A stretch of 64,000 nucleotides of DNA, from assembly GCF_027107535.1 (NCBI RefSeq), contig NZ_CP114283.1, positions 7,626,001 to 7,690,000 of the forward strand. The letters are read 5' to 3'. Source of the stretch: Streptomyces aurantiacus (GTDB taxonomy: Bacteria; Actinomycetota; Actinomycetes; Streptomycetales; Streptomycetaceae). Positions 1 through 64,000 of the stretch are shown one piece after another (position 1 is the stretch's first letter; every line of letters begins with the position of its first letter). The notes beneath the pieces are model-generated. The model made no database searches and had not been told where the DNA came from. It saw only the letters and a list, made by a program, of their open reading frames with translations. The translations under genes and the position numbers were made by a program.

Positions 1-1616
1 TCGCCGCGTACGAGGGCGAGAAGCTGTACGGCCTCGGACAGCACCAGCACGGGCTGCTCGACCAGAAGGGCGCCGTCCTCGACCTGGTCCAGCGCAACGC
101 CGAGGTGACCATCCCGGTCCTCACCTCCAGCCGCGGCTACACCCTGCTGTGGAACAGCCCGGCGATCGGCCGCGTCGAGCTCGCGGGCAACGGCACGCGG
201 TGGGTGGCGGACTCGGCCCGGCAGATCGACTACTGGATCACCGCGGGCCGTCCGGCCGACGCGCAGCGCCGGTACAGCGCGGTGACCGGGCGCACGCCGA
301 TGCTGCCCGAGTGGGCGGCGGGCTTCTGGCAGTGCAAGCTGCGCTACCGCACCCAGGACGAACTCCTCGGCGTGGCACGGGAGTACAGGCGCCGCGGCCT
401 GCCCATCGACGTCATCGTCTGCGACTTCTTCCACTGGACGCATCTGGGCGAGTGGAAGTTCGACCCGGCCGAGTGGCCGGACCCGGCGGCGATGCAGCGG
501 GAGCTCACGGAACTCGGCATCAAGCTCGTCGTGTCCGTCTGGCCGTCCGTCTCCCCGCTCTCCGAGAACCATCAGCTGATGGAGCAGCGGGGCTGGTTCA
601 TCGGCACCCAGTACGGGCCCATGGCACACGCCGACTGGCCGGACAAGGAGGTCGCCTCCACGGTCCAGGTCGCCTTCTACGACGCGACGAACCCCGAGGC
701 GCGTGAGTTCCTCTGGTCGCGGATCAAGGACAACTACCTTGAGCCGTACGGGATCACGTCCTTCTGGCTGGACGCCTGCGAGCCGGAGCTGAAGCCGGGT
801 TTCCAGGAGAACCTGCGCTACTGGGCGGGCCCGGGACTCGAAGTGGGCAACATGTATCCGCGCGAGAACGCCCGCACCTTCCACGAGGGCATGCTGGCGG
901 CGGGCGAGAGAGAGGTCATCACCCTCAACAGGTCGGCGTGGGCGGGCAGTCAGCGCTACGGGGCCGCCCTGTGGTCCGGCGACATCGGCACGGACTTCGC
1001 GACGCTGCGCCGCCAGATCGCGGCGGGTCTCAACACCTCGCTGTCCGGCATCCCCTGGTGGAACACCGACATCGGGGGCTTCCACGGCGGTGACCCGGAC
1101 GACCCGGCGTACCGCGAGGTCATGATCCGCTGGTTCCAGTTCGGCGCGCTGTCCCCGCTGATGCGCCTGCACGGCTTCCGGGACCCGGGCACGCCGCTCG
1201 GCCCGGAGATGACCGGTGGCCCGAACGAGGTGTGGTCGTACGGCGAGGAGGCCGGCGCGATCCTGGAGAGGTACCTCCACCTGCGTGAGCGTCTGAAGCC
1301 GTACGTGCTGGAGGTCATGCGGGAGGCCCACGAGGAGGGGCTGCCGGTGATGCGGCCGCTGTTCCTGGAGTTCCCCGAGGACCAGGCGACGTGGTCCGTG
1401 GACGACGCGTACCTCTTCGGCCGGGACCTGCTGGTCGCGCCGGTGCTCACGGCGGGGGCGACGGCCCGGACGGCGTACCTTCCGGCGGGCGCGCGCTGGA
1501 CCGACGCGTGGACCGGCGAGTCGTACGAGGGAGGCGCGGCCGTGACCGTCGACGCGCCGCTGGACCGCATTCCGCTGTTCCTGCGGGACGGGGCACGGCT
1601 GCCGGTGGCGGAGTGA
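1..1616 (+). CDS. GH31 glycoside hydrolase, alpha-xylosidase type (5' end outside window)
   Basis: The reading frame is already open at base 3 and encodes GH31 N-terminal beta-sandwich sequence (LYGLGQHQHG), so the gene starts before the window. GH31 hallmarks are the nucleophile motif FWLDACEPE (Asp codon 771-773) and the acid/base motif WSGDIGTDF (Asp codon 981-983), followed by a C-terminal beta-domain (LLVAPVL, PAGARWTDAW). GH31 retaining enzymes hydrolyse terminal alpha-glucosides or alpha-xylosides. The neighbouring xyloglucanases, fucosidase and galactosidase make alpha-xylosidase (removal of xylose from the non-reducing end of xyloglucan oligosaccharides) the likeliest role. No signal peptide can be judged because the start is missing. 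It converges on the GH12 gene, with a shared hairpin between them. Alternative: alpha-glucosidase. Confidence 0.88.
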   Translation, partial: AAYEGEKLYGLGQHQHGLLDQKGAVLDLVQRNAEVTIPVLTSSRGYTLLWNSPAIGRVELAGNGTRWVADSARQIDYWITAGRPADAQRRYSAVTGRTPMLPEWAAGFWQCKLRYRTQDELLGVAREYRRRGLPIDVIVCDFFHWTHLGEWKFDPAEWPDPAAMQRELTELGIKLVVSVWPSVSPLSENHQLMEQRGWFIGTQYGPMAHADWPDKEVASTVQVAFYDATNPEAREFLWSRIKDNYLEPYGITSFWLDACEPELKPGFQENLRYWAGPGLEVGNMYPRENARTFHEGMLAAGEREVITLNRSAWAGSQRYGAALWSGDIGTDFATLRRQIAAGLNTSLSGIPWWNTDIGGFHGGDPDDPAYREVMIRWFQFGALSPLMRLHGFRDPGTPLGPEMTGGPNEVWSYGEEAGAILERYLHLRERLKPYVLEVMREAHEEGLPVMRPLFLEFPEDQATWSVDDAYLFGRDLLVAPVLTAGATARTAYLPAGARWTDAWTGESYEGGAAVTVDAPLDRIPLFLRDGARLPVAE

Positions 1617-1631
1617 CCCCGCAGACGTGAG

Positions 1632-1667
1632 GGTGCGGCCGGCTCCCCGGGAGGGGCCGGCCGCACC
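1632..1667. terminator. Bidirectional hairpin terminator between GH31 and GH12
   Basis: A 12-bp perfect stem (GGTGCGGCCGGC at 1632-1643 pairing with GCCGGCCGCACC at 1656-1667) lies between the convergent stop codons at 1616 and 1693. There is no U-tract, which is usual for Streptomyces intrinsic terminators. Confidence 0.8.
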
Positions 1668-1692
1668 GTCGTTCACCTGCGTCGCGCGGGGA

Positions 1693-2406
1693 TCAGCTGC
1701 TGGAGACCGACATGCTGTTGGTGCGGAAGTCCAGGCCGCCGGACGACGAGGTGATCTCGAAGCCGAACTGGACGTCGCCGATGGTCTCGTTGCCCATCCA
1801 GTGCTTGGTGTCCTTGATCCACTTGAGGATCGGCAGGACGTTGACGGTGCCGGAGTTGGAGTCCGAGGTGCGCAGGAACGAGAAGACCTCGTTGGCGCCG
1901 TTGCTGCCCTTGTAGACGGACCAGGTGTGGCCGCCGAGGGTGACGTTGCCCTGCGAGGTGCCGAGCGGGCCCACGGCTCCGTTGTAGTTGACCCAGAGCA
2001 TGATCTCGTAGTCGTAGTCCGTGTCCCAGATGTCGTACGACGTGTTGTACGCGCCGGACGACGGGACCGTGACGTTGTAGCTGCTGCTGAGCGAACCGAG
2101 CGAGGTGATCGACTTGTTGATCACCTTCTTGGCGTTCGGGTAGGACTTGATGCCGCCGGTGTTGGGGTGGTTGGCGTTGACTCCCCAGTTGGTGCCGGAG
2201 TTGGCCCAGATGCACTGGCCGCCGGCGCCGCCGCCCCAGATGTTGTTGTAGAGCGTGTAGCCGTTGAGGCTGGTGTTGCCCCACTGGTCGCAGGAGTTCC
2301 AGACGGCCGCCGAGGCGGGGGCCGAAGCGAGACCGATGGTGGCGCCGAGTGCGAGGGCGGGGGCCAGGAGGGCCTTGGTGATCCTGTTCAGCGTGCGTGT
2401 TGCCAT
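1693..2406 (-). CDS. Secreted GH12 endo-beta-1,4-glucanase / xyloglucanase
   Basis: The 237-residue protein has a Sec signal peptide (MATRTLNRITKALLAPALAL, cleavage near ASA-A at 31-33) followed by a single GH12 jelly-roll domain with no carbohydrate-binding module. Expected catalytic glutamates are E134 in EIMLWVNY (nucleophile) and E217 in FGFEITSS (acid/base). GH12 enzymes retain configuration and cut cellulose or xyloglucan backbones. It is the last gene of the minus-strand group after GH95 (50 bp gap) and ends at the hairpin at 1632-1667. Context with GH74, GH95, GH42 and GH31 favours xyloglucan as substrate, though classical cellulase activity cannot be excluded from sequence. Confidence 0.92.
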   Translation of the reverse strand: MATRTLNRITKALLAPALALGATIGLASAPASAAVWNSCDQWGNTSLNGYTLYNNIWGGGAGGQCIWANSGTNWGVNANHPNTGGIKSYPNAKKVINKSITSLGSLSSSYNVTVPSSGAYNTSYDIWDTDYDYEIMLWVNYNGAVGPLGTSQGNVTLGGHTWSVYKGSNGANEVFSFLRTSDSNSGTVNVLPILKWIKDTKHWMGNETIGDVQFGFEITSSSGGLDFRTNSMSVSSS

Positions 2407-2456
2407 GGTGTCCCTTCCATGGGTGGGGGGATGTGGGGGATGTGACTGCGGTGGAT

Positions 2457-4670
2457 CTACTGCGGCCCCAGGGTCAGGACGCAGTCCTCTCCGGCGCGCA
2501 GGGAGAGCTGTCGCGCTCCGGAGAGAGTTCTGAGGTCGACCCGGCAGGTGCGGGTGGGCCGCACCACCGCCCGGGCCTCCCGCGGGTGCCAGCTGAGATC
2601 GACCACCGCGCCGAACCTCGTGGTCACGCCGAGGAGTTCACCCGCCGGGAGGGCGGCGGGCAGGGCGGGGAGGAGGACCAGCCGGTCGGGGGTCGACTGG
2701 ATCAGCGCCTCGACGATCAGGGCGGGGAGGGTGTGCGCGGCGTCCGCGTTGTAGACGTCGCGGTGGGGGTAGTGCGCGCTCATGAGGGAGGCGTGGAAGA
2801 AGTCGCCCTCCAGTACCCGGCCGAGCGCGTGCGCGACCCGCTCGCCGTCGCGCAGGCGGGCCGCGACGAGGGCGTGGTGCAGGTGCCCGTGCGCGGAGTC
2901 GTTCTCGGCGCCCCGCAGTTCGAGCGCGCGGTGTGCCGCGGCGGCGAGCCCGGGGGTCTCGTAGGGGTTGATCTCGTCGTGCGGCCACACGCCGTACAGG
3001 TGGCTGAGGTGCCGGTGGTCGTACGTGTCGTCGAGGCCGGGCCACGCCCACTCGGCGAGCGCGCCGTCGTCGTTGACGCGGTGCGGGGGCAGCCGCTCGG
3101 CGAGGTCCCGCCATCGGTCCGCGTCGGGGCCGGGGTGGTACGCGGCCGCCGTGAGCAGGGCGTGCCGGGCCGCCGAGAGGTCCATGGCGGCGTTGACCGC
3201 GCCCCAGCTCGCGTTCGCCGGGCGGTTCTCGGGTGAGTAGGAGGGCACGACGACGAGCCGGCCCCGCTCGTCGGTCCGGGTGAGGAAGTCCTCGTAGAAC
3301 AGGGCGACTTCGGCCAGGGCGCCGGCCAGTCGCAGGTCCCGCTCCCCCCGTGTCTCGTCGTGGTCGACCAGGGGCTTGAGCAGCCAGTCGGCGCCCGCCG
3401 TCCACAGGTGCAGGGGGTATTCGCGGCTGAAGTGGTACGTGTGCCCGGACTCGCCGTCCGTGTGGGGCGGGGCGACGACGCCTCGGGCACCGAAGACGGC
3501 GCGGGCGTTGTCCCTCCAGTGCGGCAACTGCCCGTGGATCAGCGTGGCGTGGGCCTCGACGACCTCGGGCAGCGCGGCGGCGACGGCCGAGGCGGTCTGC
3601 AGGTTGAGGTTGGCGTCCGTGGTGAACGCCCCGGACCAGGCCGTGTCCCAGTCGCCGGTCCACAGCCCGGTGAGCCTCGGCGGGAGCATCCCGCTGGCGG
3701 ACAGCAGGTGGTAGCGGCCGGCCGCGAAGAGCCGTTCGAGGAGGGCCGGGCTCTTGGGGCGCTTCAGCAGCTCGGAGCCGGGGAGCGCGCGTTCGGTGTC
3801 GTCGGCGTCGAGGACGAGGCAGGCGCGGGCGTACGCGGTGCGGTGGAGGCGCAGGTGGCGCTCCAGGAGGGTCCCGTACGGGTCCTCGTCGTCCGGCAGC
3901 AGCTCGCGCAGGGCCTGCGTGCCTGCCACCGTGTCCAGTTCCCCGCTGTGCCGGGCGAGGCGCGTCAGCAGCAGGACCGACTCCGCTCCCGTCACGCGCA
4001 TGCCCGGCGGGGCCAGCGTCGTACGGCCGCCGGTGACCACGGCCAGCATCACCCCCGTGTACGCGCGGTCGCTGCCGGGGTAGCGGGCGCGCAGGGTGAG
4101 TACGGCGCCCTCGGGGGTGAGGACCGCGCCCTCGCTGATGCCCAGCCCGCCCGGGGCACCGGGGAGTCGGTGGTCCAGCGCGATGTCCAGGGTGAGCCCC
4201 GGCGAGGTCACGTACTGGACGATCACGTCGTCGGCGCGCGAGACGAAGACCCGGCTGCGCCAGCCCGTGCAGACCGATTCGGCGACGCCCGTGGTGAAGT
4301 CGACCGAGCGGCGGTAGCCGCGTTCCCCGTCGGACGTCCGTCGCAGCCGTACCTGGAAGGCGGGGTGGAAGGGCTGCACCCACTGCAGGGGGCGCCCGTC
4401 CGTGAAGTCCTCGGCCGCGGCTCGGTCGCCCGCCAGCAACCGGTCCTGGAGGGCGGTCAGTTCGGCCGCCAGCTCCGGTGGGCGGGCGTGCTCGCCGCCG
4501 TTGGGGCGGACGAGGGTGTGGTGCGTGGCGATGACCCGGTCGTCGCCGGGATCGCCGAACACCAGCGCTCCGTGACGGCCGTTGCCGCTCAGGAAGGCGT
4601 CCTCCCAGCGGGCGGCGGGGCTCGGCTCCCAGGTGCCGTGCGGCGGGGGCGGCGGGGCGTCGGCGCTCAC
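2457..4670 (-). CDS. GH95 alpha-L-fucosidase
   Basis: The 737-residue protein shows the GH95 layout: an N-terminal beta-domain beginning WEDAFLSGNGRHGALVFGD, an (alpha/alpha)6 barrel with LTGLWTGDWDTAWSGAFTTD and the conserved DHRHLSHLYGVWP stretch, then a C-terminal beta-domain. GH95 enzymes are inverting and remove alpha-1,2-linked L-fucose (some members L-galactose). On xyloglucan this is the terminal residue of the F side chain. No signal peptide is visible, so it should act inside the cell on imported oligosaccharides. Its GTG start overlaps the TGA of the upstream GH42 gene (GTGA, 4667-4670), implying translational coupling. Confidence 0.88.
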   Translation of the reverse strand: MSADAPPPPPHGTWEPSPAARWEDAFLSGNGRHGALVFGDPGDDRVIATHHTLVRPNGGEHARPPELAAELTALQDRLLAGDRAAAEDFTDGRPLQWVQPFHPAFQVRLRRTSDGERGYRRSVDFTTGVAESVCTGWRSRVFVSRADDVIVQYVTSPGLTLDIALDHRLPGAPGGLGISEGAVLTPEGAVLTLRARYPGSDRAYTGVMLAVVTGGRTTLAPPGMRVTGAESVLLLTRLARHSGELDTVAGTQALRELLPDDEDPYGTLLERHLRLHRTAYARACLVLDADDTERALPGSELLKRPKSPALLERLFAAGRYHLLSASGMLPPRLTGLWTGDWDTAWSGAFTTDANLNLQTASAVAAALPEVVEAHATLIHGQLPHWRDNARAVFGARGVVAPPHTDGESGHTYHFSREYPLHLWTAGADWLLKPLVDHDETRGERDLRLAGALAEVALFYEDFLTRTDERGRLVVVPSYSPENRPANASWGAVNAAMDLSAARHALLTAAAYHPGPDADRWRDLAERLPPHRVNDDGALAEWAWPGLDDTYDHRHLSHLYGVWPHDEINPYETPGLAAAAHRALELRGAENDSAHGHLHHALVAARLRDGERVAHALGRVLEGDFFHASLMSAHYPHRDVYNADAAHTLPALIVEALIQSTPDRLVLLPALPAALPAGELLGVTTRFGAVVDLSWHPREARAVVRPTRTCRVDLRTLSGARQLSLRAGEDCVLTLGPQ

Positions 4671-6655
4671 GGCGACAGCACCGCCGCCCCGTAGCGGCCC
4701 AGCTCCACGGAGTCTGTGACCTGTCGGCCGCCGAGCAGGTCCCGGTACGTTCCGGGCACGGCCACCGTGATTGGGTCCCGCCCGTGGTTGAGGACGAAGA
4801 GGAGGTCTCCCCGGCGCACGGCCTCGACCTGTGCGGGCAGCCCTTCGAGCACCGGCCGCACCCCGGCCTCGGCGGCCACGCCCTCCAACAGCTCTCGCAG
4901 CGCGGCGGGTTCGGGCAGCGTGGAGACGTACCAGGCGCGGCCCCTGCGCAGTACCGCCGGGAGCCCGTCCAGTTCACCGCCCTGGTAGACGGCCTCCGCG
5001 ACACCCTCCCCGGCCTCGATCTCCTCGGACCACAGCGTGCCCCGGAAGCCGTCGCACTCGGCGTGCTCCCCGCGGTCGAGGGGCCACCACTCGTGCAGGG
5101 TCCGGATCCCGAAGAGCTCTCGCAGCCGCCCGTCCATGCCGCCGGGCCGCACCCGGTCGTCCTCGTCCGCGACCCCGGTCAGGAAGCCGCAGACCAGGGT
5201 GCCGCCGCCCCGTACGTACGCGACGAGGTTGTCGATCGCAGCGTCGGTGAGCAGGTACAGCTGGGGTACGACGACCAGCCTGTACGCGGACAGGTCGCGC
5301 TCGGGGTGCGCGAAGTCCGTGGTGACATGGGCCTCCCACAGGGCGCGGTGCCAGGCGCGCACGACCTGCGGATGGTCGACCTCGGAGGAGAGCCGGCCGT
5401 CCTGGGACCCCGCCCACCAGGCGTTCCACTCGTGGAGGATCGCCACCTCGGACACGGAGTGACGGCCCGTCACCTCGCCCTTGAGGCAGACTAGTTCGGT
5501 GCCCAGCTGCCTGATCTCCTGGTAGGTGCGCCCCTGTTCCCCCGCGTGGCTGACCATGCCCGAGTGGAACTTCTCCGCGCCCTGCCTGGACTGCCGCCAC
5601 TGGAAGTAGCAGACGGCGTCGGCGCCCCGGGCGACGGCCTGGAGGGACCACAGACGGTTGAGGCCGCGCGGCTTGGGATGGTTGACGCCCCGCCAGTTCA
5701 CCGGTCCCGCGGCCTGCTCCATCAGCATCCACGGTCCACGGGCCTGGGAGCGCGTCATGTCCTGGATGAGCGCGCCGTTCTGCGCGCCGAAGGGGTCGCG
5801 CGGGTCGGGATAGATGTCGACGGAGACGACGTCCTCCTCCTGGACCCACTTCCAGGCGTCCTGGCCCACCCACATCGGCATGAAGTTGGTGGTCACCGGG
5901 AGGTCCGGGGAGTACCGGCGGACGATGTCACGCTCGGCGGCGTAACACTCCAGGAGCATGTCGCAGGTGTAGCGCCTGAAGTCCAGCACCTGCGTGGGGT
6001 TCTTCATGTAGTGGGCGTGGCGCGGCGGCAGGATCTCCTCCCAGTCGCCGTAGCCCTGGCTCCAGAAGGCCGTGCCCCACGCGGTGTTGAGGGCGTCGAG
6101 CGTGCCGTACCTGTTCCGCAGCCAGCGGCGGAAGGTGACGGCGGCCTCGTCGCCCCAGTCGAACGTGCAGTACTCGTTGTTGATGTGCCACATCGTGAGG
6201 GCGGGATGGCTTCCGTAGCGGGCGGCCAGGTCCTCGGTGATGGCGGCGGCGTGGCGGCGGTAGGTGGCGCTGGAGTGCGAGAAGTGCTGGCGGCCTCCCC
6301 ACCACTCGGTGCGCCCGTCCTCGTCGCGGGGCAGTGTGTCCGGGTGGAGGCGGCCCAGCCAGGGCGGCGGCGAGGAGGTGGGGGTGGCGAGGACGACCCC
6401 GATGCCGTTCTCGTGCATGAGGTCCATCAGGCGGTCGAGCCAGCCGAACTCCCGCTCTCCCGGCCGCGGTTCGAGCTTCGCCCAGGAGAAGACGCCGAGG
6501 GTGACGGAGTTGACGCCGGCCGCCTTCATCAGGCGTACGTCCTCGTGCCAGGTCTCCTCGGGCCACTGCTCGGGGTTGTAGTCGCCGCCGAAGAGGATGC
6601 GCCCGCGGGTGACGTCGGCGAGGCCCGGCCGGGCGGGCGCCTCGTGGGCGGTCAT
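4667..6655 (-). CDS. GH42 beta-galactosidase
   Basis: The 662-residue protein has the GH42 TIM barrel starting ILFGGDYNPEQWP, acid/base E161 in WHINNEY and nucleophile E313 in MEQAAGPVNW, then the trimerisation and C-terminal domains. It would remove beta-galactose, here most plausibly from the L side chain of xyloglucan after the fucosidase has acted. The ATG at 6653-6655 is chosen because it overlaps the GH74 stop as ATGA and directly precedes the conserved N-terminus. The frame stays open further upstream but encodes only GH74-shadow sequence. No signal peptide, so probably cytoplasmic. Confidence 0.92.
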   Translation of the reverse strand: MTAHEAPARPGLADVTRGRILFGGDYNPEQWPEETWHEDVRLMKAAGVNSVTLGVFSWAKLEPRPGEREFGWLDRLMDLMHENGIGVVLATPTSSPPPWLGRLHPDTLPRDEDGRTEWWGGRQHFSHSSATYRRHAAAITEDLAARYGSHPALTMWHINNEYCTFDWGDEAAVTFRRWLRNRYGTLDALNTAWGTAFWSQGYGDWEEILPPRHAHYMKNPTQVLDFRRYTCDMLLECYAAERDIVRRYSPDLPVTTNFMPMWVGQDAWKWVQEEDVVSVDIYPDPRDPFGAQNGALIQDMTRSQARGPWMLMEQAAGPVNWRGVNHPKPRGLNRLWSLQAVARGADAVCYFQWRQSRQGAEKFHSGMVSHAGEQGRTYQEIRQLGTELVCLKGEVTGRHSVSEVAILHEWNAWWAGSQDGRLSSEVDHPQVVRAWHRALWEAHVTTDFAHPERDLSAYRLVVVPQLYLLTDAAIDNLVAYVRGGGTLVCGFLTGVADEDDRVRPGGMDGRLRELFGIRTLHEWWPLDRGEHAECDGFRGTLWSEEIEAGEGVAEAVYQGGELDGLPAVLRRGRAWYVSTLPEPAALRELLEGVAAEAGVRPVLEGLPAQVEAVRRGDLLFVLNHGRDPITVAVPGTYRDLLGGRQVTDSVELGRYGAAVLSP

Positions 6656-8886
6656 CGGGCGGGCTCCCCGTACTGGATGCCGCGTCCGTTGGTCGCCAGG
6701 TACACCCTGCCGTACACGCGCGGGTCGCCCGTGATCACCTCGCCCGTCCAGCCCCACTGGTGGGCGTCGTCGTTGATGCGCGTCCAGGTCTTCGCCTCGT
6801 CGTCGGAGCGGTACACGGCGGTGATGGTCTCCGTCGAGCCGACCAGGTAGACCGCCGGATAGCCGGCGCCGTCGGCCGCCCTGCCGAATCCGAGCGTGTA
6901 CGAGGCCCAGCAGCTGTCCACCTTCGAGAAGGTCGCCCCGCCGTCGGTGGAGCGGTGGAGGCCGTTCCACTTCAGGCTCAGCCACAGGTCTCCGCTGCGC
7001 CCCGGCGCCGCGACCAGTTCGAACTGGGTGTCACCGGAGGACAGCCCGGTCGCGCGGGCCGTGAACGAGCGACCGCTGTCCGTGCTGGCGTACAGGGTTC
7101 CGCTGTCGGTGTCGTACGCGTAGAAGAGGGCGGGGTCGGCCGGGTCGGCGACCGGTGTGGCGCCCTTCGGGAAGGAGGCGACCTCGGACCAGGTCGCGCC
7201 GTTGTCCGTGGAGCGGTGGGCCGCGTACTTCGTGCCGTCCCAGTGCACGAACGACCACAGCAGCGCGCTGCCGTCGGCGTTGACCGCGATCGGCCCCGGC
7301 GCCTCCTTGGCGATGGCGGGCTGGGCCCCGAAGGGCGCCCAGGTCCGTCCGCCGTCGTGCGAGTGGGCCCCGTTGCCGTGGTCGCCCCAGCCCGTGCGGA
7401 CCACGTACGACGGCTCGGCCGCGGCCTGGGCGAGCCCCGTCGCCGTCCCGAAGACGGGGTTCGACGCCATGCCGCGCGACGGGGAAGCCGTGAGCTTCTC
7501 GTGGTACATCACGCCGATGTCCCCGAGGCCGCTGAGCAGGTGCGCCTTCCCGGCCGGGGGCGAGATCAGCTGGCGTACGGACGTCTCCTCCAGGCCGCGG
7601 ATCTGCGGCGCCCAGTGCTTGAGGTCACGGGTGCCGTAGAGGGTCGCGCCGGTCCCGAAGACGAGGTGCTTCGAGTCGTACGGGTCCAGGGCGAGCGCCT
7701 GGATCCACCAGCCGAACTTCGGCTTGTCGGCGCCCCACTTGAGGTAGGGGGTCTCGGACACGTCGAACACGGCGGTGTCCTTGAGGGACGTCCAGGTGCG
7801 GCCGCCGTTCGTGCTGCGGTACACGGTGTCGATGTCGGCCCAGCGGTTGTTGGTGGAGACGACGACGGTGCCCGGGCGGCGGGCGTCCACGGCGGCTCCG
7901 CCGTACGCGAAGGTGTCGGTGGACCCGTCGGAGGTGGTCCCGCCCGGCTTCACGGGAGTCACCTCGGCCCACTTGCCGGTCGTGGTCCGCAGTTTGTGCA
8001 CGCTGCCGTCGGACTGGCCGTTGGGTCCGGGCGCGTTGGCGTACGTCACGTACAGCTCGCGCGTGTGCCGGTCGTAGGCCGCCCTGACCGGCACCTTGGC
8101 GGAGGTGCCGGAGGGCTGCCCGGGGACGGCCTCCCACGCCGTCCCGTCGGCCGTGCGGTACAGGTTCGCCGTCCCCGGGGTGCCGTCGCCGTCGCCCCAC
8201 CCGGCGTAGACGGCCCGCCCGGCGGCGACGAGGAACATGACGCCCTGCCCGGAGGCGCTCGGCTTCCCCGGGAAGCCGCTCACCGGCGCCCAGGTCGCCC
8301 CGCGGTCGGTGGACCGGAGCAGCCCGTCGTGCCGGGTCCCCAGCCACAGCGTGTCGCTGTCCCGCGGATCGACCAGCAGCCGCTCCCCCGCGCCCCGCCC
8401 GTCCTCGTTGGCGCCGAGTTTCACGTCGAGGTCGGTCCGGCGCCAGGTCGCGCCCCGGTCCTCCGACCGCAGCACCGCGCCGTTGCCGGCCCACGACTGG
8501 GCGTACGTGCCGAGGGAGAGGTAGACCCGGTCCGGGTGCGCCGGGTCGACGGCGATCGCCTCCACGCCGAGGAGGTTCCAGTCGTCCCACCCGAGGTGGT
8601 CGGTGAGCGGGATCCAGCGGCCTGCCCGGTCGTCCCAGCGGTAGGCGCCGCCGATGTCGGTACGGGCATAGGCCAGACCCCGTACGGAGGGGTGGAACAG
8701 CACCCCGGTGACGAACCCGGTACCGCCGATGACGACGTTGCGCCAGCGGTAGGCGGATCCGTCCGCGTTCTCGTCCGCGTCAGTGGCCGCCAGCGCCGGG
8801 CCGGAACCGACGGAGATGGCGGTGAGGGCAACCGTGGCAGCGGTCCCGGAAAGGACGGCGCGTCTATTCGGACGGGACGTGCGCAT
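6652..8886 (-). CDS. Tat-secreted GH74 xyloglucanase
   Basis: The 744-residue protein starts with a twin-arginine signal (RPNRRAVLSG, hydrophobic core, AxA near 31-33) followed by the two seven-bladed propellers of GH74. Many Asp-box repeats of the S-x-D-x-G-x-T-W type are visible (SEDRGATW, STDRGATW, STNGGRTW, STDNGATW, STDGGATF). The N-terminal catalytic motif ARTDIGGAYRW places the candidate catalytic Asp at D77. GH74 enzymes are largely specific for xyloglucan, which makes this the strongest substrate clue in the cluster. No cellulose-binding module is attached, unlike many secreted actinobacterial GH74 enzymes. It sits 156 bp downstream of the second permease gene. Confidence 0.93.
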   Translation of the reverse strand: MRTSRPNRRAVLSGTAATVALTAISVGSGPALAATDADENADGSAYRWRNVVIGGTGFVTGVLFHPSVRGLAYARTDIGGAYRWDDRAGRWIPLTDHLGWDDWNLLGVEAIAVDPAHPDRVYLSLGTYAQSWAGNGAVLRSEDRGATWRRTDLDVKLGANEDGRGAGERLLVDPRDSDTLWLGTRHDGLLRSTDRGATWAPVSGFPGKPSASGQGVMFLVAAGRAVYAGWGDGDGTPGTANLYRTADGTAWEAVPGQPSGTSAKVPVRAAYDRHTRELYVTYANAPGPNGQSDGSVHKLRTTTGKWAEVTPVKPGGTTSDGSTDTFAYGGAAVDARRPGTVVVSTNNRWADIDTVYRSTNGGRTWTSLKDTAVFDVSETPYLKWGADKPKFGWWIQALALDPYDSKHLVFGTGATLYGTRDLKHWAPQIRGLEETSVRQLISPPAGKAHLLSGLGDIGVMYHEKLTASPSRGMASNPVFGTATGLAQAAAEPSYVVRTGWGDHGNGAHSHDGGRTWAPFGAQPAIAKEAPGPIAVNADGSALLWSFVHWDGTKYAAHRSTDNGATWSEVASFPKGATPVADPADPALFYAYDTDSGTLYASTDSGRSFTARATGLSSGDTQFELVAAPGRSGDLWLSLKWNGLHRSTDGGATFSKVDSCWASYTLGFGRAADGAGYPAVYLVGSTETITAVYRSDDEAKTWTRINDDAHQWGWTGEVITGDPRVYGRVYLATNGRGIQYGEPAR

Positions 8887-8936
8887 GACATACCTCGTTC
8901 TGCGAGAGGGGGGCGGGAGCGGCGGAGACAGCCCAG

Positions 8937-8995
8937 CGAGGGGCGCCTCTGAGCGACGCGGGGAACGGCGCGACCAGCCACAAGGGACCCGCGGT
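8937..8995. repeat. Streptomyces-type dispersed GCGCGGGGAA element, copy 1
   Basis: The gap between the permease and GH74 genes contains GAGGGGCGC, a few bases, then CGCGGGGAACGGCGCGACCA. Related sequences occur at 18058-18110 and about 35678-35720. I recall this pattern as a common intergenic element in Streptomyces chromosomes; its function is unknown to me. Confidence 0.5.
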
Positions 8996-9042
8996 CGACG
9001 GCCGACCCGCGGTTCCCCGGCTGAACCGAGCGGACCGGCAGG

Positions 9043-9993
9043 TCAACCCTTGACCGCGCCGGTCAGCATGCCCTTCTTGAAGTGCTTCTGGACGAAGGGC
9101 GAGAGGAAGGCGACGGGGAGCAGGGCCAGCACCATGACCGCCATCTGGACGGCGAGCGCGGAGAGCTGGCCCGTCTTGATGGCCTGGCCCATGCCGACCG
9201 GCGGTTCCTGCTTCTGGACGAGCTGGATCATGACGTTCTGCAGCGGCATCATGTCCTGGTCGCTGAGGTAGATCGACGCGTTGAACCAGGCGCTCCAGTA
9301 GCCGACGGCGTAGAAGAGCGTGATCACCGCGATGACGGCGCGGGAGAGCGGCATCACGATCTGCCAGAGGATCCGCCAGTCCCCCGCTCCGTCGATCCGC
9401 GCGCTGTCGGTGAGTTCCGGCGAGATGCCCATGAAGAACGCCCGCAGGACCAGGATGTTGAAGACGCTGATCGCGCTCGGCAGGATCAGCGCGAGATACG
9501 TGTCCGTCAGCCCCAGCGACTGCACGAGCAGGTACGTGGGGATGAGGCCGGCGCCGAAGAACATCGTGGCGAGCAGGATCATCAGGAACCAGCGGTGCCC
9601 GACGGACCCGATGCGGGAGAGCCCGTACGCCGCGAGGATGGACACCGTCATCGAGAACACCGTGCCCACGAGCGTGACCCCCAGGCTGACGAGGGTGGCA
9701 CGGGTGACCTGGCCGCCGCTCAGCAGTTCCTGGTAGGCGATGAAGGTGATGCCCTTGGGGACCACCACCAGTCCGCCGGCCTCACTGATGGCCTGCTTCG
9801 AGGACAGGCTGGTGACGACGACGATCCACAGCGGGAACAGGACGGCGAGGCAGGCGACGGCCAGGACTATGCCTTTGCCGGCGAGTCCGGCCTTGTGGGG
9901 TTCCTCCTCCCAGGCGGGCCTCGGCGGGGCGGCCCAGCGTCCGGAAGTCCTCGGGCCGGGGGCCTTCGGCCGTTCCTCGGTGACAGCGCTCAC
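9043..9993 (-). CDS. ABC sugar transporter permease, MalG/YtcP type
   Basis: The 316-residue inner-membrane protein has six predicted TM helices and the permease EAA loop (ARIDGAGDWRILWQIVMPLSRAV). The C-terminus FVQKHFKKGMLTGAVKG is typical of the YtcP/LplC branch of CUT1 importers, which carry oligosaccharides. GTG at 9991-9993 is used because it overlaps the TGA of the preceding permease (GTGA). It pairs with the LplB-type permease and lipoprotein just upstream. The likely cargo is xyloglucan oligosaccharides, an inference from context. No ATPase gene accompanies the set. Confidence 0.9.
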   Translation of the reverse strand: MSAVTEERPKAPGPRTSGRWAAPPRPAWEEEPHKAGLAGKGIVLAVACLAVLFPLWIVVVTSLSSKQAISEAGGLVVVPKGITFIAYQELLSGGQVTRATLVSLGVTLVGTVFSMTVSILAAYGLSRIGSVGHRWFLMILLATMFFGAGLIPTYLLVQSLGLTDTYLALILPSAISVFNILVLRAFFMGISPELTDSARIDGAGDWRILWQIVMPLSRAVIAVITLFYAVGYWSAWFNASIYLSDQDMMPLQNVMIQLVQKQEPPVGMGQAIKTGQLSALAVQMAVMVLALLPVAFLSPFVQKHFKKGMLTGAVKG

Positions 9994-11087
9994 TTCTTGT
10001 ACACCCCCTGCTCGCCCATGAGATGGGCGACCTTGTTCGCGGCGAGGACGAGACCGAGACTGACCACGCCCTTGATCAGGCCCGCGGCTGCCGCGTAACT
10101 GAACTCCTGGTTGCGGACGCCGTTCCACCACACGAAGGTGTCGAGCACTTCCGCCGCGCCCGGTCCCACCGCGTCTCTCTGCAGCAGGATCTGTTCGAAG
10201 CCGACCGTGAGCGCGTCACCGACCCGCAGCACCAGGAGCAGGGCGATCACCGGCCGCAGTGCGGGCAGCGTGACGTGCCACATCCGGCGCCACCGGCCGG
10301 CCCCGTCCATCGCCGCGGCCTCGTACAGGTCGGGACTGACGGAGGCCAGTGCCGCGAGGAAGACGATGACGCCCCAGCCGGCGTCCTTCCAGACGCCCTC
10401 CGCCGTCACCAGGAACTTGAAGACCCCCGGGTCGGTCATGAGGTCGAAGCCCTCGTGGCCGTGCCGGCGCAGGGTCTGCGCGATGATGCCGGCGCCGCCG
10501 AAGATCTGCTGGAAGACGGTGATGACCAGCACCCAGGAGAAGAAGTGCGGGAGGTAGAGGATCGCCTGCGAGATCGCCCGCACCCGGGGCCTGAGCACGC
10601 TGTTGATGAGCAGCGCGAGCACGATCGGGATCGGGAAGAACAGCAGCAGCTGGAGCGAGAACAGGACGAACGTGTTCTGGACGGCGTCCCAGAACGCCGA
10701 GTCCTCGAAGATCCGTGAGAACTGCTCGAAGCCGACCCAGGGGCTGTGGAAGATGGCGACGAAGCCGTTGTCGCTGACGTACGGGTCGTACTCCTGGAAG
10801 GCGACGACGTTGCCCAGGATCGGTATGTAGTTGAAGACCAGGACCAGCAGGACGGCCGGCAGGGTCATCAGGACCAGCGTGCGGTCCCGCTTGAGGCGGG
10901 TCCTGAGCGTGCCGCCGTTCGCGGCCTTCTTCAGGGCCTTCTTCTCGGCTCGGGTGACCCCGCCGGGCCTGGCGGGTCTGCCGGGTCGGGCGGACCGGTG
11001 CCCCCCGGCGGAGGGTTCGGCGGTGTCGTCCGTCGTCGACGAAGGCGCTGTGCGCGGGGCGGCGCCCGGAGTGGTGCTGTGTGCCAC
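9990..11087 (-). CDS. ABC sugar transporter permease, LplB type
   Basis: The 365-residue protein has a basic, disordered N-terminal tail of about 65 residues (rich in RP, then KKALKKAANG), six TM helices and the EAA loop AAAMDGAGRWRRMWHVTLPALRP. It belongs to the LplB branch of binding-protein-dependent permeases. The start is GTG at 11085-11087, four bases after the stop of the binding-protein gene. It forms the heterodimer partner of the permease encoded next. Confidence 0.9.
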   Translation of the reverse strand: MAHSTTPGAAPRTAPSSTTDDTAEPSAGGHRSARPGRPARPGGVTRAEKKALKKAANGGTLRTRLKRDRTLVLMTLPAVLLVLVFNYIPILGNVVAFQEYDPYVSDNGFVAIFHSPWVGFEQFSRIFEDSAFWDAVQNTFVLFSLQLLLFFPIPIVLALLINSVLRPRVRAISQAILYLPHFFSWVLVITVFQQIFGGAGIIAQTLRRHGHEGFDLMTDPGVFKFLVTAEGVWKDAGWGVIVFLAALASVSPDLYEAAAMDGAGRWRRMWHVTLPALRPVIALLLVLRVGDALTVGFEQILLQRDAVGPGAAEVLDTFVWWNGVRNQEFSYAAAAGLIKGVVSLGLVLAANKVAHLMGEQGVYKK

Positions 11088-11091
11088 TTCG

Positions 11092-12774
11092 TCACCCCTG
11101 CGCGGAGCCGCTGTCGTCCAGCAGCTTCTTGTACCAGTCGCGCAGCTTGTCGCCGCCCTGGCTCTTCCACTCCGACACCGCCTGCTGCATGTCGCTGACC
11201 TTCTTGCGGCCGCGGACGACGCTGTCCTCCAGGTCCTCGAAGTCGTTGGAGAGGCTGGTGTAGCGGGCCGGTTCGGTGATCTGGAGCCCGAAGAAGGAGG
11301 ACTTCTTGGTGAAGGCCCCCATCCGCTGCTGCCACTCCACCTGCTCCTTCGCGATGTCCGGGAAGTCGGGGTGGGCGATGGTCGGGGCCGGGCTCGCGAG
11401 CATGACGAAGGCGTTCAGGACCTCCTGGTTGCCCTTGTCGTTCTTGGTGGGCACGCCGTCCTTGATGGTGTAGTGCGTGCCCTCCACCCCGTAGTTGGTG
11501 AGCATGAACTCCTTGGTGCCGTACGGGGCCGCGGTGACGTTCGCGGCGGCCAGCACGTCGTGGATCACCGCCTTCGACGCCTTCTTGTTGATGAAGGCGA
11601 AGATGCCGGCGGGCGAGGCGGCCCACAGCTGGGGGTCGCCCCCGTCATGGCCGAAGATGTCCATGCCGGATATGCGGAATTCCTTGTTCTGGGTGGCCTG
11701 TTCGGCCATCTTGCCCCACCAGTCCGAGATGTTCTGGTTGTACATCATGACCTGGCCGTCGGTGAAGCGCTGGCCCGCGTTGCCCTGGTTCGCCGCCCTG
11801 GCGTCGGGGTGGACGACACCCGCCGCGTACAGCTTGCGGGTCCACTCCAGTGCTTCGAGATACTCCTCGGTCTCGACCCGGTAGATCAGCTCGCCGTCGA
11901 CGAGGTTCCAGCCGAGCGACTTCTCGCTGCCGGACAGCACGCCGAAGCTGTTGAAGGCGGTCCACTTCATGTCGTCGCAGGCCCACACCTTCGCCTTGGC
12001 GTTGGTGATCTCCTTGGCGAGGGCCAGGAACTCGTCGGCGGAGGTGGGGACTTCGTACCCCTCCTTGTCGAAGACGTCCTTGCGGTAGAAGGGCACGATG
12101 CCCTGGACGGTGGGAGAGGGCTGCGGCAGGCCGCGCAGCTTGCCGCCGAAGATGGAGCGCTGCCAGGCGTCGGTCGGGATGGCCGCGAGGTTCGGGTACT
12201 CCTTGACCTTGTCGCCCGAGAGGTACGGGCCGAGGTCCGCCATCTTGCTGATGATGGCGCTGGGTATCTTGCCGCCCATGTTCCAGCTGGGGATCACCAC
12301 GACGTCCGGCATGTCACTGGAGGCGAGGACAGCGCCCAGCTTCTCGTCGTACGTGTTGCCGTCCTGGTTCTGCCAGACGATCTCGGCGCCGATCATCGCG
12401 TTCATCGCCGAGTAGTACGGGTTGCCGCCCTTCGGCGGCGAGCCCCAGAACGGCGAGATGATTTTGATGGTGCTGCCCTTGCCGAGCTTCCGCGGCACCG
12501 AGGTCTTCAGGCCGGCGAGCGAGAGCTTGCCGGTGAACCCGACAGCGGAGCCGTTCTTCGACGCGATGTCCGGCGTCACCACGTTCTGCGCCACGAAGGC
12601 GGGAAGGATCTTCTTCGCGTCCTTGCCCGAGGTCGTGCCCTCCTTGGAGCCGCTGTCGGAGCCACCGCAGGCGGCCAGCAGCGGCATCCCGCCGGTCACC
12701 GCGGCGGCAGCGACCGCCGTGGAGCCGAGGAAGCTTCTCCGGCTGGGAGCGGAGGAGGGGGAGTTCGGCGTCAT
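11092..12774 (-). CDS. ABC sugar-binding lipoprotein, LplA type
   Basis: The 560-residue extracellular solute-binding protein has a twin-arginine lipoprotein signal (SRRSFLGSTA) with lipobox LLAAC at about 33-37. Its large size and sequence (PFWGSPPKGGNPYYSAMN, YNQNISDWWG) fit the LplA-like family-1 binding proteins, often used for long or branched oligosaccharides. It is the first gene of the minus-strand operon SBP, permease, permease, GH74, GH42, GH95, GH12. The promoter at 12930-12958 carries a palindromic operator at its start point. Confidence 0.9.
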   Translation of the reverse strand: MTPNSPSSAPSRRSFLGSTAVAAAAVTGGMPLLAACGGSDSGSKEGTTSGKDAKKILPAFVAQNVVTPDIASKNGSAVGFTGKLSLAGLKTSVPRKLGKGSTIKIISPFWGSPPKGGNPYYSAMNAMIGAEIVWQNQDGNTYDEKLGAVLASSDMPDVVVIPSWNMGGKIPSAIISKMADLGPYLSGDKVKEYPNLAAIPTDAWQRSIFGGKLRGLPQPSPTVQGIVPFYRKDVFDKEGYEVPTSADEFLALAKEITNAKAKVWACDDMKWTAFNSFGVLSGSEKSLGWNLVDGELIYRVETEEYLEALEWTRKLYAAGVVHPDARAANQGNAGQRFTDGQVMMYNQNISDWWGKMAEQATQNKEFRISGMDIFGHDGGDPQLWAASPAGIFAFINKKASKAVIHDVLAAANVTAAPYGTKEFMLTNYGVEGTHYTIKDGVPTKNDKGNQEVLNAFVMLASPAPTIAHPDFPDIAKEQVEWQQRMGAFTKKSSFFGLQITEPARYTSLSNDFEDLEDSVVRGRKKVSDMQQAVSEWKSQGGDKLRDWYKKLLDDSGSAQG

Positions 12775-12905
12775 TGCGTCAACCCTTCATGGCGCACAGC
12801 AGGACACCCGGCGGTTCGGCCGTCGGCTGCGGTGTCTTGAGTGGAACTGGCTGAGCTGAAGCGGACCCAGGAGGAGTGCACACCCAGGAGCGGCGTCTTC
12901 GACAG

Positions 12906-12919
12906 TCGAAGCGCTTCGA
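12906..12919. promoter_or_regulatory. Operator palindrome 1 (importer operon)
   Basis: Perfect 14-bp palindrome TCGAAGCGCTTCGA, about 10 bases downstream of the minus-strand -10 box, over the expected transcription start. The central AAGCGCTT resembles LacI/GalR-family operators such as the CebR site TGGGAGCGCTCCCA. It is identical to the copy at 13088-13101. No LacI-family gene lies in the window. Confidence 0.8.
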
Positions 12920-12929
12920 TGTTGCTGCG

Positions 12930-12958
12930 AGGTTAAGTGAACGCCTGGGGGTGCACAA
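12930..12958 (-). promoter_or_regulatory. Predicted promoter of the xyloglucan importer operon
   Basis: On the minus strand -35 TTGTGC (12953-12958) and -10 TAACCT (12930-12935) are separated by 17 bp. The palindrome at 12906-12919 follows where RNA polymerase would start. The binding-protein gene begins at 12774, giving a leader of about 140 nt. Confidence 0.6.
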
Positions 12959-13058
12959 GAGCCGATTCCAACATTCCTGGGAGGTATGGAGGTCTGAACC
13001 AGTGCCTTTCAACTCTTGGGATGTCGGTGAGGATTCGGAGTTGTTGCGTCGGGGTGTC

Positions 13059-13087
13059 TTGACACCCGGCCATCCGTCGAATGAGCA
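13059..13087 (+). promoter_or_regulatory. Predicted promoter of the GH3 gene
   Basis: A consensus -35 TTGACA (13059-13064), a 17-bp spacer and -10 TGAGCA (13082-13087) are followed at the next base by the palindrome at 13088-13101. A repressor there would block initiation. The GH3 start lies at 13147. Confidence 0.65.
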
Positions 13088-13101
13088 TCGAAGCGCTTCG
13101 A
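13088..13101. promoter_or_regulatory. Operator palindrome 2 (GH3 gene)
   Basis: Second copy of TCGAAGCGCTTCGA, directly abutting the plus-strand -10 box. It lies 182 bp from copy 1, centre to centre, so the two divergent promoters could be co-repressed, perhaps with looping. Confidence 0.8.
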
Positions 13102-13146
13102 AAGTTCTTCGCGGCTTTTCCTCGTCTTCCGTAAAGGGATCCTCGC

Positions 13147-15984
13147 GTGACTGCACAAACGCCGCCTTTCCGCGACTCGCAGCTGCCGTTCGCGAAGCGC
13201 ATCGACGATCTTCTGTCGCGGCTCACCCTGGACGAACGGGTGGCGATGCTGCACCAGTTCGGGCCCGCGGTGGAGCGGCTCGGCATCGCCGCCTTCCGCA
13301 CCGGCCAGGAGGCGCTGCACGGGGTCGCCTGGATGGGCCCCGCGACGGTGTTCCCCCAGGCGGTCGGCCTGGGCGCGACCTGGAACGGGGAACTGGTACG
13401 CCGGGTGGGCGAGGCGGTCGCCACCGAGACCCGCACGATGCGCTCGCGCGACGACCGCGTCGGCCTCAACGTCTGGGCACCCACGGTCAATCTCCTGCGC
13501 CACCCCCTGTGGGGCAGGAACGAGGAGGGCTACTCGGAGGACCCGAAGCTGACCTCGGCGATCGCCACCGCGTACACCCGCGGGCTGCGCGGCGACCATC
13601 CCGCGTACTGGCGCACGGCGCCGGTCCTCAAGCACTGGCTCGCGCACAACAACGAGACGGACCGGGCCACCGGGTCGAGCTCCGTCCGCCCCCGCGTGCT
13701 GCACGAGTACGATCTGCGCGCCTTCCGTGAGACGGTCGAGGCGGGCGCGGTGGCCGGCGTGATGCCCGCGTACAACCTGGTCAACGGCCGCCCGAACCAC
13801 GTGTCGCCGTACCTGGACGAGCACCTGCGCGCCTGGACGGACCAGGAGCTGCTGGTCTGCTCGGACGCGGGCGCGCCCTCGAACCTGGTCGACTCCGAGC
13901 ACTACTTCGACACGCACGAGGAGGCGACGGCCGCGTCGCTGCTCGCCGGTGTCGACAGCTTCACGGACCACGGGACGGACAGCTCGAAGATCGTCGAACG
14001 GGTTCGAGGGGCCCTGGACCGGGGCCTGGTGACCGAGTCCGACATCGACGCGGCGGTCCGCCGCCAGCTCGCGGTCCGCTTCCGCCTCGGCGAGTTCGAC
14101 CCGCGCCTCGACCCGTACGCGGACAGCAAGGACTTCGACACCCCTGCACACCGGGCGCTCGCCCTGGAGGCGGCGGAACAGGCGGTGGTCCTGCTCAAGA
14201 ACGACGGCCTGCTCCCCCTCACCGACCCGGCGACCCGCGTCGCGGTGGTCGGCCTGCTCGCCGACGAGTGCAAGCTCGACTGGTACAGCGGCACCCTCAT
14301 CCACCGCTCCACACCGCTCGAAGGCCTGTACGAGCGTTTCGGCGCCGACCGGGTGGACTTCGCCGAGGGCGTGGACCGCGTACGTCTGAGGACCTCCGCC
14401 GGTACGTACCTGAGCGTCCCGCGGGCCGACGACGCGACCGACGAGGTCCGCGGCGCCGAGGGTGCGCTGGACCCGGCCCTTCTCGCGGGCCGCACCGACC
14501 TGCCTCCGCTGACCGCCGACGACACCGGGACCGAGCTCGCGCTGATCGACTGGGGCGACGGCGTCCTCACGTTCCGCGCTCCCGACGGCCGCTATCTGTC
14601 GGTCGCCGACGACGGCTTCGTACGCGCCTCCGCCGACCAGCCCGGCGGCTGGTTCGTGCAGGAGACGTTCCGCCTGGAACCGCACGACTCCCACGAGAAC
14701 GGTCACCTCCTGAGGCACGTCGCTACGGGTCGCTACGTCTCTGTGACCGCCGACGGCGTGAAGGTTGCCGACGAGAATCCGGAAATCCTGGAGCTGGAGT
14801 TCTCGGAGCGCGGCGAGGTCGCGGTGACGCGCGCGGCGGCCGGCGCCGACGTCGTCCTCGTGGTCGCGGGCAACGACCCGCACATCAACGGGCGCGAGAC
14901 GGAGGACCGCACCACGCTGGCGCTCCCCGCCCATCAGAGCCGCCTGCTGGCCGCCGCGAAGGCCGCGAACCCGCGCACGGCTCTGATCGTCACGTCCTCC
15001 TACCCCTACGCGCTCGACCCCACGGACCTGCCCGCGGTCCTGTGGACGGCCCACGGCGGTCAGGCGGCCGGTACCGCCCTGGCCCGTGTTCTCGCGGGGG
15101 ACGTCTCCCCGGCGGGCCGTCTGCCCCAGACCTGGTACGCCTCGGACACGGATCTGCCCGCTCTCCTCGACTACGACGTGATCGGCAGCCGCCAGACGTA
15201 TCTGTACTTCGAGGGCAGCCCGCTCTTCCCGTTCGGCCACGGCCTGTCGTACGCGTCCTTCGGGTACGGGGACTTCTCGGCGCGTGCCGGGGAGGAGTCC
15301 GTGCGGGTCACGTTCACGGTCACCAACACCGGTGACACCGAGGCCGACGAGGTGGCCCAGCTCTACGGCCGCCCCGTGAGTCCGTCCGTCCCGCGCCCCC
15401 GCCGCGCCCTGCTGGCCCACCGGCGCGTCCGTCTCGCCGCGGGCGCCTCCACCGAGCTGTCCTTCGAACTCCCGCTCGGCGCCTTCGAGTTCTGGGACGT
15501 CGCCCACGGCACGTGGCGTCTGGAACCCGGTGGCCACGAACTCCTCGTGGGCGCGTCCAGCGAGGACGTCCGCCTCCGCGGGACGGTCGAACTGGCCGGC
15601 ACCCCCGCCCTCCCGCGCCCGGTCCTCGAACACGGCCTGGCCGCCGTCGACTTCGACGAGCAGCGGGGCGCGGAGATCGTCGACCGCACGAAGCTCTCGG
15701 GCGACGCGGTCGCACCCGCGAACGCCGTCACGGCCGAACTGCTCTACCGGGCCTGCGACTTCGGCCCGGGGACCCACTCCGTCACGGTCGAGGCGTCGGG
15801 CGAGGGCACGGTCGAACTGACCCTGGACGACGGCCGGGTGATCGCCCGCCTCCACATCGCGCCCACGGCGGGCCCGTACGCCTACACCTCTGTCAGCACC
15901 CCGCTCCAGGCCTCCGGGGTCCGCGACCTGCGCATCGGACTGCGCGGCCCGCTGAGGCTCGCGCACGTCGGCTTCTCCGGTTGA
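13147..15984 (+). CDS. GH3 beta-glucosidase with inserted trefoil-like domain
   Basis: The 945-residue protein has a GH3 TIM barrel with nucleophile D240 (LVCSDAG) and a second domain with the acid/base motif ETEDRTTLALP (Glu near 583). The second domain is interrupted at about 411-551 by an insertion with three repeats ending G-x-Y-L/V-S-V (AGTYLSV, DGRYLSV, TGRYVSV), which resembles a fascin-type beta-trefoil. A fibronectin-like domain follows, and the last 100 residues look like a CBM6-type beta-sandwich. No signal peptide. Likely role: trimming unsubstituted beta-glucosyl ends of imported xyloglucan oligosaccharides. GTG start, with AAAGGGA upstream. Alternative: beta-xylosidase. Confidence 0.9.
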   Translation: MTAQTPPFRDSQLPFAKRIDDLLSRLTLDERVAMLHQFGPAVERLGIAAFRTGQEALHGVAWMGPATVFPQAVGLGATWNGELVRRVGEAVATETRTMRSRDDRVGLNVWAPTVNLLRHPLWGRNEEGYSEDPKLTSAIATAYTRGLRGDHPAYWRTAPVLKHWLAHNNETDRATGSSSVRPRVLHEYDLRAFRETVEAGAVAGVMPAYNLVNGRPNHVSPYLDEHLRAWTDQELLVCSDAGAPSNLVDSEHYFDTHEEATAASLLAGVDSFTDHGTDSSKIVERVRGALDRGLVTESDIDAAVRRQLAVRFRLGEFDPRLDPYADSKDFDTPAHRALALEAAEQAVVLLKNDGLLPLTDPATRVAVVGLLADECKLDWYSGTLIHRSTPLEGLYERFGADRVDFAEGVDRVRLRTSAGTYLSVPRADDATDEVRGAEGALDPALLAGRTDLPPLTADDTGTELALIDWGDGVLTFRAPDGRYLSVADDGFVRASADQPGGWFVQETFRLEPHDSHENGHLLRHVATGRYVSVTADGVKVADENPEILELEFSERGEVAVTRAAAGADVVLVVAGNDPHINGRETEDRTTLALPAHQSRLLAAAKAANPRTALIVTSSYPYALDPTDLPAVLWTAHGGQAAGTALARVLAGDVSPAGRLPQTWYASDTDLPALLDYDVIGSRQTYLYFEGSPLFPFGHGLSYASFGYGDFSARAGEESVRVTFTVTNTGDTEADEVAQLYGRPVSPSVPRPRRALLAHRRVRLAAGASTELSFELPLGAFEFWDVAHGTWRLEPGGHELLVGASSEDVRLRGTVELAGTPALPRPVLEHGLAAVDFDEQRGAEIVDRTKLSGDAVAPANAVTAELLYRACDFGPGTHSVTVEASGEGTVELTLDDGRVIARLHIAPTAGPYAYTSVSTPLQASGVRDLRIGLRGPLRLAHVGFSG

Positions 15985-16010
15985 GGGTCCGGACCAGCCC
16001 GACGGGAAAG

Positions 16011-16052
16011 GAAGGGGCCCGGCACCGGAAGGCATCGGTGCCGGGCCCCTTC
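16011..16052. terminator. Bidirectional terminator between GH3 and rpmF
   Basis: A 17-bp perfect stem (GAAGGGGCCCGGCACCG, 16011-16027, pairing with 16036-16052) with an 8-nt loop lies between convergent stops at 15984 and 16072. Confidence 0.88.
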
Positions 16053-16071
16053 GTCCGGGGGAGGCGGGAGG

Positions 16072-16242
16072 TCACCCCTCGGGCCGGATGAGCCCGCGCT
16101 CGTAGGCACGGATCAGGCGGCGGGGCACCGCGTACTCCCGCCCGTCGACGTGGAACGGGACGAGATCGGGGGTCGCCGCCTTCCACTGGGACCTGCGGTG
16201 ACGGGTGTTGGAGCGGGACATCTTGCGCTTCGGGACGGCCAT
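16072..16242 (-). CDS. rpmF: 50S ribosomal protein L32, zinc-free paralog
   Basis: The 56-residue product begins [20 protein letters not shown], a canonical L32 N-terminus. It contains no cysteine, so the zinc-ribbon CxxC pairs of the housekeeping L32 are absent. Bacteria make such C-minus paralogs under zinc starvation to release zinc from ribosomes. A Zur-box-like sequence lies at 16258-16272. A -10-like TAGAGT (16250-16255, minus strand) is only 7 bases from the ATG and no Shine-Dalgarno is visible, so the mRNA may be leaderless. In Streptomyces these paralogs are known Zur targets. Confidence 0.93.
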
Positions 16243-16257
16243 GCCCGGCACTCTACC

Positions 16258-16272
16258 TGAAAATGATTGTCA
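16258..16272 (-). promoter_or_regulatory. Zur box upstream of zinc-free rpmF
   Basis: Minus-strand TGACAATCATTTTCA is a close match to the 15-bp actinobacterial Zur consensus (TGA-N-AAT-N-ATT-TTCA type). It sits in the spacer just upstream of the predicted -10, the position expected for repression by Zn-Zur. Confidence 0.82.
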
Positions 16273-16315
16273 CTAGCTATAGGGGTTCCGCCCCTGGGGA
16301 CCCAGGTCACACGAC

Positions 16316-16352
16316 GACGGCCGGAGCCCCCGCACAGCGGGCTCCGGCCGTC
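16316..16352. terminator. Hairpin terminator after the aldehyde dehydrogenase gene
   Basis: A 14-bp perfect stem (GACGGCCGGAGCCC, 16316-16329, with 16339-16352) with a 9-nt loop lies 17 bases past the stop of the minus-strand dehydrogenase and isolates it from rpmF. Confidence 0.85.
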
Positions 16353-16368
16353 GCTCCGGCGCCAGGTC

Positions 16369-17814
16369 TCAGAGAGCGAGCCCCGTGAGCACCAGCACAC
16401 GCTCGTACGTGTAGTCGTCCATGGCGAACCGCACGCCCTCGCGCCCCACACCGGACTGCTTCACCCCGCCGTACGGCATCTGGTCGGCACGGTACGAGGG
16501 CACGTCGCCGATCACGACGCCACCCACCTCCAGCGCCCGGTGGGCACGGAAGGCGGTCTGCAGGTCATGGGTGAACACACCTGCCTGCAGCCCGTACTTG
16601 GACTCGTTGACCGCGGCGAAGGCGGCGGCCTCCCCCTGCACCTTCTGCACGGTGAGCACGGGCCCGAAGACCTCCTCGCAGGAGATCGTCACGTCGGCCG
16701 GCACGTCGGCCAGCACGGTCGGCGCGTACGAGGCACCGTCGCGCTTGCCGCCGGCGAGCAGCCGGGCCCCGGCCCCGACGGCCTCCTCGACCCACGACTC
16801 CACACGCCGGGCGGCCTCCTCGCTCACCAGGGGTCCGACATCGGTCGCGTCGTCGGACGGGTCACCGGTCACCTGCGCCTCGACCGCGGCGACGATTCGG
16901 GGCAGCAGCCGGTCGTACACCGACGCGTCCGCGATCACCCGCTGCACGGAGATGCAGGACTGCCCGCCCTGGTAGTTGCTGAAGGTCGCGATACGCGCCG
17001 CGGCCCGGTCCAGGTCCTCGTCACCGGCCCAGTCGGCGAGCACGACCGCCGCCCCGTTGCCGCCGAGCTCCAGGGTGAGGTGCTTGCGCGGCACGGAGTC
17101 CATGATCGCGTAGCCGACCTTGTCGGACCCGGTGAAGGAGATGACGGGCAGCCGCTCGTCCTGCACCAGCGCGGGCATCTTGTCGTTCGCGACGGGCAGC
17201 ACCGACCAGGAGCCGGCCGGCAGCTCGGTCTCGGCCAGCAGCTCCCCGATGAGCAGGCCGCTCAGCGGGGTCGCGGGCGCGGGCTTCAGGATGATGGGCG
17301 CGCCCGCCGCGATCGCCGGAGCGATCTTGTGGGCGCACAGGTTGAGCGGGAAGTTGAAGGGCGCGATGCCGAGGACGACGCCCTTCGGGAAGCGCCGGGT
17401 GAGGGCGAGCCGCCCCTGGCCGCCGAGGTCGGTGTCGAGCCGCTGCGCCTCTCCGCCGTTGAACCGGCGGGCCTCCTCGGCGGCGAACCGGAAGACGGAC
17501 ACGGCCCGGCCGACCTCGCCGCGGGCCCACTTGAGCGGCTTGCCGTTCTCGGCGGAGATGAGCCGGGCGATCTCCTCGGTCCGCTCGACGAGCCGCCTGC
17601 TGACGTGGTCCAGGGCGGCGGCGCGCACGTGCGCCGGCGTGGCGGCGAACTCGTCCCGCACGGCGTACGCGGCCGCGACGGCCTCCTCGACCTGAGCGTC
17701 ACTCGGCACGGCGACCGTGCCGACGAGGCGCCCGTCCCAGGGCGACGTGACGTCGAAGGTGGCCTCACCGGTGGCCTGGCGACCGGCGAGCCAGAAGGCA
17801 TGGGTGGAAGTCAT
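16369..17814 (-). CDS. Aldehyde dehydrogenase, probably succinate-semialdehyde type
   Basis: The 481-residue NAD(P)-dependent ALDH has the cofactor fold motif (GIAPFNFPLN), general base E249 in LELGGN and catalytic C287 in GGQSC. Aldehyde is oxidised to the acid. The start is ATG at 17812-17814, since the upstream frame is low-complexity read-through of the intergenic region. It shares a 13-bp upstream motif with gabT, and a PucR regulator lies between them. I therefore infer succinate-semialdehyde oxidation in GABA breakdown, but the substrate is not determined by sequence. Confidence 0.85.
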   Translation of the reverse strand: MTSTHAFWLAGRQATGEATFDVTSPWDGRLVGTVAVPSDAQVEEAVAAAYAVRDEFAATPAHVRAAALDHVSRRLVERTEEIARLISAENGKPLKWARGEVGRAVSVFRFAAEEARRFNGGEAQRLDTDLGGQGRLALTRRFPKGVVLGIAPFNFPLNLCAHKIAPAIAAGAPIILKPAPATPLSGLLIGELLAETELPAGSWSVLPVANDKMPALVQDERLPVISFTGSDKVGYAIMDSVPRKHLTLELGGNGAAVVLADWAGDEDLDRAAARIATFSNYQGGQSCISVQRVIADASVYDRLLPRIVAAVEAQVTGDPSDDATDVGPLVSEEAARRVESWVEEAVGAGARLLAGGKRDGASYAPTVLADVPADVTISCEEVFGPVLTVQKVQGEAAAFAAVNESKYGLQAGVFTHDLQTAFRAHRALEVGGVVIGDVPSYRADQMPYGGVKQSGVGREGVRFAMDDYTYERVLVLTGLAL

Positions 17815-17885
17815 CGAGTTCCCGGCCCTTCCGTTGGTGTGTCTGGGGCTTTCCACCCCCACGGTAGGCCTGCGACCCCCCGAGG

Positions 17886-17898
17886 TCGCTTGTCCGAC
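17886..17898 (-). promoter_or_regulatory. Shared 13-mer upstream of the aldehyde dehydrogenase
   Basis: GTCGGACAAGCGA on the minus strand, 71 bp upstream of the dehydrogenase start. The identical 13-mer in the same orientation lies upstream of gabT (22305-22317). Candidate PucR operator. Confidence 0.5.
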
Positions 17899-18057
17899 CC
17901 GGAGCACTCCGTGCCGCTCTCGCTCCGCTTTGTCGTAGCCGGGGGCTCCGGGAATCGCGGCGACCCGAGAGAGCCGCTTCCCGATGGCCGATCGCCGATC
18001 GCCGGGAGGCTCGGCGTCCTGGGCCGCGGCCGGCCTGTGGAGGCTCGGCGCCCATCT

Positions 18058-18110
18058 GAGGGGCGCGGGGAACTGCGCGACCAGGCCCGCCACCCGCCCG
18101 CGGACACAAC
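18058..18110. repeat. Dispersed GCGCGGGGAA element, copy 2
   Basis: GAGGGGCGCGGGGAACTGCG followed by CGACCAGGCCCGC, in the gap between the PucR gene and the dehydrogenase gene. It is related to copies near 8937 and 35680. The rest of the 17815-18149 gap holds the 13-mer at 17886-17898 and no recognisable gene. Confidence 0.55.
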
Positions 18111-18149
18111 ACCACCGCACCGCACCCCACCCCCGGCTGGGGCGGAGGC

Positions 18150-19853
18150 CTACTCCGACCCGGCCCCCACCACCGTCGTCGCCGCGCTCGTGGCCTTCAG
18201 CGCCAGCCACAGCTCCATCCGCACATCCGGATCGTCCAGGGACCTCCCGAGGATCTCCTCGACCCGCCGCATCCGGTACCGGAGCGTGTGCCGGTGCACC
18301 CCGAGATCCGCCGCGGCCGCGTCCCACTGCCCGTGCCGCGACAACCAGGCCCGCAACGAGGCGACGAGATCTCCCCGCCCCGTCGCGTCGTGCTCGTACA
18401 GCGCCCGCAGCAGCCCGTCGGCGAAGGCCCGCACCGCGTCGTCCGCCAGCAACGGCACCACGGACCCCGTCGCCACCTCCTCGTGCTCCACCAGCACCCG
18501 CCCCCGCCGCCGGGCGACGGACAAGGCCTGCTCGGCCTGCTTGTAGGCGGCCCCGGCGGCGATGGGACCCGCGGGCGCGGACACCCCCACGACGAGCTCG
18601 TCCTCGTCGGTCCCCTGTTCGGAACCGCTCCGCGCGATGCCGACGGTCTCCGCGTACCGGGCGCAGGCCGCGACCACCGCACCCCCGTCCGCGGCGAGCA
18701 CCACCAGCCGCTCCCCGTCGGGCACCACGAGCACGGCCTCGCCGGACCGGGCGGCCGCCGACTCCACGATCTCGACGAGGCCGGCCACCAGATCGCCCCC
18801 GGCGTCGGCGAGCACGGCCGCGGCGGCCTCGATCCCCGACGCGTCCACCTCACCGTCGCCGCCACCGTCGCCGCTGCCGGCCCGGGCCCGCCCGGCGGAC
18901 GCCGACGCGGCCTCGGCGAGCATCATCCGGTAGGGCGCGTCCAGCAGTCCCCCGTACAGGTCCCCGGCGACTCCCCGGGCGTGGTCGGGCTGCCCGGCGA
19001 GCAGCATCCGCAGCACGGCCGCCCCGATCCGCTGCTCGGCGGCGTACAGCGACCGGGACCGCTCCGTGGTCAGCGTCAGCAGGGCGATGGCGGAGTGCAC
19101 GGCGTACCGCTCGGCCGTTCCCAGCGCGGCTGCGGTTCCGACGGCGAGCGCGGCGCGAGCGCGCCGTCCGGTGCCCAGCGAGTGCAGTTCGACCCGGTCC
19201 TCGCCGTCCGCGGGGTCCCCGCCGACGACGGAACTCGCGGGCGCGGCCCGCTCCCGCAGCCTCTCCACGTCCCCGGTGATCCTGGCCGCCCTGCGTCCCG
19301 CCCATTCCGGCGCGGTGGCGACGACGGCCCCGGAGGCGTCGTACAGCGCGGCCCATCCGTCGACCTGCGAGGCCAGTGCGGACAGCAGCCCTTCGGGCCC
19401 GTCGCTCAGGGCCTGCTTCGTCAGCTCCCGCTGCGCGGCGAACCCGGCGGTCACCGCCCGGTACTGGTCGGCGGCGATGGCCGCGGACACGGCCTTGCTG
19501 ATGGCGAGGAAGGGCGTACGCCGGGGGACCTCCAGCAGCGGCAGGCCCTCCTCGGCCGCCGCGTCGGCCAGCGCCCCGGGAATCTCCTCGTAGTGCACGC
19601 CGACGGCGAAGCCGAGCCCGGCCACTCCCGCCCCGACCAGCCGCTTCACGTACCGGCGCATGGCGTCGGCGTCCTCGGCGTCCAGCTTGAGGGCGGTGAT
19701 GAGCAGCAGCTCCCCGCCCTCCATGTACGGCACGGGGTCGGTGAGCTCGCTGGCGTGGACCCAGCGGACAGGGGTGTCCAGGCGGTCCCCGCCCGCGCGC
19801 ACGGTGAGCTTGAGCGCCGAGTGATGGACGAGCGAGGCGAGCGTGGGGGGCAT
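18150..19853 (-). CDS. PucR-family transcriptional regulator
   Basis: The 567-residue protein has an N-terminal PucR-like sensory domain (LVHHSALKLTVRAG, YMEGGELLLITALKL), a central GGDEF-like region and a C-terminal PucR helix-turn-helix (DLGVHRHTLRYRMRRVEEILG). PucR proteins usually activate catabolic genes for purines, amino acids or GABA. It lies between a GABA transaminase and an aldehyde dehydrogenase, and the 13-mer shared by those genes is a plausible target. Low-complexity Ala/Gly/Asp-rich stretches (GRARAGSGDGGGDG) break the central part. Confidence 0.88.
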   Translation of the reverse strand: MPPTLASLVHHSALKLTVRAGGDRLDTPVRWVHASELTDPVPYMEGGELLLITALKLDAEDADAMRRYVKRLVGAGVAGLGFAVGVHYEEIPGALADAAAEEGLPLLEVPRRTPFLAISKAVSAAIAADQYRAVTAGFAAQRELTKQALSDGPEGLLSALASQVDGWAALYDASGAVVATAPEWAGRRAARITGDVERLRERAAPASSVVGGDPADGEDRVELHSLGTGRRARAALAVGTAAALGTAERYAVHSAIALLTLTTERSRSLYAAEQRIGAAVLRMLLAGQPDHARGVAGDLYGGLLDAPYRMMLAEAASASAGRARAGSGDGGGDGEVDASGIEAAAAVLADAGGDLVAGLVEIVESAAARSGEAVLVVPDGERLVVLAADGGAVVAACARYAETVGIARSGSEQGTDEDELVVGVSAPAGPIAAGAAYKQAEQALSVARRRGRVLVEHEEVATGSVVPLLADDAVRAFADGLLRALYEHDATGRGDLVASLRAWLSRHGQWDAAAADLGVHRHTLRYRMRRVEEILGRSLDDPDVRMELWLALKATSAATTVVGAGSE

Positions 19854-19950
19854 CAGGGCCTTCAGGTCTTCACAGGTTCTTCGACGGTCACGGACGGTGT
19901 GATCTTTTGGCCGCGATGTATGAACGACCTATGCCGATTCTGCCTCACCG

Positions 19951-19971
19951 TACGGTCGGCCCGTGACCGTA
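19951..19971. promoter_or_regulatory. Inverted repeat upstream of the PucR gene
   Basis: TACGGTC, 7 bases, GACCGTA: a perfect 7-bp inverted repeat 98 bp upstream of the pucR-like start and 62 bp past the end of the ATPase gene. No T-run follows, so an operator is more likely than a terminator. Confidence 0.4.
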
Positions 19972-20032
19972 TGTCCAGACGTCCTGCTCGGCGCACCTGT
20001 CATACCGAGCCCCTGCCGACTCCGGCGGCTCC

Positions 20033-22168
20033 TCAGCCGCCCGGGTTGCGCAGATCCACGAGCAGCGGCGGCGCGTGCTCGCCCTGCACGCTGGTGAGCG
20101 AGAGCACGGCGTGCCCCGGCGGAACCCCGTGGGCCAGCTCGGACGCCGACCACCGCTCCCGCTCGACCTGCCGCACGGTCACGGCCCGGGCGGTGGGCGC
20201 GTTCCCCGTGATCACCCGCCGGAGCATGTGCACGGCCTTCCCCGCCGGTGTCTCCGCGATGATCTGCCGGTCGGTGACGTCCCGTGCCTCGGTCCACTCC
20301 TTGCCCCACACCTCGGCGAAGTCCTGGCCGTCCCACGGCGTGAGCCCGGACAGCGCCACCCGGCACCCGATCGCACCCAGCAGCGGTGACCGCAGCGGCC
20401 GCGGCGCGTCGTCGAGGGTGCGCAGCGTCATCACGACCCCGGCGTTGGCGGACCGCAGCCGCTGGATCCCCCGTACCGCGTCGGGGGTGACGAGGCCCGT
20501 GGCGTCGTCGAGCACCAGGCAGGCGAACAGCGACCGGTCCTCGCGTACCGCGACACTCGCCGCGAACTGGGCGAGCACGAGCCGCGCGAGAATCCGTGAG
20601 GCGTCCGCGTGCCCGCGCTGGGGAAGATCGATCCGCACGCGTACGGGATGGTCGAGGGCCCGCAGCGAGAAGGGCCGGGACTGGCCGGACGTGTCGAAGA
20701 AGCCGGCGAAGGCGGGCCGGTCGAGCAGGGCCACCCGGTCCGCGAGGACGCTCCCCACGTCGCCGGGATGTCCCAGCTGCCGTTCCCGCGCGTCCAGTTC
20801 CCGCAGCAGCGACTCCTGGCCGCCCTCGGTCAGGGCCTTCCGGAGCGCCGCGAGCGGACCGGGCGCGCCGTCGAGGAGCTGCCTCAGCTCGGGCACGGAG
20901 GGAAAGCGCCCGTGGACGGCCCGGTACGGCCCGAGCAGCTGCGCGAGCACGGTGGTGGACCGGCGGCTCTCCCCGCTGGGATGCGGATCGGTGAGATCCC
21001 CGACGAGCGCCTCGGCGAGCACGGCCGCGGCCTCGTCCGGGTCGGTGGTGCCGCCGTACAGGTCGAGGTCGTACACGGACTCGGGGTTGCCCACCCGCAC
21101 CACGACGTCGTACGCGTCCACCGGGCCGAGGCCCGCTCCCGCGGCCCCGACGACGACCACGGCGGCCCGTCCTGCGAGCGCGTGCAGGCACAGCGACTCG
21201 GCCAGCGGCCAGACGACGCCGCCGGTCTTGCCGGATCCGGCGGGTCCGACGGCGAGCAGCGAGGTCCCGAGCAGCTCGGGCCCGAGCGCCAGCCCGGTGC
21301 CGCGGTAGGCGTACGGGTTGCGCGGGTCGTCGGCGGTCGTACCGAGCCGCACCTGCCCCGTGACGAGGTCGTGCCGCGCGAGCCGGCCCGGCAGGTCCCG
21401 CTCGCCGGAGGGGTGCAGACAGGCGGCGGCGCCTTCCCTGAGCACCGCTGCGGTGAAGGTCGCGAGGCTGTGCCGCCCGCTGCGCACGCCCTGCCAGGCC
21501 CGGGTGATCCGGGCGTGGTCGACGTCGCGCATGAGCCCGGCCCGCGCGTCGGCGCCGAGCCGCTCGGCGGCGTCGGCGGCCCCGGCGGCGCGGAGCTGGT
21601 TCCACTGGGCGGGGTCCTCCTCGGGCGCGGGCGCCGCCTGCTGGGGCTGTCGGCGCCGGAAGTGGGGGGCCGCGAAGCGGCGCCAGACCTCGCTCCAGCG
21701 GCCGACCCGCCCGACGGCGACCATGATGGCCAGGGCGACGAGCAGCTCATAACCCCGGTAGACGAGGAAGTTGCCGATCTGGCTGTCCCCGCCGCGCCAG
21801 GAGTCGGGCGTGATCAGGTAGAGCGGCACCCACCACCAGTCGCCCAGGTAGCGGTTCTGCAGCAGTGACCAGATCAGCCACCCCACGAGGAAGGCGATCA
21901 GTGCCCCGCTCAGCAGTTGGCGCGTGGGGATCTCGTCCGGCTCCTCGTCCGGCCGGGGCCGGTGCCCGAACCGCCACACGCCCGGCGCGGCCTCGGGCCG
22001 GGGCGTCCGCAGCCAGGTGAGGAAGGCGGAGCCGTCCGGCAGCGGCGGCGCCCCGGGCGCCTGCGCGGGCCTCGGCGGCACCTGGGGCGGCCCGGCAGGC
22101 CGCGGCACACGATCGGCGTGCGTGCCCCGTGCGTCGTGCGTGCCGTCGCTGTCCATCGCCTCTGCCAC
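20033..22168 (-). CDS. TraG/VirD4-like membrane ATPase
   Basis: The 711-residue protein has a Pro-rich N-terminus (to about 60), two TM segments (LLSGALIAFLVGWLIWSLL and YELLVALAIMVAVG), then a RecA-like P-loop ATPase domain with Walker A GPAGSGKTGG and Walker B-like FACLVLDDA. The architecture resembles conjugation coupling proteins, but no relaxase, Tra or ESX gene is near. The substrate is unknown. It is divergent from gabT. Start: GTG at 22168, with an in-frame ATG at 22156 preceded by GAGG as a good alternative. I recall conservation beside gabT in other Streptomyces. Confidence 0.7.
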   Translation of the reverse strand: MAEAMDSDGTHDARGTHADRVPRPAGPPQVPPRPAQAPGAPPLPDGSAFLTWLRTPRPEAAPGVWRFGHRPRPDEEPDEIPTRQLLSGALIAFLVGWLIWSLLQNRYLGDWWWVPLYLITPDSWRGGDSQIGNFLVYRGYELLVALAIMVAVGRVGRWSEVWRRFAAPHFRRRQPQQAAPAPEEDPAQWNQLRAAGAADAAERLGADARAGLMRDVDHARITRAWQGVRSGRHSLATFTAAVLREGAAACLHPSGERDLPGRLARHDLVTGQVRLGTTADDPRNPYAYRGTGLALGPELLGTSLLAVGPAGSGKTGGVVWPLAESLCLHALAGRAAVVVVGAAGAGLGPVDAYDVVVRVGNPESVYDLDLYGGTTDPDEAAAVLAEALVGDLTDPHPSGESRRSTTVLAQLLGPYRAVHGRFPSVPELRQLLDGAPGPLAALRKALTEGGQESLLRELDARERQLGHPGDVGSVLADRVALLDRPAFAGFFDTSGQSRPFSLRALDHPVRVRIDLPQRGHADASRILARLVLAQFAASVAVREDRSLFACLVLDDATGLVTPDAVRGIQRLRSANAGVVMTLRTLDDAPRPLRSPLLGAIGCRVALSGLTPWDGQDFAEVWGKEWTEARDVTDRQIIAETPAGKAVHMLRRVITGNAPTARAVTVRQVERERWSASELAHGVPPGHAVLSLTSVQGEHAPPLLVDLRNPGG

Positions 22169-22304
22169 CCCTGACCAGCCGCTCCGTACGTCGTCTGCGA
22201 GTCAATCTAACGCCCTCACAAGGGGAGTTCACCGCTTACCGGGCCGGGTGCGCGGCGATACCGGCGCCCGGCCCCTCGGCGTGCCCCGGCCGCGCCCTGT
22301 CCAA

Positions 22305-22317
22305 GTCGGACAAGCGA
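22305..22317 (+). promoter_or_regulatory. Shared 13-mer upstream of gabT
   Basis: GTCGGACAAGCGA, 150 bp upstream of gabT and identical to the element upstream of the dehydrogenase. The preceding TGTCCAA partly mirrors it (TGTCC, 3 bases, GGACA), giving a 13-bp imperfect palindrome at about 22299-22312. Confidence 0.5.
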
Positions 22318-22467
22318 ATCCCGTGACAACGCCCAGATGGAGCATGCCCGCTCCCCGCTCCCGGCCCTAGCCTGCGAGGAAGGAAGCCGAGCGTGCGAAG
22401 ACAAGCCGTTCCGCAAGCCGCCCGCCAGCCGTACGCCAGCCGTTCGCCAGACCCCAGGGAGCCCCTC

Positions 22468-23802
22468 ATGAGCGCAGTTCCGCAGGAGCGCCGCCTCGTC
22501 ACCGCCATTCCCGGCCCGAAGTCGCAGGAGCTGCAGGCCCGCCGCAGTGCCGCGGTCGCCGCCGGTGTGGGGTCCGTGCTGCCCGTCTTCACCGCGCGCG
22601 CGGGCGGCGGGATCATCGAGGACGTCGACGGGAACCGGCTCATCGACTTCGGTTCCGGCATCGCGGTGACGAGCGTCGGCGCCTCCGCCGAGGCCGTCGT
22701 GCGCCGGGCCGCCGCCCAGCTGCAGGACTTCACCCACACCTGTTTCATGGTCACACCGTACGAGGGGTACGTGGCCGTCGCCGAGGCGCTCGCCGAGCTG
22801 ACGCCCGGGGACCACGCCAAGAAGAGCGCCCTGTTCAACTCCGGCGCCGAGGCCGTCGAGAACGCCGTCAAGATCGCGCGGGCGTACACCAAGCGGCAGG
22901 CCGTCGTCGTCTTCGACCACGGCTACCACGGCCGGACGAACCTCACGATGGCCCTGACCGCGAAGAACATGCCGTACAAGCACGGCTTCGGCCCGTTCGC
23001 GCCCGAGGTGTACCGCGTTCCGGTGGCGTACGGCTACCGCTGGCCGACCGGTCCGCAGAACGCGGGCCCGGAGGCCGCCGCGCAGGCCATCGACCAGATC
23101 AGCAAGCAGGTCGGCGCGGAGAACGTGGCCGCGATCATCATCGAGCCGCTGCTCGGCGAGGGCGGCTTCATCGAGCCCGCCAAGGGCTTCCTGCCCGCCC
23201 TCAGCGAGTTCGCGTCCGACAACGGCATCGTCTTCGTCGCCGACGAGATCCAGTCCGGGTTCTGCCGCACGGGCCAGTGGTTCGCATGCGAGGACGAGGG
23301 CATCGTCCCGGACCTGATCACCACCGCCAAGGGCATCGCGGGCGGTCTGCCGCTCGCCGCCGTCACCGGCCGCGCCGAGATCATGGACGCCGCGCACGCG
23401 GGCGGCCTGGGCGGCACCTACGGCGGCAACCCGGTGGCCTGCGCGGGTGCGCTCGGCTCGATCGAGACGATGAAGGAGCTCGACCTCAACGCCAGGGCGA
23501 AGGCGATCGAGACGACGATGAAGGCGCGCCTCGGCGCGATGGCGGAGAAGTTCGACATCATCGGCGACGTCCGCGGCCGGGGCGCGATGATCGCGATCGA
23601 GCTGGTCAAGGACCGTACGACGAAGGAGCCGGACGCGGCGGCGACCGCCGCGCTCGCCAAGGCGTGCCACCAGGAGGGCCTGCTGGTCCTGACCTGTGGC
23701 ACGTACGGGAACGTGCTGCGTTTCCTGCCGCCGCTGGTCATCGGCGAGGACCTGCTGACCGAGGGTCTCGACATCATCGAGCAGGCTTTTGCCCGCATCT
23801 GA
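22468..23802 (+). CDS. gabT: 4-aminobutyrate aminotransferase
   Basis: The 444-residue class III PLP aminotransferase shows the PLP-lysine context TTAKGIAGGLPLAAVTG, FVADEIQSGF for the cofactor aspartate, and GGTYGGNPVACAGAL. It converts GABA and 2-oxoglutarate to succinate semialdehyde and glutamate. ATG at 22468 is chosen because AGGGAG precedes it and the conserved N-terminus (AIPGPKSQEL) follows; the open frame from 22393 is not needed. The paired dehydrogenase at 16369-17814 and the polyamine genes at 27.7-34.9 kb would supply and consume its metabolites. Confidence 0.92.
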   Translation: MSAVPQERRLVTAIPGPKSQELQARRSAAVAAGVGSVLPVFTARAGGGIIEDVDGNRLIDFGSGIAVTSVGASAEAVVRRAAAQLQDFTHTCFMVTPYEGYVAVAEALAELTPGDHAKKSALFNSGAEAVENAVKIARAYTKRQAVVVFDHGYHGRTNLTMALTAKNMPYKHGFGPFAPEVYRVPVAYGYRWPTGPQNAGPEAAAQAIDQISKQVGAENVAAIIIEPLLGEGGFIEPAKGFLPALSEFASDNGIVFVADEIQSGFCRTGQWFACEDEGIVPDLITTAKGIAGGLPLAAVTGRAEIMDAAHAGGLGGTYGGNPVACAGALGSIETMKELDLNARAKAIETTMKARLGAMAEKFDIIGDVRGRGAMIAIELVKDRTTKEPDAAATAALAKACHQEGLLVLTCGTYGNVLRFLPPLVIGEDLLTEGLDIIEQAFARI

Positions 23803-23897
23803 GCGGCGTCTGTCTCATCGGTTCCGGTCTCGGGGTCGCGAGGAGCGGGGCGTGTGAAGAAGGTGTGCGAGGTGCATGGCGGGATCCGATTGGGCCT

Positions 23898-24224
23898 GTC
23901 GGACGCTCTTTCCCTGTCGTAGGTTCTACGCAGATGAGAGATGCACCCCGCCCACAGGGGACTGTGGGCGACACCGGGACGGGGCCTCCCCAGCTTCGCC
24001 CTGGTCGTGCCTTCGCGCACACAACCGGGGCCTTTGGCTCCGGGTCTCCTCACCGATCGGACAGTCGCTCGCCCCAAACCCCCCGGGGCGCGCGACAACC
24101 CGATCCGATCTGACGCCTCGGCGCCACTCCGTGACCATCCGCGCAAGCGGGTCGCAGCGGACAGCGTGGAGCGCCGGTACCACCGAAGGGCTTGCACCTA
24201 CCCCCCCTGGTGCAAGCCCTTCGG
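23898..24224 (+). ncRNA. Candidate structured RNA downstream of gabT
   Basis: A 489-bp gap (23803-24291) has no convincing ORF. It contains a possible promoter (-35 TGTCGG at 23898-23903, 17-bp spacer, -10 TAGGTT at 23921-23926), a perfect 9-bp hairpin with a GGGA loop (CGCCCACAG...CTGTGGGCG, 23949-23970), a second 8-bp stem with one G-U pair (CCGGGGCC TTT GGCTCCGG, near 24022-24040) and a 16-bp terminator-like hairpin (24183-24224). This layout fits an independent RNA of about 300 nt. It could instead be a long gabT 3' UTR or the PAP2 leader. Confidence 0.4.
24183..24224. terminator. 16-bp hairpin upstream of the PAP2 gene
   Basis: CCGAAGGGCTTGCACC (24183-24198) pairs perfectly with 24209-24224 across a 10-nt C-rich loop. 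It is a strong intrinsic-terminator-like structure 380 bp after gabT. Confidence 0.8.
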
Positions 24225-24291
24225 CGTATCCGGGAACACCTTCGGACCCCTCGCGTACGCACGGCCGGTCGTTCCTGCCACGCTGGGTGCC

Positions 24292-24999
24292 ATGCCGACC
24301 GTGCCGGACCAGCAGGACCCGCCCCAGCCGCAGCCCGAGCCTCCCGAGCCCGCCGGGAGAGCCCCCGTCGCGGTGCGGCCGGTGTGGATCCTCGGCCCGC
24401 TCGGCATCCTCTTCGCCTTCCTCACCTGGCAGGCCGCCGTCGACACCCCGCTGCGCCGCGCGGACGAGCGCCTCGCCACGGCGATCGCGGGCAGCCGCCT
24501 CCCGGAGGGTGCCGCCGAGTTCCTCGCGGACCTCGGCAACGTCACGGTCGCCGTCCCGGTCCTGCTCGCGGTCGCCACGTACGTCGCGTGGCGTGCCCTG
24601 CGCGCGGCCCTCCCCCGCTGGTGGCTTCCGCCGCTCGCGGCCCTGACCGCCATGGCCGCCGTACCGGTCCTGGTCGTCCCGCTGAAGGAGGCCGTGGGAC
24701 GCACCGGCCCGCCCGGCATGGCGGGCGACGGCTACTACCCCTCGGGCCACACCGCCACGGCTGCCGTCGCCTACGGGGCCGCCGTCCTCCTGCTGCTCCC
24801 CTGGCTCCACAACCGCTATCTGCGCCGCGAACTGGCCATCGCCTGCCTGGTCCTGGTGGCGGCCGTGAGCTACGGCCTGATCCGCCGCGGCTATCACTGG
24901 CCGCTGGACGTGGCGGGGAGCTGGTGCCTGTCCCTGATCCTGCTTCACCTCATGGCGTCGGCCGTCGCGCGATACGGTCAGGGGTCGTTGAAGCGGTAG
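24292..24999 (+). CDS. PAP2-superfamily membrane phosphatase
   Basis: The 235-residue protein has a Pro-rich N-terminus, about five TM segments and the three phosphatase signatures: KEAVGRTGPP, YPSGHTA, and RRGYHWPLDVAGSW. It would dephosphorylate a lipid phosphate or pyrophosphate at the membrane. ATG at 24292 begins the Pro-rich tail; the open frame upstream runs through the terminator hairpin and is not coding. Substrate unknown. Confidence 0.85.
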   Translation: MPTVPDQQDPPQPQPEPPEPAGRAPVAVRPVWILGPLGILFAFLTWQAAVDTPLRRADERLATAIAGSRLPEGAAEFLADLGNVTVAVPVLLAVATYVAWRALRAALPRWWLPPLAALTAMAAVPVLVVPLKEAVGRTGPPGMAGDGYYPSGHTATAAVAYGAAVLLLLPWLHNRYLRRELAIACLVLVAAVSYGLIRRGYHWPLDVAGSWCLSLILLHLMASAVARYGQGSLKR

Positions 25000-25087
25000 C
25001 CGGCCTGGGCGGCGCCGAGCGCGGTCCGGTGCTCGCGAGGGTGTTCGCGGCGGCGCCGGGCTGATCGCGCCGCCGCGGCGTGCGGCC

Positions 25088-26911
25088 TCAGCCGAAGTAG
25101 CGGTCGAAGTTCCTCGAGAACTGCCAGTCCCCGTACCGGTCCCAGTTGATCGACCACGTCATCAGGCCGCGCAGGGCGGGCCAGGTGCCGTGCGGGGTGT
25201 ACGAGCCGCAGTTCGTTCCCTTCGTCAGGCAGTCCAGGGTCTTGTCGACCTCCGACGACGGCACGTGGCCGTTGCCCGCGTTCGTCGAGGCCGGCATGCC
25301 GATGGCTGTCTGGTCCGGGCGCAGGGGCGGGAAGACGTTGGCCGCGTCGCCCGCGACCGGGAAGCCGGTCAGGAGCATGTCCGTCATGGCGATGTGGAAG
25401 TCGGCCCCGCCCATGGAGTGGTACCGGTTGTCGAGCCCCATGACCGGGCCGGAGTTGTAGTCCTGGACGTGCAGGAGCGTCAGGTCGTCGCGCAGGGCGT
25501 GGATGACCGGGAGGTAGGCGCCGGCCCGCGGATCCTGGCCGCCCCACTTGCCGGTTCCGTAGTACTGGTGTCCGAGCTGGACGAAGAACGTCTCCGGGGC
25601 CATCGTGAGGACGAAGTCGTCGCCGTACCTGGCCTTCAGGGTTTTCAGGGCCGAGACGAGGTTCACGATCACCGGGGTCGTCGGGTTCTTGAAGTCGGTG
25701 TCGTCGGCGTTCAGGGAGAGGGAGTGCCCCTCGAAGTCGATGTCCAGGCCGTCGAGTCCGTACTCGTCGATGATCTTCGACACGGAGGAGACGAACGTGT
25801 CGCGGGCCGCCGCCGTCGTCAGCTGCACCTGGCCGTTCTGGCCGCCGATGGAGATGAGGACCTTCTTGCCCGCGGCCTGCTTGGCCCTGATCGCCGCCTT
25901 GAACTCGGCGTCGGTCTCGACCCCCGGGCACTCGGCGGCCGGGCAGCGGTCGAAGCGGATGTCGCCGGAGGTCGTGGTGGTGGGTTCGCCGAAGGCCAGG
26001 TCGATCACGTCCCAGCTGTCCGGGACGTCGGCCATCCTCGTGTAGCCGGAGCCGTTGGCGAAGCTCGCGTGGAGGTAGCCGACCAGGGCGTGGGCGGGAA
26101 GGTCCACGGGGTCGCCGCCGCCCGGCCCGGCCTCGGTGGTCGCGGTGACGGCCGGGGACTTCGAGGACTCTCCGGCGGCGTTCACGGCGGCGACCTGGAA
26201 GGAGTAGGCGGTCGACGGTGTCAGCCCGTCGACGGTGGCCGAGGTGCCGCCCGGTGTCCGGACCTTCGCTCCGTCGCGGTAGACGGCGTAGCCCGTCGCG
26301 CCCGGCACCGCCGGCCAGGACAGCCCGACGCCGGTGGAGGTGACCGTGCCGACCGTGAGACCGGTGGGTGCGGCGGGTGGCTGCCCCGCGTCGACGCCGG
26401 GCCCGACCAGGGAGAGGTCGTCGGCGTGGTACGCACCGGTGCCGTACCAGCCGTGCGTGTAGAGCGTGACCCTGGTGGTGGAGGGGCCGGTGCGGAAGGT
26501 CGTGGCGAGCCGCTGCCAGTCGGGTGCGGACTGCGTCCAGGCGGAGACGTCGGTGGTGCCGGTGCCGCTCGCGCCGACGTACACGTAGGCGCCGCGGACG
26601 TGGGCGGCGAGGGCGTACTGGGAGTCGGGCCGGACGGTCACGGTCTGCGCGCATCGCGCGTTGTCGCCGCCGGCCGGGGTCGCCCTCAGCGCCGAAGCAC
26701 CGCTGCGGACGGGTGAGCCGACGACGGTGCCCGCCGTGCAGGTCCAGCCGTCGAGTCCTGCCTCGAATCCGCCGTTGCGGACCAGGTCCGCGTCGGCCGC
26801 ACGGGCGGCCGACGAGAGTGCGGCGAGGCCGGGTACGGCCAGGACGGTGGCCGTGCACACGGCGAGAAGTCTGTGACGCGGGAACGGTCCGGCACGTCCG
26901 GTGCGGTCCAC
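25088..26911 (-). CDS. Secreted GH18 chitinase with CBM-like and FN3 domains
   Basis: The 607-residue protein has a signal peptide (to about ARAA, 36-39), an N-terminal beta-sandwich CBM of the CBM4/16 type (LVRNGGFEAGLDGW to about 170), one fibronectin-III domain (PPAAPTGLTV to about 265) and a GH18 catalytic domain with DGLDIDFEG. Substrate-assisted hydrolysis of chitin is expected. A DasR-type operator overlaps the predicted promoter (26956-26974), so N-acetylglucosamine metabolites should control expression. Convergent with the PAP2 gene. Confidence 0.93.
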   Translation of the reverse strand: MDRTGRAGPFPRHRLLAVCTATVLAVPGLAALSSAARAADADLVRNGGFEAGLDGWTCTAGTVVGSPVRSGASALRATPAGGDNARCAQTVTVRPDSQYALAAHVRGAYVYVGASGTGTTDVSAWTQSAPDWQRLATTFRTGPSTTRVTLYTHGWYGTGAYHADDLSLVGPGVDAGQPPAAPTGLTVGTVTSTGVGLSWPAVPGATGYAVYRDGAKVRTPGGTSATVDGLTPSTAYSFQVAAVNAAGESSKSPAVTATTEAGPGGGDPVDLPAHALVGYLHASFANGSGYTRMADVPDSWDVIDLAFGEPTTTTSGDIRFDRCPAAECPGVETDAEFKAAIRAKQAAGKKVLISIGGQNGQVQLTTAAARDTFVSSVSKIIDEYGLDGLDIDFEGHSLSLNADDTDFKNPTTPVIVNLVSALKTLKARYGDDFVLTMAPETFFVQLGHQYYGTGKWGGQDPRAGAYLPVIHALRDDLTLLHVQDYNSGPVMGLDNRYHSMGGADFHIAMTDMLLTGFPVAGDAANVFPPLRPDQTAIGMPASTNAGNGHVPSSEVDKTLDCLTKGTNCGSYTPHGTWPALRGLMTWSINWDRYGDWQFSRNFDRYFG

Positions 26912-26955
26912 AACTGCCTCCAGAGCATGGGGGAAGAGGAGGGAGGAGTGCGCCC

Positions 26956-26974
26956 AACTTGGTCCAGACCAATC
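26956..26974 (-). promoter_or_regulatory. DasR-type (dre) operator in the chitinase promoter
   Basis: The core TTGGTCCAGACCAA (26959-26972) matches the dre core TGGTCTAGACCA at 11 of 12 positions. A consensus -35 TTGACA on the minus strand (26979-26984) lies just upstream, so the site falls between -35 and -10, as in known Streptomyces chi promoters. Confidence 0.82.
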
Positions 26975-27039
26975 CGGTTGTCAAGACCTGTGACACCCAC
27001 CGGGCCGCGTACGGCCGCCCGTTACCGGGACCGGCACGG

Positions 27040-27492
27040 CTATCGCTCCCCGTTCCCGGCGAGGCCCGCCGCCGCCTCGTGCATCGCCAGTTCCAGCAGC
27101 GCCGGGTCGGTGAGCGTGCCGGAGCCGTCCGGGGGGACCAGCCAGCGGACCCCGCCGGTCGACCGCCCGGGGTAGGGCACCACGATCCACGTACCGCGCC
27201 CCGCAGTGCGCACCCCCGTGCCGAGCCAGCGCGCGGCCGTCCCCGGCGGGACGAGGAAACCCATCCGCGCGTCACCGAAGTCGACGAGCACCGGCCCGGG
27301 CTGGTCGAGCACACGGGTCAGCACGTCGAGCGTCGGATAGCCGAGCCGGCCGGGCAGGATGAGCACGTCCCACGCCTTGCCCGCCGGCAGCAGCGCGACC
27401 CCCATCGGATTGCGCTCCCATTCCCAGCGGCAGGCCTCGGGGTCCGGTGCCACGGATGCCAGCCACTCGACCGCCGTCTTGGGCCCAGTCAT
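27040..27492 (-). CDS. Conserved hypothetical protein (150 aa)
   Basis: I do not recognise a function. The protein starts MTGPKTAVEWLASVAPDP at the ATG 27490-27492, just after GGGAGG. It has no TM segment or signal and is mixed alpha/beta with hydrophobic strands (GVALLPAGKAWDVLILPGRL, VLVDFGDARMGFLVPPG, TWIVVPYPG). The pattern loosely recalls short Streptomyces proteins related to the N-terminal part of bifunctional primase-polymerases, but catalytic residues are not evident. Its ribosome-binding site is buried in a long hairpin (27497-27550). Confidence 0.65.
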   Translation of the reverse strand: MTGPKTAVEWLASVAPDPEACRWEWERNPMGVALLPAGKAWDVLILPGRLGYPTLDVLTRVLDQPGPVLVDFGDARMGFLVPPGTAARWLGTGVRTAGRGTWIVVPYPGRSTGGVRWLVPPDGSGTLTDPALLELAMHEAAAGLAGNGER

Positions 27493-27496
27493 GGCG

Positions 27497-27550
27497 GAAC
27501 CTCCCTCTCTCGTGTCGACGCTGGTCGCGTCACAGGGGAGAGGGAGGTTC
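27497..27550 (-). promoter_or_regulatory. Hairpin sequestering the Shine-Dalgarno of the 150-aa gene
   Basis: On the minus strand GAACCTCCCTCTC (27550-27538) is perfectly complementary over 13 bp to GAGAGGGAGGTTC (27509-27497), which contains the GGGAGG ribosome-binding site 4-8 bases before the ATG. The 28-nt loop has its own ACGC/GCGT pairing. In a transcript that includes both arms, translation would be blocked unless the stem opens. Confidence 0.65.
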
Positions 27551-27697
27551 GGGCCGGGCATTACGCGGGTTCCGGCTGCGTGTTGGTGGTGAACCGGATC
27601 ACGGGAGCGAGCTGGGCGTACGCCCGTGGATCACATACGGACGCGCACGCCCTCGGGCCGCACGCGGTCGCCCCGGCCGTCCCGGTCAGCCCGGCGC

Positions 27698-29125
27698 TCA
27701 GCTGTCGAAGCCGAGGCCCATCCGGTCCATCGTCCGCAGCCACAGGTTGCGCCGGCCACCGTGTGCGTCCGCCCGGGCGAGCGACCACTTGGTGAGGGCA
27801 ATGCCCGTCCACGCGAACGGCTCCGGCGGGAAGGGCACCGGCTTCCTGCGGACCATCTCCAGCGACGTACGCTCCGTGCGCTCCCCCGACAGCAGGTCGA
27901 GCATCACGTCCGCGCCGAACCGGGTCGCCCCGACACCGAGGCCCGTGTAGCCCGCCGCGTACGCGACCCGCCCCCGGTGCGCCGTGCCGAAGAAGGCCGA
28001 GAAGCGGGAGCAGGTGTCGATCGCACCGCCCCAGGCGTGGCTGAAGCGCACGCCCTCCAGCTGCGGGAAACAGGTGAAGAAGTGCCCGGCGAGCTTCGCG
28101 TAGGTCTCGGGCCGGTCGTCGTACTCGGCGCGCACCCGGCCGCCGTACGGGTAGACCGCGTCGTAGCCGCCCCACAGGATCCGGTTGTCGGCGGACAGCC
28201 GGAAGTAGTGGAACTGGTTCGCCGAGTCCCCGAGGCCCTGCCGGTTCTTCCAGCCGATCGAGGCGAGCTGGCCGGCGGTCAGCGGCTCGGTCATCAGCGC
28301 GTAGTCGTAGACCGGGACGGTGTACGGGCGCACGCGCCTGACCAGGTTCGGGAAGATGTTCGTGCCGAGGGCGACCCGGCGGGCGCGCACACTGCCGTAC
28401 GGCGTGCGCACGGCCATACCGGCGCCGTACGGCTTCAGGCCGAGCGCGGGCGTGTTCTCGTACACGCGGACACCCAGCTCGACGCAGGCACGCTTGAGGC
28501 CCCAGACGAGCTTGGCGGGGTTGAGCAAAGCGACGCCCCGGCGGTCGTGCAGGCCGGCGAGGAAGGTCGGTGAGTCGACCTGTTCCCGTACGGCTTCGGC
28601 GTCCAGGTACTCGACGCCGTCGGCCAGGCCCCGGCCCTTCAACTCCTCGTGCCACTCGCGCAGTTCGGCCGCCTGGTACGGCTCGGTGGCGACGTCGATC
28701 TCGCCGGTGCGCTCGAAGTCGCAGTCGAGGGAGTAGCGGGCGACGGCCGCCTCGATGGCGTCGAGGTTGCGGGCGCCCAGCTCCTCCAGCCGGTGGATCT
28801 CGTCGGGCCAGCGGGTCAGGCCGTTGGCGAGACCGTGGGTGACGGAGGCCGCGCAGAAGCCGCCGTTGCGGCCCGAGGCGGCCCAGCCCGCCTCGCGGCC
28901 CTCGACCAGGACCACCTCGCGGCCGGGGTCGCGCTCCTTGGCGAGAAGCGCGGTCCACAGTCCGCTGTAGCCGCCGCCCACGACGAGCAGGTCGCAGGTC
29001 TCGGCGGTGGTGAGGGCGGGCTCGGGACGCGGCCTGCCGGGGTCGTCCAGCCAGTACGAGACCGGCTGGGCGTCCGAAAGCGACTTCGCCCAGTTCTTGT
29101 CACGGCTCATGGCGCTTGGGGCCAT
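27698..29125 (-). CDS. FAD-dependent amine oxidoreductase, PuuB-like
   Basis: The 475-residue DAO-fold oxidoreductase has an N-terminal dinucleotide-binding motif (DLLVVGGGYSGLWTALLAKE), GWAASGRNGGF for flavin contact and a C-terminal GYTGLGVGATRFGADVM. Relatives oxidise gamma-glutamylputrescine or other amines to aldehydes with H2O2 release. It is the last gene of the polyamine set, 46 bp after potC, and would supply substrate for the dehydrogenase at 33365-34885. ATG at 29125 has GGGAG 10 bases upstream; ATG 29110 is a weaker alternative. Confidence 0.85.
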   Translation of the reverse strand: MAPSAMSRDKNWAKSLSDAQPVSYWLDDPGRPRPEPALTTAETCDLLVVGGGYSGLWTALLAKERDPGREVVLVEGREAGWAASGRNGGFCAASVTHGLANGLTRWPDEIHRLEELGARNLDAIEAAVARYSLDCDFERTGEIDVATEPYQAAELREWHEELKGRGLADGVEYLDAEAVREQVDSPTFLAGLHDRRGVALLNPAKLVWGLKRACVELGVRVYENTPALGLKPYGAGMAVRTPYGSVRARRVALGTNIFPNLVRRVRPYTVPVYDYALMTEPLTAGQLASIGWKNRQGLGDSANQFHYFRLSADNRILWGGYDAVYPYGGRVRAEYDDRPETYAKLAGHFFTCFPQLEGVRFSHAWGGAIDTCSRFSAFFGTAHRGRVAYAAGYTGLGVGATRFGADVMLDLLSGERTERTSLEMVRRKPVPFPPEPFAWTGIALTKWSLARADAHGGRRNLWLRTMDRMGLGFDS

Positions 29126-29171
29126 GATTTCAACTCCCTACGACTGCTGCTTTCCTGGTTTCCTTGTGCCG

Positions 29172-29972
29172 CTATGCCTTTTGGCGGTTCCTGCGGTTGC
29201 CGATGACCATTCCGGCCAGCACGAACAGTACGGCGACGATGAACATGGCCGTACCGATGACGTTGATCTGAACGGGTGTGCCGCGCTGCGCCGAGCCCCA
29301 GACGAACATGGGGAACGTGACCGTCGAACCGGCGTTGAAATTGGTGATGATGAAGTCGTCGAAGGAGAGCGCGAACGCGAGCAGCGCTCCCGCGGCGATT
29401 CCGGGAGCCGCGATGGGCAGGGTGACGCGGACGAAGGTCTGCACGGGACCCGCGTACAGGTCCTGCGCCGCCTGTTCCAGGCGCGGGTCCATCGACATCA
29501 CGCGCGCCTTGACGGCGGTGACCACGAAGCTCAGACAGAACATGATGTGCGCGATCAGGATCGTCCAGAAGCCCAGCTGCGCGCCCAGGTTGAGGAAGAG
29601 CGTGAGCAGCGAGGCCGCCATGACGACCTCGGGCATCGCCATCGGAAGGAAGATCAGCGAGTTCACGGCGCCGCGCGCGCGGAAGCGGTAGCGGACCAGC
29701 GCGAAGGCGATCATCGTGCCGAGGACGGTGGCGCCCAGCGTCGCCCAGCCGGCGATCTGCAGGCTCAGCGAGAGCGAGCCGCACAGGTCGGCGACCCCGC
29801 AGGGATCGGTCCAGGCGTCCGTGGAGAACTGCTGCCATTCGTAGTTGAAGCGCCCCTTCGGATTGTTGAAGGAGAACACCGTGACGACGATGTTCGGCAG
29901 CAGCAGATAACCGAGCGTCAGCAGACCGGCGATGACGACGAGACGGCTTTTCAACCAGCGCAAGAGGGCCAT
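29172..29972 (-). CDS. potC: Polyamine ABC transporter permease, PotC type
   Basis: The 266-residue membrane protein has six TM helices and the EAA loop (AAQDLYAGPVQTFVRVTLPIAAPG), with LSFDDFIITNF typical of PotC/PotI. It abuts potB directly (ATG at 29972, preceding stop ending at 29973). The gene symbol reflects family type; spermidine versus putrescine preference is unknown. Confidence 0.9.
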   Translation of the reverse strand: MALLRWLKSRLVVIAGLLTLGYLLLPNIVVTVFSFNNPKGRFNYEWQQFSTDAWTDPCGVADLCGSLSLSLQIAGWATLGATVLGTMIAFALVRYRFRARGAVNSLIFLPMAMPEVVMAASLLTLFLNLGAQLGFWTILIAHIMFCLSFVVTAVKARVMSMDPRLEQAAQDLYAGPVQTFVRVTLPIAAPGIAAGALLAFALSFDDFIITNFNAGSTVTFPMFVWGSAQRGTPVQINVIGTAMFIVAVLFVLAGMVIGNRRNRQKA

Positions 29973-30902
29973 CTAGACCAGATCCTCCGTCCCGGACTTA
30001 CGGATGTAGAGCGTGACGATGGCGAGGATTCCCGCCATGAGAATGAAGGAGAGGGCGGCGGCCGTCGGATAGTCGAGAATGCGCAGGAACTGCGTCTGGA
30101 TGACGTTTCCGACCATGCGGGTGTCCGTGGAGCCGAGCAGGTCGGCGTTCACGTAGTCGCCGCTCGCCGGAATGAAGGTGAGCAGCGTCCCGGAGACGAC
30201 ACCGGGCATCGACAGCGGGAACGTCACCTTGCGGAAGGTCGTGAAGGGCTTCGCGTACAGGTCGCCCGCCGCCTCGTGCAGCCGCCCGTCGATGCGCTCC
30301 AGGGAGGTGTAGAGCGGCAGGATCATGAACGGCAGGAAGTTGTACGTGAGACCGCAGACCACCGCGAGCGGGGTCGCCAGCACCCGGTCCCCCGCCGTGA
30401 CGCCGAGCCAGCTCGTGACGTCCAGGACGTGCAGCGAGTTGAGGGCGCCGACGACCGGGCCGCCGTCCGCGAGGATCGTCTTCCAGGCCAGCGTACGGAT
30501 CAGGAAGCTGGTGAAGAACGGCGCGATCACCAGAATCAGGATGAGGTTGCGCCAGCGGCCCGCACGGAACGCGATCAGATACGCGAGCGGGTAACCGAGC
30601 AGCAGGCACAGGATCGTGGCGGTGCCGGCGTACGCGATGGAGCGCAGGAACTGCGGCCAGTAGTCGGCCACCGCGTCCCAGTAGGTCGCGAAGTGCCAGG
30701 TGACCTTGTAGCCCTCCTCCAGGGAGCCCGTCTGCACGGACGTGGAGGCCTGGTAGACCATGGGCAGGGCGAAGAAGACGACCAGCCACAGGAGGCCGGG
30801 GAGCAGCAGCCAGTACGGGGTGAGGCGGCCTCTCCTGCGAGGCGGGCGCTCCTTCGGTGCGGGGGCCGGCGCCAGGGGTGGCGCGTCGGTGACGGTCGTC
30901 AT
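29973..30902 (-). CDS. potB: Polyamine ABC transporter permease, PotB type
   Basis: The 309-residue protein has a Pro/Arg-rich N-terminal tail, six TM helices and the EAA loop (AAGDLYAKPFTTFRKVTFPLSMPG). The conserved block FIPASGDYVNADLLG is characteristic of PotB/PotH. ATG at 30900-30902 overlaps the last base of the potA stop (TGATG), implying coupling. Confidence 0.9.
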   Translation of the reverse strand: MTTVTDAPPLAPAPAPKERPPRRRGRLTPYWLLLPGLLWLVVFFALPMVYQASTSVQTGSLEEGYKVTWHFATYWDAVADYWPQFLRSIAYAGTATILCLLLGYPLAYLIAFRAGRWRNLILILVIAPFFTSFLIRTLAWKTILADGGPVVGALNSLHVLDVTSWLGVTAGDRVLATPLAVVCGLTYNFLPFMILPLYTSLERIDGRLHEAAGDLYAKPFTTFRKVTFPLSMPGVVSGTLLTFIPASGDYVNADLLGSTDTRMVGNVIQTQFLRILDYPTAAALSFILMAGILAIVTLYIRKSGTEDLV

Positions 30903-32074
30903 CAGGCCGCCTCTTCCTCGACCGTTTCGATACCGGCGTCGATGTCCTGAGCGGCGTCCAGACCGAAGGTGTGCGCGGGGTTCCAGTGCAGGACCACCTC
31001 GGCGCCGGGCACGAGCCGTGCGTCGCGGTCGATGTTCTGGGCGTAGACCTCGAACTCCGGGCAGACCGGGCTGTCGATGACGTACTGCGTGGAGACTCCG
31101 ATGAAGCTGGAGTCGGCGATCGTGCCGGTGATGCGGTTGCGGCCCGCCGGGATCTCGCCCGCGGCGTCGGCGTGCGTGAGCGAGATCTTCTCGGGACGTA
31201 CGCCCACCAGGACCTTGCCGCCGGTCGTCGTGGGCGCGGAACACCGGGCCGCGGGCAGGACGAGCTTGCCGCCGCCCGCCTTGAGGACGATCTCGTCGCC
31301 GCTCCTGCTGTCGACCTCGGCCTCGATGAGGTTGGAGGTGCCGAGGAAGTTGGCGACGAACGTGGTGTGCGGGTTCTCGTAGAGGTCGGCGGGCGAGCCG
31401 AGCTGTTCGACGCGGCCCGCGTTCATCACGGCGACCGTGTCGGCCATCGTCATGGCCTCCTCCTGGTCGTGCGTGACGTGGACGAAGGTGATGCCGACCT
31501 CGGTCTGGATGCGCTTGAGCTCCAGCTGCATCTGGCGGCGCAGCTTGAGGTCGAGGGCGCCGAGGGGCTCGTCGAGGAGGAGCACCTTGGGGGTGTTGAT
31601 CAGCGCGCGGGCGACGGCCACGCGCTGCTGCTGGCCGCCGGAGAGCTGGTGGGGCTTCTTGCGGGCCTGCTCACCGAGCTGGACCAGGTCGAGCATGTCC
31701 CCGACCTGCTTCTTCACCGACTTGATGCCGCGCCGGCGCAGACCGAAGGCGACGTTCTCGAAGATGTCCAGGTGCGGGAAGAGGGCGTACGACTGGAAGA
31801 CGGTGTTCACGGGCCGCTTGTACGGCGGCAGGTTCGTGACGTCCTGGTCGCCGAGCGAGACCGAGCCGGAGGAAGGTTCCTCCAGGCCGGCGATCATGCG
31901 CAGGGTGGTGGTCTTGCCGCAGCCGGAGGCGCCGAGCAGGGCGAAGAAGGAGCCCTGCGGGACGGTCAGGTCGAGGGGCTGGACGGCGGTGAAGGAGCCG
32001 TAGGTCTTGCTGATCCCGGAGAGACGGACGTCGCCACCGGTGTCTGTGTCGTTCTTCGTGGTCACGGTGATCAC
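30902..32074 (-). CDS. potA: Polyamine ABC transporter ATPase, PotA type
   Basis: The 390-residue ATPase shows Walker [10 protein letters not shown], signature LSGGQQQR, Walker [12 protein letters not shown], the switch histidine in [10 protein letters not shown] and a C-terminal TOBE domain. It energises PotB/PotC uptake. The GTG start overlaps the potD stop (GTGA, 32071-32074). Confidence 0.93.
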
Positions 32075-33315
32075 GCCCCCGTCAGCTTTGCGAACTTCTC
32101 TTCGTACGACGTCTCTTCCTTCGTGCTCAGGGAGCGGAAGGAGTGGGACTTGGCCGCCATGGCGGCGTCGGGAATGATCAGCGGGTTGTTCGCCGCCGAC
32201 TTGTCGATCTTCGCCAGCTCGGCCTTCACGCCGTCGACGGGACAGACGTAGTTGATGTACGCGGCGAGCTGCGCGGCCGGACGGGGCTCGTAGTAGTAGT
32301 CGATGAGCCGCTCGGCGTTGGTCTTGTGCCGTGCCTTGACGGGGACGAGCAGGTTGTCCGTGGACGTCAGGTAGCCGCTGTCCGGGATGACGAAGTCGAC
32401 GTCCGGGCTGTCCGCCTTGAGCTGCACGACGTCACCGGCCCAGGCGACACAGGCCGCGAGGTCGCCCTTGGTGAGGTCGGACGTGTAGTCGTTGCCGGTG
32501 AAGCGGCGTATCTGGCCCTTGTCGACGGCCTTCTGGAGCCGGGCGATCGCCGCGTCGAAGTCGTCGTCCGTGAACTTCGCCGGGTCCTTGCCCATGTCGA
32601 GCAGGGTCATGCCCATGCTGTCGCGCATCTCCGACAGGAAGCCGATGCGCCCCTTGAGCCTGGGGTTGTCGAGCATGTCCGACAGCGACTTCACCTCCAC
32701 GCCGTCCAGCGCCTTCTTGTTGTAGGCGATGACGGTGGAGATACCGGTCCAGGGATACGAGTACGCGCGTCCCGGATCCCAGTCGGGGGTGCGGAACTGC
32801 TGGGAGAGGTTGGCGTACGCGTGCGGCAGGTTGGAGGCGTCCAGCTTCTGCACCCAGCCGAAGCGGATGAGGCGGGCGGCCAGCCAGTCGGTGACGCAGA
32901 TGAGGTCGCGCCCGGTGTCCTGGCCCGCCGCGAGCTGCGGTTTGATCTTCCCGAAGAACTCGACGTTGTCGTTGATGTCCTCGGTGTACTTGACGCTGAT
33001 GCCGGTGCGTTCGGTGAACGCGTCGAGCGTGGGGTGCCGTTTCTCGCTGTCGTCGACGTCCATGTACTCGGTCCAGTTGGAGAAGCTGATCCGCTTCTCC
33101 TTGGCCGAGTGGTCCTCGGACGAGACGCCCGCGGTGTTCTTCGCCGCGGGGATGCCGCAGGCGCTCAGCGTCCCGAGCCCGCCCAGGGCGAGCGCGCCGC
33201 CCGTCGAGGCGCGCAACAGCGAACGGCGGGTGAGGGAGGCCCTGCCGTTGCCGAGGCTGCGCCGCACGGCGGCCGGCCGGGCCGGGGACAGGCGGTCGGG
33301 CTCGTACTGCTCCAT
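32071..33315 (-). CDS. potD: Polyamine-binding lipoprotein, PotD type
   Basis: The 414-residue extracellular binding protein has a Tat lipoprotein signal (LTRRSLLRASTGG) and lipobox LSAC at about 51-54. PotD-like stretches include FSNWTEYMD, CVTDWLAARLI, YPWTGISTVIAYNKKAL and a C-terminal AAYINYVCPVDGVKAEL. ATG at 33313-33315 is used, since the open frame beyond it is the shadow of the dehydrogenase gene. First of the four Pot genes. Confidence 0.9.
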   Translation of the reverse strand: MEQYEPDRLSPARPAAVRRSLGNGRASLTRRSLLRASTGGALALGGLGTLSACGIPAAKNTAGVSSEDHSAKEKRISFSNWTEYMDVDDSEKRHPTLDAFTERTGISVKYTEDINDNVEFFGKIKPQLAAGQDTGRDLICVTDWLAARLIRFGWVQKLDASNLPHAYANLSQQFRTPDWDPGRAYSYPWTGISTVIAYNKKALDGVEVKSLSDMLDNPRLKGRIGFLSEMRDSMGMTLLDMGKDPAKFTDDDFDAAIARLQKAVDKGQIRRFTGNDYTSDLTKGDLAACVAWAGDVVQLKADSPDVDFVIPDSGYLTSTDNLLVPVKARHKTNAERLIDYYYEPRPAAQLAAYINYVCPVDGVKAELAKIDKSAANNPLIIPDAAMAAKSHSFRSLSTKEETSYEEKFAKLTGA

Positions 33316-33364
33316 GCTCGTGGTGCCCTTTCGGGAGGGTTCGGCCGGTCTCGGCCGGTGGTGA

Positions 33365-34885
33365 CTAGCGGTCCCCGAAGATCGTGCGGTGCCAGTCCTT
33401 CCTGGCCACCGCGGTGTTGTCGAACATGACGTGCTTGATCTGCGTGTACTCCTCGAACGAGTACGAGGACATGTCCTTGCCGAAGCCGGACGCCTTGGAG
33501 CCGCCGTGCGGCATCTCACTGATGATCGGGATGTGGTCGTTGACCCACACGCAGCCCGCCTTGATCTCGCGTGTGGCACGGTTCGCGCGGTACACGTCAC
33601 GGCTCCACGCGGACGCGGCGAGGCCGTACGGGGTGTCGTTGGCCAGCCGGATGCCCTCGTCGTCGCTGTCGAAGGGCAGCACCACCAGAACCGGTCCGAA
33701 GATCTCGGCCTGCACGATCTCGCTGTCCTGCGCGGCGTCGGCCACGAGGGTGGGGCGGTAGTAGGCGCCGTGCCCGAGGTGGCGCGGGATCTCGCCACCG
33801 GTGACCACGCGCGCGTAGGAGCGTGCCCGGTCGACGAACCCGGCGACGCGGTCGCGCTGGGCGACCGAGATCAGCGGGCCGAGGTCGGTGTCCGGCGCGA
33901 AGGGATCGCCGAGCCGGACGGTCGCCATGAGGTCGGCCGTCCTGGAGACGAACTCTTCGTAGAGGGGCCTTTGCACGTACGCGCGCGTGGCGGCCGTGCA
34001 GTCCTGGCCGGTGTTGATGAGCGAGCCCGCGACCGCGCCGTGCACGGCGGCCTCCAGGTCCGCGTCGTCGAAGACCACGAAGGGAGCCTTGCCGCCGAGC
34101 TCCAGGTGGAGGCGTGTGACGGTGGCGGTGGCGATCTCGGCGACCCGCTTGCCGACGGCCGTGGAGCCCGTGAAGGAGGTCATGGCGACGTCGGGGTGTC
34201 CGACGAGGTGCTCGCCCGCGTCCTTGCCCGCGCCGGTGACGATGTTGACGACGCCGTCCGGGATGCCCGCCTGGGTGGCCGCCTCGGCGAACAGCAGCGA
34301 GGTCAGCGGGGTGAGCTCGGCGGGCTTCAGGACGATGGTGTTGCCCGCGGCGATCGCCGGGAGGACCTTCCAGGCGGCCATCTGGAGGGGGTAGTTCCAG
34401 GGGGCGATGGAGCCGACGACGCCGATGGGTTCACGGCGTACGTACGAGGTGTGGTCGCCGGAGTACTCGCCGGCGGACTGGCCCTGGAGGTGGCGGGCCG
34501 CGCCGGCGAAGAAGGCCGCGTTGTCGATCGTGCCCGGGACGTCGAACTCCCGGGTCAGCTTGATCGGCTTGCCGCACTGGAGGGACTCCGCCTGCGCGAA
34601 CTCCTCGGCACGGTCGGCGAGCACCGCGGCGAATCGGTGCATGGCGTCGGAGCGCTCACCGGGGGTGGCCCCGGCCCAGCCGGGAAACGCCTCCCGCGCC
34701 GCCTCCACGGCCGCGTCCACGTCCACGGTGCTGGCCAGTTCGTACGTGTAGACCTCGTCGCCGGTGGCGGGGTCGACGACGGTGTGGCCGCGGCCGGACG
34801 TGCCCTTGGTCAGCCGGCCGGCGATGTACTGCGCGCCGTCCGCGAAGTGGTCCTGCGCCTGGAAGCGATGGCCCGGATTGTGCAT
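33365..34885 (-). CDS. Gamma-aminobutyraldehyde dehydrogenase-like ALDH
   Basis: The 506-residue ALDH has SIAPWNYPLQ, LHLELGGKAP (general base Glu) and NTGQDCTAATR (catalytic Cys). It is closest in character to gamma-aminobutyraldehyde or gamma-glutamyl-gamma-aminobutyraldehyde dehydrogenases (PatD/PuuC). It leads the polyamine operon, 49 bp before potD, and would convert aminoaldehydes from the FAD oxidase to GABA-type acids. ATG at 34885 is preceded by GGAGGAG. A predicted promoter with a palindrome in its spacer is upstream (34954-34982). Confidence 0.88.
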   Translation of the reverse strand: MHNPGHRFQAQDHFADGAQYIAGRLTKGTSGRGHTVVDPATGDEVYTYELASTVDVDAAVEAAREAFPGWAGATPGERSDAMHRFAAVLADRAEEFAQAESLQCGKPIKLTREFDVPGTIDNAAFFAGAARHLQGQSAGEYSGDHTSYVRREPIGVVGSIAPWNYPLQMAAWKVLPAIAAGNTIVLKPAELTPLTSLLFAEAATQAGIPDGVVNIVTGAGKDAGEHLVGHPDVAMTSFTGSTAVGKRVAEIATATVTRLHLELGGKAPFVVFDDADLEAAVHGAVAGSLINTGQDCTAATRAYVQRPLYEEFVSRTADLMATVRLGDPFAPDTDLGPLISVAQRDRVAGFVDRARSYARVVTGGEIPRHLGHGAYYRPTLVADAAQDSEIVQAEIFGPVLVVLPFDSDDEGIRLANDTPYGLAASAWSRDVYRANRATREIKAGCVWVNDHIPIISEMPHGGSKASGFGKDMSSYSFEEYTQIKHVMFDNTAVARKDWHRTIFGDR

Positions 34886-34953
34886 GTCGCTCTCCTCCGC
34901 CGCACTCCCCGCAACCCGGGGGTCGGCGTAGCTCCAGCTCGATTTGAGTGCCG

Positions 34954-34982
34954 ATCCTGACAGAGCAACGGTGCTCCAACAA
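34954..34982 (-). promoter_or_regulatory. Predicted polyamine-operon promoter with spacer palindrome
   Basis: Minus strand -35 TTGTTG (34977-34982) and -10 CAGGAT (34954-34959) are 17 bp apart. The spacer holds GAGCA-CCGT-TGCTC (34963-34976), a 5-bp-arm palindrome touching the -35, consistent with a repressor site. Confidence 0.5.
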
Positions 34983-34984
34983 GT

Positions 34985-35020
34985 GATTCCGTTGTTGCCT
35001 TTTGGTTACGCAACGGAATC
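34985..35020. promoter_or_regulatory. 10-bp inverted repeat between divergent genes
   Basis: GATTCCGTTG (34985-34994) and CAACGGAATC (35011-35020) are perfect inverse copies separated by 16 A/T-richer bases, just upstream of the polyamine promoter. It could be a dimeric activator or repressor site, or a cruciform. Confidence 0.45.
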
Positions 35021-35092
35021 TGTCGACCAGGTGTCGAGTCGTCCGCGAAAAGGCAGGACGGAGTGTCAGTGGTGCGTGCCACACTCGCGTGC

Positions 35093-35677
35093 ATGGGGAA
35101 GATCGATTGTCGGGACACGCTGGTCAGCGCGGTCCGCTCGGGGGCGAGAGTCACGTACCTGCACTTCTGGGGCCATCGGCCGCGCGCGGACGGGCGGGTC
35201 GGGGCGAGCTGTCTGAGCCAGTGGTGGCCCTCTCCCTTCACGGCGGACGGGGTGGAGTACCGGACGGCCGAGCACTGGATGATGGCGCACAAGGCACGGC
35301 TGTTCGGTGACGCGGAGGCGGAGCGGCATGCGCTGGACGCGTCGAGCCCCGCGCTCGCGAAGAAGGCCGGGAGACTGGTGCGGGGGTTCGACGATGCCGT
35401 CTGGGAGCGGGAGCGCTTCGCGATCGTGGTCGAGGGCAGCGTGCGCAAGTTCGCCTCGGACATTCGGCTCGGATCGTTCCTGATGGGTACGGGCGATCGG
35501 GTACTGGTCGAGGCGAGCCCCGTGGATCGCGTGTGGGGGATCGGACTGGCCGCGGACGACGAGCGGGCCTTCGACCCCGAGCGGTGGCAGGGGCCGAACC
35601 TGCTGGGGTTCGCGCTGATGGAGGCGCGGGACCGGCTGCGGTCCTCCCCGCCTGACGGCCGGCCCGCCCGGGCCTGA
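35093..35677 (+). CDS. NADAR-family N-glycosidase-like protein
   Basis: The 194-residue protein of the NADAR/YbiA (DUF1768) family has the marks YLHFWGHRP, LSQWWPSPF, YRTAEHWMMAHKARLFGD, and a C-terminal VWGIGLAADD. Characterised members remove damaged riboflavin precursors or ADP-ribose from nucleobases; this one's substrate is unknown. ATG at 35093 precedes the conserved region. A GTG at 35063 with GGACGGA upstream is an alternative that adds 10 residues. Confidence 0.82.
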   Translation: MGKIDCRDTLVSAVRSGARVTYLHFWGHRPRADGRVGASCLSQWWPSPFTADGVEYRTAEHWMMAHKARLFGDAEAERHALDASSPALAKKAGRLVRGFDDAVWERERFAIVVEGSVRKFASDIRLGSFLMGTGDRVLVEASPVDRVWGIGLAADDERAFDPERWQGPNLLGFALMEARDRLRSSPPDGRPARA

Positions 35678-35720
35678 GCAGGCGCGGGGAAGCGCGCGCG
35701 ACCCACGACGCCCCGCCCGG
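35678..35720. repeat. Dispersed GCGCGGGGAA-like element, copy 3
   Basis: GCAGGCGCGGGGAAGCGCGC followed by GCGACCCACGACG, right after the NADAR stop. Slightly further on, CACGCTGAAGGCA occurs twice with a 16-bp period (35750-35762, 35766-35778). Confidence 0.4.
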
Positions 35721-35816
35721 CCACTGGTCGAGCCCCGCAGGGGGCGGGCCACGCTGAAGGCAGGTCACGCTGAAGGCACAAGGGAGGGCGGGGCGGAGCC
35801 CAGGCCTGCGTCCGGG

Positions 35817-36716
35817 TCAGCCGTTGACGGTCAGTGCCGCGCTGTACCCGTCGTCGGTCGTCTCCGAGCCTCCGCCGTCCGACTCGTCGGGCATGACGAG
35901 GAAGACCACCACGAACGCGACGGCCAGGGCCATGCCGACGGCGCCGCAGATGATGCCGGCCAGCGCCTGGCCCGGATTGGTGGCCTCCCCGCGGCGCGCC
36001 TTGCCCCGGCCGATCGCGCCGAAGATCACCGCGAGGACTCCGCAGGCGAGGGCCACCGGCCACAGACAGAAGCCGACCGCGGCGATGATGCCGAGCACGA
36101 GCCCCGCGGTGCCCAGCCCGTTGCTGGGCATCATGGGCATCCCGGGCCAGCCGTAACCAGGACCGCCGGGGCCCATTCCGTAGGCGGCGCCCTGGCTGCC
36201 GTACCCGGGGTACCCCGGGTAGCCGTATCCGTAGGGCACCTCGCCCGGCCCTCCCGGCGCGATGGGTGGCGGCGGCACCGGCGACCCCGGAGCGGGGTGG
36301 GCGTGCTGGTGCGGCTGCGGGTAGGGGCCGGCCGGGGGCGCGAACGGGTTGCCCGGAAGATCCGGGTACGGAGCGCCCGGAGGTGCGAAGGGGTTCCCCT
36401 GCGCCGGGGCGGCCGGGGGCGCGAAGGGGTCGGCGGGGGTGGCGCCCGGCGCGGGCGCGGAAGGGTTGGTCCAGGCCGGCGGACCCGCGGGGTACCCGGC
36501 ACCGGGAGGCGACGGCGTCCCCGCGGCAGGGAAGGACGTGACCGTCTGCCGGTCGTGGACCGAGGGCGGGAGCGGGCCCGCGTCCGCCGGAGGAGCCCAA
36601 AGATTCGGCTCGGCAGGGGCCTTGTCCAGCGGAACCCCCGCCCCCGGACCGGCATCCTCGGGGCGGTCCCGCGGCTCCTCGCCCGGCGCACCCGGCGTCT
36701 GCGCGTCGTCGGACAT
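35817..36716 (-). CDS. DUF4190-type membrane protein with Pro-rich N-terminus
   Basis: The 299-residue protein has a long disordered, Pro/Gly/Tyr-rich N-terminal half with repeats such as NPFAPP and GYPGYPGYG. It is followed by a two-TM DUF4190 domain (GTAGLVLGIIAAVGFCLWPV and LAGIICGAVGMALAVAFVVVF) and a short acidic tail. Function unknown; such proteins are abundant in Streptomyces. Divergent from the deaminase gene. Confidence 0.82.
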   Translation of the reverse strand: MSDDAQTPGAPGEEPRDRPEDAGPGAGVPLDKAPAEPNLWAPPADAGPLPPSVHDRQTVTSFPAAGTPSPPGAGYPAGPPAWTNPSAPAPGATPADPFAPPAAPAQGNPFAPPGAPYPDLPGNPFAPPAGPYPQPHQHAHPAPGSPVPPPPIAPGGPGEVPYGYGYPGYPGYGSQGAAYGMGPGGPGYGWPGMPMMPSNGLGTAGLVLGIIAAVGFCLWPVALACGVLAVIFGAIGRGKARRGEATNPGQALAGIICGAVGMALAVAFVVVFLVMPDESDGGGSETTDDGYSAALTVNG

Positions 36717-36871
36717 GCGCGGAGTCCCCTCTGTTCTGTCGTACGTGGCGTCATGCTACGGCCCGAGCCCTGCCCGCGCGGACGGCGGCCTACGATGATC
36801 CCCGAACCACCGATCAGCCGATCACCCGCGCCGCCGCACACCGGCCCGGCGCCGTTCCTGGGGAGGAACCC

Positions 36872-37939
36872 TTGACCGACCACCTCGACCCGATCGCCTC
36901 CGGCACCCCGCGTGACCTGCACGCCTTCATAGCCGGACTGCCCAAGGCCGAACTCCACGTGCACCACGTCGGCTCAGCCTCCCCCCGGATCGTCTCCGAG
37001 CTGGCCGCCCGCCACCCCGACTCCAAGGTGCCGACGGACCCCGAGGCGCTGGCCGACTACTTCACGTTCACGGACTTCGCCCACTTCATCGACGTGTACC
37101 TGTCCGTCGTCGACCTCATCCGCACCCCCGAGGACGTACGCCTCCTGACGTACGAGGTCGCCCGCGACATGGCCCGGCAGCAGATCCGCTACGCCGAGCT
37201 GACGATCACGCCGTTCTCGTCGACCCGGCGCGGCATCGACGAGGGCGCCTTCATGGACGCGATCGAGGACGCCCGCACGGCCGCCGAGGCCGACTTCGGG
37301 ACCGTCCTGCGGTGGTGCTTCGACATCCCCGGTGAAGCGGGACTGGAATCCGCCGAGGAGACCGTCCGGCTCGCCACCACCGACAAGATCCGCCCCGAGG
37401 GCCTGGTCGCGTTCGGGCTCGGCGGGCCCGAGGCCGGCGTGCCCCGGCCGCAGTTCAAGCCGTACTTCGACCGTGCGATCGCGGCCGGCCTGCACTCCGT
37501 GCCGCACGCGGGCGAGACGACAGGGCCGGAGACCGTCTGGGACGCGCTGACGGACCTGCGTGCCGAGCGCATCGGTCACGGTACGAGCTCCGCCCGGGAC
37601 CCCAGGCTGCTCGCGCACCTCGCCGAGCACCGGATTCCTCTGGAGGTCTGCCCCACCTCCAACATCGCCACCCGCGCGGTCCGCACCCTCGACGAGCACC
37701 CCATCAAGGAGTTCGTGCGGGCCGGCGTCGTCGTCACCGTCAACTCCGACGACCCGCCGATGTTCGGCACGGACCTCAACAACGAGTACGCGGTGGCCGC
37801 CCGCCTCCTCGACCTCGACGAGCGGGGTCTCGCGGCGCTCGCCAGGAACGCCGTCGAGGCCTCCTTCCTGGACGGCCCCGGCAAGGCGGCCCTCACCGCG
37901 GAGATCGACACGTACACCGCTGGCTGGCTCGCACCCTGA
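36872..37939 (+). CDS. Aminodeoxyfutalosine deaminase (menaquinone pathway)
   Basis: The 355-residue adenosine-deaminase-fold protein has metal ligands in AELHVHHVGS (HxH), VPHAGE (base region), IGHGTS and VNSDDPPMFG. The HVHH variant, replacing HxHLDGS of true adenosine deaminases, and the Streptomyces context match the family shown to deaminate 6-aminodeoxyfutalosine. Streptomyces make menaquinone by the futalosine route, where this step links MqnE to MqnB. The start is TTG at 36872 with a strong GGGGAGGA upstream. Alternative: general adenosine deaminase. Confidence 0.8.
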   Translation: MTDHLDPIASGTPRDLHAFIAGLPKAELHVHHVGSASPRIVSELAARHPDSKVPTDPEALADYFTFTDFAHFIDVYLSVVDLIRTPEDVRLLTYEVARDMARQQIRYAELTITPFSSTRRGIDEGAFMDAIEDARTAAEADFGTVLRWCFDIPGEAGLESAEETVRLATTDKIRPEGLVAFGLGGPEAGVPRPQFKPYFDRAIAAGLHSVPHAGETTGPETVWDALTDLRAERIGHGTSSARDPRLLAHLAEHRIPLEVCPTSNIATRAVRTLDEHPIKEFVRAGVVVTVNSDDPPMFGTDLNNEYAVAARLLDLDERGLAALARNAVEASFLDGPGKAALTAEIDTYTAGWLAP

Positions 37940-37957
37940 ACCAGCCACAATGGGCCG

Positions 37958-38641
37958 ATGCGTACCGTGACTGCCGTGGCCCATCGCGGCGACCCCTATC
38001 GCGTCCGTGAGAACACCGTCGACTCACTGCGTTCCGCGCTCCGCCAGGGCGCGGACGCGGTGGAGATCGATGTCCGGCTCACCCGCGACGGCGTGCCCGT
38101 GCTCCTGCACGACGTCTCGCTGAAGCGGCTGTGGGAGCACGACCGGCCGCTGCTGTCGCTCTCCTGCGACGAGGTGCGGGGCCTCACCTCGGACGGGGTA
38201 CCCACCCTGGAGGAGGCCCTCAAGGAGACGGACGACGACCGGTTGATGGTCGACGTGCCGGGTCCGGTGGACGCGCGTGCCGTCCGCCGGATCGTCGGCG
38301 TCATCCATGACCTCGGCGCCGAGGAGCGCGTGTACTACTGCGCGGGCGCCCGCACCATGCTCGCGGTCCGTGCGGCCGACCCCGCCGCGGAGATCGCCCT
38401 CACCTGGACGAGCCTCGCGCCCCCGCGGCCCGCGCTGCTCGACGCGGTGCGCCCGCGCTGGCTCAACTACCGGTTCGGGCTGGTCGACCGGGACCTCGTC
38501 GCCCGCGTCCACCGGGACGGCTACCTGATGTCGGTGTGGACGCCCGACACCCGGCGGTCCATGCGGCGCCTCCTCGACGCGGGAGTCGACTCGATCACGA
38601 CGAACCGCATCGACACCCTGTGCGCCCTGCGCAGGGACTGA
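37958..38641 (+). CDS. Glycerophosphodiester phosphodiesterase
   Basis: The 227-residue GDPD TIM-barrel protein has HRG (residues 9-11), EIDVRLTRDGVPVLLHD with the metal ligands and catalytic His, and a C-terminal SVWTPDTRRSMRRLLDAGVDSITTN. No signal peptide, so it is a cytoplasmic GDPD. Glycerophosphodiesters are cut to glycerol-3-phosphate and alcohol. It begins 18 bp after the deaminase and is probably cotranscribed. Confidence 0.88.
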   Translation: MRTVTAVAHRGDPYRVRENTVDSLRSALRQGADAVEIDVRLTRDGVPVLLHDVSLKRLWEHDRPLLSLSCDEVRGLTSDGVPTLEEALKETDDDRLMVDVPGPVDARAVRRIVGVIHDLGAEERVYYCAGARTMLAVRAADPAAEIALTWTSLAPPRPALLDAVRPRWLNYRFGLVDRDLVARVHRDGYLMSVWTPDTRRSMRRLLDAGVDSITTNRIDTLCALRRD

Positions 38642-38644
38642 GGT

Positions 38645-40324
38645 TCAGCCGCGTTCGCCGGTCACCCGGGACCTCTGCCGAACCGTCGCCGGGTCGGCCG
38701 GCGTCTCGCGGGTGACGTACTGAGGGGTCGGTGCCGTGTCCTGTCCGGTGTCGCGGACGAGGCCGTAGCGGATGGCGCCTTGGCCGGGGCCGGTCATGAC
38801 GTCCCTGGTCACGGCGTCCCGGTTCGACGGGAAGACGATCAGCCCGTAGTCGCAGCCCCGCTCGTTCTGGGTGAGGGTGACGGTGCCGTCGACGTAGAAG
38901 TACTCGTTCTGCCACATCTGCTGGGCGCCGGCCGGCAGGACGGCGTGTCCGACGGCCGGGCCGCCCATGCCGGAGGTGTAGCCGTCGGCGTCCGGGGCGA
39001 AGGTGTCGTCCATCCGGCGGCCGCCGCCCGACGCCACGTGGAACAGTTTTCCCCTGAGGCCGGTCCAGGCGGGCATGACCAGGGCGCCCGGCCGCGACTT
39101 CGGCGAGATCTGCCAGCGCACCAGGACATAGCCCCGGCCGCTGAGCGTCACACTGTCCCCGCGGTGCTGCATCACGGCCTTGGGGCCGCCGGTGCTGGTG
39201 AGTCCGGACTCGGGTCGGCGCGGCAGGTTCCCGGGCCGCGCGTTCGGGTCCGGGGCCTCGTCGACGGCGTCGACGACCGTGCCGTAGAGGTCCGTCCGCG
39301 TTCGGGCGGCCGGCGGCGACGGGGCCGGTGTCGCGGTGCGGCCGGGCACCTTCGGCCGTGCGGTGCTCGACGCCGTGCTCGGCGCCGTGGGGGGCGCGGC
39401 GGCCCGCGGCGGTGGTTCCGGCTGCGTGACGACGTAGGCGCCGCCCGCGACGAGGGTCGCCCCGGCCGTCATGGCGACGGCCGGCTTGGTCAGCGCGGCG
39501 ACGGCCTTGGCGGACCAGCCGATGCCGGTGGCGGCGGTCGTGGCGGCGGCCGCCGTCTTGCCGCCGAGGGCGAGCGAGAGCGTGAGACCGACGGGGACGG
39601 GGACGAGTGCGATGCCGACGAGCAGCCTCTCCGCCGGGACGACCGCCTCGCCGGGCTCGGCGCAGTGGCGGCAGCCCCGGATGTGCCGGGCCAGCCGCTT
39701 GCGCCACACCGAGTCGGGCCGCTCGTCCCAGCGGGCGGTCAGCTCACGCAGCCCGGGGCAGGAGGAGTCGAGGGCCCGCACGATGCCGCGCGCCGCCTCC
39801 AGCCGGGCCTTCATCCGCTGGACGCGTACGGCGGCGTGCTGGCGGCTGATGCCGGCGGCCGCCGCCAGTTCGCGTCGGCTCAGTTCGCCCGCGACCTCCA
39901 GCCACCACAGCGACAGCAGCTGCCGGTCCTCCTCGTCGAGCCAGCGCACCGCTTCCGCGACCTCACGTCGTTGTCCCTCCAACTGAAGGCGCAGGACGGT
40001 GAGTTCGGCGAAGTCGGTGACTTCCTGGGCCGCGTCGTCGGCGAGCGTCTCGGAGGTGCGCCGCCTGGCGCGGTCGCGTATCTGCCGCATGGCGATGGCT
40101 ACCAGCCAGGAGCGGAAGCTGTCCGGATCGCGCAGTGTGCCGAGGTTGCCGACGGCGCGCAGCATGGTCTCCTGCACCACGTCGTCGACGTCGGCGTGGC
40201 CGTTCAGCGCGCGGCCGACGATGTTGTAGACCAGCGGAAGCCAGCCCTCGACGAGTTCGTCGAGCGCGCGCCGGTCACCGGCCTGCGCTGCCGCGATCGT
40301 CGTACGCCACTGCCGGCCGTCCAC
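38645..40324 (-). CDS. ECF sigma factor fused to ZAS, membrane and extracellular regions
   Basis: Residues 1-180 carry sigma2 (DVDDVVQETMLRAVGNL) and sigma4 (AAAAGISRQHAAVRVQRMKA). A zinc anti-sigma motif H-x3-C-x2-C (HIRGCRHC, about 224-231) follows, then two TM segments (LLVGIALVPVPVGLTLSLAL, AVAMTAGATLVAGGAYVV), a Pro/Thr/Ala linker and an extracellular domain of about 200 residues. Sigma, anti-sigma-like switch and sensor on one chain suggest direct membrane signalling or regulated release. GTG start with GGGAAGGGA upstream. It lies 45 bp after the lyase-like gene. Confidence 0.85.
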   Translation of the reverse strand: MDGRQWRTTIAAAQAGDRRALDELVEGWLPLVYNIVGRALNGHADVDDVVQETMLRAVGNLGTLRDPDSFRSWLVAIAMRQIRDRARRRTSETLADDAAQEVTDFAELTVLRLQLEGQRREVAEAVRWLDEEDRQLLSLWWLEVAGELSRRELAAAAGISRQHAAVRVQRMKARLEAARGIVRALDSSCPGLRELTARWDERPDSVWRKRLARHIRGCRHCAEPGEAVVPAERLLVGIALVPVPVGLTLSLALGGKTAAAATTAATGIGWSAKAVAALTKPAVAMTAGATLVAGGAYVVTQPEPPPRAAAPPTAPSTASSTARPKVPGRTATPAPSPPAARTRTDLYGTVVDAVDEAPDPNARPGNLPRRPESGLTSTGGPKAVMQHRGDSVTLSGRGYVLVRWQISPKSRPGALVMPAWTGLRGKLFHVASGGGRRMDDTFAPDADGYTSGMGGPAVGHAVLPAGAQQMWQNEYFYVDGTVTLTQNERGCDYGLIVFPSNRDAVTRDVMTGPGQGAIRYGLVRDTGQDTAPTPQYVTRETPADPATVRQRSRVTGERG

Positions 40325-40369
40325 GTACGTCCCTTCCCTGCCGAGGTCGCCCGCCGGGGCCGCCGAAGG

Positions 40370-41647
40370 TCACTTGCTGTAGAGGAGCGTCCCGAAGCCC
40401 AGCTGGTCGAAGCCGCCGCTGTTGGGCCCGTAGTCCCCACCGCCGCCTTCGGCACGTACTTTCTCAGCCATGGCCGAGATATGGGGGACCGAGAGCCGGC
40501 GGCGCCGCGCGTAGTGGTTGTGCAAAAGCTCCCAGACCGGCCTGATCTGCCCGCGCCCTATGTCGGAGATCACGGTCTGCTGCTGGTGGGCGCCCCTGGT
40601 GCCGTTGCGCCAGGAGTACCTGGTGAAGGGGACGTCGCCGCCGAGGTTGTACCGGGCGACGTACTCGGCGCCCTTCATCAGCCGGTTGCCGTCGTATCCG
40701 TAGAGGTCGACGCCCTGGTTCCACGCCATCTCGCAGATCGCGCCGATCAGTCCCATGCCCATCACGGTGTGGCCCTGGTCGCGCCCCGACTCCTGCCACT
40801 GGGCCAGGCCCTCGTCCTCGTAGACGAAGGGGGTGGCGTTCTTGATCGAGCCGTTGCCCGGGCCCGTCCTGAAGTACGTCACGGCACGGTCGAACAGGGC
40901 GGTGTCGTCGCACAGGATGCCGATCGCCATGATCGAGGCGACGTTGCAGAGGTCCCAGTTCGCCCAGTAGTTGGTGATGACGGCGCCGTTGTGGCGCTTC
41001 AGGAAGTCCTCGTTGAGCGGGTGGAAGACCGTGCGCATCATCTTCTGGAAGCGGGCCAGGTCGAAGCCCGGGTGGTCGCGGACGAGTTCGGCGGCGTTGG
41101 CGAACTGGTAGCCGTAGATGCCCGACGCCAGGAACCGGTCGGAGTTGCCGGTGACCGCGGTGAGCTCGGCCGACCAGGCGTTCAGGATCGCGACGGCGGC
41201 CCCGGCGTTGTCCCGCGTGCCGGCGATCTTCCAGCGCAGGGCGTTCTGGTAGGCGGCGTGCACGTCGTTGTAGAGGACGCCGTAGTTCTGGCCGGCGCCG
41301 CCGCGGACGATGGTGGCCCGCGGATTCGGCTTCCAGGTGCTCGCGGAGTGCCGGTTGGCGGTCAGCCGCCGCCAGCCCGCCAGCCAGGGGTCCCGGCCCG
41401 CGGCGACCCGTACCTCCGCGCGGTGGAGATCTCCCGGGTTGTGCAGCATCCCGGGGTGCGCGAACTCGCGCTTCGCGGCGGCCGGACGGGGGCCGGGGCC
41501 CGCGACGGCGCCGCTCTGTGCGGCGTCGGCCGAGTCACGCCCGCCCAGGGAGACCGCGAGGCCGCCGACGGCTCCGGCGGCGGCGACACCACCCGCGATC
41601 CGGAGGACGCCGCGCCGGCCGACGCGGTGCTTGTTGTGCTCTGCCAC
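40370..41647 (-). CDS. Tat-exported alginate-lyase-family polysaccharide lyase
   Basis: The 425-residue protein has a twin-arginine signal (HRVGRRGVLRIAGG) and the alginate lyase superfamily fold: HPGMLHNPGDLHRAEVRVAAG, NYWANWDLCN, and ESGRDQGHTVMGMG. Relatives cleave alginate, glucuronan or other uronate polymers by beta-elimination; the substrate is not defined. GTG at 41647 is preferred over TTG at 41653 because AGGAG lies 6 bases upstream of the GTG. It is followed by the fused ECF sigma gene on the same strand. Confidence 0.8.
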   Translation of the reverse strand: MAEHNKHRVGRRGVLRIAGGVAAAGAVGGLAVSLGGRDSADAAQSGAVAGPGPRPAAAKREFAHPGMLHNPGDLHRAEVRVAAGRDPWLAGWRRLTANRHSASTWKPNPRATIVRGGAGQNYGVLYNDVHAAYQNALRWKIAGTRDNAGAAVAILNAWSAELTAVTGNSDRFLASGIYGYQFANAAELVRDHPGFDLARFQKMMRTVFHPLNEDFLKRHNGAVITNYWANWDLCNVASIMAIGILCDDTALFDRAVTYFRTGPGNGSIKNATPFVYEDEGLAQWQESGRDQGHTVMGMGLIGAICEMAWNQGVDLYGYDGNRLMKGAEYVARYNLGGDVPFTRYSWRNGTRGAHQQQTVISDIGRGQIRPVWELLHNHYARRRRLSVPHISAMAEKVRAEGGGGDYGPNSGGFDQLGFGTLLYSK

Positions 41648-41901
41648 GGACAACTCCTGTGCGGGTGAGGGGGCATGTGCGCCCTGTGGAGCGCGTGCAC
41701 AGGAGACGGGGGAAGGGCTTTCGGGATAACAGTTTTTTCGTGCGGGGGCGCGTCCCCCTAAGGAAAACCCCTGACAACTTCCCTAGCCGTAACGGCAGTT
41801 GCCCGGAGTCCGGCCCAGGGTCACCGCCCTCCTCGAAGAGGATCCGCGAGAAGGCGTACGCGCGGACGATGAAGGTCACCGATCACTCCGGGAGTCGACT
41901 G

Positions 41902-43047
41902 ATGCATGCCCGTGTCCGTACCGCCTGTGCCGCCCTCGTGGTCCTGGGCCTGACCGCGGTCCCCCTGGCCGGGACCGCCCTCGCCGCCCCCTCCCCCGCG
42001 GCCGTCGTACGGGAGAGCGCGGTTTTGGACACCGCTCTGCGCGCCGCGCTCGAGGGGATCCCGGACGAACACACCACGGCCGCACTCGTACGCGTCGCCG
42101 GCACGGACGGCACCTGGCGGGGCGGCGCGGGGGTGCGCGATCTCCCGAGCGGCCGAAAGGCGCTGGAGAACGGGCGCTTCCGGGCCGGTTCCACCACCAA
42201 GGTGGTCACGGCCGCCGTCGTGCTGCAGCTCGCCGCCGAGGGCAGGGTGGATCTGGACGGACACGTCCAGACGTACCTCCCCGGCCTCCTGTCGAAGGAC
42301 TTCGAGCCCATCACCGTACGGCAGTTGCTCACTTTCACCAGCGGGCTGAAGCCGGGCTCGTCGCTCGGGGACGTGGCCGGCGAGGGCTACGAGCGGCGGT
42401 ACGAGACGCTGACTCCCGAGGAGGTCGTGGCCGCCTCGGTCGCCCAGGGGCCGGCCTTCCGCCCCGGCGACCGGCAGCAGTACGGCAACATCGACTACAC
42501 CGTGCTCGGCCTGCTCGTCGAGAAGGTCACCGGCGACTCGTACGAGCACCAGGCAGCCGTGCGGGTCCTGCGGCCGGCCGGGATGCGGCACACGTCCTTC
42601 CCCGGCGGCCCCGACCCGCGCCTCCACGGACCGCACAACCGCGGGTACCAGAAGCTGACGGACGGCAGGCTGGTCGACGCCACCGAGTGGAACATGTCGG
42701 ACCGGTGGGCCGCCGGCGACATGATCTCCACGACGGCGGACCTGGAGCGGCTCCTCTTCGCGCTGTTCCGGGGCCGGCTGGTACCCCGGCCGCTCCTGGA
42801 CAGGGAGATGTTCACGCTTCCCGACGTGCCCGGCGCGACCATGAGCGCCGGCCTCCAGCGGTACGACATGGGCAACGGCACCGTCCTCTGGCTGAAGTCC
42901 GGAGCCCGCCCGGGGTACAGCACGCTCGTCGCGGCCACGCGCGACCTGTCCCGCACGCTCGTGTACTCGGTCAACGCGACCGACGCCAAGGGGGAGGGCA
43001 TGAATCCGGTGGCCGAGCGGATCGTCCGGGCGGCGTTCGGAGGGTGA
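41902..43047 (+). CDS. Secreted serine beta-lactamase-like hydrolase (S12)
   Basis: The 381-residue protein has a signal peptide (RTACAALVVLGLTAVPLAG, cleavage near ALAA) and beta-lactamase/D-Ala-D-Ala carboxypeptidase motifs: S-x-x-K in GSTTKV, Y-x-N in YGNIDY, and a KTG-like KSGARPG. Likely a D,D-peptidase or esterase in the cell wall. ATG at 41902 follows GGGAG; the ATG at 41869 would add 11 residues before the signal peptide. Confidence 0.87.
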   Translation: MHARVRTACAALVVLGLTAVPLAGTALAAPSPAAVVRESAVLDTALRAALEGIPDEHTTAALVRVAGTDGTWRGGAGVRDLPSGRKALENGRFRAGSTTKVVTAAVVLQLAAEGRVDLDGHVQTYLPGLLSKDFEPITVRQLLTFTSGLKPGSSLGDVAGEGYERRYETLTPEEVVAASVAQGPAFRPGDRQQYGNIDYTVLGLLVEKVTGDSYEHQAAVRVLRPAGMRHTSFPGGPDPRLHGPHNRGYQKLTDGRLVDATEWNMSDRWAAGDMISTTADLERLLFALFRGRLVPRPLLDREMFTLPDVPGATMSAGLQRYDMGNGTVLWLKSGARPGYSTLVAATRDLSRTLVYSVNATDAKGEGMNPVAERIVRAAFGG

Positions 43048-43099
43048 GGATGGCGCCCGGAGGGTGAGGCCCGCCCGGCGCGGACGGCGCGCGGCCGGG

Positions 43100-43696
43100 T
43101 CAGCCGTGGGCGCGGGCCGGTCCGCCGAGTGCCGCGATGCGCTGTTCCAGGCGCTTGAGGACCGTGTCGCCCCACTGGAGGTTCGCCCGCTCCAGAGCCA
43201 TGCCGCCCTGGAGGGTGAGGTAGGGGCCGACGCGCTCGGCGGTGGCGAGGTACTCGTCCTCGGTGCGCCCGGCCAGCATGCGTTCCCTCATGCGCCGGTA
43301 GCGGGCGAGCTTGGCGGTGGCCCGCTCGACGCGCTCGGCGACCGCCGTCCGTACGGCCTCGATGTCGGCGGCGTCCCCGATGTCGACGCACTGGACCTTG
43401 ACCATCAGCTCGTCCCTGATGGCCGGCGGTTTGGCCGGGCCTTCGGCGACGTACGCGCGCAGGACCCTGCGTCCCTCCTCGGTGAGCGAGAAGAGCCGCT
43501 TGTTGGGCCTGCGCTCCTGCTGGACGACGCGGGCGCGGACCAGTCCGTCGCCCTCCATGCGCTCCAGCTCGCGGTAGAGCTGCTGGGGCGTGGCCATCCA
43601 GAAGTTGGCGACCGAGGCCTCGAAGCCCTTCGCGAGGTCGTACCCGGACGCCTCGCCCTCCAGGAGAGCGGCCATCACCGCGTTGCGCAACGCCAT
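43100..43696 (-). CDS. PadR-family transcriptional regulator
   Basis: The 198-residue protein has an N-terminal winged helix (MALRNAVMAALLEGEASGYDL, YRELERMEGDGLVRA) and a C-terminal helical dimerisation region (Vir_act_alpha_C type). PadR proteins repress stress or transport genes and usually themselves. ATG at 43696 is used, with GTG 43702 possible. A motif shared with the SGNH promoter lies upstream (43715-43730). Confidence 0.88.
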   Translation of the reverse strand: MALRNAVMAALLEGEASGYDLAKGFEASVANFWMATPQQLYRELERMEGDGLVRARVVQQERRPNKRLFSLTEEGRRVLRAYVAEGPAKPPAIRDELMVKVQCVDIGDAADIEAVRTAVAERVERATAKLARYRRMRERMLAGRTEDEYLATAERVGPYLTLQGGMALERANLQWGDTVLKRLEQRIAALGGPARAHG

Positions 43697-43714
43697 GAGC
43701 ACAAGCTAGCACCG

Positions 43715-43730
43715 TGTTGATTAGTCAAGG
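43715..43730. promoter_or_regulatory. Motif TGTTGATTAGTCAAGG upstream of the PadR gene
   Basis: It lies at the PadR promoter (minus-strand TTGACTAATCAACA, with TTGA/TCAA arms) and overlaps the 3' end of the SGNH gene. It is similar to 44597-44613 upstream of the SGNH gene. Candidate PadR operator. Confidence 0.45.
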
Positions 43731-44572
43731 GCGCGACTATCGCTGCCGGACCCGCTCCGACCTGGCACGACGGGGACCGTCACCGGCAGCAGGGCGGGCC
43801 GCTTGGCCTCGCGCCCGTCGCCGGACGAGCGGCCCCGGACCCGGCGGACGACCCACGGGCCCAGGAAGGAACCGGCCCAGCGCAGTTCGGCGCCGGCGGC
43901 CCGCAGTCCGGAGAGCGGCGGCGCGACCGCGGGCAGCGGGCGCGTCCAGGCGTCGTCGCTTCCCGGCAGTTCGAGCGCGTGCGCGACCGCGGCGGCGATG
44001 CGCGCATGACCGAGCGGGCTCGCGTGCAGCCGGTCGGGGCTCCACAGCCGGGGATCGACGACGACAGGATACGGAGACGTCTCGGCCACCGCCACGCCGT
44101 GGCGGACGGCCGCCCGGCGGATGCGGTCGTTGAGCGCGTGGACCCGCGGGCCGAACGGGCGGGCCAGCGGGGCGATCCTGGCGATGTCGGGAAAGGTGAC
44201 GGTCGCGACGCGGGCGTTCTGCGCGGTGAGCGCGGCGAACATCGCCTCCAGGTGGGCGGCCACCTCGTCCGCGTCGAAGGCGGGCCGCAGCAGGTCGTTG
44301 ACCCCGGCGACGACCGTCGCGAGGTCCGGCCGCAGCGCGAGAGCGGGCTCGAGCTGTCCGGCACGCACCTCCCCCGCGAGGCGCCCCCGTACGGCGAGGT
44401 TGGCGTACAGCAGTCCGGGGGTCGCGCTCGCGACCTGCTCGGCGAGCCGGTCGGCCCATCCGCGCAGCCCTCGCACGTCGTCGCCGTCCCCCAGCCCCTC
44501 GGTCTGACTGTCACCGAGGGCGACGTACCGCAGGTATCCGCTGTCCGGCACGGCATGACCTCCACTCCCCAT
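43721..44572 (-). CDS. SGNH/GDSL hydrolase
   Basis: The 283-residue esterase-fold protein has block I GDSQTEG (nucleophile Ser), a GVND block III and a terminal D-x-x-H block (SPDRLHASPLGH). No signal peptide. The last 80 residues are basic and disordered. The substrate is unknown; relatives are lipases or acetyl-esterases. It is upstream of the PadR gene with an 18-bp gap and may be co-regulated by it. Confidence 0.85.
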   Translation of the reverse strand: MGSGGHAVPDSGYLRYVALGDSQTEGLGDGDDVRGLRGWADRLAEQVASATPGLLYANLAVRGRLAGEVRAGQLEPALALRPDLATVVAGVNDLLRPAFDADEVAAHLEAMFAALTAQNARVATVTFPDIARIAPLARPFGPRVHALNDRIRRAAVRHGVAVAETSPYPVVVDPRLWSPDRLHASPLGHARIAAAVAHALELPGSDDAWTRPLPAVAPPLSGLRAAGAELRWAGSFLGPWVVRRVRGRSSGDGREAKRPALLPVTVPVVPGRSGSGSDSRALD

Positions 44573-44596
44573 AGCCCACTAGTACCCTATTCACAT

Positions 44597-44613
44597 TGTT
44601 GAATAAGACAAGG
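44597..44613. promoter_or_regulatory. Motif TGTTGAATAAGACAAGG upstream of the SGNH gene
   Basis: Near-match to the sequence at the PadR promoter, 25 bp upstream of the SGNH start. Together they suggest one regulator for both genes. Confidence 0.45.
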
Positions 44614-44685
44614 GACGGGACGGGCCGGTGACGTGATGTGTGCCGCCCGGACGCCCCCGGCAGGCTCACCCGGCCCGGCCCGGGC

Positions 44686-45366
44686 TCAGGTCCCTGCGCA
44701 GTTCCTCCGCTGATGGTCCGCACGGTGACGCATCCAGAGCACCACGTCACAGACCCGCAGCGCTCCGACGGTCCCGGGGAGGCCGGCGGACCGCCGCAGA
44801 GCGGTCAGCTCGTGGTGCAGCGCCCGGTCGTCGAGACGCAGCGCGGTGTGCAGGTCCAGCCAGAAGGACGCGGGCCGGCCGAGGACACAGCGGACGACCT
44901 GGTCGTAGACGGGCAGCAGCCGTGGACGCTTCCGGGCGAGGAGTTTGCCTGCCGTGACCCACCCGATTCCGGGCTGGTCGCACAGCAGCTGCCAGGCCGT
45001 GTGCGCCGGTGACCCGTCGGCCAGGTCGGCGGCCCCGGCCTCGGCCATGTCGAGGCCGAGGGGGACTCGGCTCAGCAGCCTGCCCACCTCGGCACCGAGG
45101 TCGCCCTCCAGGAGGTCGAGTGCGGCCCGCACGGGAATCCTGACCGACAGGGTCTGCACCGCGATCAGGTCGTCGGCGGTCACCGCGTTCGCGACCGCCG
45201 GGCGGTCGCCCCCGCCGGCCAGGTACTCGAATCGACTGCCCGTGAACGGCACCGCTCCGGGCTGCCCGCCGGTGCCGAAGTACTGCCGGAGGTCGGACAC
45301 GGCCCGGTCCGAGGTGACGAGAGCGCGCAGCCGGTGATCCAGCGGCGGTGGGGCGACAGCGGTCAT
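44686..45366 (-). CDS. Hypothetical protein (DUF6308-like, HhH motif)
   Basis: A 226-residue soluble protein I cannot assign a function. It includes a helix-hairpin-helix-like stretch (LCDQPGIGWVTAGKLLARKR) followed by RLLPVYDQVVRCVLG, resembling small actinobacterial DUF6308 proteins. HhH suggests possible nucleic acid contact, but no nuclease motif is visible. It occupies the place next to a polyamine-binding gene relic. Confidence 0.65.
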   Translation of the reverse strand: MTAVAPPPLDHRLRALVTSDRAVSDLRQYFGTGGQPGAVPFTGSRFEYLAGGGDRPAVANAVTADDLIAVQTLSVRIPVRAALDLLEGDLGAEVGRLLSRVPLGLDMAEAGAADLADGSPAHTAWQLLCDQPGIGWVTAGKLLARKRPRLLPVYDQVVRCVLGRPASFWLDLHTALRLDDRALHHELTALRRSAGLPGTVGALRVCDVVLWMRHRADHQRRNCAGT

Positions 45367-45488
45367 GGGCCACTCCGCGACGTGGTGGGTGAATGCTCCG
45401 CGGCACGACGCGCCGACCCGGCGGCCGTGCCCGGCCCATCCTCGCGCCCACGGGAACTCCGCGTCACACGAACGGCGCTGCTCCTACT

Positions 45489-45647
45489 GCCCCGCGCGAT
45501 CGCGTTCCACCGCTTCGCGTACTCCGTGCGCTCCTTCGCCGTGATGTCGCGGGCCACGGCGAGCCGCCCGCGCATGGCGCCCTCGGGGAAGATGAGCGGA
45601 TCCTCGGCCAGGGCGGTGCCCTCCTCGTTGTTGGCGGAGGCCACGAC
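45489..45647 (-). pseudogene. 3' relic of a PotD/PotF-like polyamine-binding gene
   Basis: This minus-strand stretch has no start or domain context but encodes DPLIFPEGAMRGRLAVARDI and KERTEYAKRWNAI. These align in order with the C-terminus of the intact PotD in this window (NPLIIPDAAM ... KEETSYEEKF). Nothing upstream resembles the rest of a binding protein. It lies just upstream of the DUF6308-like gene and downstream of a polyamine-type ALDH. The rest of 45367-45757 has no recognisable gene. Confidence 0.6.
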
Positions 45648-45757
45648 GTCCCGGGCGGCCGGGACGGGAAGACGTAGGGGACAGCCGCCCCGGGCCCGCT
45701 GCGCCCCGGACGGCCCCGGCCCCCTCTCCGTCCCCGAAGAGGGACGGACCGAGGGAC

Positions 45758-47197
45758 TCAGCCCTCGATGGACGTCATCACGTGCTTGATGCGCGTGTAG
45801 TCGTCGAACCCGTAGCCCGACAGGTCCTTGCCGTAGCCCGACCTCTTGAAGCCGCCGTGCGGCATCTCCGCGACCAGCGGGATGTGCGTGTTGATCCACA
45901 CACAGCCGAAGTCGAGGACCTTCGACATGCGCATCGCGCGCGCGTGGTCCTTCGTCCAGACGGAGGAGGCGAGGGCGTACTCGACGCCGTTCGCCCACTC
46001 GACGGCCTGCGCCTCGTCCGAGAAGGACTGGACGGTGATGACCGGTCCGAAGACCTCGTTCTGGATGATCTCGTCGTCCTGCTTCAGGCCCGACACGACG
46101 GTCGGAGCGTAGAAGAAGCCCTTCTCGCCGACCCGGTGGCCGCCCGCCTCGACCTTGGCGTGGGCGGGGAGGCGCTCGATGAAGCCGGTGACCTGCTTGA
46201 GCTGGTTCGGGTTGTTGAGCGGCCCGTACAGCACGTCCTCGTCGTCCGGCTGACCGGTCTTCGTGTCGGCGGCGGCCTTGGCGAGCGCGGTCACGAACTC
46301 GTCGTGGATGGACTCCTGGACGAGGACGCGGGTGGCGGCCGTACAGTCCTGGCCGGCGTTGAAGAATCCGGCCACCGAGATGTCCTCGACGGCCTTGGCG
46401 ATGTCGGTGTCCTCGAAGACGACGACGGGCGCCTTGCCACCGAGCTCCAGGTGCACCCGCTTGACGTCCTTGGCGGCGGACTCGGCGACGGAGATGCCCG
46501 CCCGTACGGATCCGGTGATGGACGCCATGGCCGGGGTCCTGTGCTCGACCATCAGGCGGCCGGTGTCACGGTCGCCGCAGATGACGTTGAAGACGCCCTC
46601 GGGGACGATCGAGCCGATGATCTCGGCGATCAGGACCGTGGAGGCCGGGGTGGTGTCGGACGGCTTGAGCACGACCGTGTTGCCCGCGGCGAGGGCCGGG
46701 GCGAACTTCCACACGGCCATCATCATCGGGTAGTTCCACGGCGCGACCTGCGCACAGACGCCGACCGGCTCGCGGCGGACGATCGAGGTCAGGCCCTCCA
46801 TGTACTCGCCGGCCGACCGGCCTTCCAGCATGCGCGCCGCGCCGGCGAAGAACCGGATCTGGTCGACCATGGGCGGGATCTCCTCGGACCGGGTCAGTCC
46901 GATGGGCTTGCCCGTGTTCTCGACCTCGGCCGCGATGAGCTCCTCGGCCCGCTCCTCGAAAGCGTCCGCGATCTTGAGGAGGGCCTTCTGGCGCTCGGCG
47001 GGGGTCTGGTCGCGCCAGGCGGGGAAGGCCGCGGCGGCGGCCTCCATCGCCGCGTCGACGTCGGCCTGACCGGACAGCGGCGCGGTGGCGTACGCCTCGC
47101 CCGTCGCGGGGTTGACCACGTCGGTGGTCCGTCCATCGGCGGCATCGCGGAACTCTCCGGCGATGTAATTGCGCAGACGACGCAGCTCGGTGCTCAC
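45758..47197 (-). CDS. Gamma-aminobutyraldehyde dehydrogenase-like ALDH (second copy)
   Basis: The 479-residue ALDH has QVAPWNYPMM, VHLELGGKAP and NAGQDCTAATR. It is similar to the 33365-34885 enzyme, including the CVWIN-HIP and EMPHGG blocks near the C-terminus. It would oxidise 4-aminobutanal or related aminoaldehydes to amino acids. GTG start with GGAGG upstream. It is divergent from an Lrp regulator and an aminotransferase that probably makes its substrate. Confidence 0.88.
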   Translation of the reverse strand: MSTELRRLRNYIAGEFRDAADGRTTDVVNPATGEAYATAPLSGQADVDAAMEAAAAAFPAWRDQTPAERQKALLKIADAFEERAEELIAAEVENTGKPIGLTRSEEIPPMVDQIRFFAGAARMLEGRSAGEYMEGLTSIVRREPVGVCAQVAPWNYPMMMAVWKFAPALAAGNTVVLKPSDTTPASTVLIAEIIGSIVPEGVFNVICGDRDTGRLMVEHRTPAMASITGSVRAGISVAESAAKDVKRVHLELGGKAPVVVFEDTDIAKAVEDISVAGFFNAGQDCTAATRVLVQESIHDEFVTALAKAAADTKTGQPDDEDVLYGPLNNPNQLKQVTGFIERLPAHAKVEAGGHRVGEKGFFYAPTVVSGLKQDDEIIQNEVFGPVITVQSFSDEAQAVEWANGVEYALASSVWTKDHARAMRMSKVLDFGCVWINTHIPLVAEMPHGGFKRSGYGKDLSGYGFDDYTRIKHVMTSIEG

Positions 47198-47311
47198 TGC
47201 CCGGCCCTCCTGTCGGATGTCCTACGGCTCAGGTGTCCACTACCTGAGACGCCTGGGCTCCCACCCTAATCCTCACCCCGACGTTTTCAACACCCCCGAT
47301 CGCCCCAGAAC

Positions 47312-47324
47312 TGCGAAATCCGCA
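47312..47324. promoter_or_regulatory. Near-palindrome in the ALDH/Lrp divergent promoter region
   Basis: TGCGAAATCCGCA has TGCG/CGCA arms around an A/T-rich centre and lies between the divergent ALDH and Lrp genes, 77 bp upstream of the Lrp start. Candidate Lrp/AsnC operator. Confidence 0.35.
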
Positions 47325-47400
47325 GACTGCACGCACCCAGACAACGAATTTCATCGATCAGACCTTGCGGAACTGTCGAGCCCTCGTGCACAGTGAGCTG

Positions 47401-47901
47401 GTGGCCAGTCGAAGCGCAGACCCCAGGGACTCCCGCGAGTCCAGGAGCGGCACTCCTCAGCTGGATGCCGTGTCCCTCGCCATCATCGAGCAGCTGCAGG
47501 AGGACGGCCGCCGTCCGTACGCCGCGATCGGCAAGGCCGTGGGCCTCTCCGAGGCAGCCGTGCGCCAGCGCGTCCAGAAGCTGCTCGACCAGGGCGTGAT
47601 GCAGATCGTCGCCGTCACGGACCCGCTCACCGTGGGCTTCCGCAGGCAGGCGATGGTGGGTGTGAACGTCGACGGCGACCTCGAACCGGTGGCGGACGCG
47701 CTGAGCGCGATGTCGGAGGTCGAGTACGTGGTGATGACCGCGGGCTCGTTCGACATCCTCGCCGAGATCGTCTGCGAGGACGACGACCACCTGCTGGAGG
47801 TCATCAACAAACGCATACGGGCCCTGCCCGGCGTGCGCTCCACCGAAAGCTTCGTCTACCTCAAGCTCAAGAAGCAGACCTACATGTGGGGAACCCGATA
47901 G
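47401..47901 (+). CDS. Lrp/AsnC-family regulator
   Basis: The 166-residue regulator has an N-terminal HTH (AIIEQLQEDGRRPYAAIGKA, SEAAVRQRVQKLLDQGV) and a C-terminal RAM effector domain (VMTAGSFDILAEIV). These sense amino acids or amines and often control the adjacent gene. GTG at 47401 is preferred; GTG 47386 and TTG 47365 are in frame but weakly supported. The aminotransferase starts two bases after its stop. Confidence 0.87.
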   Translation: MASRSADPRDSRESRSGTPQLDAVSLAIIEQLQEDGRRPYAAIGKAVGLSEAAVRQRVQKLLDQGVMQIVAVTDPLTVGFRRQAMVGVNVDGDLEPVADALSAMSEVEYVVMTAGSFDILAEIVCEDDDHLLEVINKRIRALPGVRSTESFVYLKLKKQTYMWGTR

Positions 47902-47903
47902 CC

Positions 47904-49283
47904 GTGACTGCCAAGGACCTCAGCCGAACCGCGTACGACCACCTGTGGATGCACTTCACCCGCATGTCCTCGTACGAGAACGCGCCCGTCCCCACGATCG
48001 TCCGTGGCGAGGGCACCTACATCTACGACGACAAGGGCAAGCGCTACCTCGACGGCCTCGCGGGCCTGTTCGTGGTCCAGGCGGGCCACGGGCGTGCAGA
48101 GCTGGCCGAGACCGCCGCCCGGCAGGCGCAGGAGCTGGCCTTCTTCCCCATCTGGTCCTACGCCCACCCGAAGGCCGTCGAGCTGGCCGAGCGGCTCGCG
48201 CACCACGCCCCGGGCGACCTGAACAAGGTCTTCTTCACGACGGGCGGCGGTGAGGCCGTCGAGACCGCGTGGAAGCTCGCCAAGCAGTACTTCAAGCTCC
48301 AGGGCAAGCCGACCAAGTACAAGGTCATCTCGCGCGCGGTCGCCTACCACGGCACCCCCCAGGGCGCCCTGTCCATCACCGGGCTGCCGGCTCTGAAGGC
48401 CCCCTTCGAGCCGCTGGTCCCGGGCGCCCACAAGGTCCCGAACACCAACATCTACCGCGCGCCCGCCTTCCTCGACCACGGGTCCGGCGTCTCCCCCGAG
48501 GCCTTCGGCCGCTGGGCCGCCGACCAGATCGAGGAGCAGATCCTCTTCGAGGGCCCGGAGACGGTCGCCGCGGTCTTCCTGGAGCCCGTGCAGAACGCCG
48601 GCGGCTGCTTCCCGCCGCCGCCCGGGTACTTCCAGCGGGTGCGCGAGATCTGCGACCAGTACGACGTACTGCTGGTCTCGGACGAGGTCATCTGTGCCTT
48701 CGGCCGGCTCGGCACGATGTTCGCCTGCGACAAGTTCGATTACGTACCGGACATGATCACCTGCGCCAAGGGCATGACCTCGGGCTACTCCCCGATCGGC
48801 GCCTGCATCATCTCGGACAGGCTCGCCGAGCCGTTCTACCAGGGCGACAACACCTTCCTGCACGGCTACACCTTCGGCGGCCATCCGGTGTCGGCGGCCG
48901 TGGGCCTCGCGAACCTCGACATCTTCGAGCGCGAGAACCTCAACCAGCACGTGCTGGACAACGAGGGCGCGTTCCTCTCCACCCTCCAGAAGCTGCACGA
49001 CCTGCCGATCGTCGGCGACGTCCGCGGCAACGGCTTCTTCTACGGCATCGAACTGGTGAAGGACAAGGCCACCAAGGAGACCTTCACGGACGAGGAGTCG
49101 GAGCGCGTGCTCTACGGCTTCGTCTCCAAGAAGCTCTTCGAGTACGGCCTGTACTGCCGCGCCGACGACCGCGGTGACCCGGTCATCCAGCTGTCGCCGC
49201 CGCTGATCTCCGACCAGTCGACGTTCGACGAGATCGAGGGGATCGTCCGCCAGGTGCTGACGGAGGCCTGGGCGAAGCTCTGA
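47904..49283 (+). CDS. Class III aminotransferase, putrescine-pyruvate type
   Basis: The 459-residue PLP enzyme has FFTTGGGEAVETAWKLAKQY, LLVSDEVICAFGR (cofactor Asp) and the lysine context TCAKGMTSGYSPIG. It resembles putrescine/beta-alanine:pyruvate transaminases, producing 4-aminobutanal for the divergent ALDH. GTG at 47904 starts VTAKDLSRTAYDHLW; a GTG at 47886 overlaps the Lrp gene and is the alternative. Cotranscription with the Lrp gene is likely. Confidence 0.87.
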   Translation: MTAKDLSRTAYDHLWMHFTRMSSYENAPVPTIVRGEGTYIYDDKGKRYLDGLAGLFVVQAGHGRAELAETAARQAQELAFFPIWSYAHPKAVELAERLAHHAPGDLNKVFFTTGGGEAVETAWKLAKQYFKLQGKPTKYKVISRAVAYHGTPQGALSITGLPALKAPFEPLVPGAHKVPNTNIYRAPAFLDHGSGVSPEAFGRWAADQIEEQILFEGPETVAAVFLEPVQNAGGCFPPPPGYFQRVREICDQYDVLLVSDEVICAFGRLGTMFACDKFDYVPDMITCAKGMTSGYSPIGACIISDRLAEPFYQGDNTFLHGYTFGGHPVSAAVGLANLDIFERENLNQHVLDNEGAFLSTLQKLHDLPIVGDVRGNGFFYGIELVKDKATKETFTDEESERVLYGFVSKKLFEYGLYCRADDRGDPVIQLSPPLISDQSTFDEIEGIVRQVLTEAWAKL

Positions 49284-49524
49284 TCCCCGTTCGGCCCGGC
49301 TCGGCTCCGATGAGCTGAACCTGTGATCAACACCGGCCCCGGTGCCGCCCGTTCGAGTGAGAATGGGGGCCCCGGGGCCGCGTGCTGTCCGGCCTCCGGG
49401 CCCCGACTCCCTAGCGTGCCCAGTGACCGATCGGCCCTGCCTTCGTTCCCCCGACCGGGGGACCGAGCGACCTTCCCGGAGGCGCGCGGGCAGCGCACGT
49501 CAGATCTGAACCGAGGTGTACGCG

Positions 49525-50262
49525 ATGGTGGCTCCGCCGGACAACGACGTGCTCTGGGCACGCGCCCTGCACGTCAAGCACAACGGCTCACCCGCACTCA
49601 CCGGCGTGTCACTCGGAGTTCGCGAGGGCGAGATCCTCGCCGTCGGCGGCCCACGCGGCAGCGGCAAGACGACCCTGCTCCAGTGCCTGTCGGGGCAGCT
49701 GCTGGCCCAGCAGGGCGAGGTCTGGTTCAACAGCACGCCCGTCCACACCATGGGTCCGCTGACCCGCGAGCGGCTGCGCCGCGACCGCTTCGGCTGGATC
49801 GACCCGGCTCCGGTCCTGGTCCCCGAGTTGAACGCCTGGGAGAACGCGGCCCTGCCCCTGATGCTGCGGGGCGTGGGCCGCCGCCGGGCCAAGACCACCG
49901 CCCTGGAGTGGCTGGACCGCCTCGACGTCGGCGGCTGCGCCCGCAAGCGCCCGTACGCCCTGCTGCAGGCGGAACGTCAGCGCGTGGTCATCGCCCGCGC
50001 GCTGGCCCCCGCGCCGACCGTGCTCTTCGCCGACGAGCCCACCGCTCCGCTGCACCGCGCGGACCGCGCCCAGGTGCTGCGCACGCTCACCACGGCGGCC
50101 CGCTCGCACGGGATCACCGTCGTCCTGGCCACGCACGACGCGGACACCGCGGCGCTCGCCGACCGCACGGTGTCGCTGCTCGACGGGCGGCGCGTGAACA
50201 CCGTCCACCTGCCGCCGGTCACCGAGTCGGAAGGCCGGGCGGCGTGCTCGCTCTCCGCCTAG
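49525..50262 (+). CDS. ABC transporter ATPase with altered signature motif
   Basis: The 245-residue MacB/LolD-type ATPase has Walker A GPRGSGKTT, Walker B VLFADEPT and switch His ATHDAD. The ABC signature, normally LSGGQ, reads YALLQAERQR, which could impair composite ATP-site formation. ATG at 49525 follows GAGG at 8 bases. It overlaps the permease gene by 19 nt. The 49284-49524 gap before it has no gene. Confidence 0.85.
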   Translation: MVAPPDNDVLWARALHVKHNGSPALTGVSLGVREGEILAVGGPRGSGKTTLLQCLSGQLLAQQGEVWFNSTPVHTMGPLTRERLRRDRFGWIDPAPVLVPELNAWENAALPLMLRGVGRRRAKTTALEWLDRLDVGGCARKRPYALLQAERQRVVIARALAPAPTVLFADEPTAPLHRADRAQVLRTLTTAARSHGITVVLATHDADTAALADRTVSLLDGRRVNTVHLPPVTESEGRAACSLSA

Positions 50263-51926
50263 CCCGCAGTGCCCACCCCGCCGTCCAGTTCCGCAGGCTC
50301 CTCGTCGCCGCGGCGTCGGCGGGCACGGGCTTCCTGCTGCTGTGCACCCTCGGATACGCGATGGGGCACCCGGACGCGTCGGCGGCGGCCGTGCTCAGGC
50401 TCGCCTGGTGCCTCGCGCCGCTCGCCGCCACCGTGCAGTTCGCGGTCGCCGTGGCCCGGACCGACCCGGCCACCCGGCCCCGGCCCGGCCTCTCGGCGAT
50501 CGGACTGGGCCCCGGCCGGCTGATGGTCCTCGCTGCCGTCTCCACCGCCGTGTCCTGCACGCTCGGTTCGATGGTCGCCCTGCTGTTCTTCCTGCACCTG
50601 CGCGGCGATCTGACCGGACTCCCCTTCGACGGCGACGCGGCCGGCCTCCTCGCCGCGGACGAGTCGCTGCCCCTGCCCGCCGCCCTCACGCTCCTGGCGC
50701 TCGTCCCGGTCATCGCGTCGGTGGCCGGCGCGGTGGTGCTGCGCCCGCGGGACCACCGGCCGGCCGGCAGGCCGGGCGGACGCCCGGGACGGCTGGGCGG
50801 TTTCGGCGGCTACGGACGCTCCACCGAGCGCGTCGGGTTCGGCGCCTACGGACGCTTCGGTGCACGAGGGGGCGCGCGGACAGGCGGCCACGCCGATGGC
50901 GTGGACGGTCCCGGGCAGGACGCCCCCGGCGCCCTCGCGCAGGCCGGTGCCGCCCACGCCCGGAGCGCACACGGAGACCTCGACGAACACGCCGCGCGCG
51001 CCGGGCACAACAGCCCCGGAGCGGCCGCCACCACCGCCGGACTCGACGTGCCCCGCCGCTCCGCTGCCCGCACCGACAGCCGGGCTCTCGCCGATACGCA
51101 CACCTCTTCGGGCGAGCCCGTCGCCGCTGGTTCGCCCCCGCACGACGGGCTCGCCGCGCCCGGCCACCGCGGCGCCCCGCAGCACCCCCGCGGCCCCGGC
51201 GGCCAGGACAGAGCGGACCGGACCGACCTCACGGGCCACACGGACCGCACCGGGCTCCCGCACCACCCCGGTCGCCCCGGCCACCCGCTGGACCCCCACC
51301 ACCCACTGGCCCCGCTCCCCGCCCCCACCGGTCTCCCCTGGGGCGCCGCCGTGCTCGCCGCCGGTCTCGCGGTGGAGACGTACGCCGGCCGCACCGCTCC
51401 CGCTGCCGACGGGACCGCGCTGCCCGGCGGACTCACCGGCGGGCCCCTGGGGGTGCTCGTCGGCTGGGCGCTCACCGCGATCGGGCTGGCGCTGGCCGGC
51501 CCCGCGATCACCCACCTCTGCGGCAGGCTGCTCCAGGCGGTACGGCCCGGCGCCCTGCGGCTGCTGGCCGGGCGCGTGCTCATGGAGGAGGCGACCCGCG
51601 TCGGACGCCCCCTCGGCGTGGTGTGCGCGGTGGCGTCGGGCGCGTACGCCATGGCCGTGCTCCACACCGGTACGCGTCCCGACGTCGGGCCCCTCACCAC
51701 GCTCGGCGCGCTCCTCGTCGCGGGGTGCGCCGTGGCGACGCTCCTGACCGCCGCGGTCGAGGCGAGGAACGCGCGCGCCGACACCACGGCCGCCCTGCTG
51801 CGGATCGGCGCGCCCGCCACGACGCTGCGCGCCGCGGCCGCCCTTCGCGCGGGCATCCTGCTGGCCGTCCTCGGCCCCCTGACCTGGGTGATCGCGGAGC
51901 TCGCGGCACTGCCGCTGGCCCACTGA
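50244..51926 (+). CDS. ABC exporter permease with long low-complexity insert
   Basis: The 560-residue membrane protein has four or more TM segments in the N-terminal part (LLVAAASAGTGFLLLCTLGY, LMVLAAVSTAVSCTLGSMVA, AALTLLALVPVIASVAGAVV) and more near the C-terminus (GVVCAVASGAYAM, ILLAVLGPLTWVIAELAALP). Between about 170 and 360 lies a Gly/Arg/His/Pro-rich insert with GHTDRTGLPHHPGRPGHPLD-like repeats. The GTG start at 50244 is inside the ATPase gene, preceded by GGAAGG. Cargo unknown. Confidence 0.78.
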   Translation: MLALRLARSAHPAVQFRRLLVAAASAGTGFLLLCTLGYAMGHPDASAAAVLRLAWCLAPLAATVQFAVAVARTDPATRPRPGLSAIGLGPGRLMVLAAVSTAVSCTLGSMVALLFFLHLRGDLTGLPFDGDAAGLLAADESLPLPAALTLLALVPVIASVAGAVVLRPRDHRPAGRPGGRPGRLGGFGGYGRSTERVGFGAYGRFGARGGARTGGHADGVDGPGQDAPGALAQAGAAHARSAHGDLDEHAARAGHNSPGAAATTAGLDVPRRSAARTDSRALADTHTSSGEPVAAGSPPHDGLAAPGHRGAPQHPRGPGGQDRADRTDLTGHTDRTGLPHHPGRPGHPLDPHHPLAPLPAPTGLPWGAAVLAAGLAVETYAGRTAPAADGTALPGGLTGGPLGVLVGWALTAIGLALAGPAITHLCGRLLQAVRPGALRLLAGRVLMEEATRVGRPLGVVCAVASGAYAMAVLHTGTRPDVGPLTTLGALLVAGCAVATLLTAAVEARNARADTTAALLRIGAPATTLRAAAALRAGILLAVLGPLTWVIAELAALPLAH

Positions 51927-52047
51927 CCCCCGTACACGAAGAGATCGACCGCGCGTACGGAAAGAGTTCGCACGGGCCGATGACTTTCCGGCGGCCCTCC
52001 GGTCTACCCCTTCGAACAGCACATCACCACGACGGGAGAGACCAGGC

Positions 52048-52455
52048 ATGTACCAGCAGATGATCTTCGTGAACCTGGCCGTGAACGACCTCGACGCCTC
52101 GAAGAAGTTCTTCACGGAGCTGGGCTACACGCTCAACGCGCAGTTCTCGGACGAGCACTGCGCTTCCGTCGTGATCAGCGACACGATCGTGGCGATGCTG
52201 CTGAGCAAGCAGCGCTACGCGGACTTCACGAAGAAGGAGATCGCGGACTCGACGAGGACGAGCGAGGTGCTCCTGTGTCTCAGCGCCGAGAGCCGCGAGA
52301 AGGTGGACGAGCTGGTCGACAGGGCGATCGCGGCGGGCGGTTCGGCGAGCGGCGAGCCCCAGGACCACGGCTTCATGTACGGGCGCGGCTTCGACGACCC
52401 GGACGGCCACTCCTGGGAGGTCATGTGGATGGACCCGGCGGCCGTCCAGGGCTGA
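52048..52455 (+). CDS. VOC-superfamily (glyoxalase-fold) protein
   Basis: The 135-residue single-domain VOC protein starts IFVNLAVNDLDASKKFF and ends DDPDGHSWEVMWMDP with a metal-type His/Glu pair. These act as glyoxalases, dioxygenases or resistance proteins; no specific role can be assigned. ATG preceded by GGGAGAGA. Confidence 0.85.
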   Translation: MYQQMIFVNLAVNDLDASKKFFTELGYTLNAQFSDEHCASVVISDTIVAMLLSKQRYADFTKKEIADSTRTSEVLLCLSAESREKVDELVDRAIAAGGSASGEPQDHGFMYGRGFDDPDGHSWEVMWMDPAAVQG

Positions 52456-52479
52456 ACCGGCCCGTGCTTACATGGGCGG

Positions 52480-53613
52480 GTGCAGACGAGCCCCGCCCAT
52501 GTGGCCCACCACGGTGACCGCGAGATCGAATCGCTCGAGGAGTTCGACGCGACCGTCTCGGCACGCGGCACCCTCGCCGGATTCCGCGTCCAGGCCGTCG
52601 ATCTGACGGACCGTACGAGAGAGCTGCTGGCCAGTGACACCGCGGGCGCCGTCTTCCTCGGCTGCCTGATGCGGGAGAACGCGGCGGCGAAGGTCCGCGC
52701 CGACGGCGCCCTGCTCTTCCCTCCTGTTCCCGGCCTGCCGTTCGACCCGTACCGCGGGCTCCTCTACACGCCCGACGAGCTGTTCGGCTCGCTCGACAAG
52801 GGGTACGAACAGACGCCGGACGCCCTCGCCTACACCTGGTTCCAGCGGACCAGGGCCGACGGCGACATATACGCGTCGATGCTGCGCTCCGTCCACGACG
52901 ACGCCGTCTCCGACGCCCTCGACGAACTCCTGCGCGGGTCACGGGTGGTGGGCGTGATGGGCGGCCACGCGATCGCGCGCGGCACGGACGCGTACGGTGG
53001 CGCGGCCCGGCTCGGACGCGCGCTCGCGCGCGCCGGGTTCACGGTGGCCACGGGCGGCGGCCCCGGCGCGATGGAGGCGGCGAACCTCGGCGCGTACGCG
53101 GCCCCGTACGACGACACCATGCTGGACGAGGCGTGCGAACTCCTCGCGAAGGCCCCCTCGTTCGTCCCGTCGGTGACGGACTGGGCGCGGGCCGCCTTCG
53201 AGGTGCGCGCCCGCTGGCCCGAGGGCAACACCTCGGTGGGCATCCCGACCTGGTTCTACGGGCACGAACCGCCGAACGCGTTCGCCTCGCACATCGCCAA
53301 GTACTTCGCCAACGCCACCCGCGAGGACGGCCTGCTGGCCCGCTCGAACGCGGGTGTGGTCTTCCTGCCCGGCGCCGCCGGAACGGTCCAGGAGATCTTC
53401 GACAACGCGACTCCCAACTACTACGAGTCCCGCGGCGAACCCACCCCGATGGTCCTGGTCAACCGCACCCACTGGACGGAGCGCCTCCCCACCTGGCCTC
53501 TTCTCCAGGCTCTCGCCCGCGAGCGGTCCATGGAGTCCCGGATCGCGCTGGTCGACCGGATCGAGGAGGCACCGGAGGCGCTGGTCCGGCTGGCCCATGT
53601 AAACGAAAGCTAA
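52480..53613 (+). CDS. LOG-family (Rossmann, lysine-decarboxylase-like) protein
   Basis: The 377-residue protein has a central LOG nucleotide-binding region with VVGVMGGHAIARG, TGGGPGAMEAANLGAY and the PGAAGTVQEIFD block (compare PGGxGTxxE). Small LOG proteins release cytokinin-type bases from nucleotides. This longer form has a 140-residue N-terminal extension of unknown role. GTG start just 24 bp after the VOC gene, with no obvious Shine-Dalgarno, possibly leaderless (TTACAT upstream). Confidence 0.75.
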   Translation: MQTSPAHVAHHGDREIESLEEFDATVSARGTLAGFRVQAVDLTDRTRELLASDTAGAVFLGCLMRENAAAKVRADGALLFPPVPGLPFDPYRGLLYTPDELFGSLDKGYEQTPDALAYTWFQRTRADGDIYASMLRSVHDDAVSDALDELLRGSRVVGVMGGHAIARGTDAYGGAARLGRALARAGFTVATGGGPGAMEAANLGAYAAPYDDTMLDEACELLAKAPSFVPSVTDWARAAFEVRARWPEGNTSVGIPTWFYGHEPPNAFASHIAKYFANATREDGLLARSNAGVVFLPGAAGTVQEIFDNATPNYYESRGEPTPMVLVNRTHWTERLPTWPLLQALARERSMESRIALVDRIEEAPEALVRLAHVNES

Positions 53614-53641
53614 AGCCAAGGGGTCAAGACGGACACACGGA

Positions 53642-53671
53642 TTGACAACCGGAGACGGAGCCCAATAAACC
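53642..53671 (+). promoter_or_regulatory. Predicted promoter of the LAETG surface protein
   Basis: -35 TTGACA (53642-53647), 18-bp spacer, -10 TAAACC (53666-53671), about 80 bp upstream of the start codon. Confidence 0.55.
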
Positions 53672-53749
53672 TGTGAGGCGTCTGGGATCGCTGTTTCGCA
53701 GCCGCTCCCACCACCCCCCTCGTTCTTGTGCATCCCGTGAAGGGCAATC

Positions 53750-54433
53750 GTGTCCACATCTCGCCGTACCGCACGTTCCGTGCGCATTCTCGGAGTTGCC
53801 TCCGCCTCGGCCGCGCTCACGCTGGGTCTCGCCGGCAACGCGCTCGCCTGCAACATCAGTGAGTTCTCCGCCGTCGCCAAGTGCGACGGCGCCAAGGGCG
53901 TCATCAGCGTCACCGACAAGGACCCCACCGGCGTCCCGGCCACGGTCACCGTCTACCTCGAGTCGAACGGCGCGGACGAGAGGCTCGTCGGCAGCCAGGA
54001 GGTCAAGGGTTCCCGCGAGGGCGTGACCATCGACTTCTCGGAGGACTGGAAGCCGAACGCGACGTACCGGATCCACGTCAAGGCCGGCAAGCAGGTCGAC
54101 GAGGACATCAAGCCGAACCTGGTCACCCCGTCCGAGGCGTGCAAGTCCTCGGACACGTCGACGCCTCCGGCGACCCCGTCGCCCTCGGAGAAGCCCTCCT
54201 CGCCCGCGACCCCCTCGGCGACTCCGGAGTCCCCGGAGCCGTCGGAGGCGCAGAGCACTCCGGCCGCGTCGACCGGGGACAACACCCCGTCGCCCGCGGG
54301 CGAGTCGAACCTCGCCGAGACCGGTTCGAGCTCCAACACCGGGGCCATCGCAGGGATAGCGGCCGCGCTCGTGGCGGCCGGTGCCGGTGTGATGTTCGCG
54401 CTGCGCCGTCGTGGCGCGTCGAACGGCCGCTGA
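53750..54433 (+). CDS. LAETG-anchored cell-surface protein
   Basis: The 227-residue protein has a signal peptide (cleavage near GNALA-C), an Ig-like domain of about 100 residues with two cysteines (C34, C45 region) and a later Cys. A Ser/Pro/Thr/Glu-rich wall-spanning stalk follows, then LAETG, a TM helix ([20 protein letters not shown]) and a basic RRRG tail. This is the sorting signal used by class E sortases of Streptomyces. Binding partner unknown. GTG start with GAAGGG upstream. Confidence 0.88.
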
Positions 54434-54536
54434 GACCAGCCTGTTCGTACCCGTTGTGGCCCGTCCCCTCACCGAGGGGGCGGGCCCTCCGCCGTTCCGG
54501 CCCCGGGCGAGCCTGCCTCGCCCTGCCTGCCTCGCC

Positions 54537-54563
54537 CTGCCTGCCTGCCTGCCTGCCTGCCTG
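54537..54563. repeat. CTGC tetranucleotide microsatellite
   Basis: Nearly seven uninterrupted CTGC units, preceded by imperfect CTGCCTGCCTCGCC units from 54511. It lies just beyond the stop of the truncated isomerase-family gene. Such long SSRs are unusual in this genome type. Confidence 0.85.
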
Positions 54564-54569
54564 TGCGGC

Positions 54570-55156
54570 CTAGCCGAACGTGGCCCGCTCCAGCCAGAAG
54601 ATGCTGCGGCCCGCCCCGCGCAGTTCGTTGGCGGCGTCGCCGGGATACGTCTCCTGCGCGAACCGGACGATCTGCAGCCACTCGTCGATCGCGTCGGCGG
54701 CGAGATCCGGCGCTGCCTCGTACGCCGCCCCGGCCGTGACGGCCGCGTCGGCCCGGTGGATCAGCGTCTCGTGCGCCATGCGCCGCGCCCAGAAGCCTGC
54801 CGTGTGCTCCCAGGCCCATGACCCCAGGCCGCGGCGTCGGCCCCGGCGGTGCGGAAGGTCCCGGCGGCCGGGGCGGCGCCCTCCGCGAGCCACGCGTCGA
54901 GCGCGGCCGGGTCGCTGTCCTGCGGCCCTCCGACGCCGGTCACGTTCTCGACCGGCACGTTCTTCGCCGCTACCGTCCGTACGATGTGCTCGGCCCAGCG
55001 GTGCGCCTCGCCCACGTGCACGGCGAGCTCCCACAGCGTCCAGTCCGGGCAGGTCGGCACGGTCGCGGTGAGATCGGCTCCGGCGAGGTGGGACCTGAGC
55101 AGCGCGGTCTGGCCGACGACTTCGTCGCAGTGGCGGTCGTGCCCCAGTGGCGTCAT
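54570..55156 (-). pseudogene. Frameshifted, truncated mycothiol-dependent isomerase-family gene
   Basis: The N-terminal part (start ATG 55156) encodes DinB-like/MDMPI sequence (VPTCPDWTLWELAVHVGEAH, AEHIVRTVAAKNVPVENVTG) up to about GADAAAWG. The family sequence then continues in another frame (HTAGFWARRMAHETLIHRAD, DEWLQIVRFAQETYPGD) to a TAG at 54570. The switch falls near 54820-54830 in a GGGG run. The usual C-terminal domain (about 60-80 residues) is missing. So one frameshift plus truncation; a sequencing error could explain the first but not the second. Confidence 0.75.
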
Positions 55157-55166
55157 GAGCCGCGCC

Positions 55167-56198
55167 CTAGGCGGCCCGGGCCCCTTCGAGTACGACGATT
55201 TCGGCTGCGTCGAAGGCCACCCCGACCTCGTCCCCGGTCTCCGGAGCGTCCCGCAGCGCGCACGCCGCCTCCAGGCGCGGCGCGTTGCGCGGCTGCAGGT
55301 GTACGGCGACATGGGTGCCCCGGAAGGTCCGCGCGGCCACCGTGCAGCGCAGCCCTTCCGAGGCCGGTACGAGCCGTACTCCGGCCGGCCTGACCAGCAG
55401 GCTGACCTCGCCCTGCGGCGCGTCGGAGGGTACCGGCACCTTGCCCCAAGGGGTGTCCGCCGCCTCCCCTACGACAGTCGCCCCGGCCACGTTCTGGAAG
55501 CCGAGGAAACGCGCCACGAACTCGTCGGCAGGGCGCTGCCAGACCTCGAGTGGCGTACCCGACTGGGCGATCCGCCCGTCCCGCATCACCACGACCCGGT
55601 CGGCGAGCGCGAAGGCCTCCCCCTGGTCGTGGGTGACCGCGAGCACGGTGGTGCCCAACTCGCCGAACAGTTCCCGCAGTTCCACCACGAGGCGTTCGCG
55701 CAGCGAGCGGTCCAGCTGGCCGAGCGGTTCGTCGAGCATGAGCAGCCGGGGCCGTGGCGCGAGGGCACGGGCGAGCGCGACGCGCTGCTGTTCACCGCCG
55801 GAGAGGGAGGCGACGGCCCGCCGGTGGGAGCCCGGCAGGCCCACGAGCTCCAGCAACTCCCTCACTCTCGAAGCCTGTTGGTGTTTGGACTCGCCGTGCA
55901 TCCGCAGCCCGAAGGCCACGTTGCCGGCCACGTCGCGCTGCGGGAACAGCTGGTGGTCCTGGAACATCAGGCCGACGCCCCGCTTGTGCGCGGGCACCCC
56001 GTCGAGGTCCCGGCCGTCCAGGAACACCCGCCCGCCGTCCAGCTGCTGGAGCCCGGCGACGGCCCTCAGCAGCGTCGACTTGCCACTGCCGCTGGGTCCG
56101 AGAACGCACACGATCTCGTGCTCGGTGACCTCGAGGCCGACGTCGTCGAGCACCGCCCGCCCGTCGAACCGCACGGTCGCCCCATCGAGCTTGAGCAT
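55167..56198 (-). CDS. Thiamine-type ABC transporter ATPase
   Basis: The 343-residue ATPase has Walker A GPSGSGKST, signature LSGGEQQR, Walker B LLMLDEPLGQLD, HDQGEAF and a C-terminal TOBE-like domain. By family alone it could serve iron, thiamine or polyamine uptake. The binding protein at 57922-59037 and the TPP riboswitch upstream point to thiamine or a precursor. It starts 2 bp after the permease gene ends. Confidence 0.87.
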   Translation of the reverse strand: MLKLDGATVRFDGRAVLDDVGLEVTEHEIVCVLGPSGSGKSTLLRAVAGLQQLDGGRVFLDGRDLDGVPAHKRGVGLMFQDHQLFPQRDVAGNVAFGLRMHGESKHQQASRVRELLELVGLPGSHRRAVASLSGGEQQRVALARALAPRPRLLMLDEPLGQLDRSLRERLVVELRELFGELGTTVLAVTHDQGEAFALADRVVVMRDGRIAQSGTPLEVWQRPADEFVARFLGFQNVAGATVVGEAADTPWGKVPVPSDAPQGEVSLLVRPAGVRLVPASEGLRCTVAARTFRGTHVAVHLQPRNAPRLEAACALRDAPETGDEVGVAFDAAEIVVLEGARAA

Positions 56199-56200
56199 GG

Positions 56201-57946
56201 TCAGAACTCTCCCGTCCGGTCGGAGCGAGGGTCGGTGCGAAGGCGTTCGAGGAGCAGCAGGGCCACCGCGCACACCAGCATCAAGATCGTCGAAAGGGCC
56301 ATGGCCTGCCCGTAGTTGAGCTCGCCGGCCCGCCCGAGCAGCCGTGCCACGGCGACCGGCAGCGTCGGGTTGTCGGGCCGTGCGATGAAGACGGTCGCGC
56401 CGAACTCGCCCAGGGACACGGCGAAGGCGAACCCGGCCGCGATCAGCAGCGCCCGCCGCACCATCGGCAGATCGACCTCGCGCCACACCCGCCAGGGCGA
56501 GGCACCGAGCACCGATGCCGCCTCGCGCAGTCGCCCGTCCACCGCTCGCAGTACCGGCAGCATGGTCCGTACGACGAAGGGGACGCCCACCAGCGCCTGC
56601 GCGAGCGGTACGAGGATCCACGTGCTCCGCAGGTCCAGCGGCGGTTCGTCGAGTGCGATGAGGAATCCGAAGCCGACGGTCACCGCGGAGACGCCGAGCG
56701 GCAGCATGAGCAGCGCGTCGAAGCCCCGTACGAGACGTCCGGCGTCCCGGCGGGTGAGGGCGGCCGCGGCGAGTCCGCCGATCAGCAGCGCGATGGCGGT
56801 GGCGGCGAGGGCGTACCGCAGCGAGTTGCCGACGGCGTCGATCGGCGGTACCAGGAAAAGGCCGCCTTCGTCGCTGGTCAGCGCTTTGTAGTAGCCGAAC
56901 CCCGGGGCGTCGAGGGACCGCTCGACGAGGACGGCCAGTGGCAGCACCAGCAGGACGGTGATGACGGCGAGGACGCCGGCGAGCAGCGCCCACTGCCCCG
57001 CCCCGTGCGGTCGTCGCGCGGTCGTGGCGGCGTCTACCAGGCGCAGGGCCGTCTCCCGTCGCCGTACGGTCCAGGCGTGGACGGCGAGGATCGCGCCCAC
57101 CGCCACGAACTGGACGAGCGTCAGCACGGCGGCCGTCGAGAGGTCGAAGATCTCCGAGGTCTGCCGGTAGATCTCCACCTCAAGCGTCGAGAAGGTGGGT
57201 CCGCCGAGGATCTGCACCACACCGAAGGAGGTGAAGGTGAAGAGGAAGACCATGAGCGCGGCGGCGGCCACGGCCGGGCCGAGCGCCGGAAGGGTCACCG
57301 TGCGCCAGGCCGCGAACCGGGAGGCGCCGAGCATCCGCGCGGCCTCCTCCTGACGCGGGTCGAGCTGCGACCACAGCCCGCCGACCGTGCGGACGACGAC
57401 CGCGTAGTTGAAGAAGACGTGCGCGAGCAGGATCGCCCACACGGTCGTGTCGAGCCGTACGCCCCACAGCTCGTCCAGCAGCCCGCCCCGCCCGAGCAGC
57501 GCCAGGAAGGCCGTGCCCACGACGACCGTCGGCAGCACGAACGGCACGGTGACGACGGCCCGGAGGATCTGCTTGCCCCTGAAATCGAAGCGCGCGAAGA
57601 CATACGCGCCGGGGAGCGCGATCAGCAGGGTGAGCGCGGTCGAGGCGAGCGCCTGCCAGGTCGTGAACCACAGGACGTGCCGGATGTCCGGCTGCGCGAG
57701 CACGTCCCAGATCCGCCCGAACCGCCAGACCCCGTCGGTCTTCAGCCCTCGGGCGGTGATCGCGGCGACCGGGTACGCGAAGAAGACCCCGAAGAACGCG
57801 ACGGGTAGGGCCATGAGGCCGAGCCGAGCCGCGCTCCCCCGGCGCGAGCGCTGTCGCGCACGCGGGCGCTTGCGCCGCTCGGCCTCAACCGCAGCCTCGG
57901 CCTCGGCCTCGGCCCGCGGCTCTACTTCAGTACGAGCGAGGTCCAT
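56201..57946 (-). CDS. thiP: Thiamine-type ABC transporter permease (fused, ThiP-like)
   Basis: The 581-residue permease is a tandem fusion of two six-TM halves, each with an EAA loop (EEAARMLGASRFAAWRTVTLPA and REAASVLGASPWRVWREVDLP), as in ThiP/FbpB. The N-terminus is charged and Ala/Glu/Arg-rich. ATG at 57946 overlaps the binding-protein gene by 25 nt; a GTG at 57958 is also in frame. The symbol reflects the TPP-riboswitch context. Confidence 0.85.
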   Translation of the reverse strand: MDLARTEVEPRAEAEAEAAVEAERRKRPRARQRSRRGSAARLGLMALPVAFFGVFFAYPVAAITARGLKTDGVWRFGRIWDVLAQPDIRHVLWFTTWQALASTALTLLIALPGAYVFARFDFRGKQILRAVVTVPFVLPTVVVGTAFLALLGRGGLLDELWGVRLDTTVWAILLAHVFFNYAVVVRTVGGLWSQLDPRQEEAARMLGASRFAAWRTVTLPALGPAVAAAALMVFLFTFTSFGVVQILGGPTFSTLEVEIYRQTSEIFDLSTAAVLTLVQFVAVGAILAVHAWTVRRRETALRLVDAATTARRPHGAGQWALLAGVLAVITVLLVLPLAVLVERSLDAPGFGYYKALTSDEGGLFLVPPIDAVGNSLRYALAATAIALLIGGLAAAALTRRDAGRLVRGFDALLMLPLGVSAVTVGFGFLIALDEPPLDLRSTWILVPLAQALVGVPFVVRTMLPVLRAVDGRLREAASVLGASPWRVWREVDLPMVRRALLIAAGFAFAVSLGEFGATVFIARPDNPTLPVAVARLLGRAGELNYGQAMALSTILMLVCAVALLLLERLRTDPRSDRTGEF

Positions 57947-59037
57947 GACTTGACCCACTCGTCACGGTTGTCGGCGATCTTGGCGGGGTCCAGGGTCTCG
58001 GGGTTCTCGGCCGCCGGACCGTACTTGGTGAACGACTCGGGCACCGCGGCGCCCTCGACCACCGGGTACACGAACATGTTCAGCGGCATGTCCTCCTGGA
58101 ACGGCTCGCCGACCAGGAAGTCGATGAGCGCCTTGCCGCCCTCGGTGTTCTTCGCGTTGCTCAGCAGGCCCGCGTACTCGACCTGACGGAAGCAGGTGCC
58201 GGTCGCGACGCCGGTGGGCGCGGTCTTCGGCTTCGGGTCGGCGTAGATGACCTCGGCGGGCGGCGAGGACGCGTACGAGACGACGAGCGGCCGGTCGGCC
58301 TTGGCCTTCTTGCCGCCGGCGGACCCGGAGAACTCCTCGTTGTAGGCCTGCTCCCAGCCGTCGACGACCTTCACGCCGTTGGCCTTGAGCTTCTTCCAGT
58401 AGTCCTGCCAGCCCCCGTCGCCGTACTTGGCGGCGGTCCCGAGCAGGAAGCCGAGGCCGGGCGAGGACGTGGACGCGTTCTCGGTGACGAGGAGGTCCTT
58501 GTACGCGGGCTTGATCAGGTCGTCGAAGGACGTCGGCGGGGCCAGGTCGTGCTCGCTGAAGTACACCTTGTCGTAGTTGACGCAGATGTCGCCGGAGTCG
58601 ATGGGCGTGACCCGGTGCTTGTCCTGGTCGGCCCGGTACTCGGGCTTGATCAGGTCCGAGCCCTTGGCCTCGTACGACTGGAACAGCCCGTTGTCGAGTG
58701 CCCGCGACAGGAGGGTGTTGTCGACGCCGAAGAAGACGTCGCCCTGCGGGTTGTCCTTGGTGAGGATCGCCTTGTTGACGGCCTGCCCGGCGTCGCCGTC
58801 CTTGAGGACCCTGACCTTGTAACCGGACTTCTTCTCGAACTCCTTCAGCACGTCCTTGGTGTAGGCGAAGGAGTCGTGGCTGACGAGGGTCACGGTCCTG
58901 GAGCCGGAGCCCTCGTCGCCGGAGCCCGAGCCGGACGAGCCGCACGCGGCGACGACAAGGCCGAGACCGGTGGCCGCGACCACGGCCGTGATTCTGCGGG
59001 TGGTGCTCGTGGTGCGGATGGTGCTCGTGGTGCTCAC
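57922..59037 (-). CDS. thiB: Thiamine-binding lipoprotein, ThiB/TbpA-like
   Basis: The 371-residue binding protein has a lipoprotein signal (RRITAVVAATGLGLVVAAC). Its body fits ThiB: VTLVSHDSFAYTKDVLKEFE, GDAGQAVNKAIL, VFFGVDNTLLSRALD, YASSPPAEVIYADP, FRQVEYAGLL. GTG at 59037 is preceded by AGGAGGAA. The TPP riboswitch and a strong hairpin precede it, so uptake is shut when thiamine pyrophosphate is plentiful. Confidence 0.93.
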   Translation of the reverse strand: MSTTSTIRTTSTTRRITAVVAATGLGLVVAACGSSGSGSGDEGSGSRTVTLVSHDSFAYTKDVLKEFEKKSGYKVRVLKDGDAGQAVNKAILTKDNPQGDVFFGVDNTLLSRALDNGLFQSYEAKGSDLIKPEYRADQDKHRVTPIDSGDICVNYDKVYFSEHDLAPPTSFDDLIKPAYKDLLVTENASTSSPGLGFLLGTAAKYGDGGWQDYWKKLKANGVKVVDGWEQAYNEEFSGSAGGKKAKADRPLVVSYASSPPAEVIYADPKPKTAPTGVATGTCFRQVEYAGLLSNAKNTEGGKALIDFLVGEPFQEDMPLNMFVYPVVEGAAVPESFTKYGPAAENPETLDPAKIADNRDEWVKSWTSLVLK

Positions 59038-59070
59038 TGGATTCCTCCTGGGTGACCAGGAAGAGACGCG

Positions 59071-59107
59071 GCCCTGCCCGGGACCTCGGTCGGGTCCCGG
59101 GCAGGGC
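59071..59107 (-). terminator. Strong hairpin between TPP aptamer and thiB
   Basis: GCCCTGCCCGGGACC (59071-59085) pairs perfectly with 59093-59107 (15 bp, 7-nt loop). It is the likely expression platform or terminator. A second small stem, CCTGG/CCAGG, next to AGGAGG could also mask the ribosome-binding site. Confidence 0.75.
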
Positions 59108-59124
59108 GCAACAGCTTGAGTAGT

Positions 59125-59213
59125 GACCGAACTTCCTACCCAGAATGACCTGGGCAAGGTTCAGAGGGTCTGCGGGCTCTCCCGCACTCTCAGCGCTGTG
59201 GCGCTCCCCTGTC
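59125..59213 (-). ncRNA. TPP riboswitch (THI element)
   Basis: The minus strand reads GACAGGGGAGCG, then GCTGAGAGTG (59185-59194), then AGACCCTCTGAACCT and CAGGTCATTCTGGGTAGGAA. This is the conserved order of the THI-box aptamer (pyrimidine-sensing CUGAGA and the ACCUG...GGGUA.GGA helices). It lies 88 nt upstream of the thiB start. Confidence 0.94.
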
Positions 59214-59244
59214 GGAATATGAAGATGTACGTACGACCGCCAGA

Positions 59245-60351
59245 CTACCGCTCGGTGGCCGCGAGCTGCCCGCACGCTCCGTCGATCTCCTGACCACGGG
59301 TGTCCCGGACGGTGACGGGCACGCCATGGGCGGCGATCGCCTCGACGAACGCCTTCTCGTCCTCGGGCCGCGAAGCGGTCCACTTGGACCCCGGGGTGGG
59401 GTTCAGCGGGATGAGATTGACGTGCACGGGCTTGCCCTTGAGCATCCGGCCGAGCCGGTCACCGCGCCACGCCTGGTCGTTGATGTCCCGGATGAGCGCG
59501 TACTCGATGGACAGCCGGCGCCCCGACCTGTCCGCGTACTCCCAGCCGGCGTCCAGTACCTCGCGCACGTTCCACCGGGTGTTGACCGGGACGAGGGTGT
59601 CGCGCAACTCGTCGTCAGGAGCGTGCAACGAGATGGCGAGGCGGCACTTGAAGCCCTCGTCGGAGAACCGGTGGATGGCGGGGACGAGACCGACGGTCGA
59701 GACGGTGATCCCGCGCTGCGACAGTCCGAGCCCGTCCGGCTCGGGGTCGGTGAGCGCCCGGATGGACTGGACGACCCGCTTGTAGTTGGCGAGGGGCTCG
59801 CCCATGCCCATGAAGACGATGTTGCTGAGCCGGGCAGGACCGCCGGGAATCTCGCCGTCCCGCAGGGCCCGCATCCCGTCCACGATCTGGTGCACGATCT
59901 CACCGGTGGAGAGATTCCGGTCGAGGCCCGCCTGTCCGGTCGCGCAGAACGGACAGTTCATCCCGCAGCCGGCCTGCGAACTGATGCACATGGTGACCCG
60001 GTCCGGGTAGCGCATCAGCACGGACTCGACGAGGGTGCCGTCGAAGAGTCGCCAGAGGGTCTTGCGGGTGGTGTCCTGATCGGTGGACAGGTGCCGCACG
60101 ACCGTCATCAGCTCGGGCAGCAACGCCTCCTGGAGCTTGGCGCGCGATCCCGCCGGGATGTCGGTCCACTGCTCCGGATCGTGCGCGAACCGCGCGAAGT
60201 AGTGCTGCGAGAGCTGCTTGGCACGAAACGGCTTCTCACCGATCGCGGCAACGGCCTCTTTACGCTCGGCAGGCGTGAGATCGGCAAGGTGCCGCGGCGG
60301 CTTCTTGGCTCCGCGGGGGGCGACGAATGTGAGTTCTCCGGGTGCAGGCAT
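59245..60351 (-). CDS. rlmN: 23S rRNA (adenine-2503-C2)-methyltransferase
   Basis: The 368-residue radical-SAM enzyme has the cluster motif C-x3-C-x2-C in [19 protein letters not shown], the N-terminal RlmN domain ([14 protein letters not shown]) and a C-terminal catalytic Cys in [11 protein letters not shown]. It methylates C2 of A2503 of 23S rRNA (and tRNA A37), tuning the peptidyl-transferase exit and fidelity. ATG at 60351 starts [14 protein letters not shown]. Confidence 0.95.
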
Positions 60352-60572
60352 AACCCTCCCAGTGTCGCAGATCAACTCCAGTAGCCCAGGCCACAGGGGG
60401 GTGGGGGTGGTCACCCGTGGGTGGCGTCTGTCGGCGTTGGTCGGCTTCGCACGGCCCAGGGACGGCCCAGAGCCCTCGGCGGTCGCGACCAGTACTCTTC
60501 GCGCGCATCCTGTTCCACCTAGTGATCCGTAGCTCCATGCATGGGGTGGCACGGAATGTGATCCACGCTGCG

Positions 60573-61211
60573 TTACTGCTGACGCGTTCCGGACTGAGAG
60601 GACTGAGAATCGGTGCGCAACACGGCAGTCCCCTGCGCATCTTCGACTGACGGAAAGTTATCGGTTTCCGCACTACGGACAACTCTTCGCACTGTTTCTA
60701 CGTTCTCAAAATACCTATCAATCTGCTCGTGCTGGCCAGTCCCAAAAACTCTAGGGCGGTCGAGCATTCGACGATACAGATCATAGAACTCTGATTCACC
60801 GCTCCTAAATGCCTTGTAGTGCGCTTCCACTCGGAACGCACGCGACACGGCGAGCAGTACAGCCGAGTGAGTAGCCACGACTGTCAGAAGCCACTTGGAC
60901 CAGGGGTCTTCGGTGGTTGCCTGCGCCAGAAGGGGAACACCAACAGTGGAAAGGCTGATCCAAGCCAGGGAGTAGATGTGAAACATGCGGTAGCGCTCCG
61001 CCTGTGTCTTCCAGAATTTGAGCGTCCCTTGCATGCGTTCAAAGTTCTGCGCTAGCAGCAACTTCCCGTCGTCCGAGAAATGAGGCGACTGATCAAATGA
61101 CGGACCACCGGGGTTAAGATCAACCCATCTAACAAGAACGCGCAGAACCGGCAAAAAGGACAATAGAGCCAAAGAGGAATAGATAATAAGTGCGATAGCC
61201 CAGGGGCTCAC
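60573..61211 (-). CDS. SLATT/DUF4231-like membrane protein
   Basis: The 212-residue protein has an N-terminal TM ([18 protein letters not shown]) and a paired TM hairpin ([36 protein letters not shown]). A polar helix with [19 protein letters not shown] follows, recalling SLATT/DUF4231 two-TM proteins proposed as pore-type effectors. No nucleotide-sensor gene is adjacent. GTG at 61211 has GAGGAG at 7 bases. Base composition is visibly lower in G+C than upstream genes, suggesting transfer. Confidence 0.7.
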
Positions 61212-61443
61212 TGCCCGCTCCTCTAAGAATGCATGAGACGTGATCCGACGAGTAACCGTAAGGCATTCGCGAGGTCGACGGAGTCTCAATGGCTGAAGGC
61301 GACCCCTACCGGTTGCGCCCCTCGGTGCGAACTACGGGCGGGGAGGTCGCTGAGGTCTTCCGACCTGGTCACGGGGGTGGCAATGGTTCGTGCCGGTCGC
61401 CTGCGGTCGCCACGGTTGCTGTACTTCTCTGCTGTACCGCAGA

Positions 61444-61830
61444 TCAACTGCCGATGATCCGCACGATCGGCTCCCGAGACGCGACTTCGATCGCTCCCCA
61501 GTCGCCTTCGAGTTGGTAGACGGCCCCGAGTTGTCGCAGCGCATCGATCCCGCCCCAGTCCTGCTCACCGCTGGCATCCACTGCCGGCCTGATGCTGCTC
61601 TGGCGGGTCCAGGTGAGCTCCTGAACCGCAGGAAACTCGATCACGGCCTTACGGAAGCAGGCAACCTCACCTTCGAGTGGGTCCCGGCATGACGGATGGG
61701 CCCACCCGATCATGAGGTCCAGCGTGATGTTCAGTCGGCCTGGTGTTGCCTGGATCTCCAGGACGAAGCTGTCCTCCAGGCTGGTGCCGTCGAAGCCAGG
61801 GAAGCTCGTGTAGTGAATCGGTTCTGCCAT
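61444..61830 (-). CDS. Hypothetical protein (128 aa)
   Basis: Not recognised. A small soluble protein, beta-rich and acidic (FVLEIQATPGRLNITLDLMI, AVYQLEGDWGAIEVASREPI), with no signal or TM. The ATG follows GGGAGGAAC, a strong ribosome-binding site, supporting a real gene. Size and fold impression resemble immunity-type or small binding proteins, but this is only an impression. Confidence 0.6.
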   Translation of the reverse strand: MAEPIHYTSFPGFDGTSLEDSFVLEIQATPGRLNITLDLMIGWAHPSCRDPLEGEVACFRKAVIEFPAVQELTWTRQSSIRPAVDASGEQDWGGIDALRQLGAVYQLEGDWGAIEVASREPIVRIIGS

Positions 61831-62236
61831 GAGTTCCTCCCGGACAGGGGCCCATCGGGGCGCCGTCCATAGGTCAAGGACGGCGCCCTCGGTTGGGCAC
61901 AGGATTTAACCAGGTGGCCTCATCCTTATCAGGTCGATCATGCGGCGCCGCCGACGTCGACCAACCTGCTCCGCGCCTCAGTCGATCGTCCACCGAGGTC
62001 CGGCGCCGACCGCCGCTGTTCGTGCTTGTTGGTGTCAGCCGCTGGTGCCAGCGACCGTACGCGGTCTTGACACAGGCTCCCTTTCGACTCCAGCGCCACA
62101 ACGAGACCTCAGGCGCTGATTGGAGTGCCCCGCAAGCCAGCCCTCCGCAGCATCTTCAGTCGGTGACGGTTACCCCGTCCCCCGTGGGGCACTCGCTCCA
62201 CGAAGTGCACATAAAGGGCAAAGCGGAGGTATCGGA
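61831..62236. other. Intergenic stretch without recognised gene
   Basis: 406 bp of mixed composition between the 128-aa gene and the SPW gene. Short open frames on both strands lack ribosome-binding sites and family resemblance. No strong hairpin or repeat was found. It must include the SPW gene promoter. Confidence 0.5.
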
Positions 62237-62707
62237 ATGACGACACAACCCCGGCCCGACATGGCAACGCATCCCGACATCCTCGCGATGCGTAATCGGC
62301 ACGAGATGGCCGAGCATGTCGCGACAACTCCGAAGGCACAGGCCGTCGAGGCCATGGCCCTGATCACAGGCCTCTACCTGGCGGCTTCACCGTGGATCGC
62401 GGGTTTCAACGAGTTCTCCACCCTGGCGGTCAACAATCTGATCGTCGGCATCGCGTACGCCGTGATCATGAGCGGCGGCTTCGGCCGGGCATACGAGCGG
62501 TCGCACAGCATGGCGTGGGCCGCTTGCGCACTCAGCGTGTGGACGATCTTTGCGCCGTGGGTGGTGGCAGGCGACGTCAGCACCACCAGGACCATCGTCA
62601 ACAACATCATCGTCGGCGTGATCGCACTACTGCTGGCCCTCATTGCCGCTGCAGCTGCCCGCCGGGTGGATCAGGCGTCCGGCGACCGCTCGTCCACGCA
62701 CAGGTGA
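62237..62707 (+). CDS. SPW-repeat membrane protein
   Basis: The 156-residue protein has four TM segments in two SPW repeats (LITGLYLAASPWIAGF; second copy LSVWTIFAPWVVAG), each followed by an N-N-x-I-V-G helix (NNLIVGIAYAVIMSGG, NNIIVGVIALLLALI). Function of the family is unknown, often stress-linked. ATG at 62237 follows GGAGGT. Confidence 0.88.
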   Translation: MTTQPRPDMATHPDILAMRNRHEMAEHVATTPKAQAVEAMALITGLYLAASPWIAGFNEFSTLAVNNLIVGIAYAVIMSGGFGRAYERSHSMAWAACALSVWTIFAPWVVAGDVSTTRTIVNNIIVGVIALLLALIAAAAARRVDQASGDRSSTHR

Positions 62708-62833
62708 TCGCCGCCATCCTCCGAAGACCGGCACTCATCACGAGTGTCAGCCCCCCGCCGACGGGGCTGTGTCGCGTCGGCGGGCACTGATCGACGTTGA
62801 GCCGGTAGTGGCACAATGCAGAAGGGAATGACG

Positions 62834-63055
62834 ATGGAAGCATCTGAACTGGAGACCAAGGTCCAAACGCTGGAGACGGCTCTTGCGGTGCAAGAAGCAG
62901 CCATGGCCGGGGCTCAAGCCACTCAGGCAGCGACTCAAGCAGGAATGACCACAACTTTCGCCGCCACTCAGAGCGGCACCTGGGCAGTGATGGGCGTCGG
63001 CAGCGTCGCACTGCTGGCGGGCATTTTCCTCGGTGTGGGGATCGCCAAGCACTGA
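62834..63055 (+). CDS. Small coiled-coil and TM protein (73 aa)
   Basis: The product has an N-terminal heptad-like helix (ASELETKVQTLETALAVQEA), an Ala/Gln/Thr-rich linker (GAQATQAATQAG) and one C-terminal TM (VMGVGSVALLAGIFLGVGIA). ATG at 62834 is favoured because GAAGGGA lies 7 bases upstream; ATGs at 62816 and 62828 are in frame. Likely an oligomeric membrane peptide. No function recognised. Confidence 0.65.
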   Translation: MEASELETKVQTLETALAVQEAAMAGAQATQAATQAGMTTTFAATQSGTWAVMGVGSVALLAGIFLGVGIAKH

Positions 63056-63211
63056 CGGGCCTGGCCCTGAGTTCGGTCGGACTGAGGGTGATGAGGAAGC
63101 TCTCCTGACGGTTCCCCAATCTCCGTCCCTGCTTTGCCACCCACCTTCACCCACCACTCACCCCAGCTTCCGTCCCGTCCGCCGTCGACCCACACACCGT
63201 GGAGCGGGCGT

Positions 63212-63269
63212 GGTCCAGGGCGTCAAGGTGGAGCGCGCCACTGTACGAACGACCTTGACGCCCTGGACC
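63212..63269. repeat. 18-bp perfect inverted repeat
   Basis: GGTCCAGGGCGTCAAGGT (63212-63229) and its exact inverse (63252-63269), with 22 bases between. It could be a terminator, a REP-like element or a recombination/transposon end relic. Confidence 0.8.
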
Positions 63270-63512
63270 GCGACTGCTCGGCTCTGCCTGGGTCGATGGC
63301 AGGCGGGATGGGAGCTCCCCGCGCACGCCACCAATCGGCCGGCACTGGCGAACGGCGCCCCCGCCATCTCGGAGCCTGAGCGCCCCCGCCGGAGGCATGT
63401 CTTTGACCCGCGGGTGACTTCCTCGCTTCTGCCCGCATGCACGTAGCGCGCCGCCGGGCGCGGCCAGCCGGGGCGCAGACAGGAGGCAGGCCGCGCCGCA
63501 GAGGCGGCGCGC

Positions 63513-63531
63513 GCCCGCGCCGTGCGCGGGC
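63513..63531 (-). terminator. Hairpin downstream of the NUDIX gene
   Basis: GCCCGCGC-CGT-GCGCGGGC forms an 8-bp stem 54 bases past the NUDIX stop. A second hairpin, CGCGCCGC-AGAG-GCGGCGCG, is adjacent. Together they plausibly terminate NUDIX transcription. Confidence 0.5.
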
Positions 63532-63585
63532 CTTGATGAAGTAGGGAAAGTCTTATCCCGCTGGGATGAGGGCCTTCGGTCTCGG

Positions 63586-64000
63586 CTACACCGCTACATC
63601 GCCCGGCGCCTGGCCGTGCTCGAGGTACACCGGGGCGCTCGCCGCTCGGGCATCGATCGCCGCGAGAATGCGTCGGGCTAGACGAGGGATCGTCCGATCC
63701 GGGATCTCGCCCGGGGCCACGAACATGACGCGCTTCAGCTCCTCGGCCTGTGGGCGGATCTCCTCCACGGCCTCCGGCGCAAGCTCGCCGCCGTCGAACA
63801 GGTACAACACCTTGTCGCCCTCGGTAGCGCTCGGCGCCCAGTCGACGGCCAGGAGGCGGCCGAGTGTCGGCGTGATGCCGAGTTCTTCCCGTACCTCGCG
63901 GCTGGCAGCCTGAAGCGGAGACTCACCGGTCTCGACGTAGCCCCCGGGGATGTCCCAGTAGTCCTTGTACGTGGGCACCACCATGAGGACGCGCCCGTCG
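63586..64000 (-). CDS. NUDIX hydrolase (5' end outside window)
   Basis: The frame remains open to the window end (upstream residues DGRVL precede MVVPTYKDYWDIPGG), so the start lies beyond 64000. The full NUDIX box is present: GYVETGESPLQAASREVREELG matches G-x5-E-x7-REV-x-EE-x-G. It would cleave a nucleoside-diphosphate-linked substrate; specificity unknown. Confidence 0.88.
   Translation of the reverse strand, partial: DGRVLMVVPTYKDYWDIPGGYVETGESPLQAASREVREELGITPTLGRLLAVDWAPSATEGDKVLYLFDGGELAPEAVEEIRPQAEELKRVMFVAPGEIPDRTIPRLARRILAAIDARAASAPVYLEHGQAPGDVAV

Follow-up and report, generated by a model that had tools for sequence, protein, structure and literature searches.

A probable LacI-controlled xyloglucan utilisation locus in Streptomyces aurantiacus that shares a predicted operator with a second locus

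How might a Streptomyces cut a decorated hemicellulose outside the cell, import the pieces and trim them inside, and what would switch such a programme on? Xyloglucan is a main hemicellulose of the primary cell wall, and members of the genus Streptomyces are major decomposers of soil and the root zone. The question is raised by genes at the left end of a 64,000 nt stretch of Streptomyces aurantiacus DNA, hereafter the window (C2:7626001-7690000 of a 9.9 Mb genome in two contigs), for which a preliminary description had proposed a complete locus for the uptake and breakdown of fucogalacto-xyloglucan.

Gene content and layout of the locus

Genes were called on the basis of codon usage in the window and in the adjoining 18 kb on its left (L001), and the gene calls coupled with Pfam matches recovered every family that had been named, i.e. 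GH74, GH12, GH95, GH42, GH31, GH3 and a CUT1 importer. The features of the locus within the window are as follows.

1..1616, plus strand: 3′ part of a GH31 alpha-xylosidase gene (full gene L001:17547-19616, 689 aa); Pfam GH31, no export signal
1617..1692, no strand assigned: hairpin between GH31 and GH12, likely a two-way terminator (predicted fold)
1693..2406, minus strand: GH12 endo-glucanase/xyloglucanase, 237 aa; Pfam GH12 (E 4.5e-19), Sec-type signal
2457..4670, minus strand: GH95 alpha-L-fucosidase, 737 aa; Pfam GH95 domains, no signal
4667..6655, minus strand: GH42 beta-galactosidase, 662 aa; three Pfam GH42 domains, four-base overlaps at both ends, no signal
6652..8886, minus strand: GH74 endo-xyloglucanase, 744 aa, catalytic module only; matches to solved structures, twin-arginine-like signal
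9043..9993, minus strand: CUT1-type ABC permease, MalG/UgpE-like; Pfam BPD_transp_1, UgpE-like below cut-off
9990..11087, minus strand: CUT1-type ABC permease, MalF/UgpA-like; Pfam BPD_transp_1, UgpA-like below cut-off
11092..12774, minus strand: lipoprotein solute-binding protein (SBP), 560 aa; cluster-G-like fold in the model
13147..15984, plus strand: GH3 beta-glucosidase/beta-xylosidase, 945 aa; Pfam GH3 N and C domains, Fn3-like, CBM_6, no signal

The minus-strand genes form a single run in the order SBP, permease, permease, GH74, GH42, GH95 and GH12, with GH3 divergent from the SBP gene and GH31 convergent with GH12. Gene-call coordinates agree with the four-base overlaps described earlier for GH74/GH42 (6652-6655) and GH42/GH95 (4667-4670), and an additional one joins the two permease genes (9990-9993). 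The edge of the window cuts GH31, the 5′ end of which lies 454 bases to the left, and a LacI-type regulator gene is located ahead of GH31 at L001:16418-17431, outside the window. The hairpin at 1617-1692 had fold z scores of -4.5 (minus strand) and -5.7 (plus strand), and 0 of 200 shuffles were as stable. A terminator between the importer and the enzymes was considered and rejected, since 149 of the 156 bases in the gap before GH74 have a predicted fold that is no more stable than that of shuffled sequence (z +1.5). To call the locus complete is an overstatement, as the ATPase is encoded elsewhere, the regulator and part of GH31 lie beyond the window, and a second locus sharing the operator is found 6.6 Mb away. 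Elsewhere in the window, a small open reading frame (16072-16242), which we take to be a ribosomal protein L32 gene, adjoins GH3, while positions 60352-63600, which adjoin a presumably RlmN-like gene, are sparse in gene calls and of lower GC content (the last 4 kb have 0.64).

Conservation was assessed around relatives of GH95, using the best 80 of 305, so that the resulting counts describe near relatives; 79 of these loci carry Streptomyces names and one is from an 'Actinobacteria bacterium'. GH42 was present in 78 of the 80, GH12 in 76, the permeases in 72 and 71, GH3 and the SBP in 70 each, GH74 in 68, LacI in 66 and GH31 in 62, these counts being uncorrected for the several loci that end at contig ends. 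The gene set proposed in the preliminary description does indeed recur in related Streptomyces, and this conservation rules out a chance cluster. Variation was also observed: 11 loci have GH12 but, within the stretch, lack both GH31 and LacI, five have LacI without GH31, and eight (L026, L027, L055, L065, L076, L079, L085 and L086) have the SBP and no GH74. L065 is furthermore without GH42 and GH12. Homologues of the SBP and of GH95 also include proteins of S. avermitilis, at 91% and 79% identity respectively.

Backbone cutters, importer and trimming enzymes

The product of the GH74 gene belongs to this family, having a full-length module in which both Asp positions of the solved xyloglucanases are kept, and we take these two residues to be catalytic. 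It aligned over the whole module with 13 solved GH74 sequences at E values of 9e-147 to 5e-132. A WW pair serves as the rule for processivity in GH74 enzymes; where the alignments of solved members show this pair the S. aurantiacus protein has W-A, which would fit a non-processive endo-enzyme. A GH74 enzyme is also known from S. avermitilis (SaGH74B). A second GH74 gene, 46% identical, is present in the S. aurantiacus genome itself (G000:C2:6909175-6911439), and a search of this genome for the BNR_6 family gave 0 matches. The best solved relative of the GH12 protein is NopAA (E 1e-42), and the alignments show both Glu positions to be kept, the roles of which we presume from the family. Its NCBIfam match, PRK06215, is named "hypothetical" and gave no function.

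The two MalF/MalG-type permeases together with the SBP constitute a CUT1 sugar ABC importer, for which no ATPase gene was found in the locus. Among 138 matches in the genome just one UgpC/MsiK-type ATPase scored above the family cut-off, far off at C2:9161470, and this is a candidate for the shared partner of the importer. The predicted structure of the SBP is cluster-G-like and resembles receptors for large oligosaccharides, cluster G being defined by a mass of about 55-60 kDa, an AlgQ1/AlgQ2/FusA fold and a large pocket. The structural neighbours of the model include ones that, in the available text of a preprint (PMC12710961), are given for the XXXG receptor Athe_2052; structure 9PMY was not among the matches listed for the model, and a comparison of the SBP sequence with solved structures returned seven matches, all weak. 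Across 70 related loci, identity to the window SBP falls into two groups, of 59-69% (24 loci) and 72-98% (46 loci), while GH74, GH42 and GH95 of the same loci are 75-97% identical; the two groups may reflect a possible exchange of receptors.

Among the trimming enzymes, GH95 retains E540, D643 and the second Asn of an Asn pair in all 81 copies, while 72 of the 81 have Asp as the first member of that pair; presumably the Glu, the Asp and the Asn pair have catalytic roles. Sixty-five plasmid records held GH95, every one at below 60% identity. The nearest solved structure is 7KMQ (E 5.7e-57), identified in the accessible part of its report as XacAfc95, an alpha-1,2-L-fucosidase from a Xanthomonas xyloglucan locus (PMC8245568). 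GH42 matched solved beta-galactosidases with a best E value of 2e-167. GH31 was assigned as an alpha-xylosidase, its nearest solved relative being MeXyl31 (E 2e-199 over residues 39-685), and it scores below the NCBIfam equivalog cut-off for YicI. GH3 matched many beta-glucosidases and beta-xylosidases, none of them decisively; it falls under every NCBIfam cut-off, is nearest to beta-xylosidase models and shares 45% identity with the secreted GH3 encoded at the second locus. About 150 extra residues with a weak fascin-like match are found within its C-terminal domain, and the C-terminal CBM6 on this signal-less protein is unusual for a cytoplasmic enzyme. The proposal of one enzyme for each linkage stands as far as the families go, all of which are there; the individual assignments rest on homology, with GH95 and GH3, the weak links in the set, lying far from characterised enzymes.

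It could be argued that the locus serves another beta-glucan or a mixed hemicellulose, such as mixed-linkage glucan or xylan side products, with GH95, GH42 and GH31 acting in general side-chain removal. GH12 enzymes may be beta-glucanases, several of which are among the matches listed for this protein, the beta-xylosidase models nearest to GH3 would be in keeping with xylan, and in one relative (L181) genes for GH43 and an arabinofuranosidase-C protein are found near operator copies. We nevertheless judge this to be very unlikely, given that GH74 matches solved xyloglucanases and GH31 matches MeXyl31 at the E value above, that the combination of alpha-xylosidase, fucosidase, galactosidase and GH74 jointly fits fucogalacto-xyloglucan best, and that the same predicted operator also precedes the genes of the second locus, with their own alpha-xylosidase (YicI, 1240 bits).

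Export signals were assessed by a simple test of N-terminal hydropathy and motifs, with no dedicated predictor. By this test GH74 and GH12 carry signals and GH95, GH42 and GH3 do not, just as had been described; GH31 also has none, whereas the SBP does. The SBP signal is of the twin-arginine type with a lipobox, that of GH74 is twin-arginine-like and that of GH12 Sec-like. In the related loci a 14-residue hydropathy of at least 1.4, a threshold chosen after a stricter one (10 residues, 2.0), was reached by 76/76 GH12, 58/65 GH74 and 60/70 SBP copies, as compared to 0/74 for GH42, 0/80 for GH95 and 1/59 for GH31, and the SBP lipobox was present in 69/70. The stricter threshold was passed by 74/76 GH12, 20/65 GH74 and 9/70 SBP copies, and by none of the 10 full-length copies of GH3. 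These data bear on whether trimming is partly extracellular, through the CBM6-bearing GH3 or by non-classical export, with the importer taking small sugars. Such an arrangement would accommodate the CBM6 of GH3, the signal on its 45% identical paralogue and the occurrence of the same site ahead of the second importer, but is opposed by the lack of a hydrophobic N-terminus on GH95, GH42, GH31 and GH3 in the proportions given and by the likeness of the SBP model to receptors for large oligosaccharides; we consider it unlikely.

Families, signals, SBP fold and conservation are best read, in agreement with the preliminary description, as outside cutting followed by import of large decorated oligosaccharides and trimming inside the cell. 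GH74 and GH12 would be exported and would cut the glucan backbone outside, and the lipid-anchored SBP, with its predicted large pocket, and the two permeases would import decorated oligosaccharides at the expense of a shared MsiK/UgpC-type ATPase encoded elsewhere. Inside, GH95 would remove fucose, GH42 galactose and GH31 xylose, in that order, after which GH3 would degrade the glucose backbone from its non-reducing end; both the substrate and this order we infer from the families present.

A palindrome shared by two LacI-associated loci

The regulator encoded ahead of GH31 contains the domains of the LacI/GalR family (Pfam LacI, E 7e-18; Peripla_BP_3, E 1.2e-27), and its predicted operator is a perfect 14-bp palindrome, TCGAAGCGCTTCGA. 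The sites in the window and the second locus are as follows.

12906..12919, no strand assigned: operator 1 (predicted), TCGAAGCGCTTCGA, 132 bp upstream of the SBP start codon
13088..13101, no strand assigned: operator 2 (predicted), TCGAAGCGCTTCGA, 46 bp upstream of the GH3 start codon
L018:986-10348: second locus, comprising SBP2, two permeases, a YicI alpha-xylosidase, a LacI paralogue and a secreted GH3

A third copy at the first locus is situated 109 bp before the start of lacI, and a near copy with two mismatches 20 bp before it. The whole 9.9 Mb genome has just four perfect copies, three at the window locus and the fourth preceding the operon of the second locus, as compared to 0.02 copies per genome expected from base composition and 0 for the reversed-letter control. 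When one mismatch was allowed, four more sites were obtained, equal to the four obtained with the reversed control; one of them lies 23 bp from the fourth perfect site and three are elsewhere, and no link to the xyloglucan system was seen for the genes at those three. At the second locus YicI scored 1240 bits against a cut-off of 606, the LacI protein is 56% identical to the first, and GH3 carries a signal by the hydropathy and motif test.

The arrangement of sites is conserved in the relatives. Exactly two perfect copies of the palindrome lie between the SBP and GH3 genes in 70 of the 70 loci holding both, and a copy precedes LacI in 64 of the 65 loci where at least 200 bp upstream of this gene was available. 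Six of the 210 sites in the related loci lie elsewhere, one of which (L024) is also a LacI site, its contig end being too short for that rule.

In a sample of the genus the SBP was found at E 1e-60 or better in 126 of 246 genomes, about half, four of these via distant hits only. Leaving out G010, G103, G112 and G205 (distant SBP hits) and then G242, G243 and G245 (absent from later samples) took this count from 126 to 122 and to 119 orthologues, in 242 genomes. SBP2 was found in 58 of the 242, including five at 53-54% identity, and was preceded by a perfect palindrome in 28 of the best 30 and by one with a single mismatch in the other two. At least two copies of the palindrome were present in all 119 genomes with an SBP orthologue, and at least one in 13 of the 14 with SBP2 only; among the 109 genomes with neither protein, 18 had at least one copy and one had at least two. 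The two binding proteins co-occur beyond expectation (44 genomes with both, 14 with SBP2 alone, 75 with the SBP alone and 109 with neither; Fisher P 4e-6, a value inflated by the relatedness of the genomes).

Alternatively, the palindrome might be no more than a generic site for LacI/GalR proteins, with the two loci not forming one regulon. The AGCGCT core is common to LacI-family boxes, the CebR box being TGGGAGCGCTCCCA in the text available for that system (PMC4898821, PMC5332605), and 8 of the 99 genomes without the LacI subfamily still have one copy of TCGAAGCGCTTCGA. The flanks of TCGAAGCGCTTCGA differ from those of the CebR box, however, all four perfect copies in the genome fall within the two loci, and among the 242 genomes presence of the site tracks the LacI subfamily, with 142 of 143 genomes that have it containing the site (the exception is G192). 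The genomes with the site include all seven in which the second-locus type of LacI gave the best match, as assigned from E values between 1e-103 and 1e-113 (two of these matches have identities of 55 and 57%). A generic site is in our view distinctly improbable.

We consider it very likely that the window contains a LacI-controlled xyloglucan utilisation locus in which cutting outside, ABC import and trimming inside are combined and which shares its predicted operator with the second locus. Without inducer the LacI repressor would sit on TCGAAGCGCTTCGA before its own gene, the SBP operon and GH3, and binding of a xyloglucan fragment to LacI would lift the repression. The second locus would come under the same operator and probably serves in the use of small alpha-xylosides, for instance isoprimeverose.

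Twenty stretches around further copies in relatives, which are not a fair sample, were also inspected. First-type LacI is found behind the site in five and YicI or the second LacI in four, while five have it within the coding sequence of a DHDPS-family gene that precedes one for an IlvD/EDD dehydratase, one stretch being in two groups. An SBP paralogue, a GH5-X2-CBM46 protein and a GH74 fragment account for one each, the site of L181 is between the genes for GH43 and the arabinofuranosidase-C protein, and no clear sugar link was seen at L168, L177 and L186. BlCel5B, in which a GH5 domain is joined to an Ig-like module and a CBM46, is reported to act on a range of beta-glucans that includes xyloglucan (PMC4817029). 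The sites in the DHDPS-family gene (L171:4001, L172:3698, L179:4001, L182:4001 and L184:4001; Pfam names from L171) occupy the same place in five relatives, 230 bases from the gene end, and are read in frame as Ile-Glu-Ala-Leu-Arg; this 14-mer is either a coding coincidence or an operator within the gene. We tentatively put forward, as possible and not as probable, that the two 56% identical LacI paralogues share one operator and sense different inducers, a large xyloglucan oligosaccharide and a small alpha-xyloside, and so would gate the polysaccharide and the scavenging programmes jointly, with the site in some species also at GH5-CBM46, at GH43 and possibly in the pentonate-dehydratase operon with its in-gene site.

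Relation to known xyloglucan systems

The XyGULs of Bacteroidetes likewise hold enzymes for each linkage in a single locus, and differ in using SusCD import and periplasmic trimming. The importer found here, in which Pfam identifies two BPD_transp_1 permeases alongside the SBP, is not of the SusC/SusD type. The parallel drawn in the preliminary description was thus correct as to the use of ABC import instead, and is superseded in that nearer precedents exist in Ruminiclostridium cellulolyticum (PMC4780118) and Anaerocellum bescii (PMC12710961, a preprint), whose ABC-based xyloglucan clusters, in the portions of these sources available, already place GH31 and GH42 inside the cell. The principle of uptake and trimming is therefore already known from these two organisms.

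By its sequence the S. aurantiacus locus has the components of the R. cellulolyticum type, namely a secreted xyloglucanase, an SBP with two permeases and cytoplasmic GH31, GH3 and beta-galactosidase, the location being that given by the N-terminal test. Within the available text on R. cellulolyticum (PMC4780118), Ccel_2451-2458 is alike in its cytoplasmic GH31, GH3 and GH42, in an SBP with two membrane proteins and an ATPase gene outside the operon, and in extracellular cutting to oligosaccharides with a backbone of four glucosyl units; its SBP binds XXXG with a KD of 3.65 nM, and fucosidase genes are marked in the compared clusters in a figure legend. That system differs in having a two-component system with an AraC-like regulator and cellulosomal xyloglucanases, whereas the Streptomyces locus has a LacI and its predicted palindromic operator, and the importer gene run there also encodes GH95 and the secreted GH74 and GH12. 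The A. bescii system (Athe_2052-2054; PMC12710961), as far as the accessible preprint text goes, is alike in its large (551 aa) cluster G SBP, with GH74 outside, GH31 and GH42 inside and the ATPase elsewhere; its genes are, by locus tags, scattered over the genome, in contrast to those gathered in the Streptomyces locus, and its SBP ligand has been measured (XXXG, 14 nM), whereas that of the Streptomyces SBP is inferred.

The Xanthomonas XyGUL, which includes the nearest solved GH95 relative, XacAfc95, also clusters GH74, GH31 and GH95, and differs by TonB-dependent transporters, GH35 in place of GH42 and an esterase, the term "ABC" being absent from its text as available (PMC8245568). For regulation, the nearest likeness described in the portions available is the CebR cellulose regulon of Streptomyces (PMC4898821, PMC5332605), where a LacI-family repressor and a 14-bp AGCGCT-centred palindrome govern a sugar regulon; CebR differs in its box, TGGGAGCGCTCCCA, and its many cellulase targets, as compared to TCGAAGCGCTTCGA and two loci in the S. 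aurantiacus genome. Among the papers listed by full-text searches of open-licence literature, from which subscription papers are largely absent, none dealt with this locus or its operator in Streptomyces, and within the literature searched the host group, a LacI regulator whose operator is named, the presence of secreted enzymes in the importer run and the second locus are new. It is the proposed LacI regulon of two loci that merits testing, and with operator, regulator and receptor all named, xyloglucan sensing becomes directly testable. A tomato study (PMC9203511) reports an association between loci on chromosomes 6 and 11 of the host and Streptomyces variants, some of which lie in genes for the xyloglucanase Xgh74A and alpha-xylosidase, and the locus may consequently bear on root colonisation if those genes belong to it.
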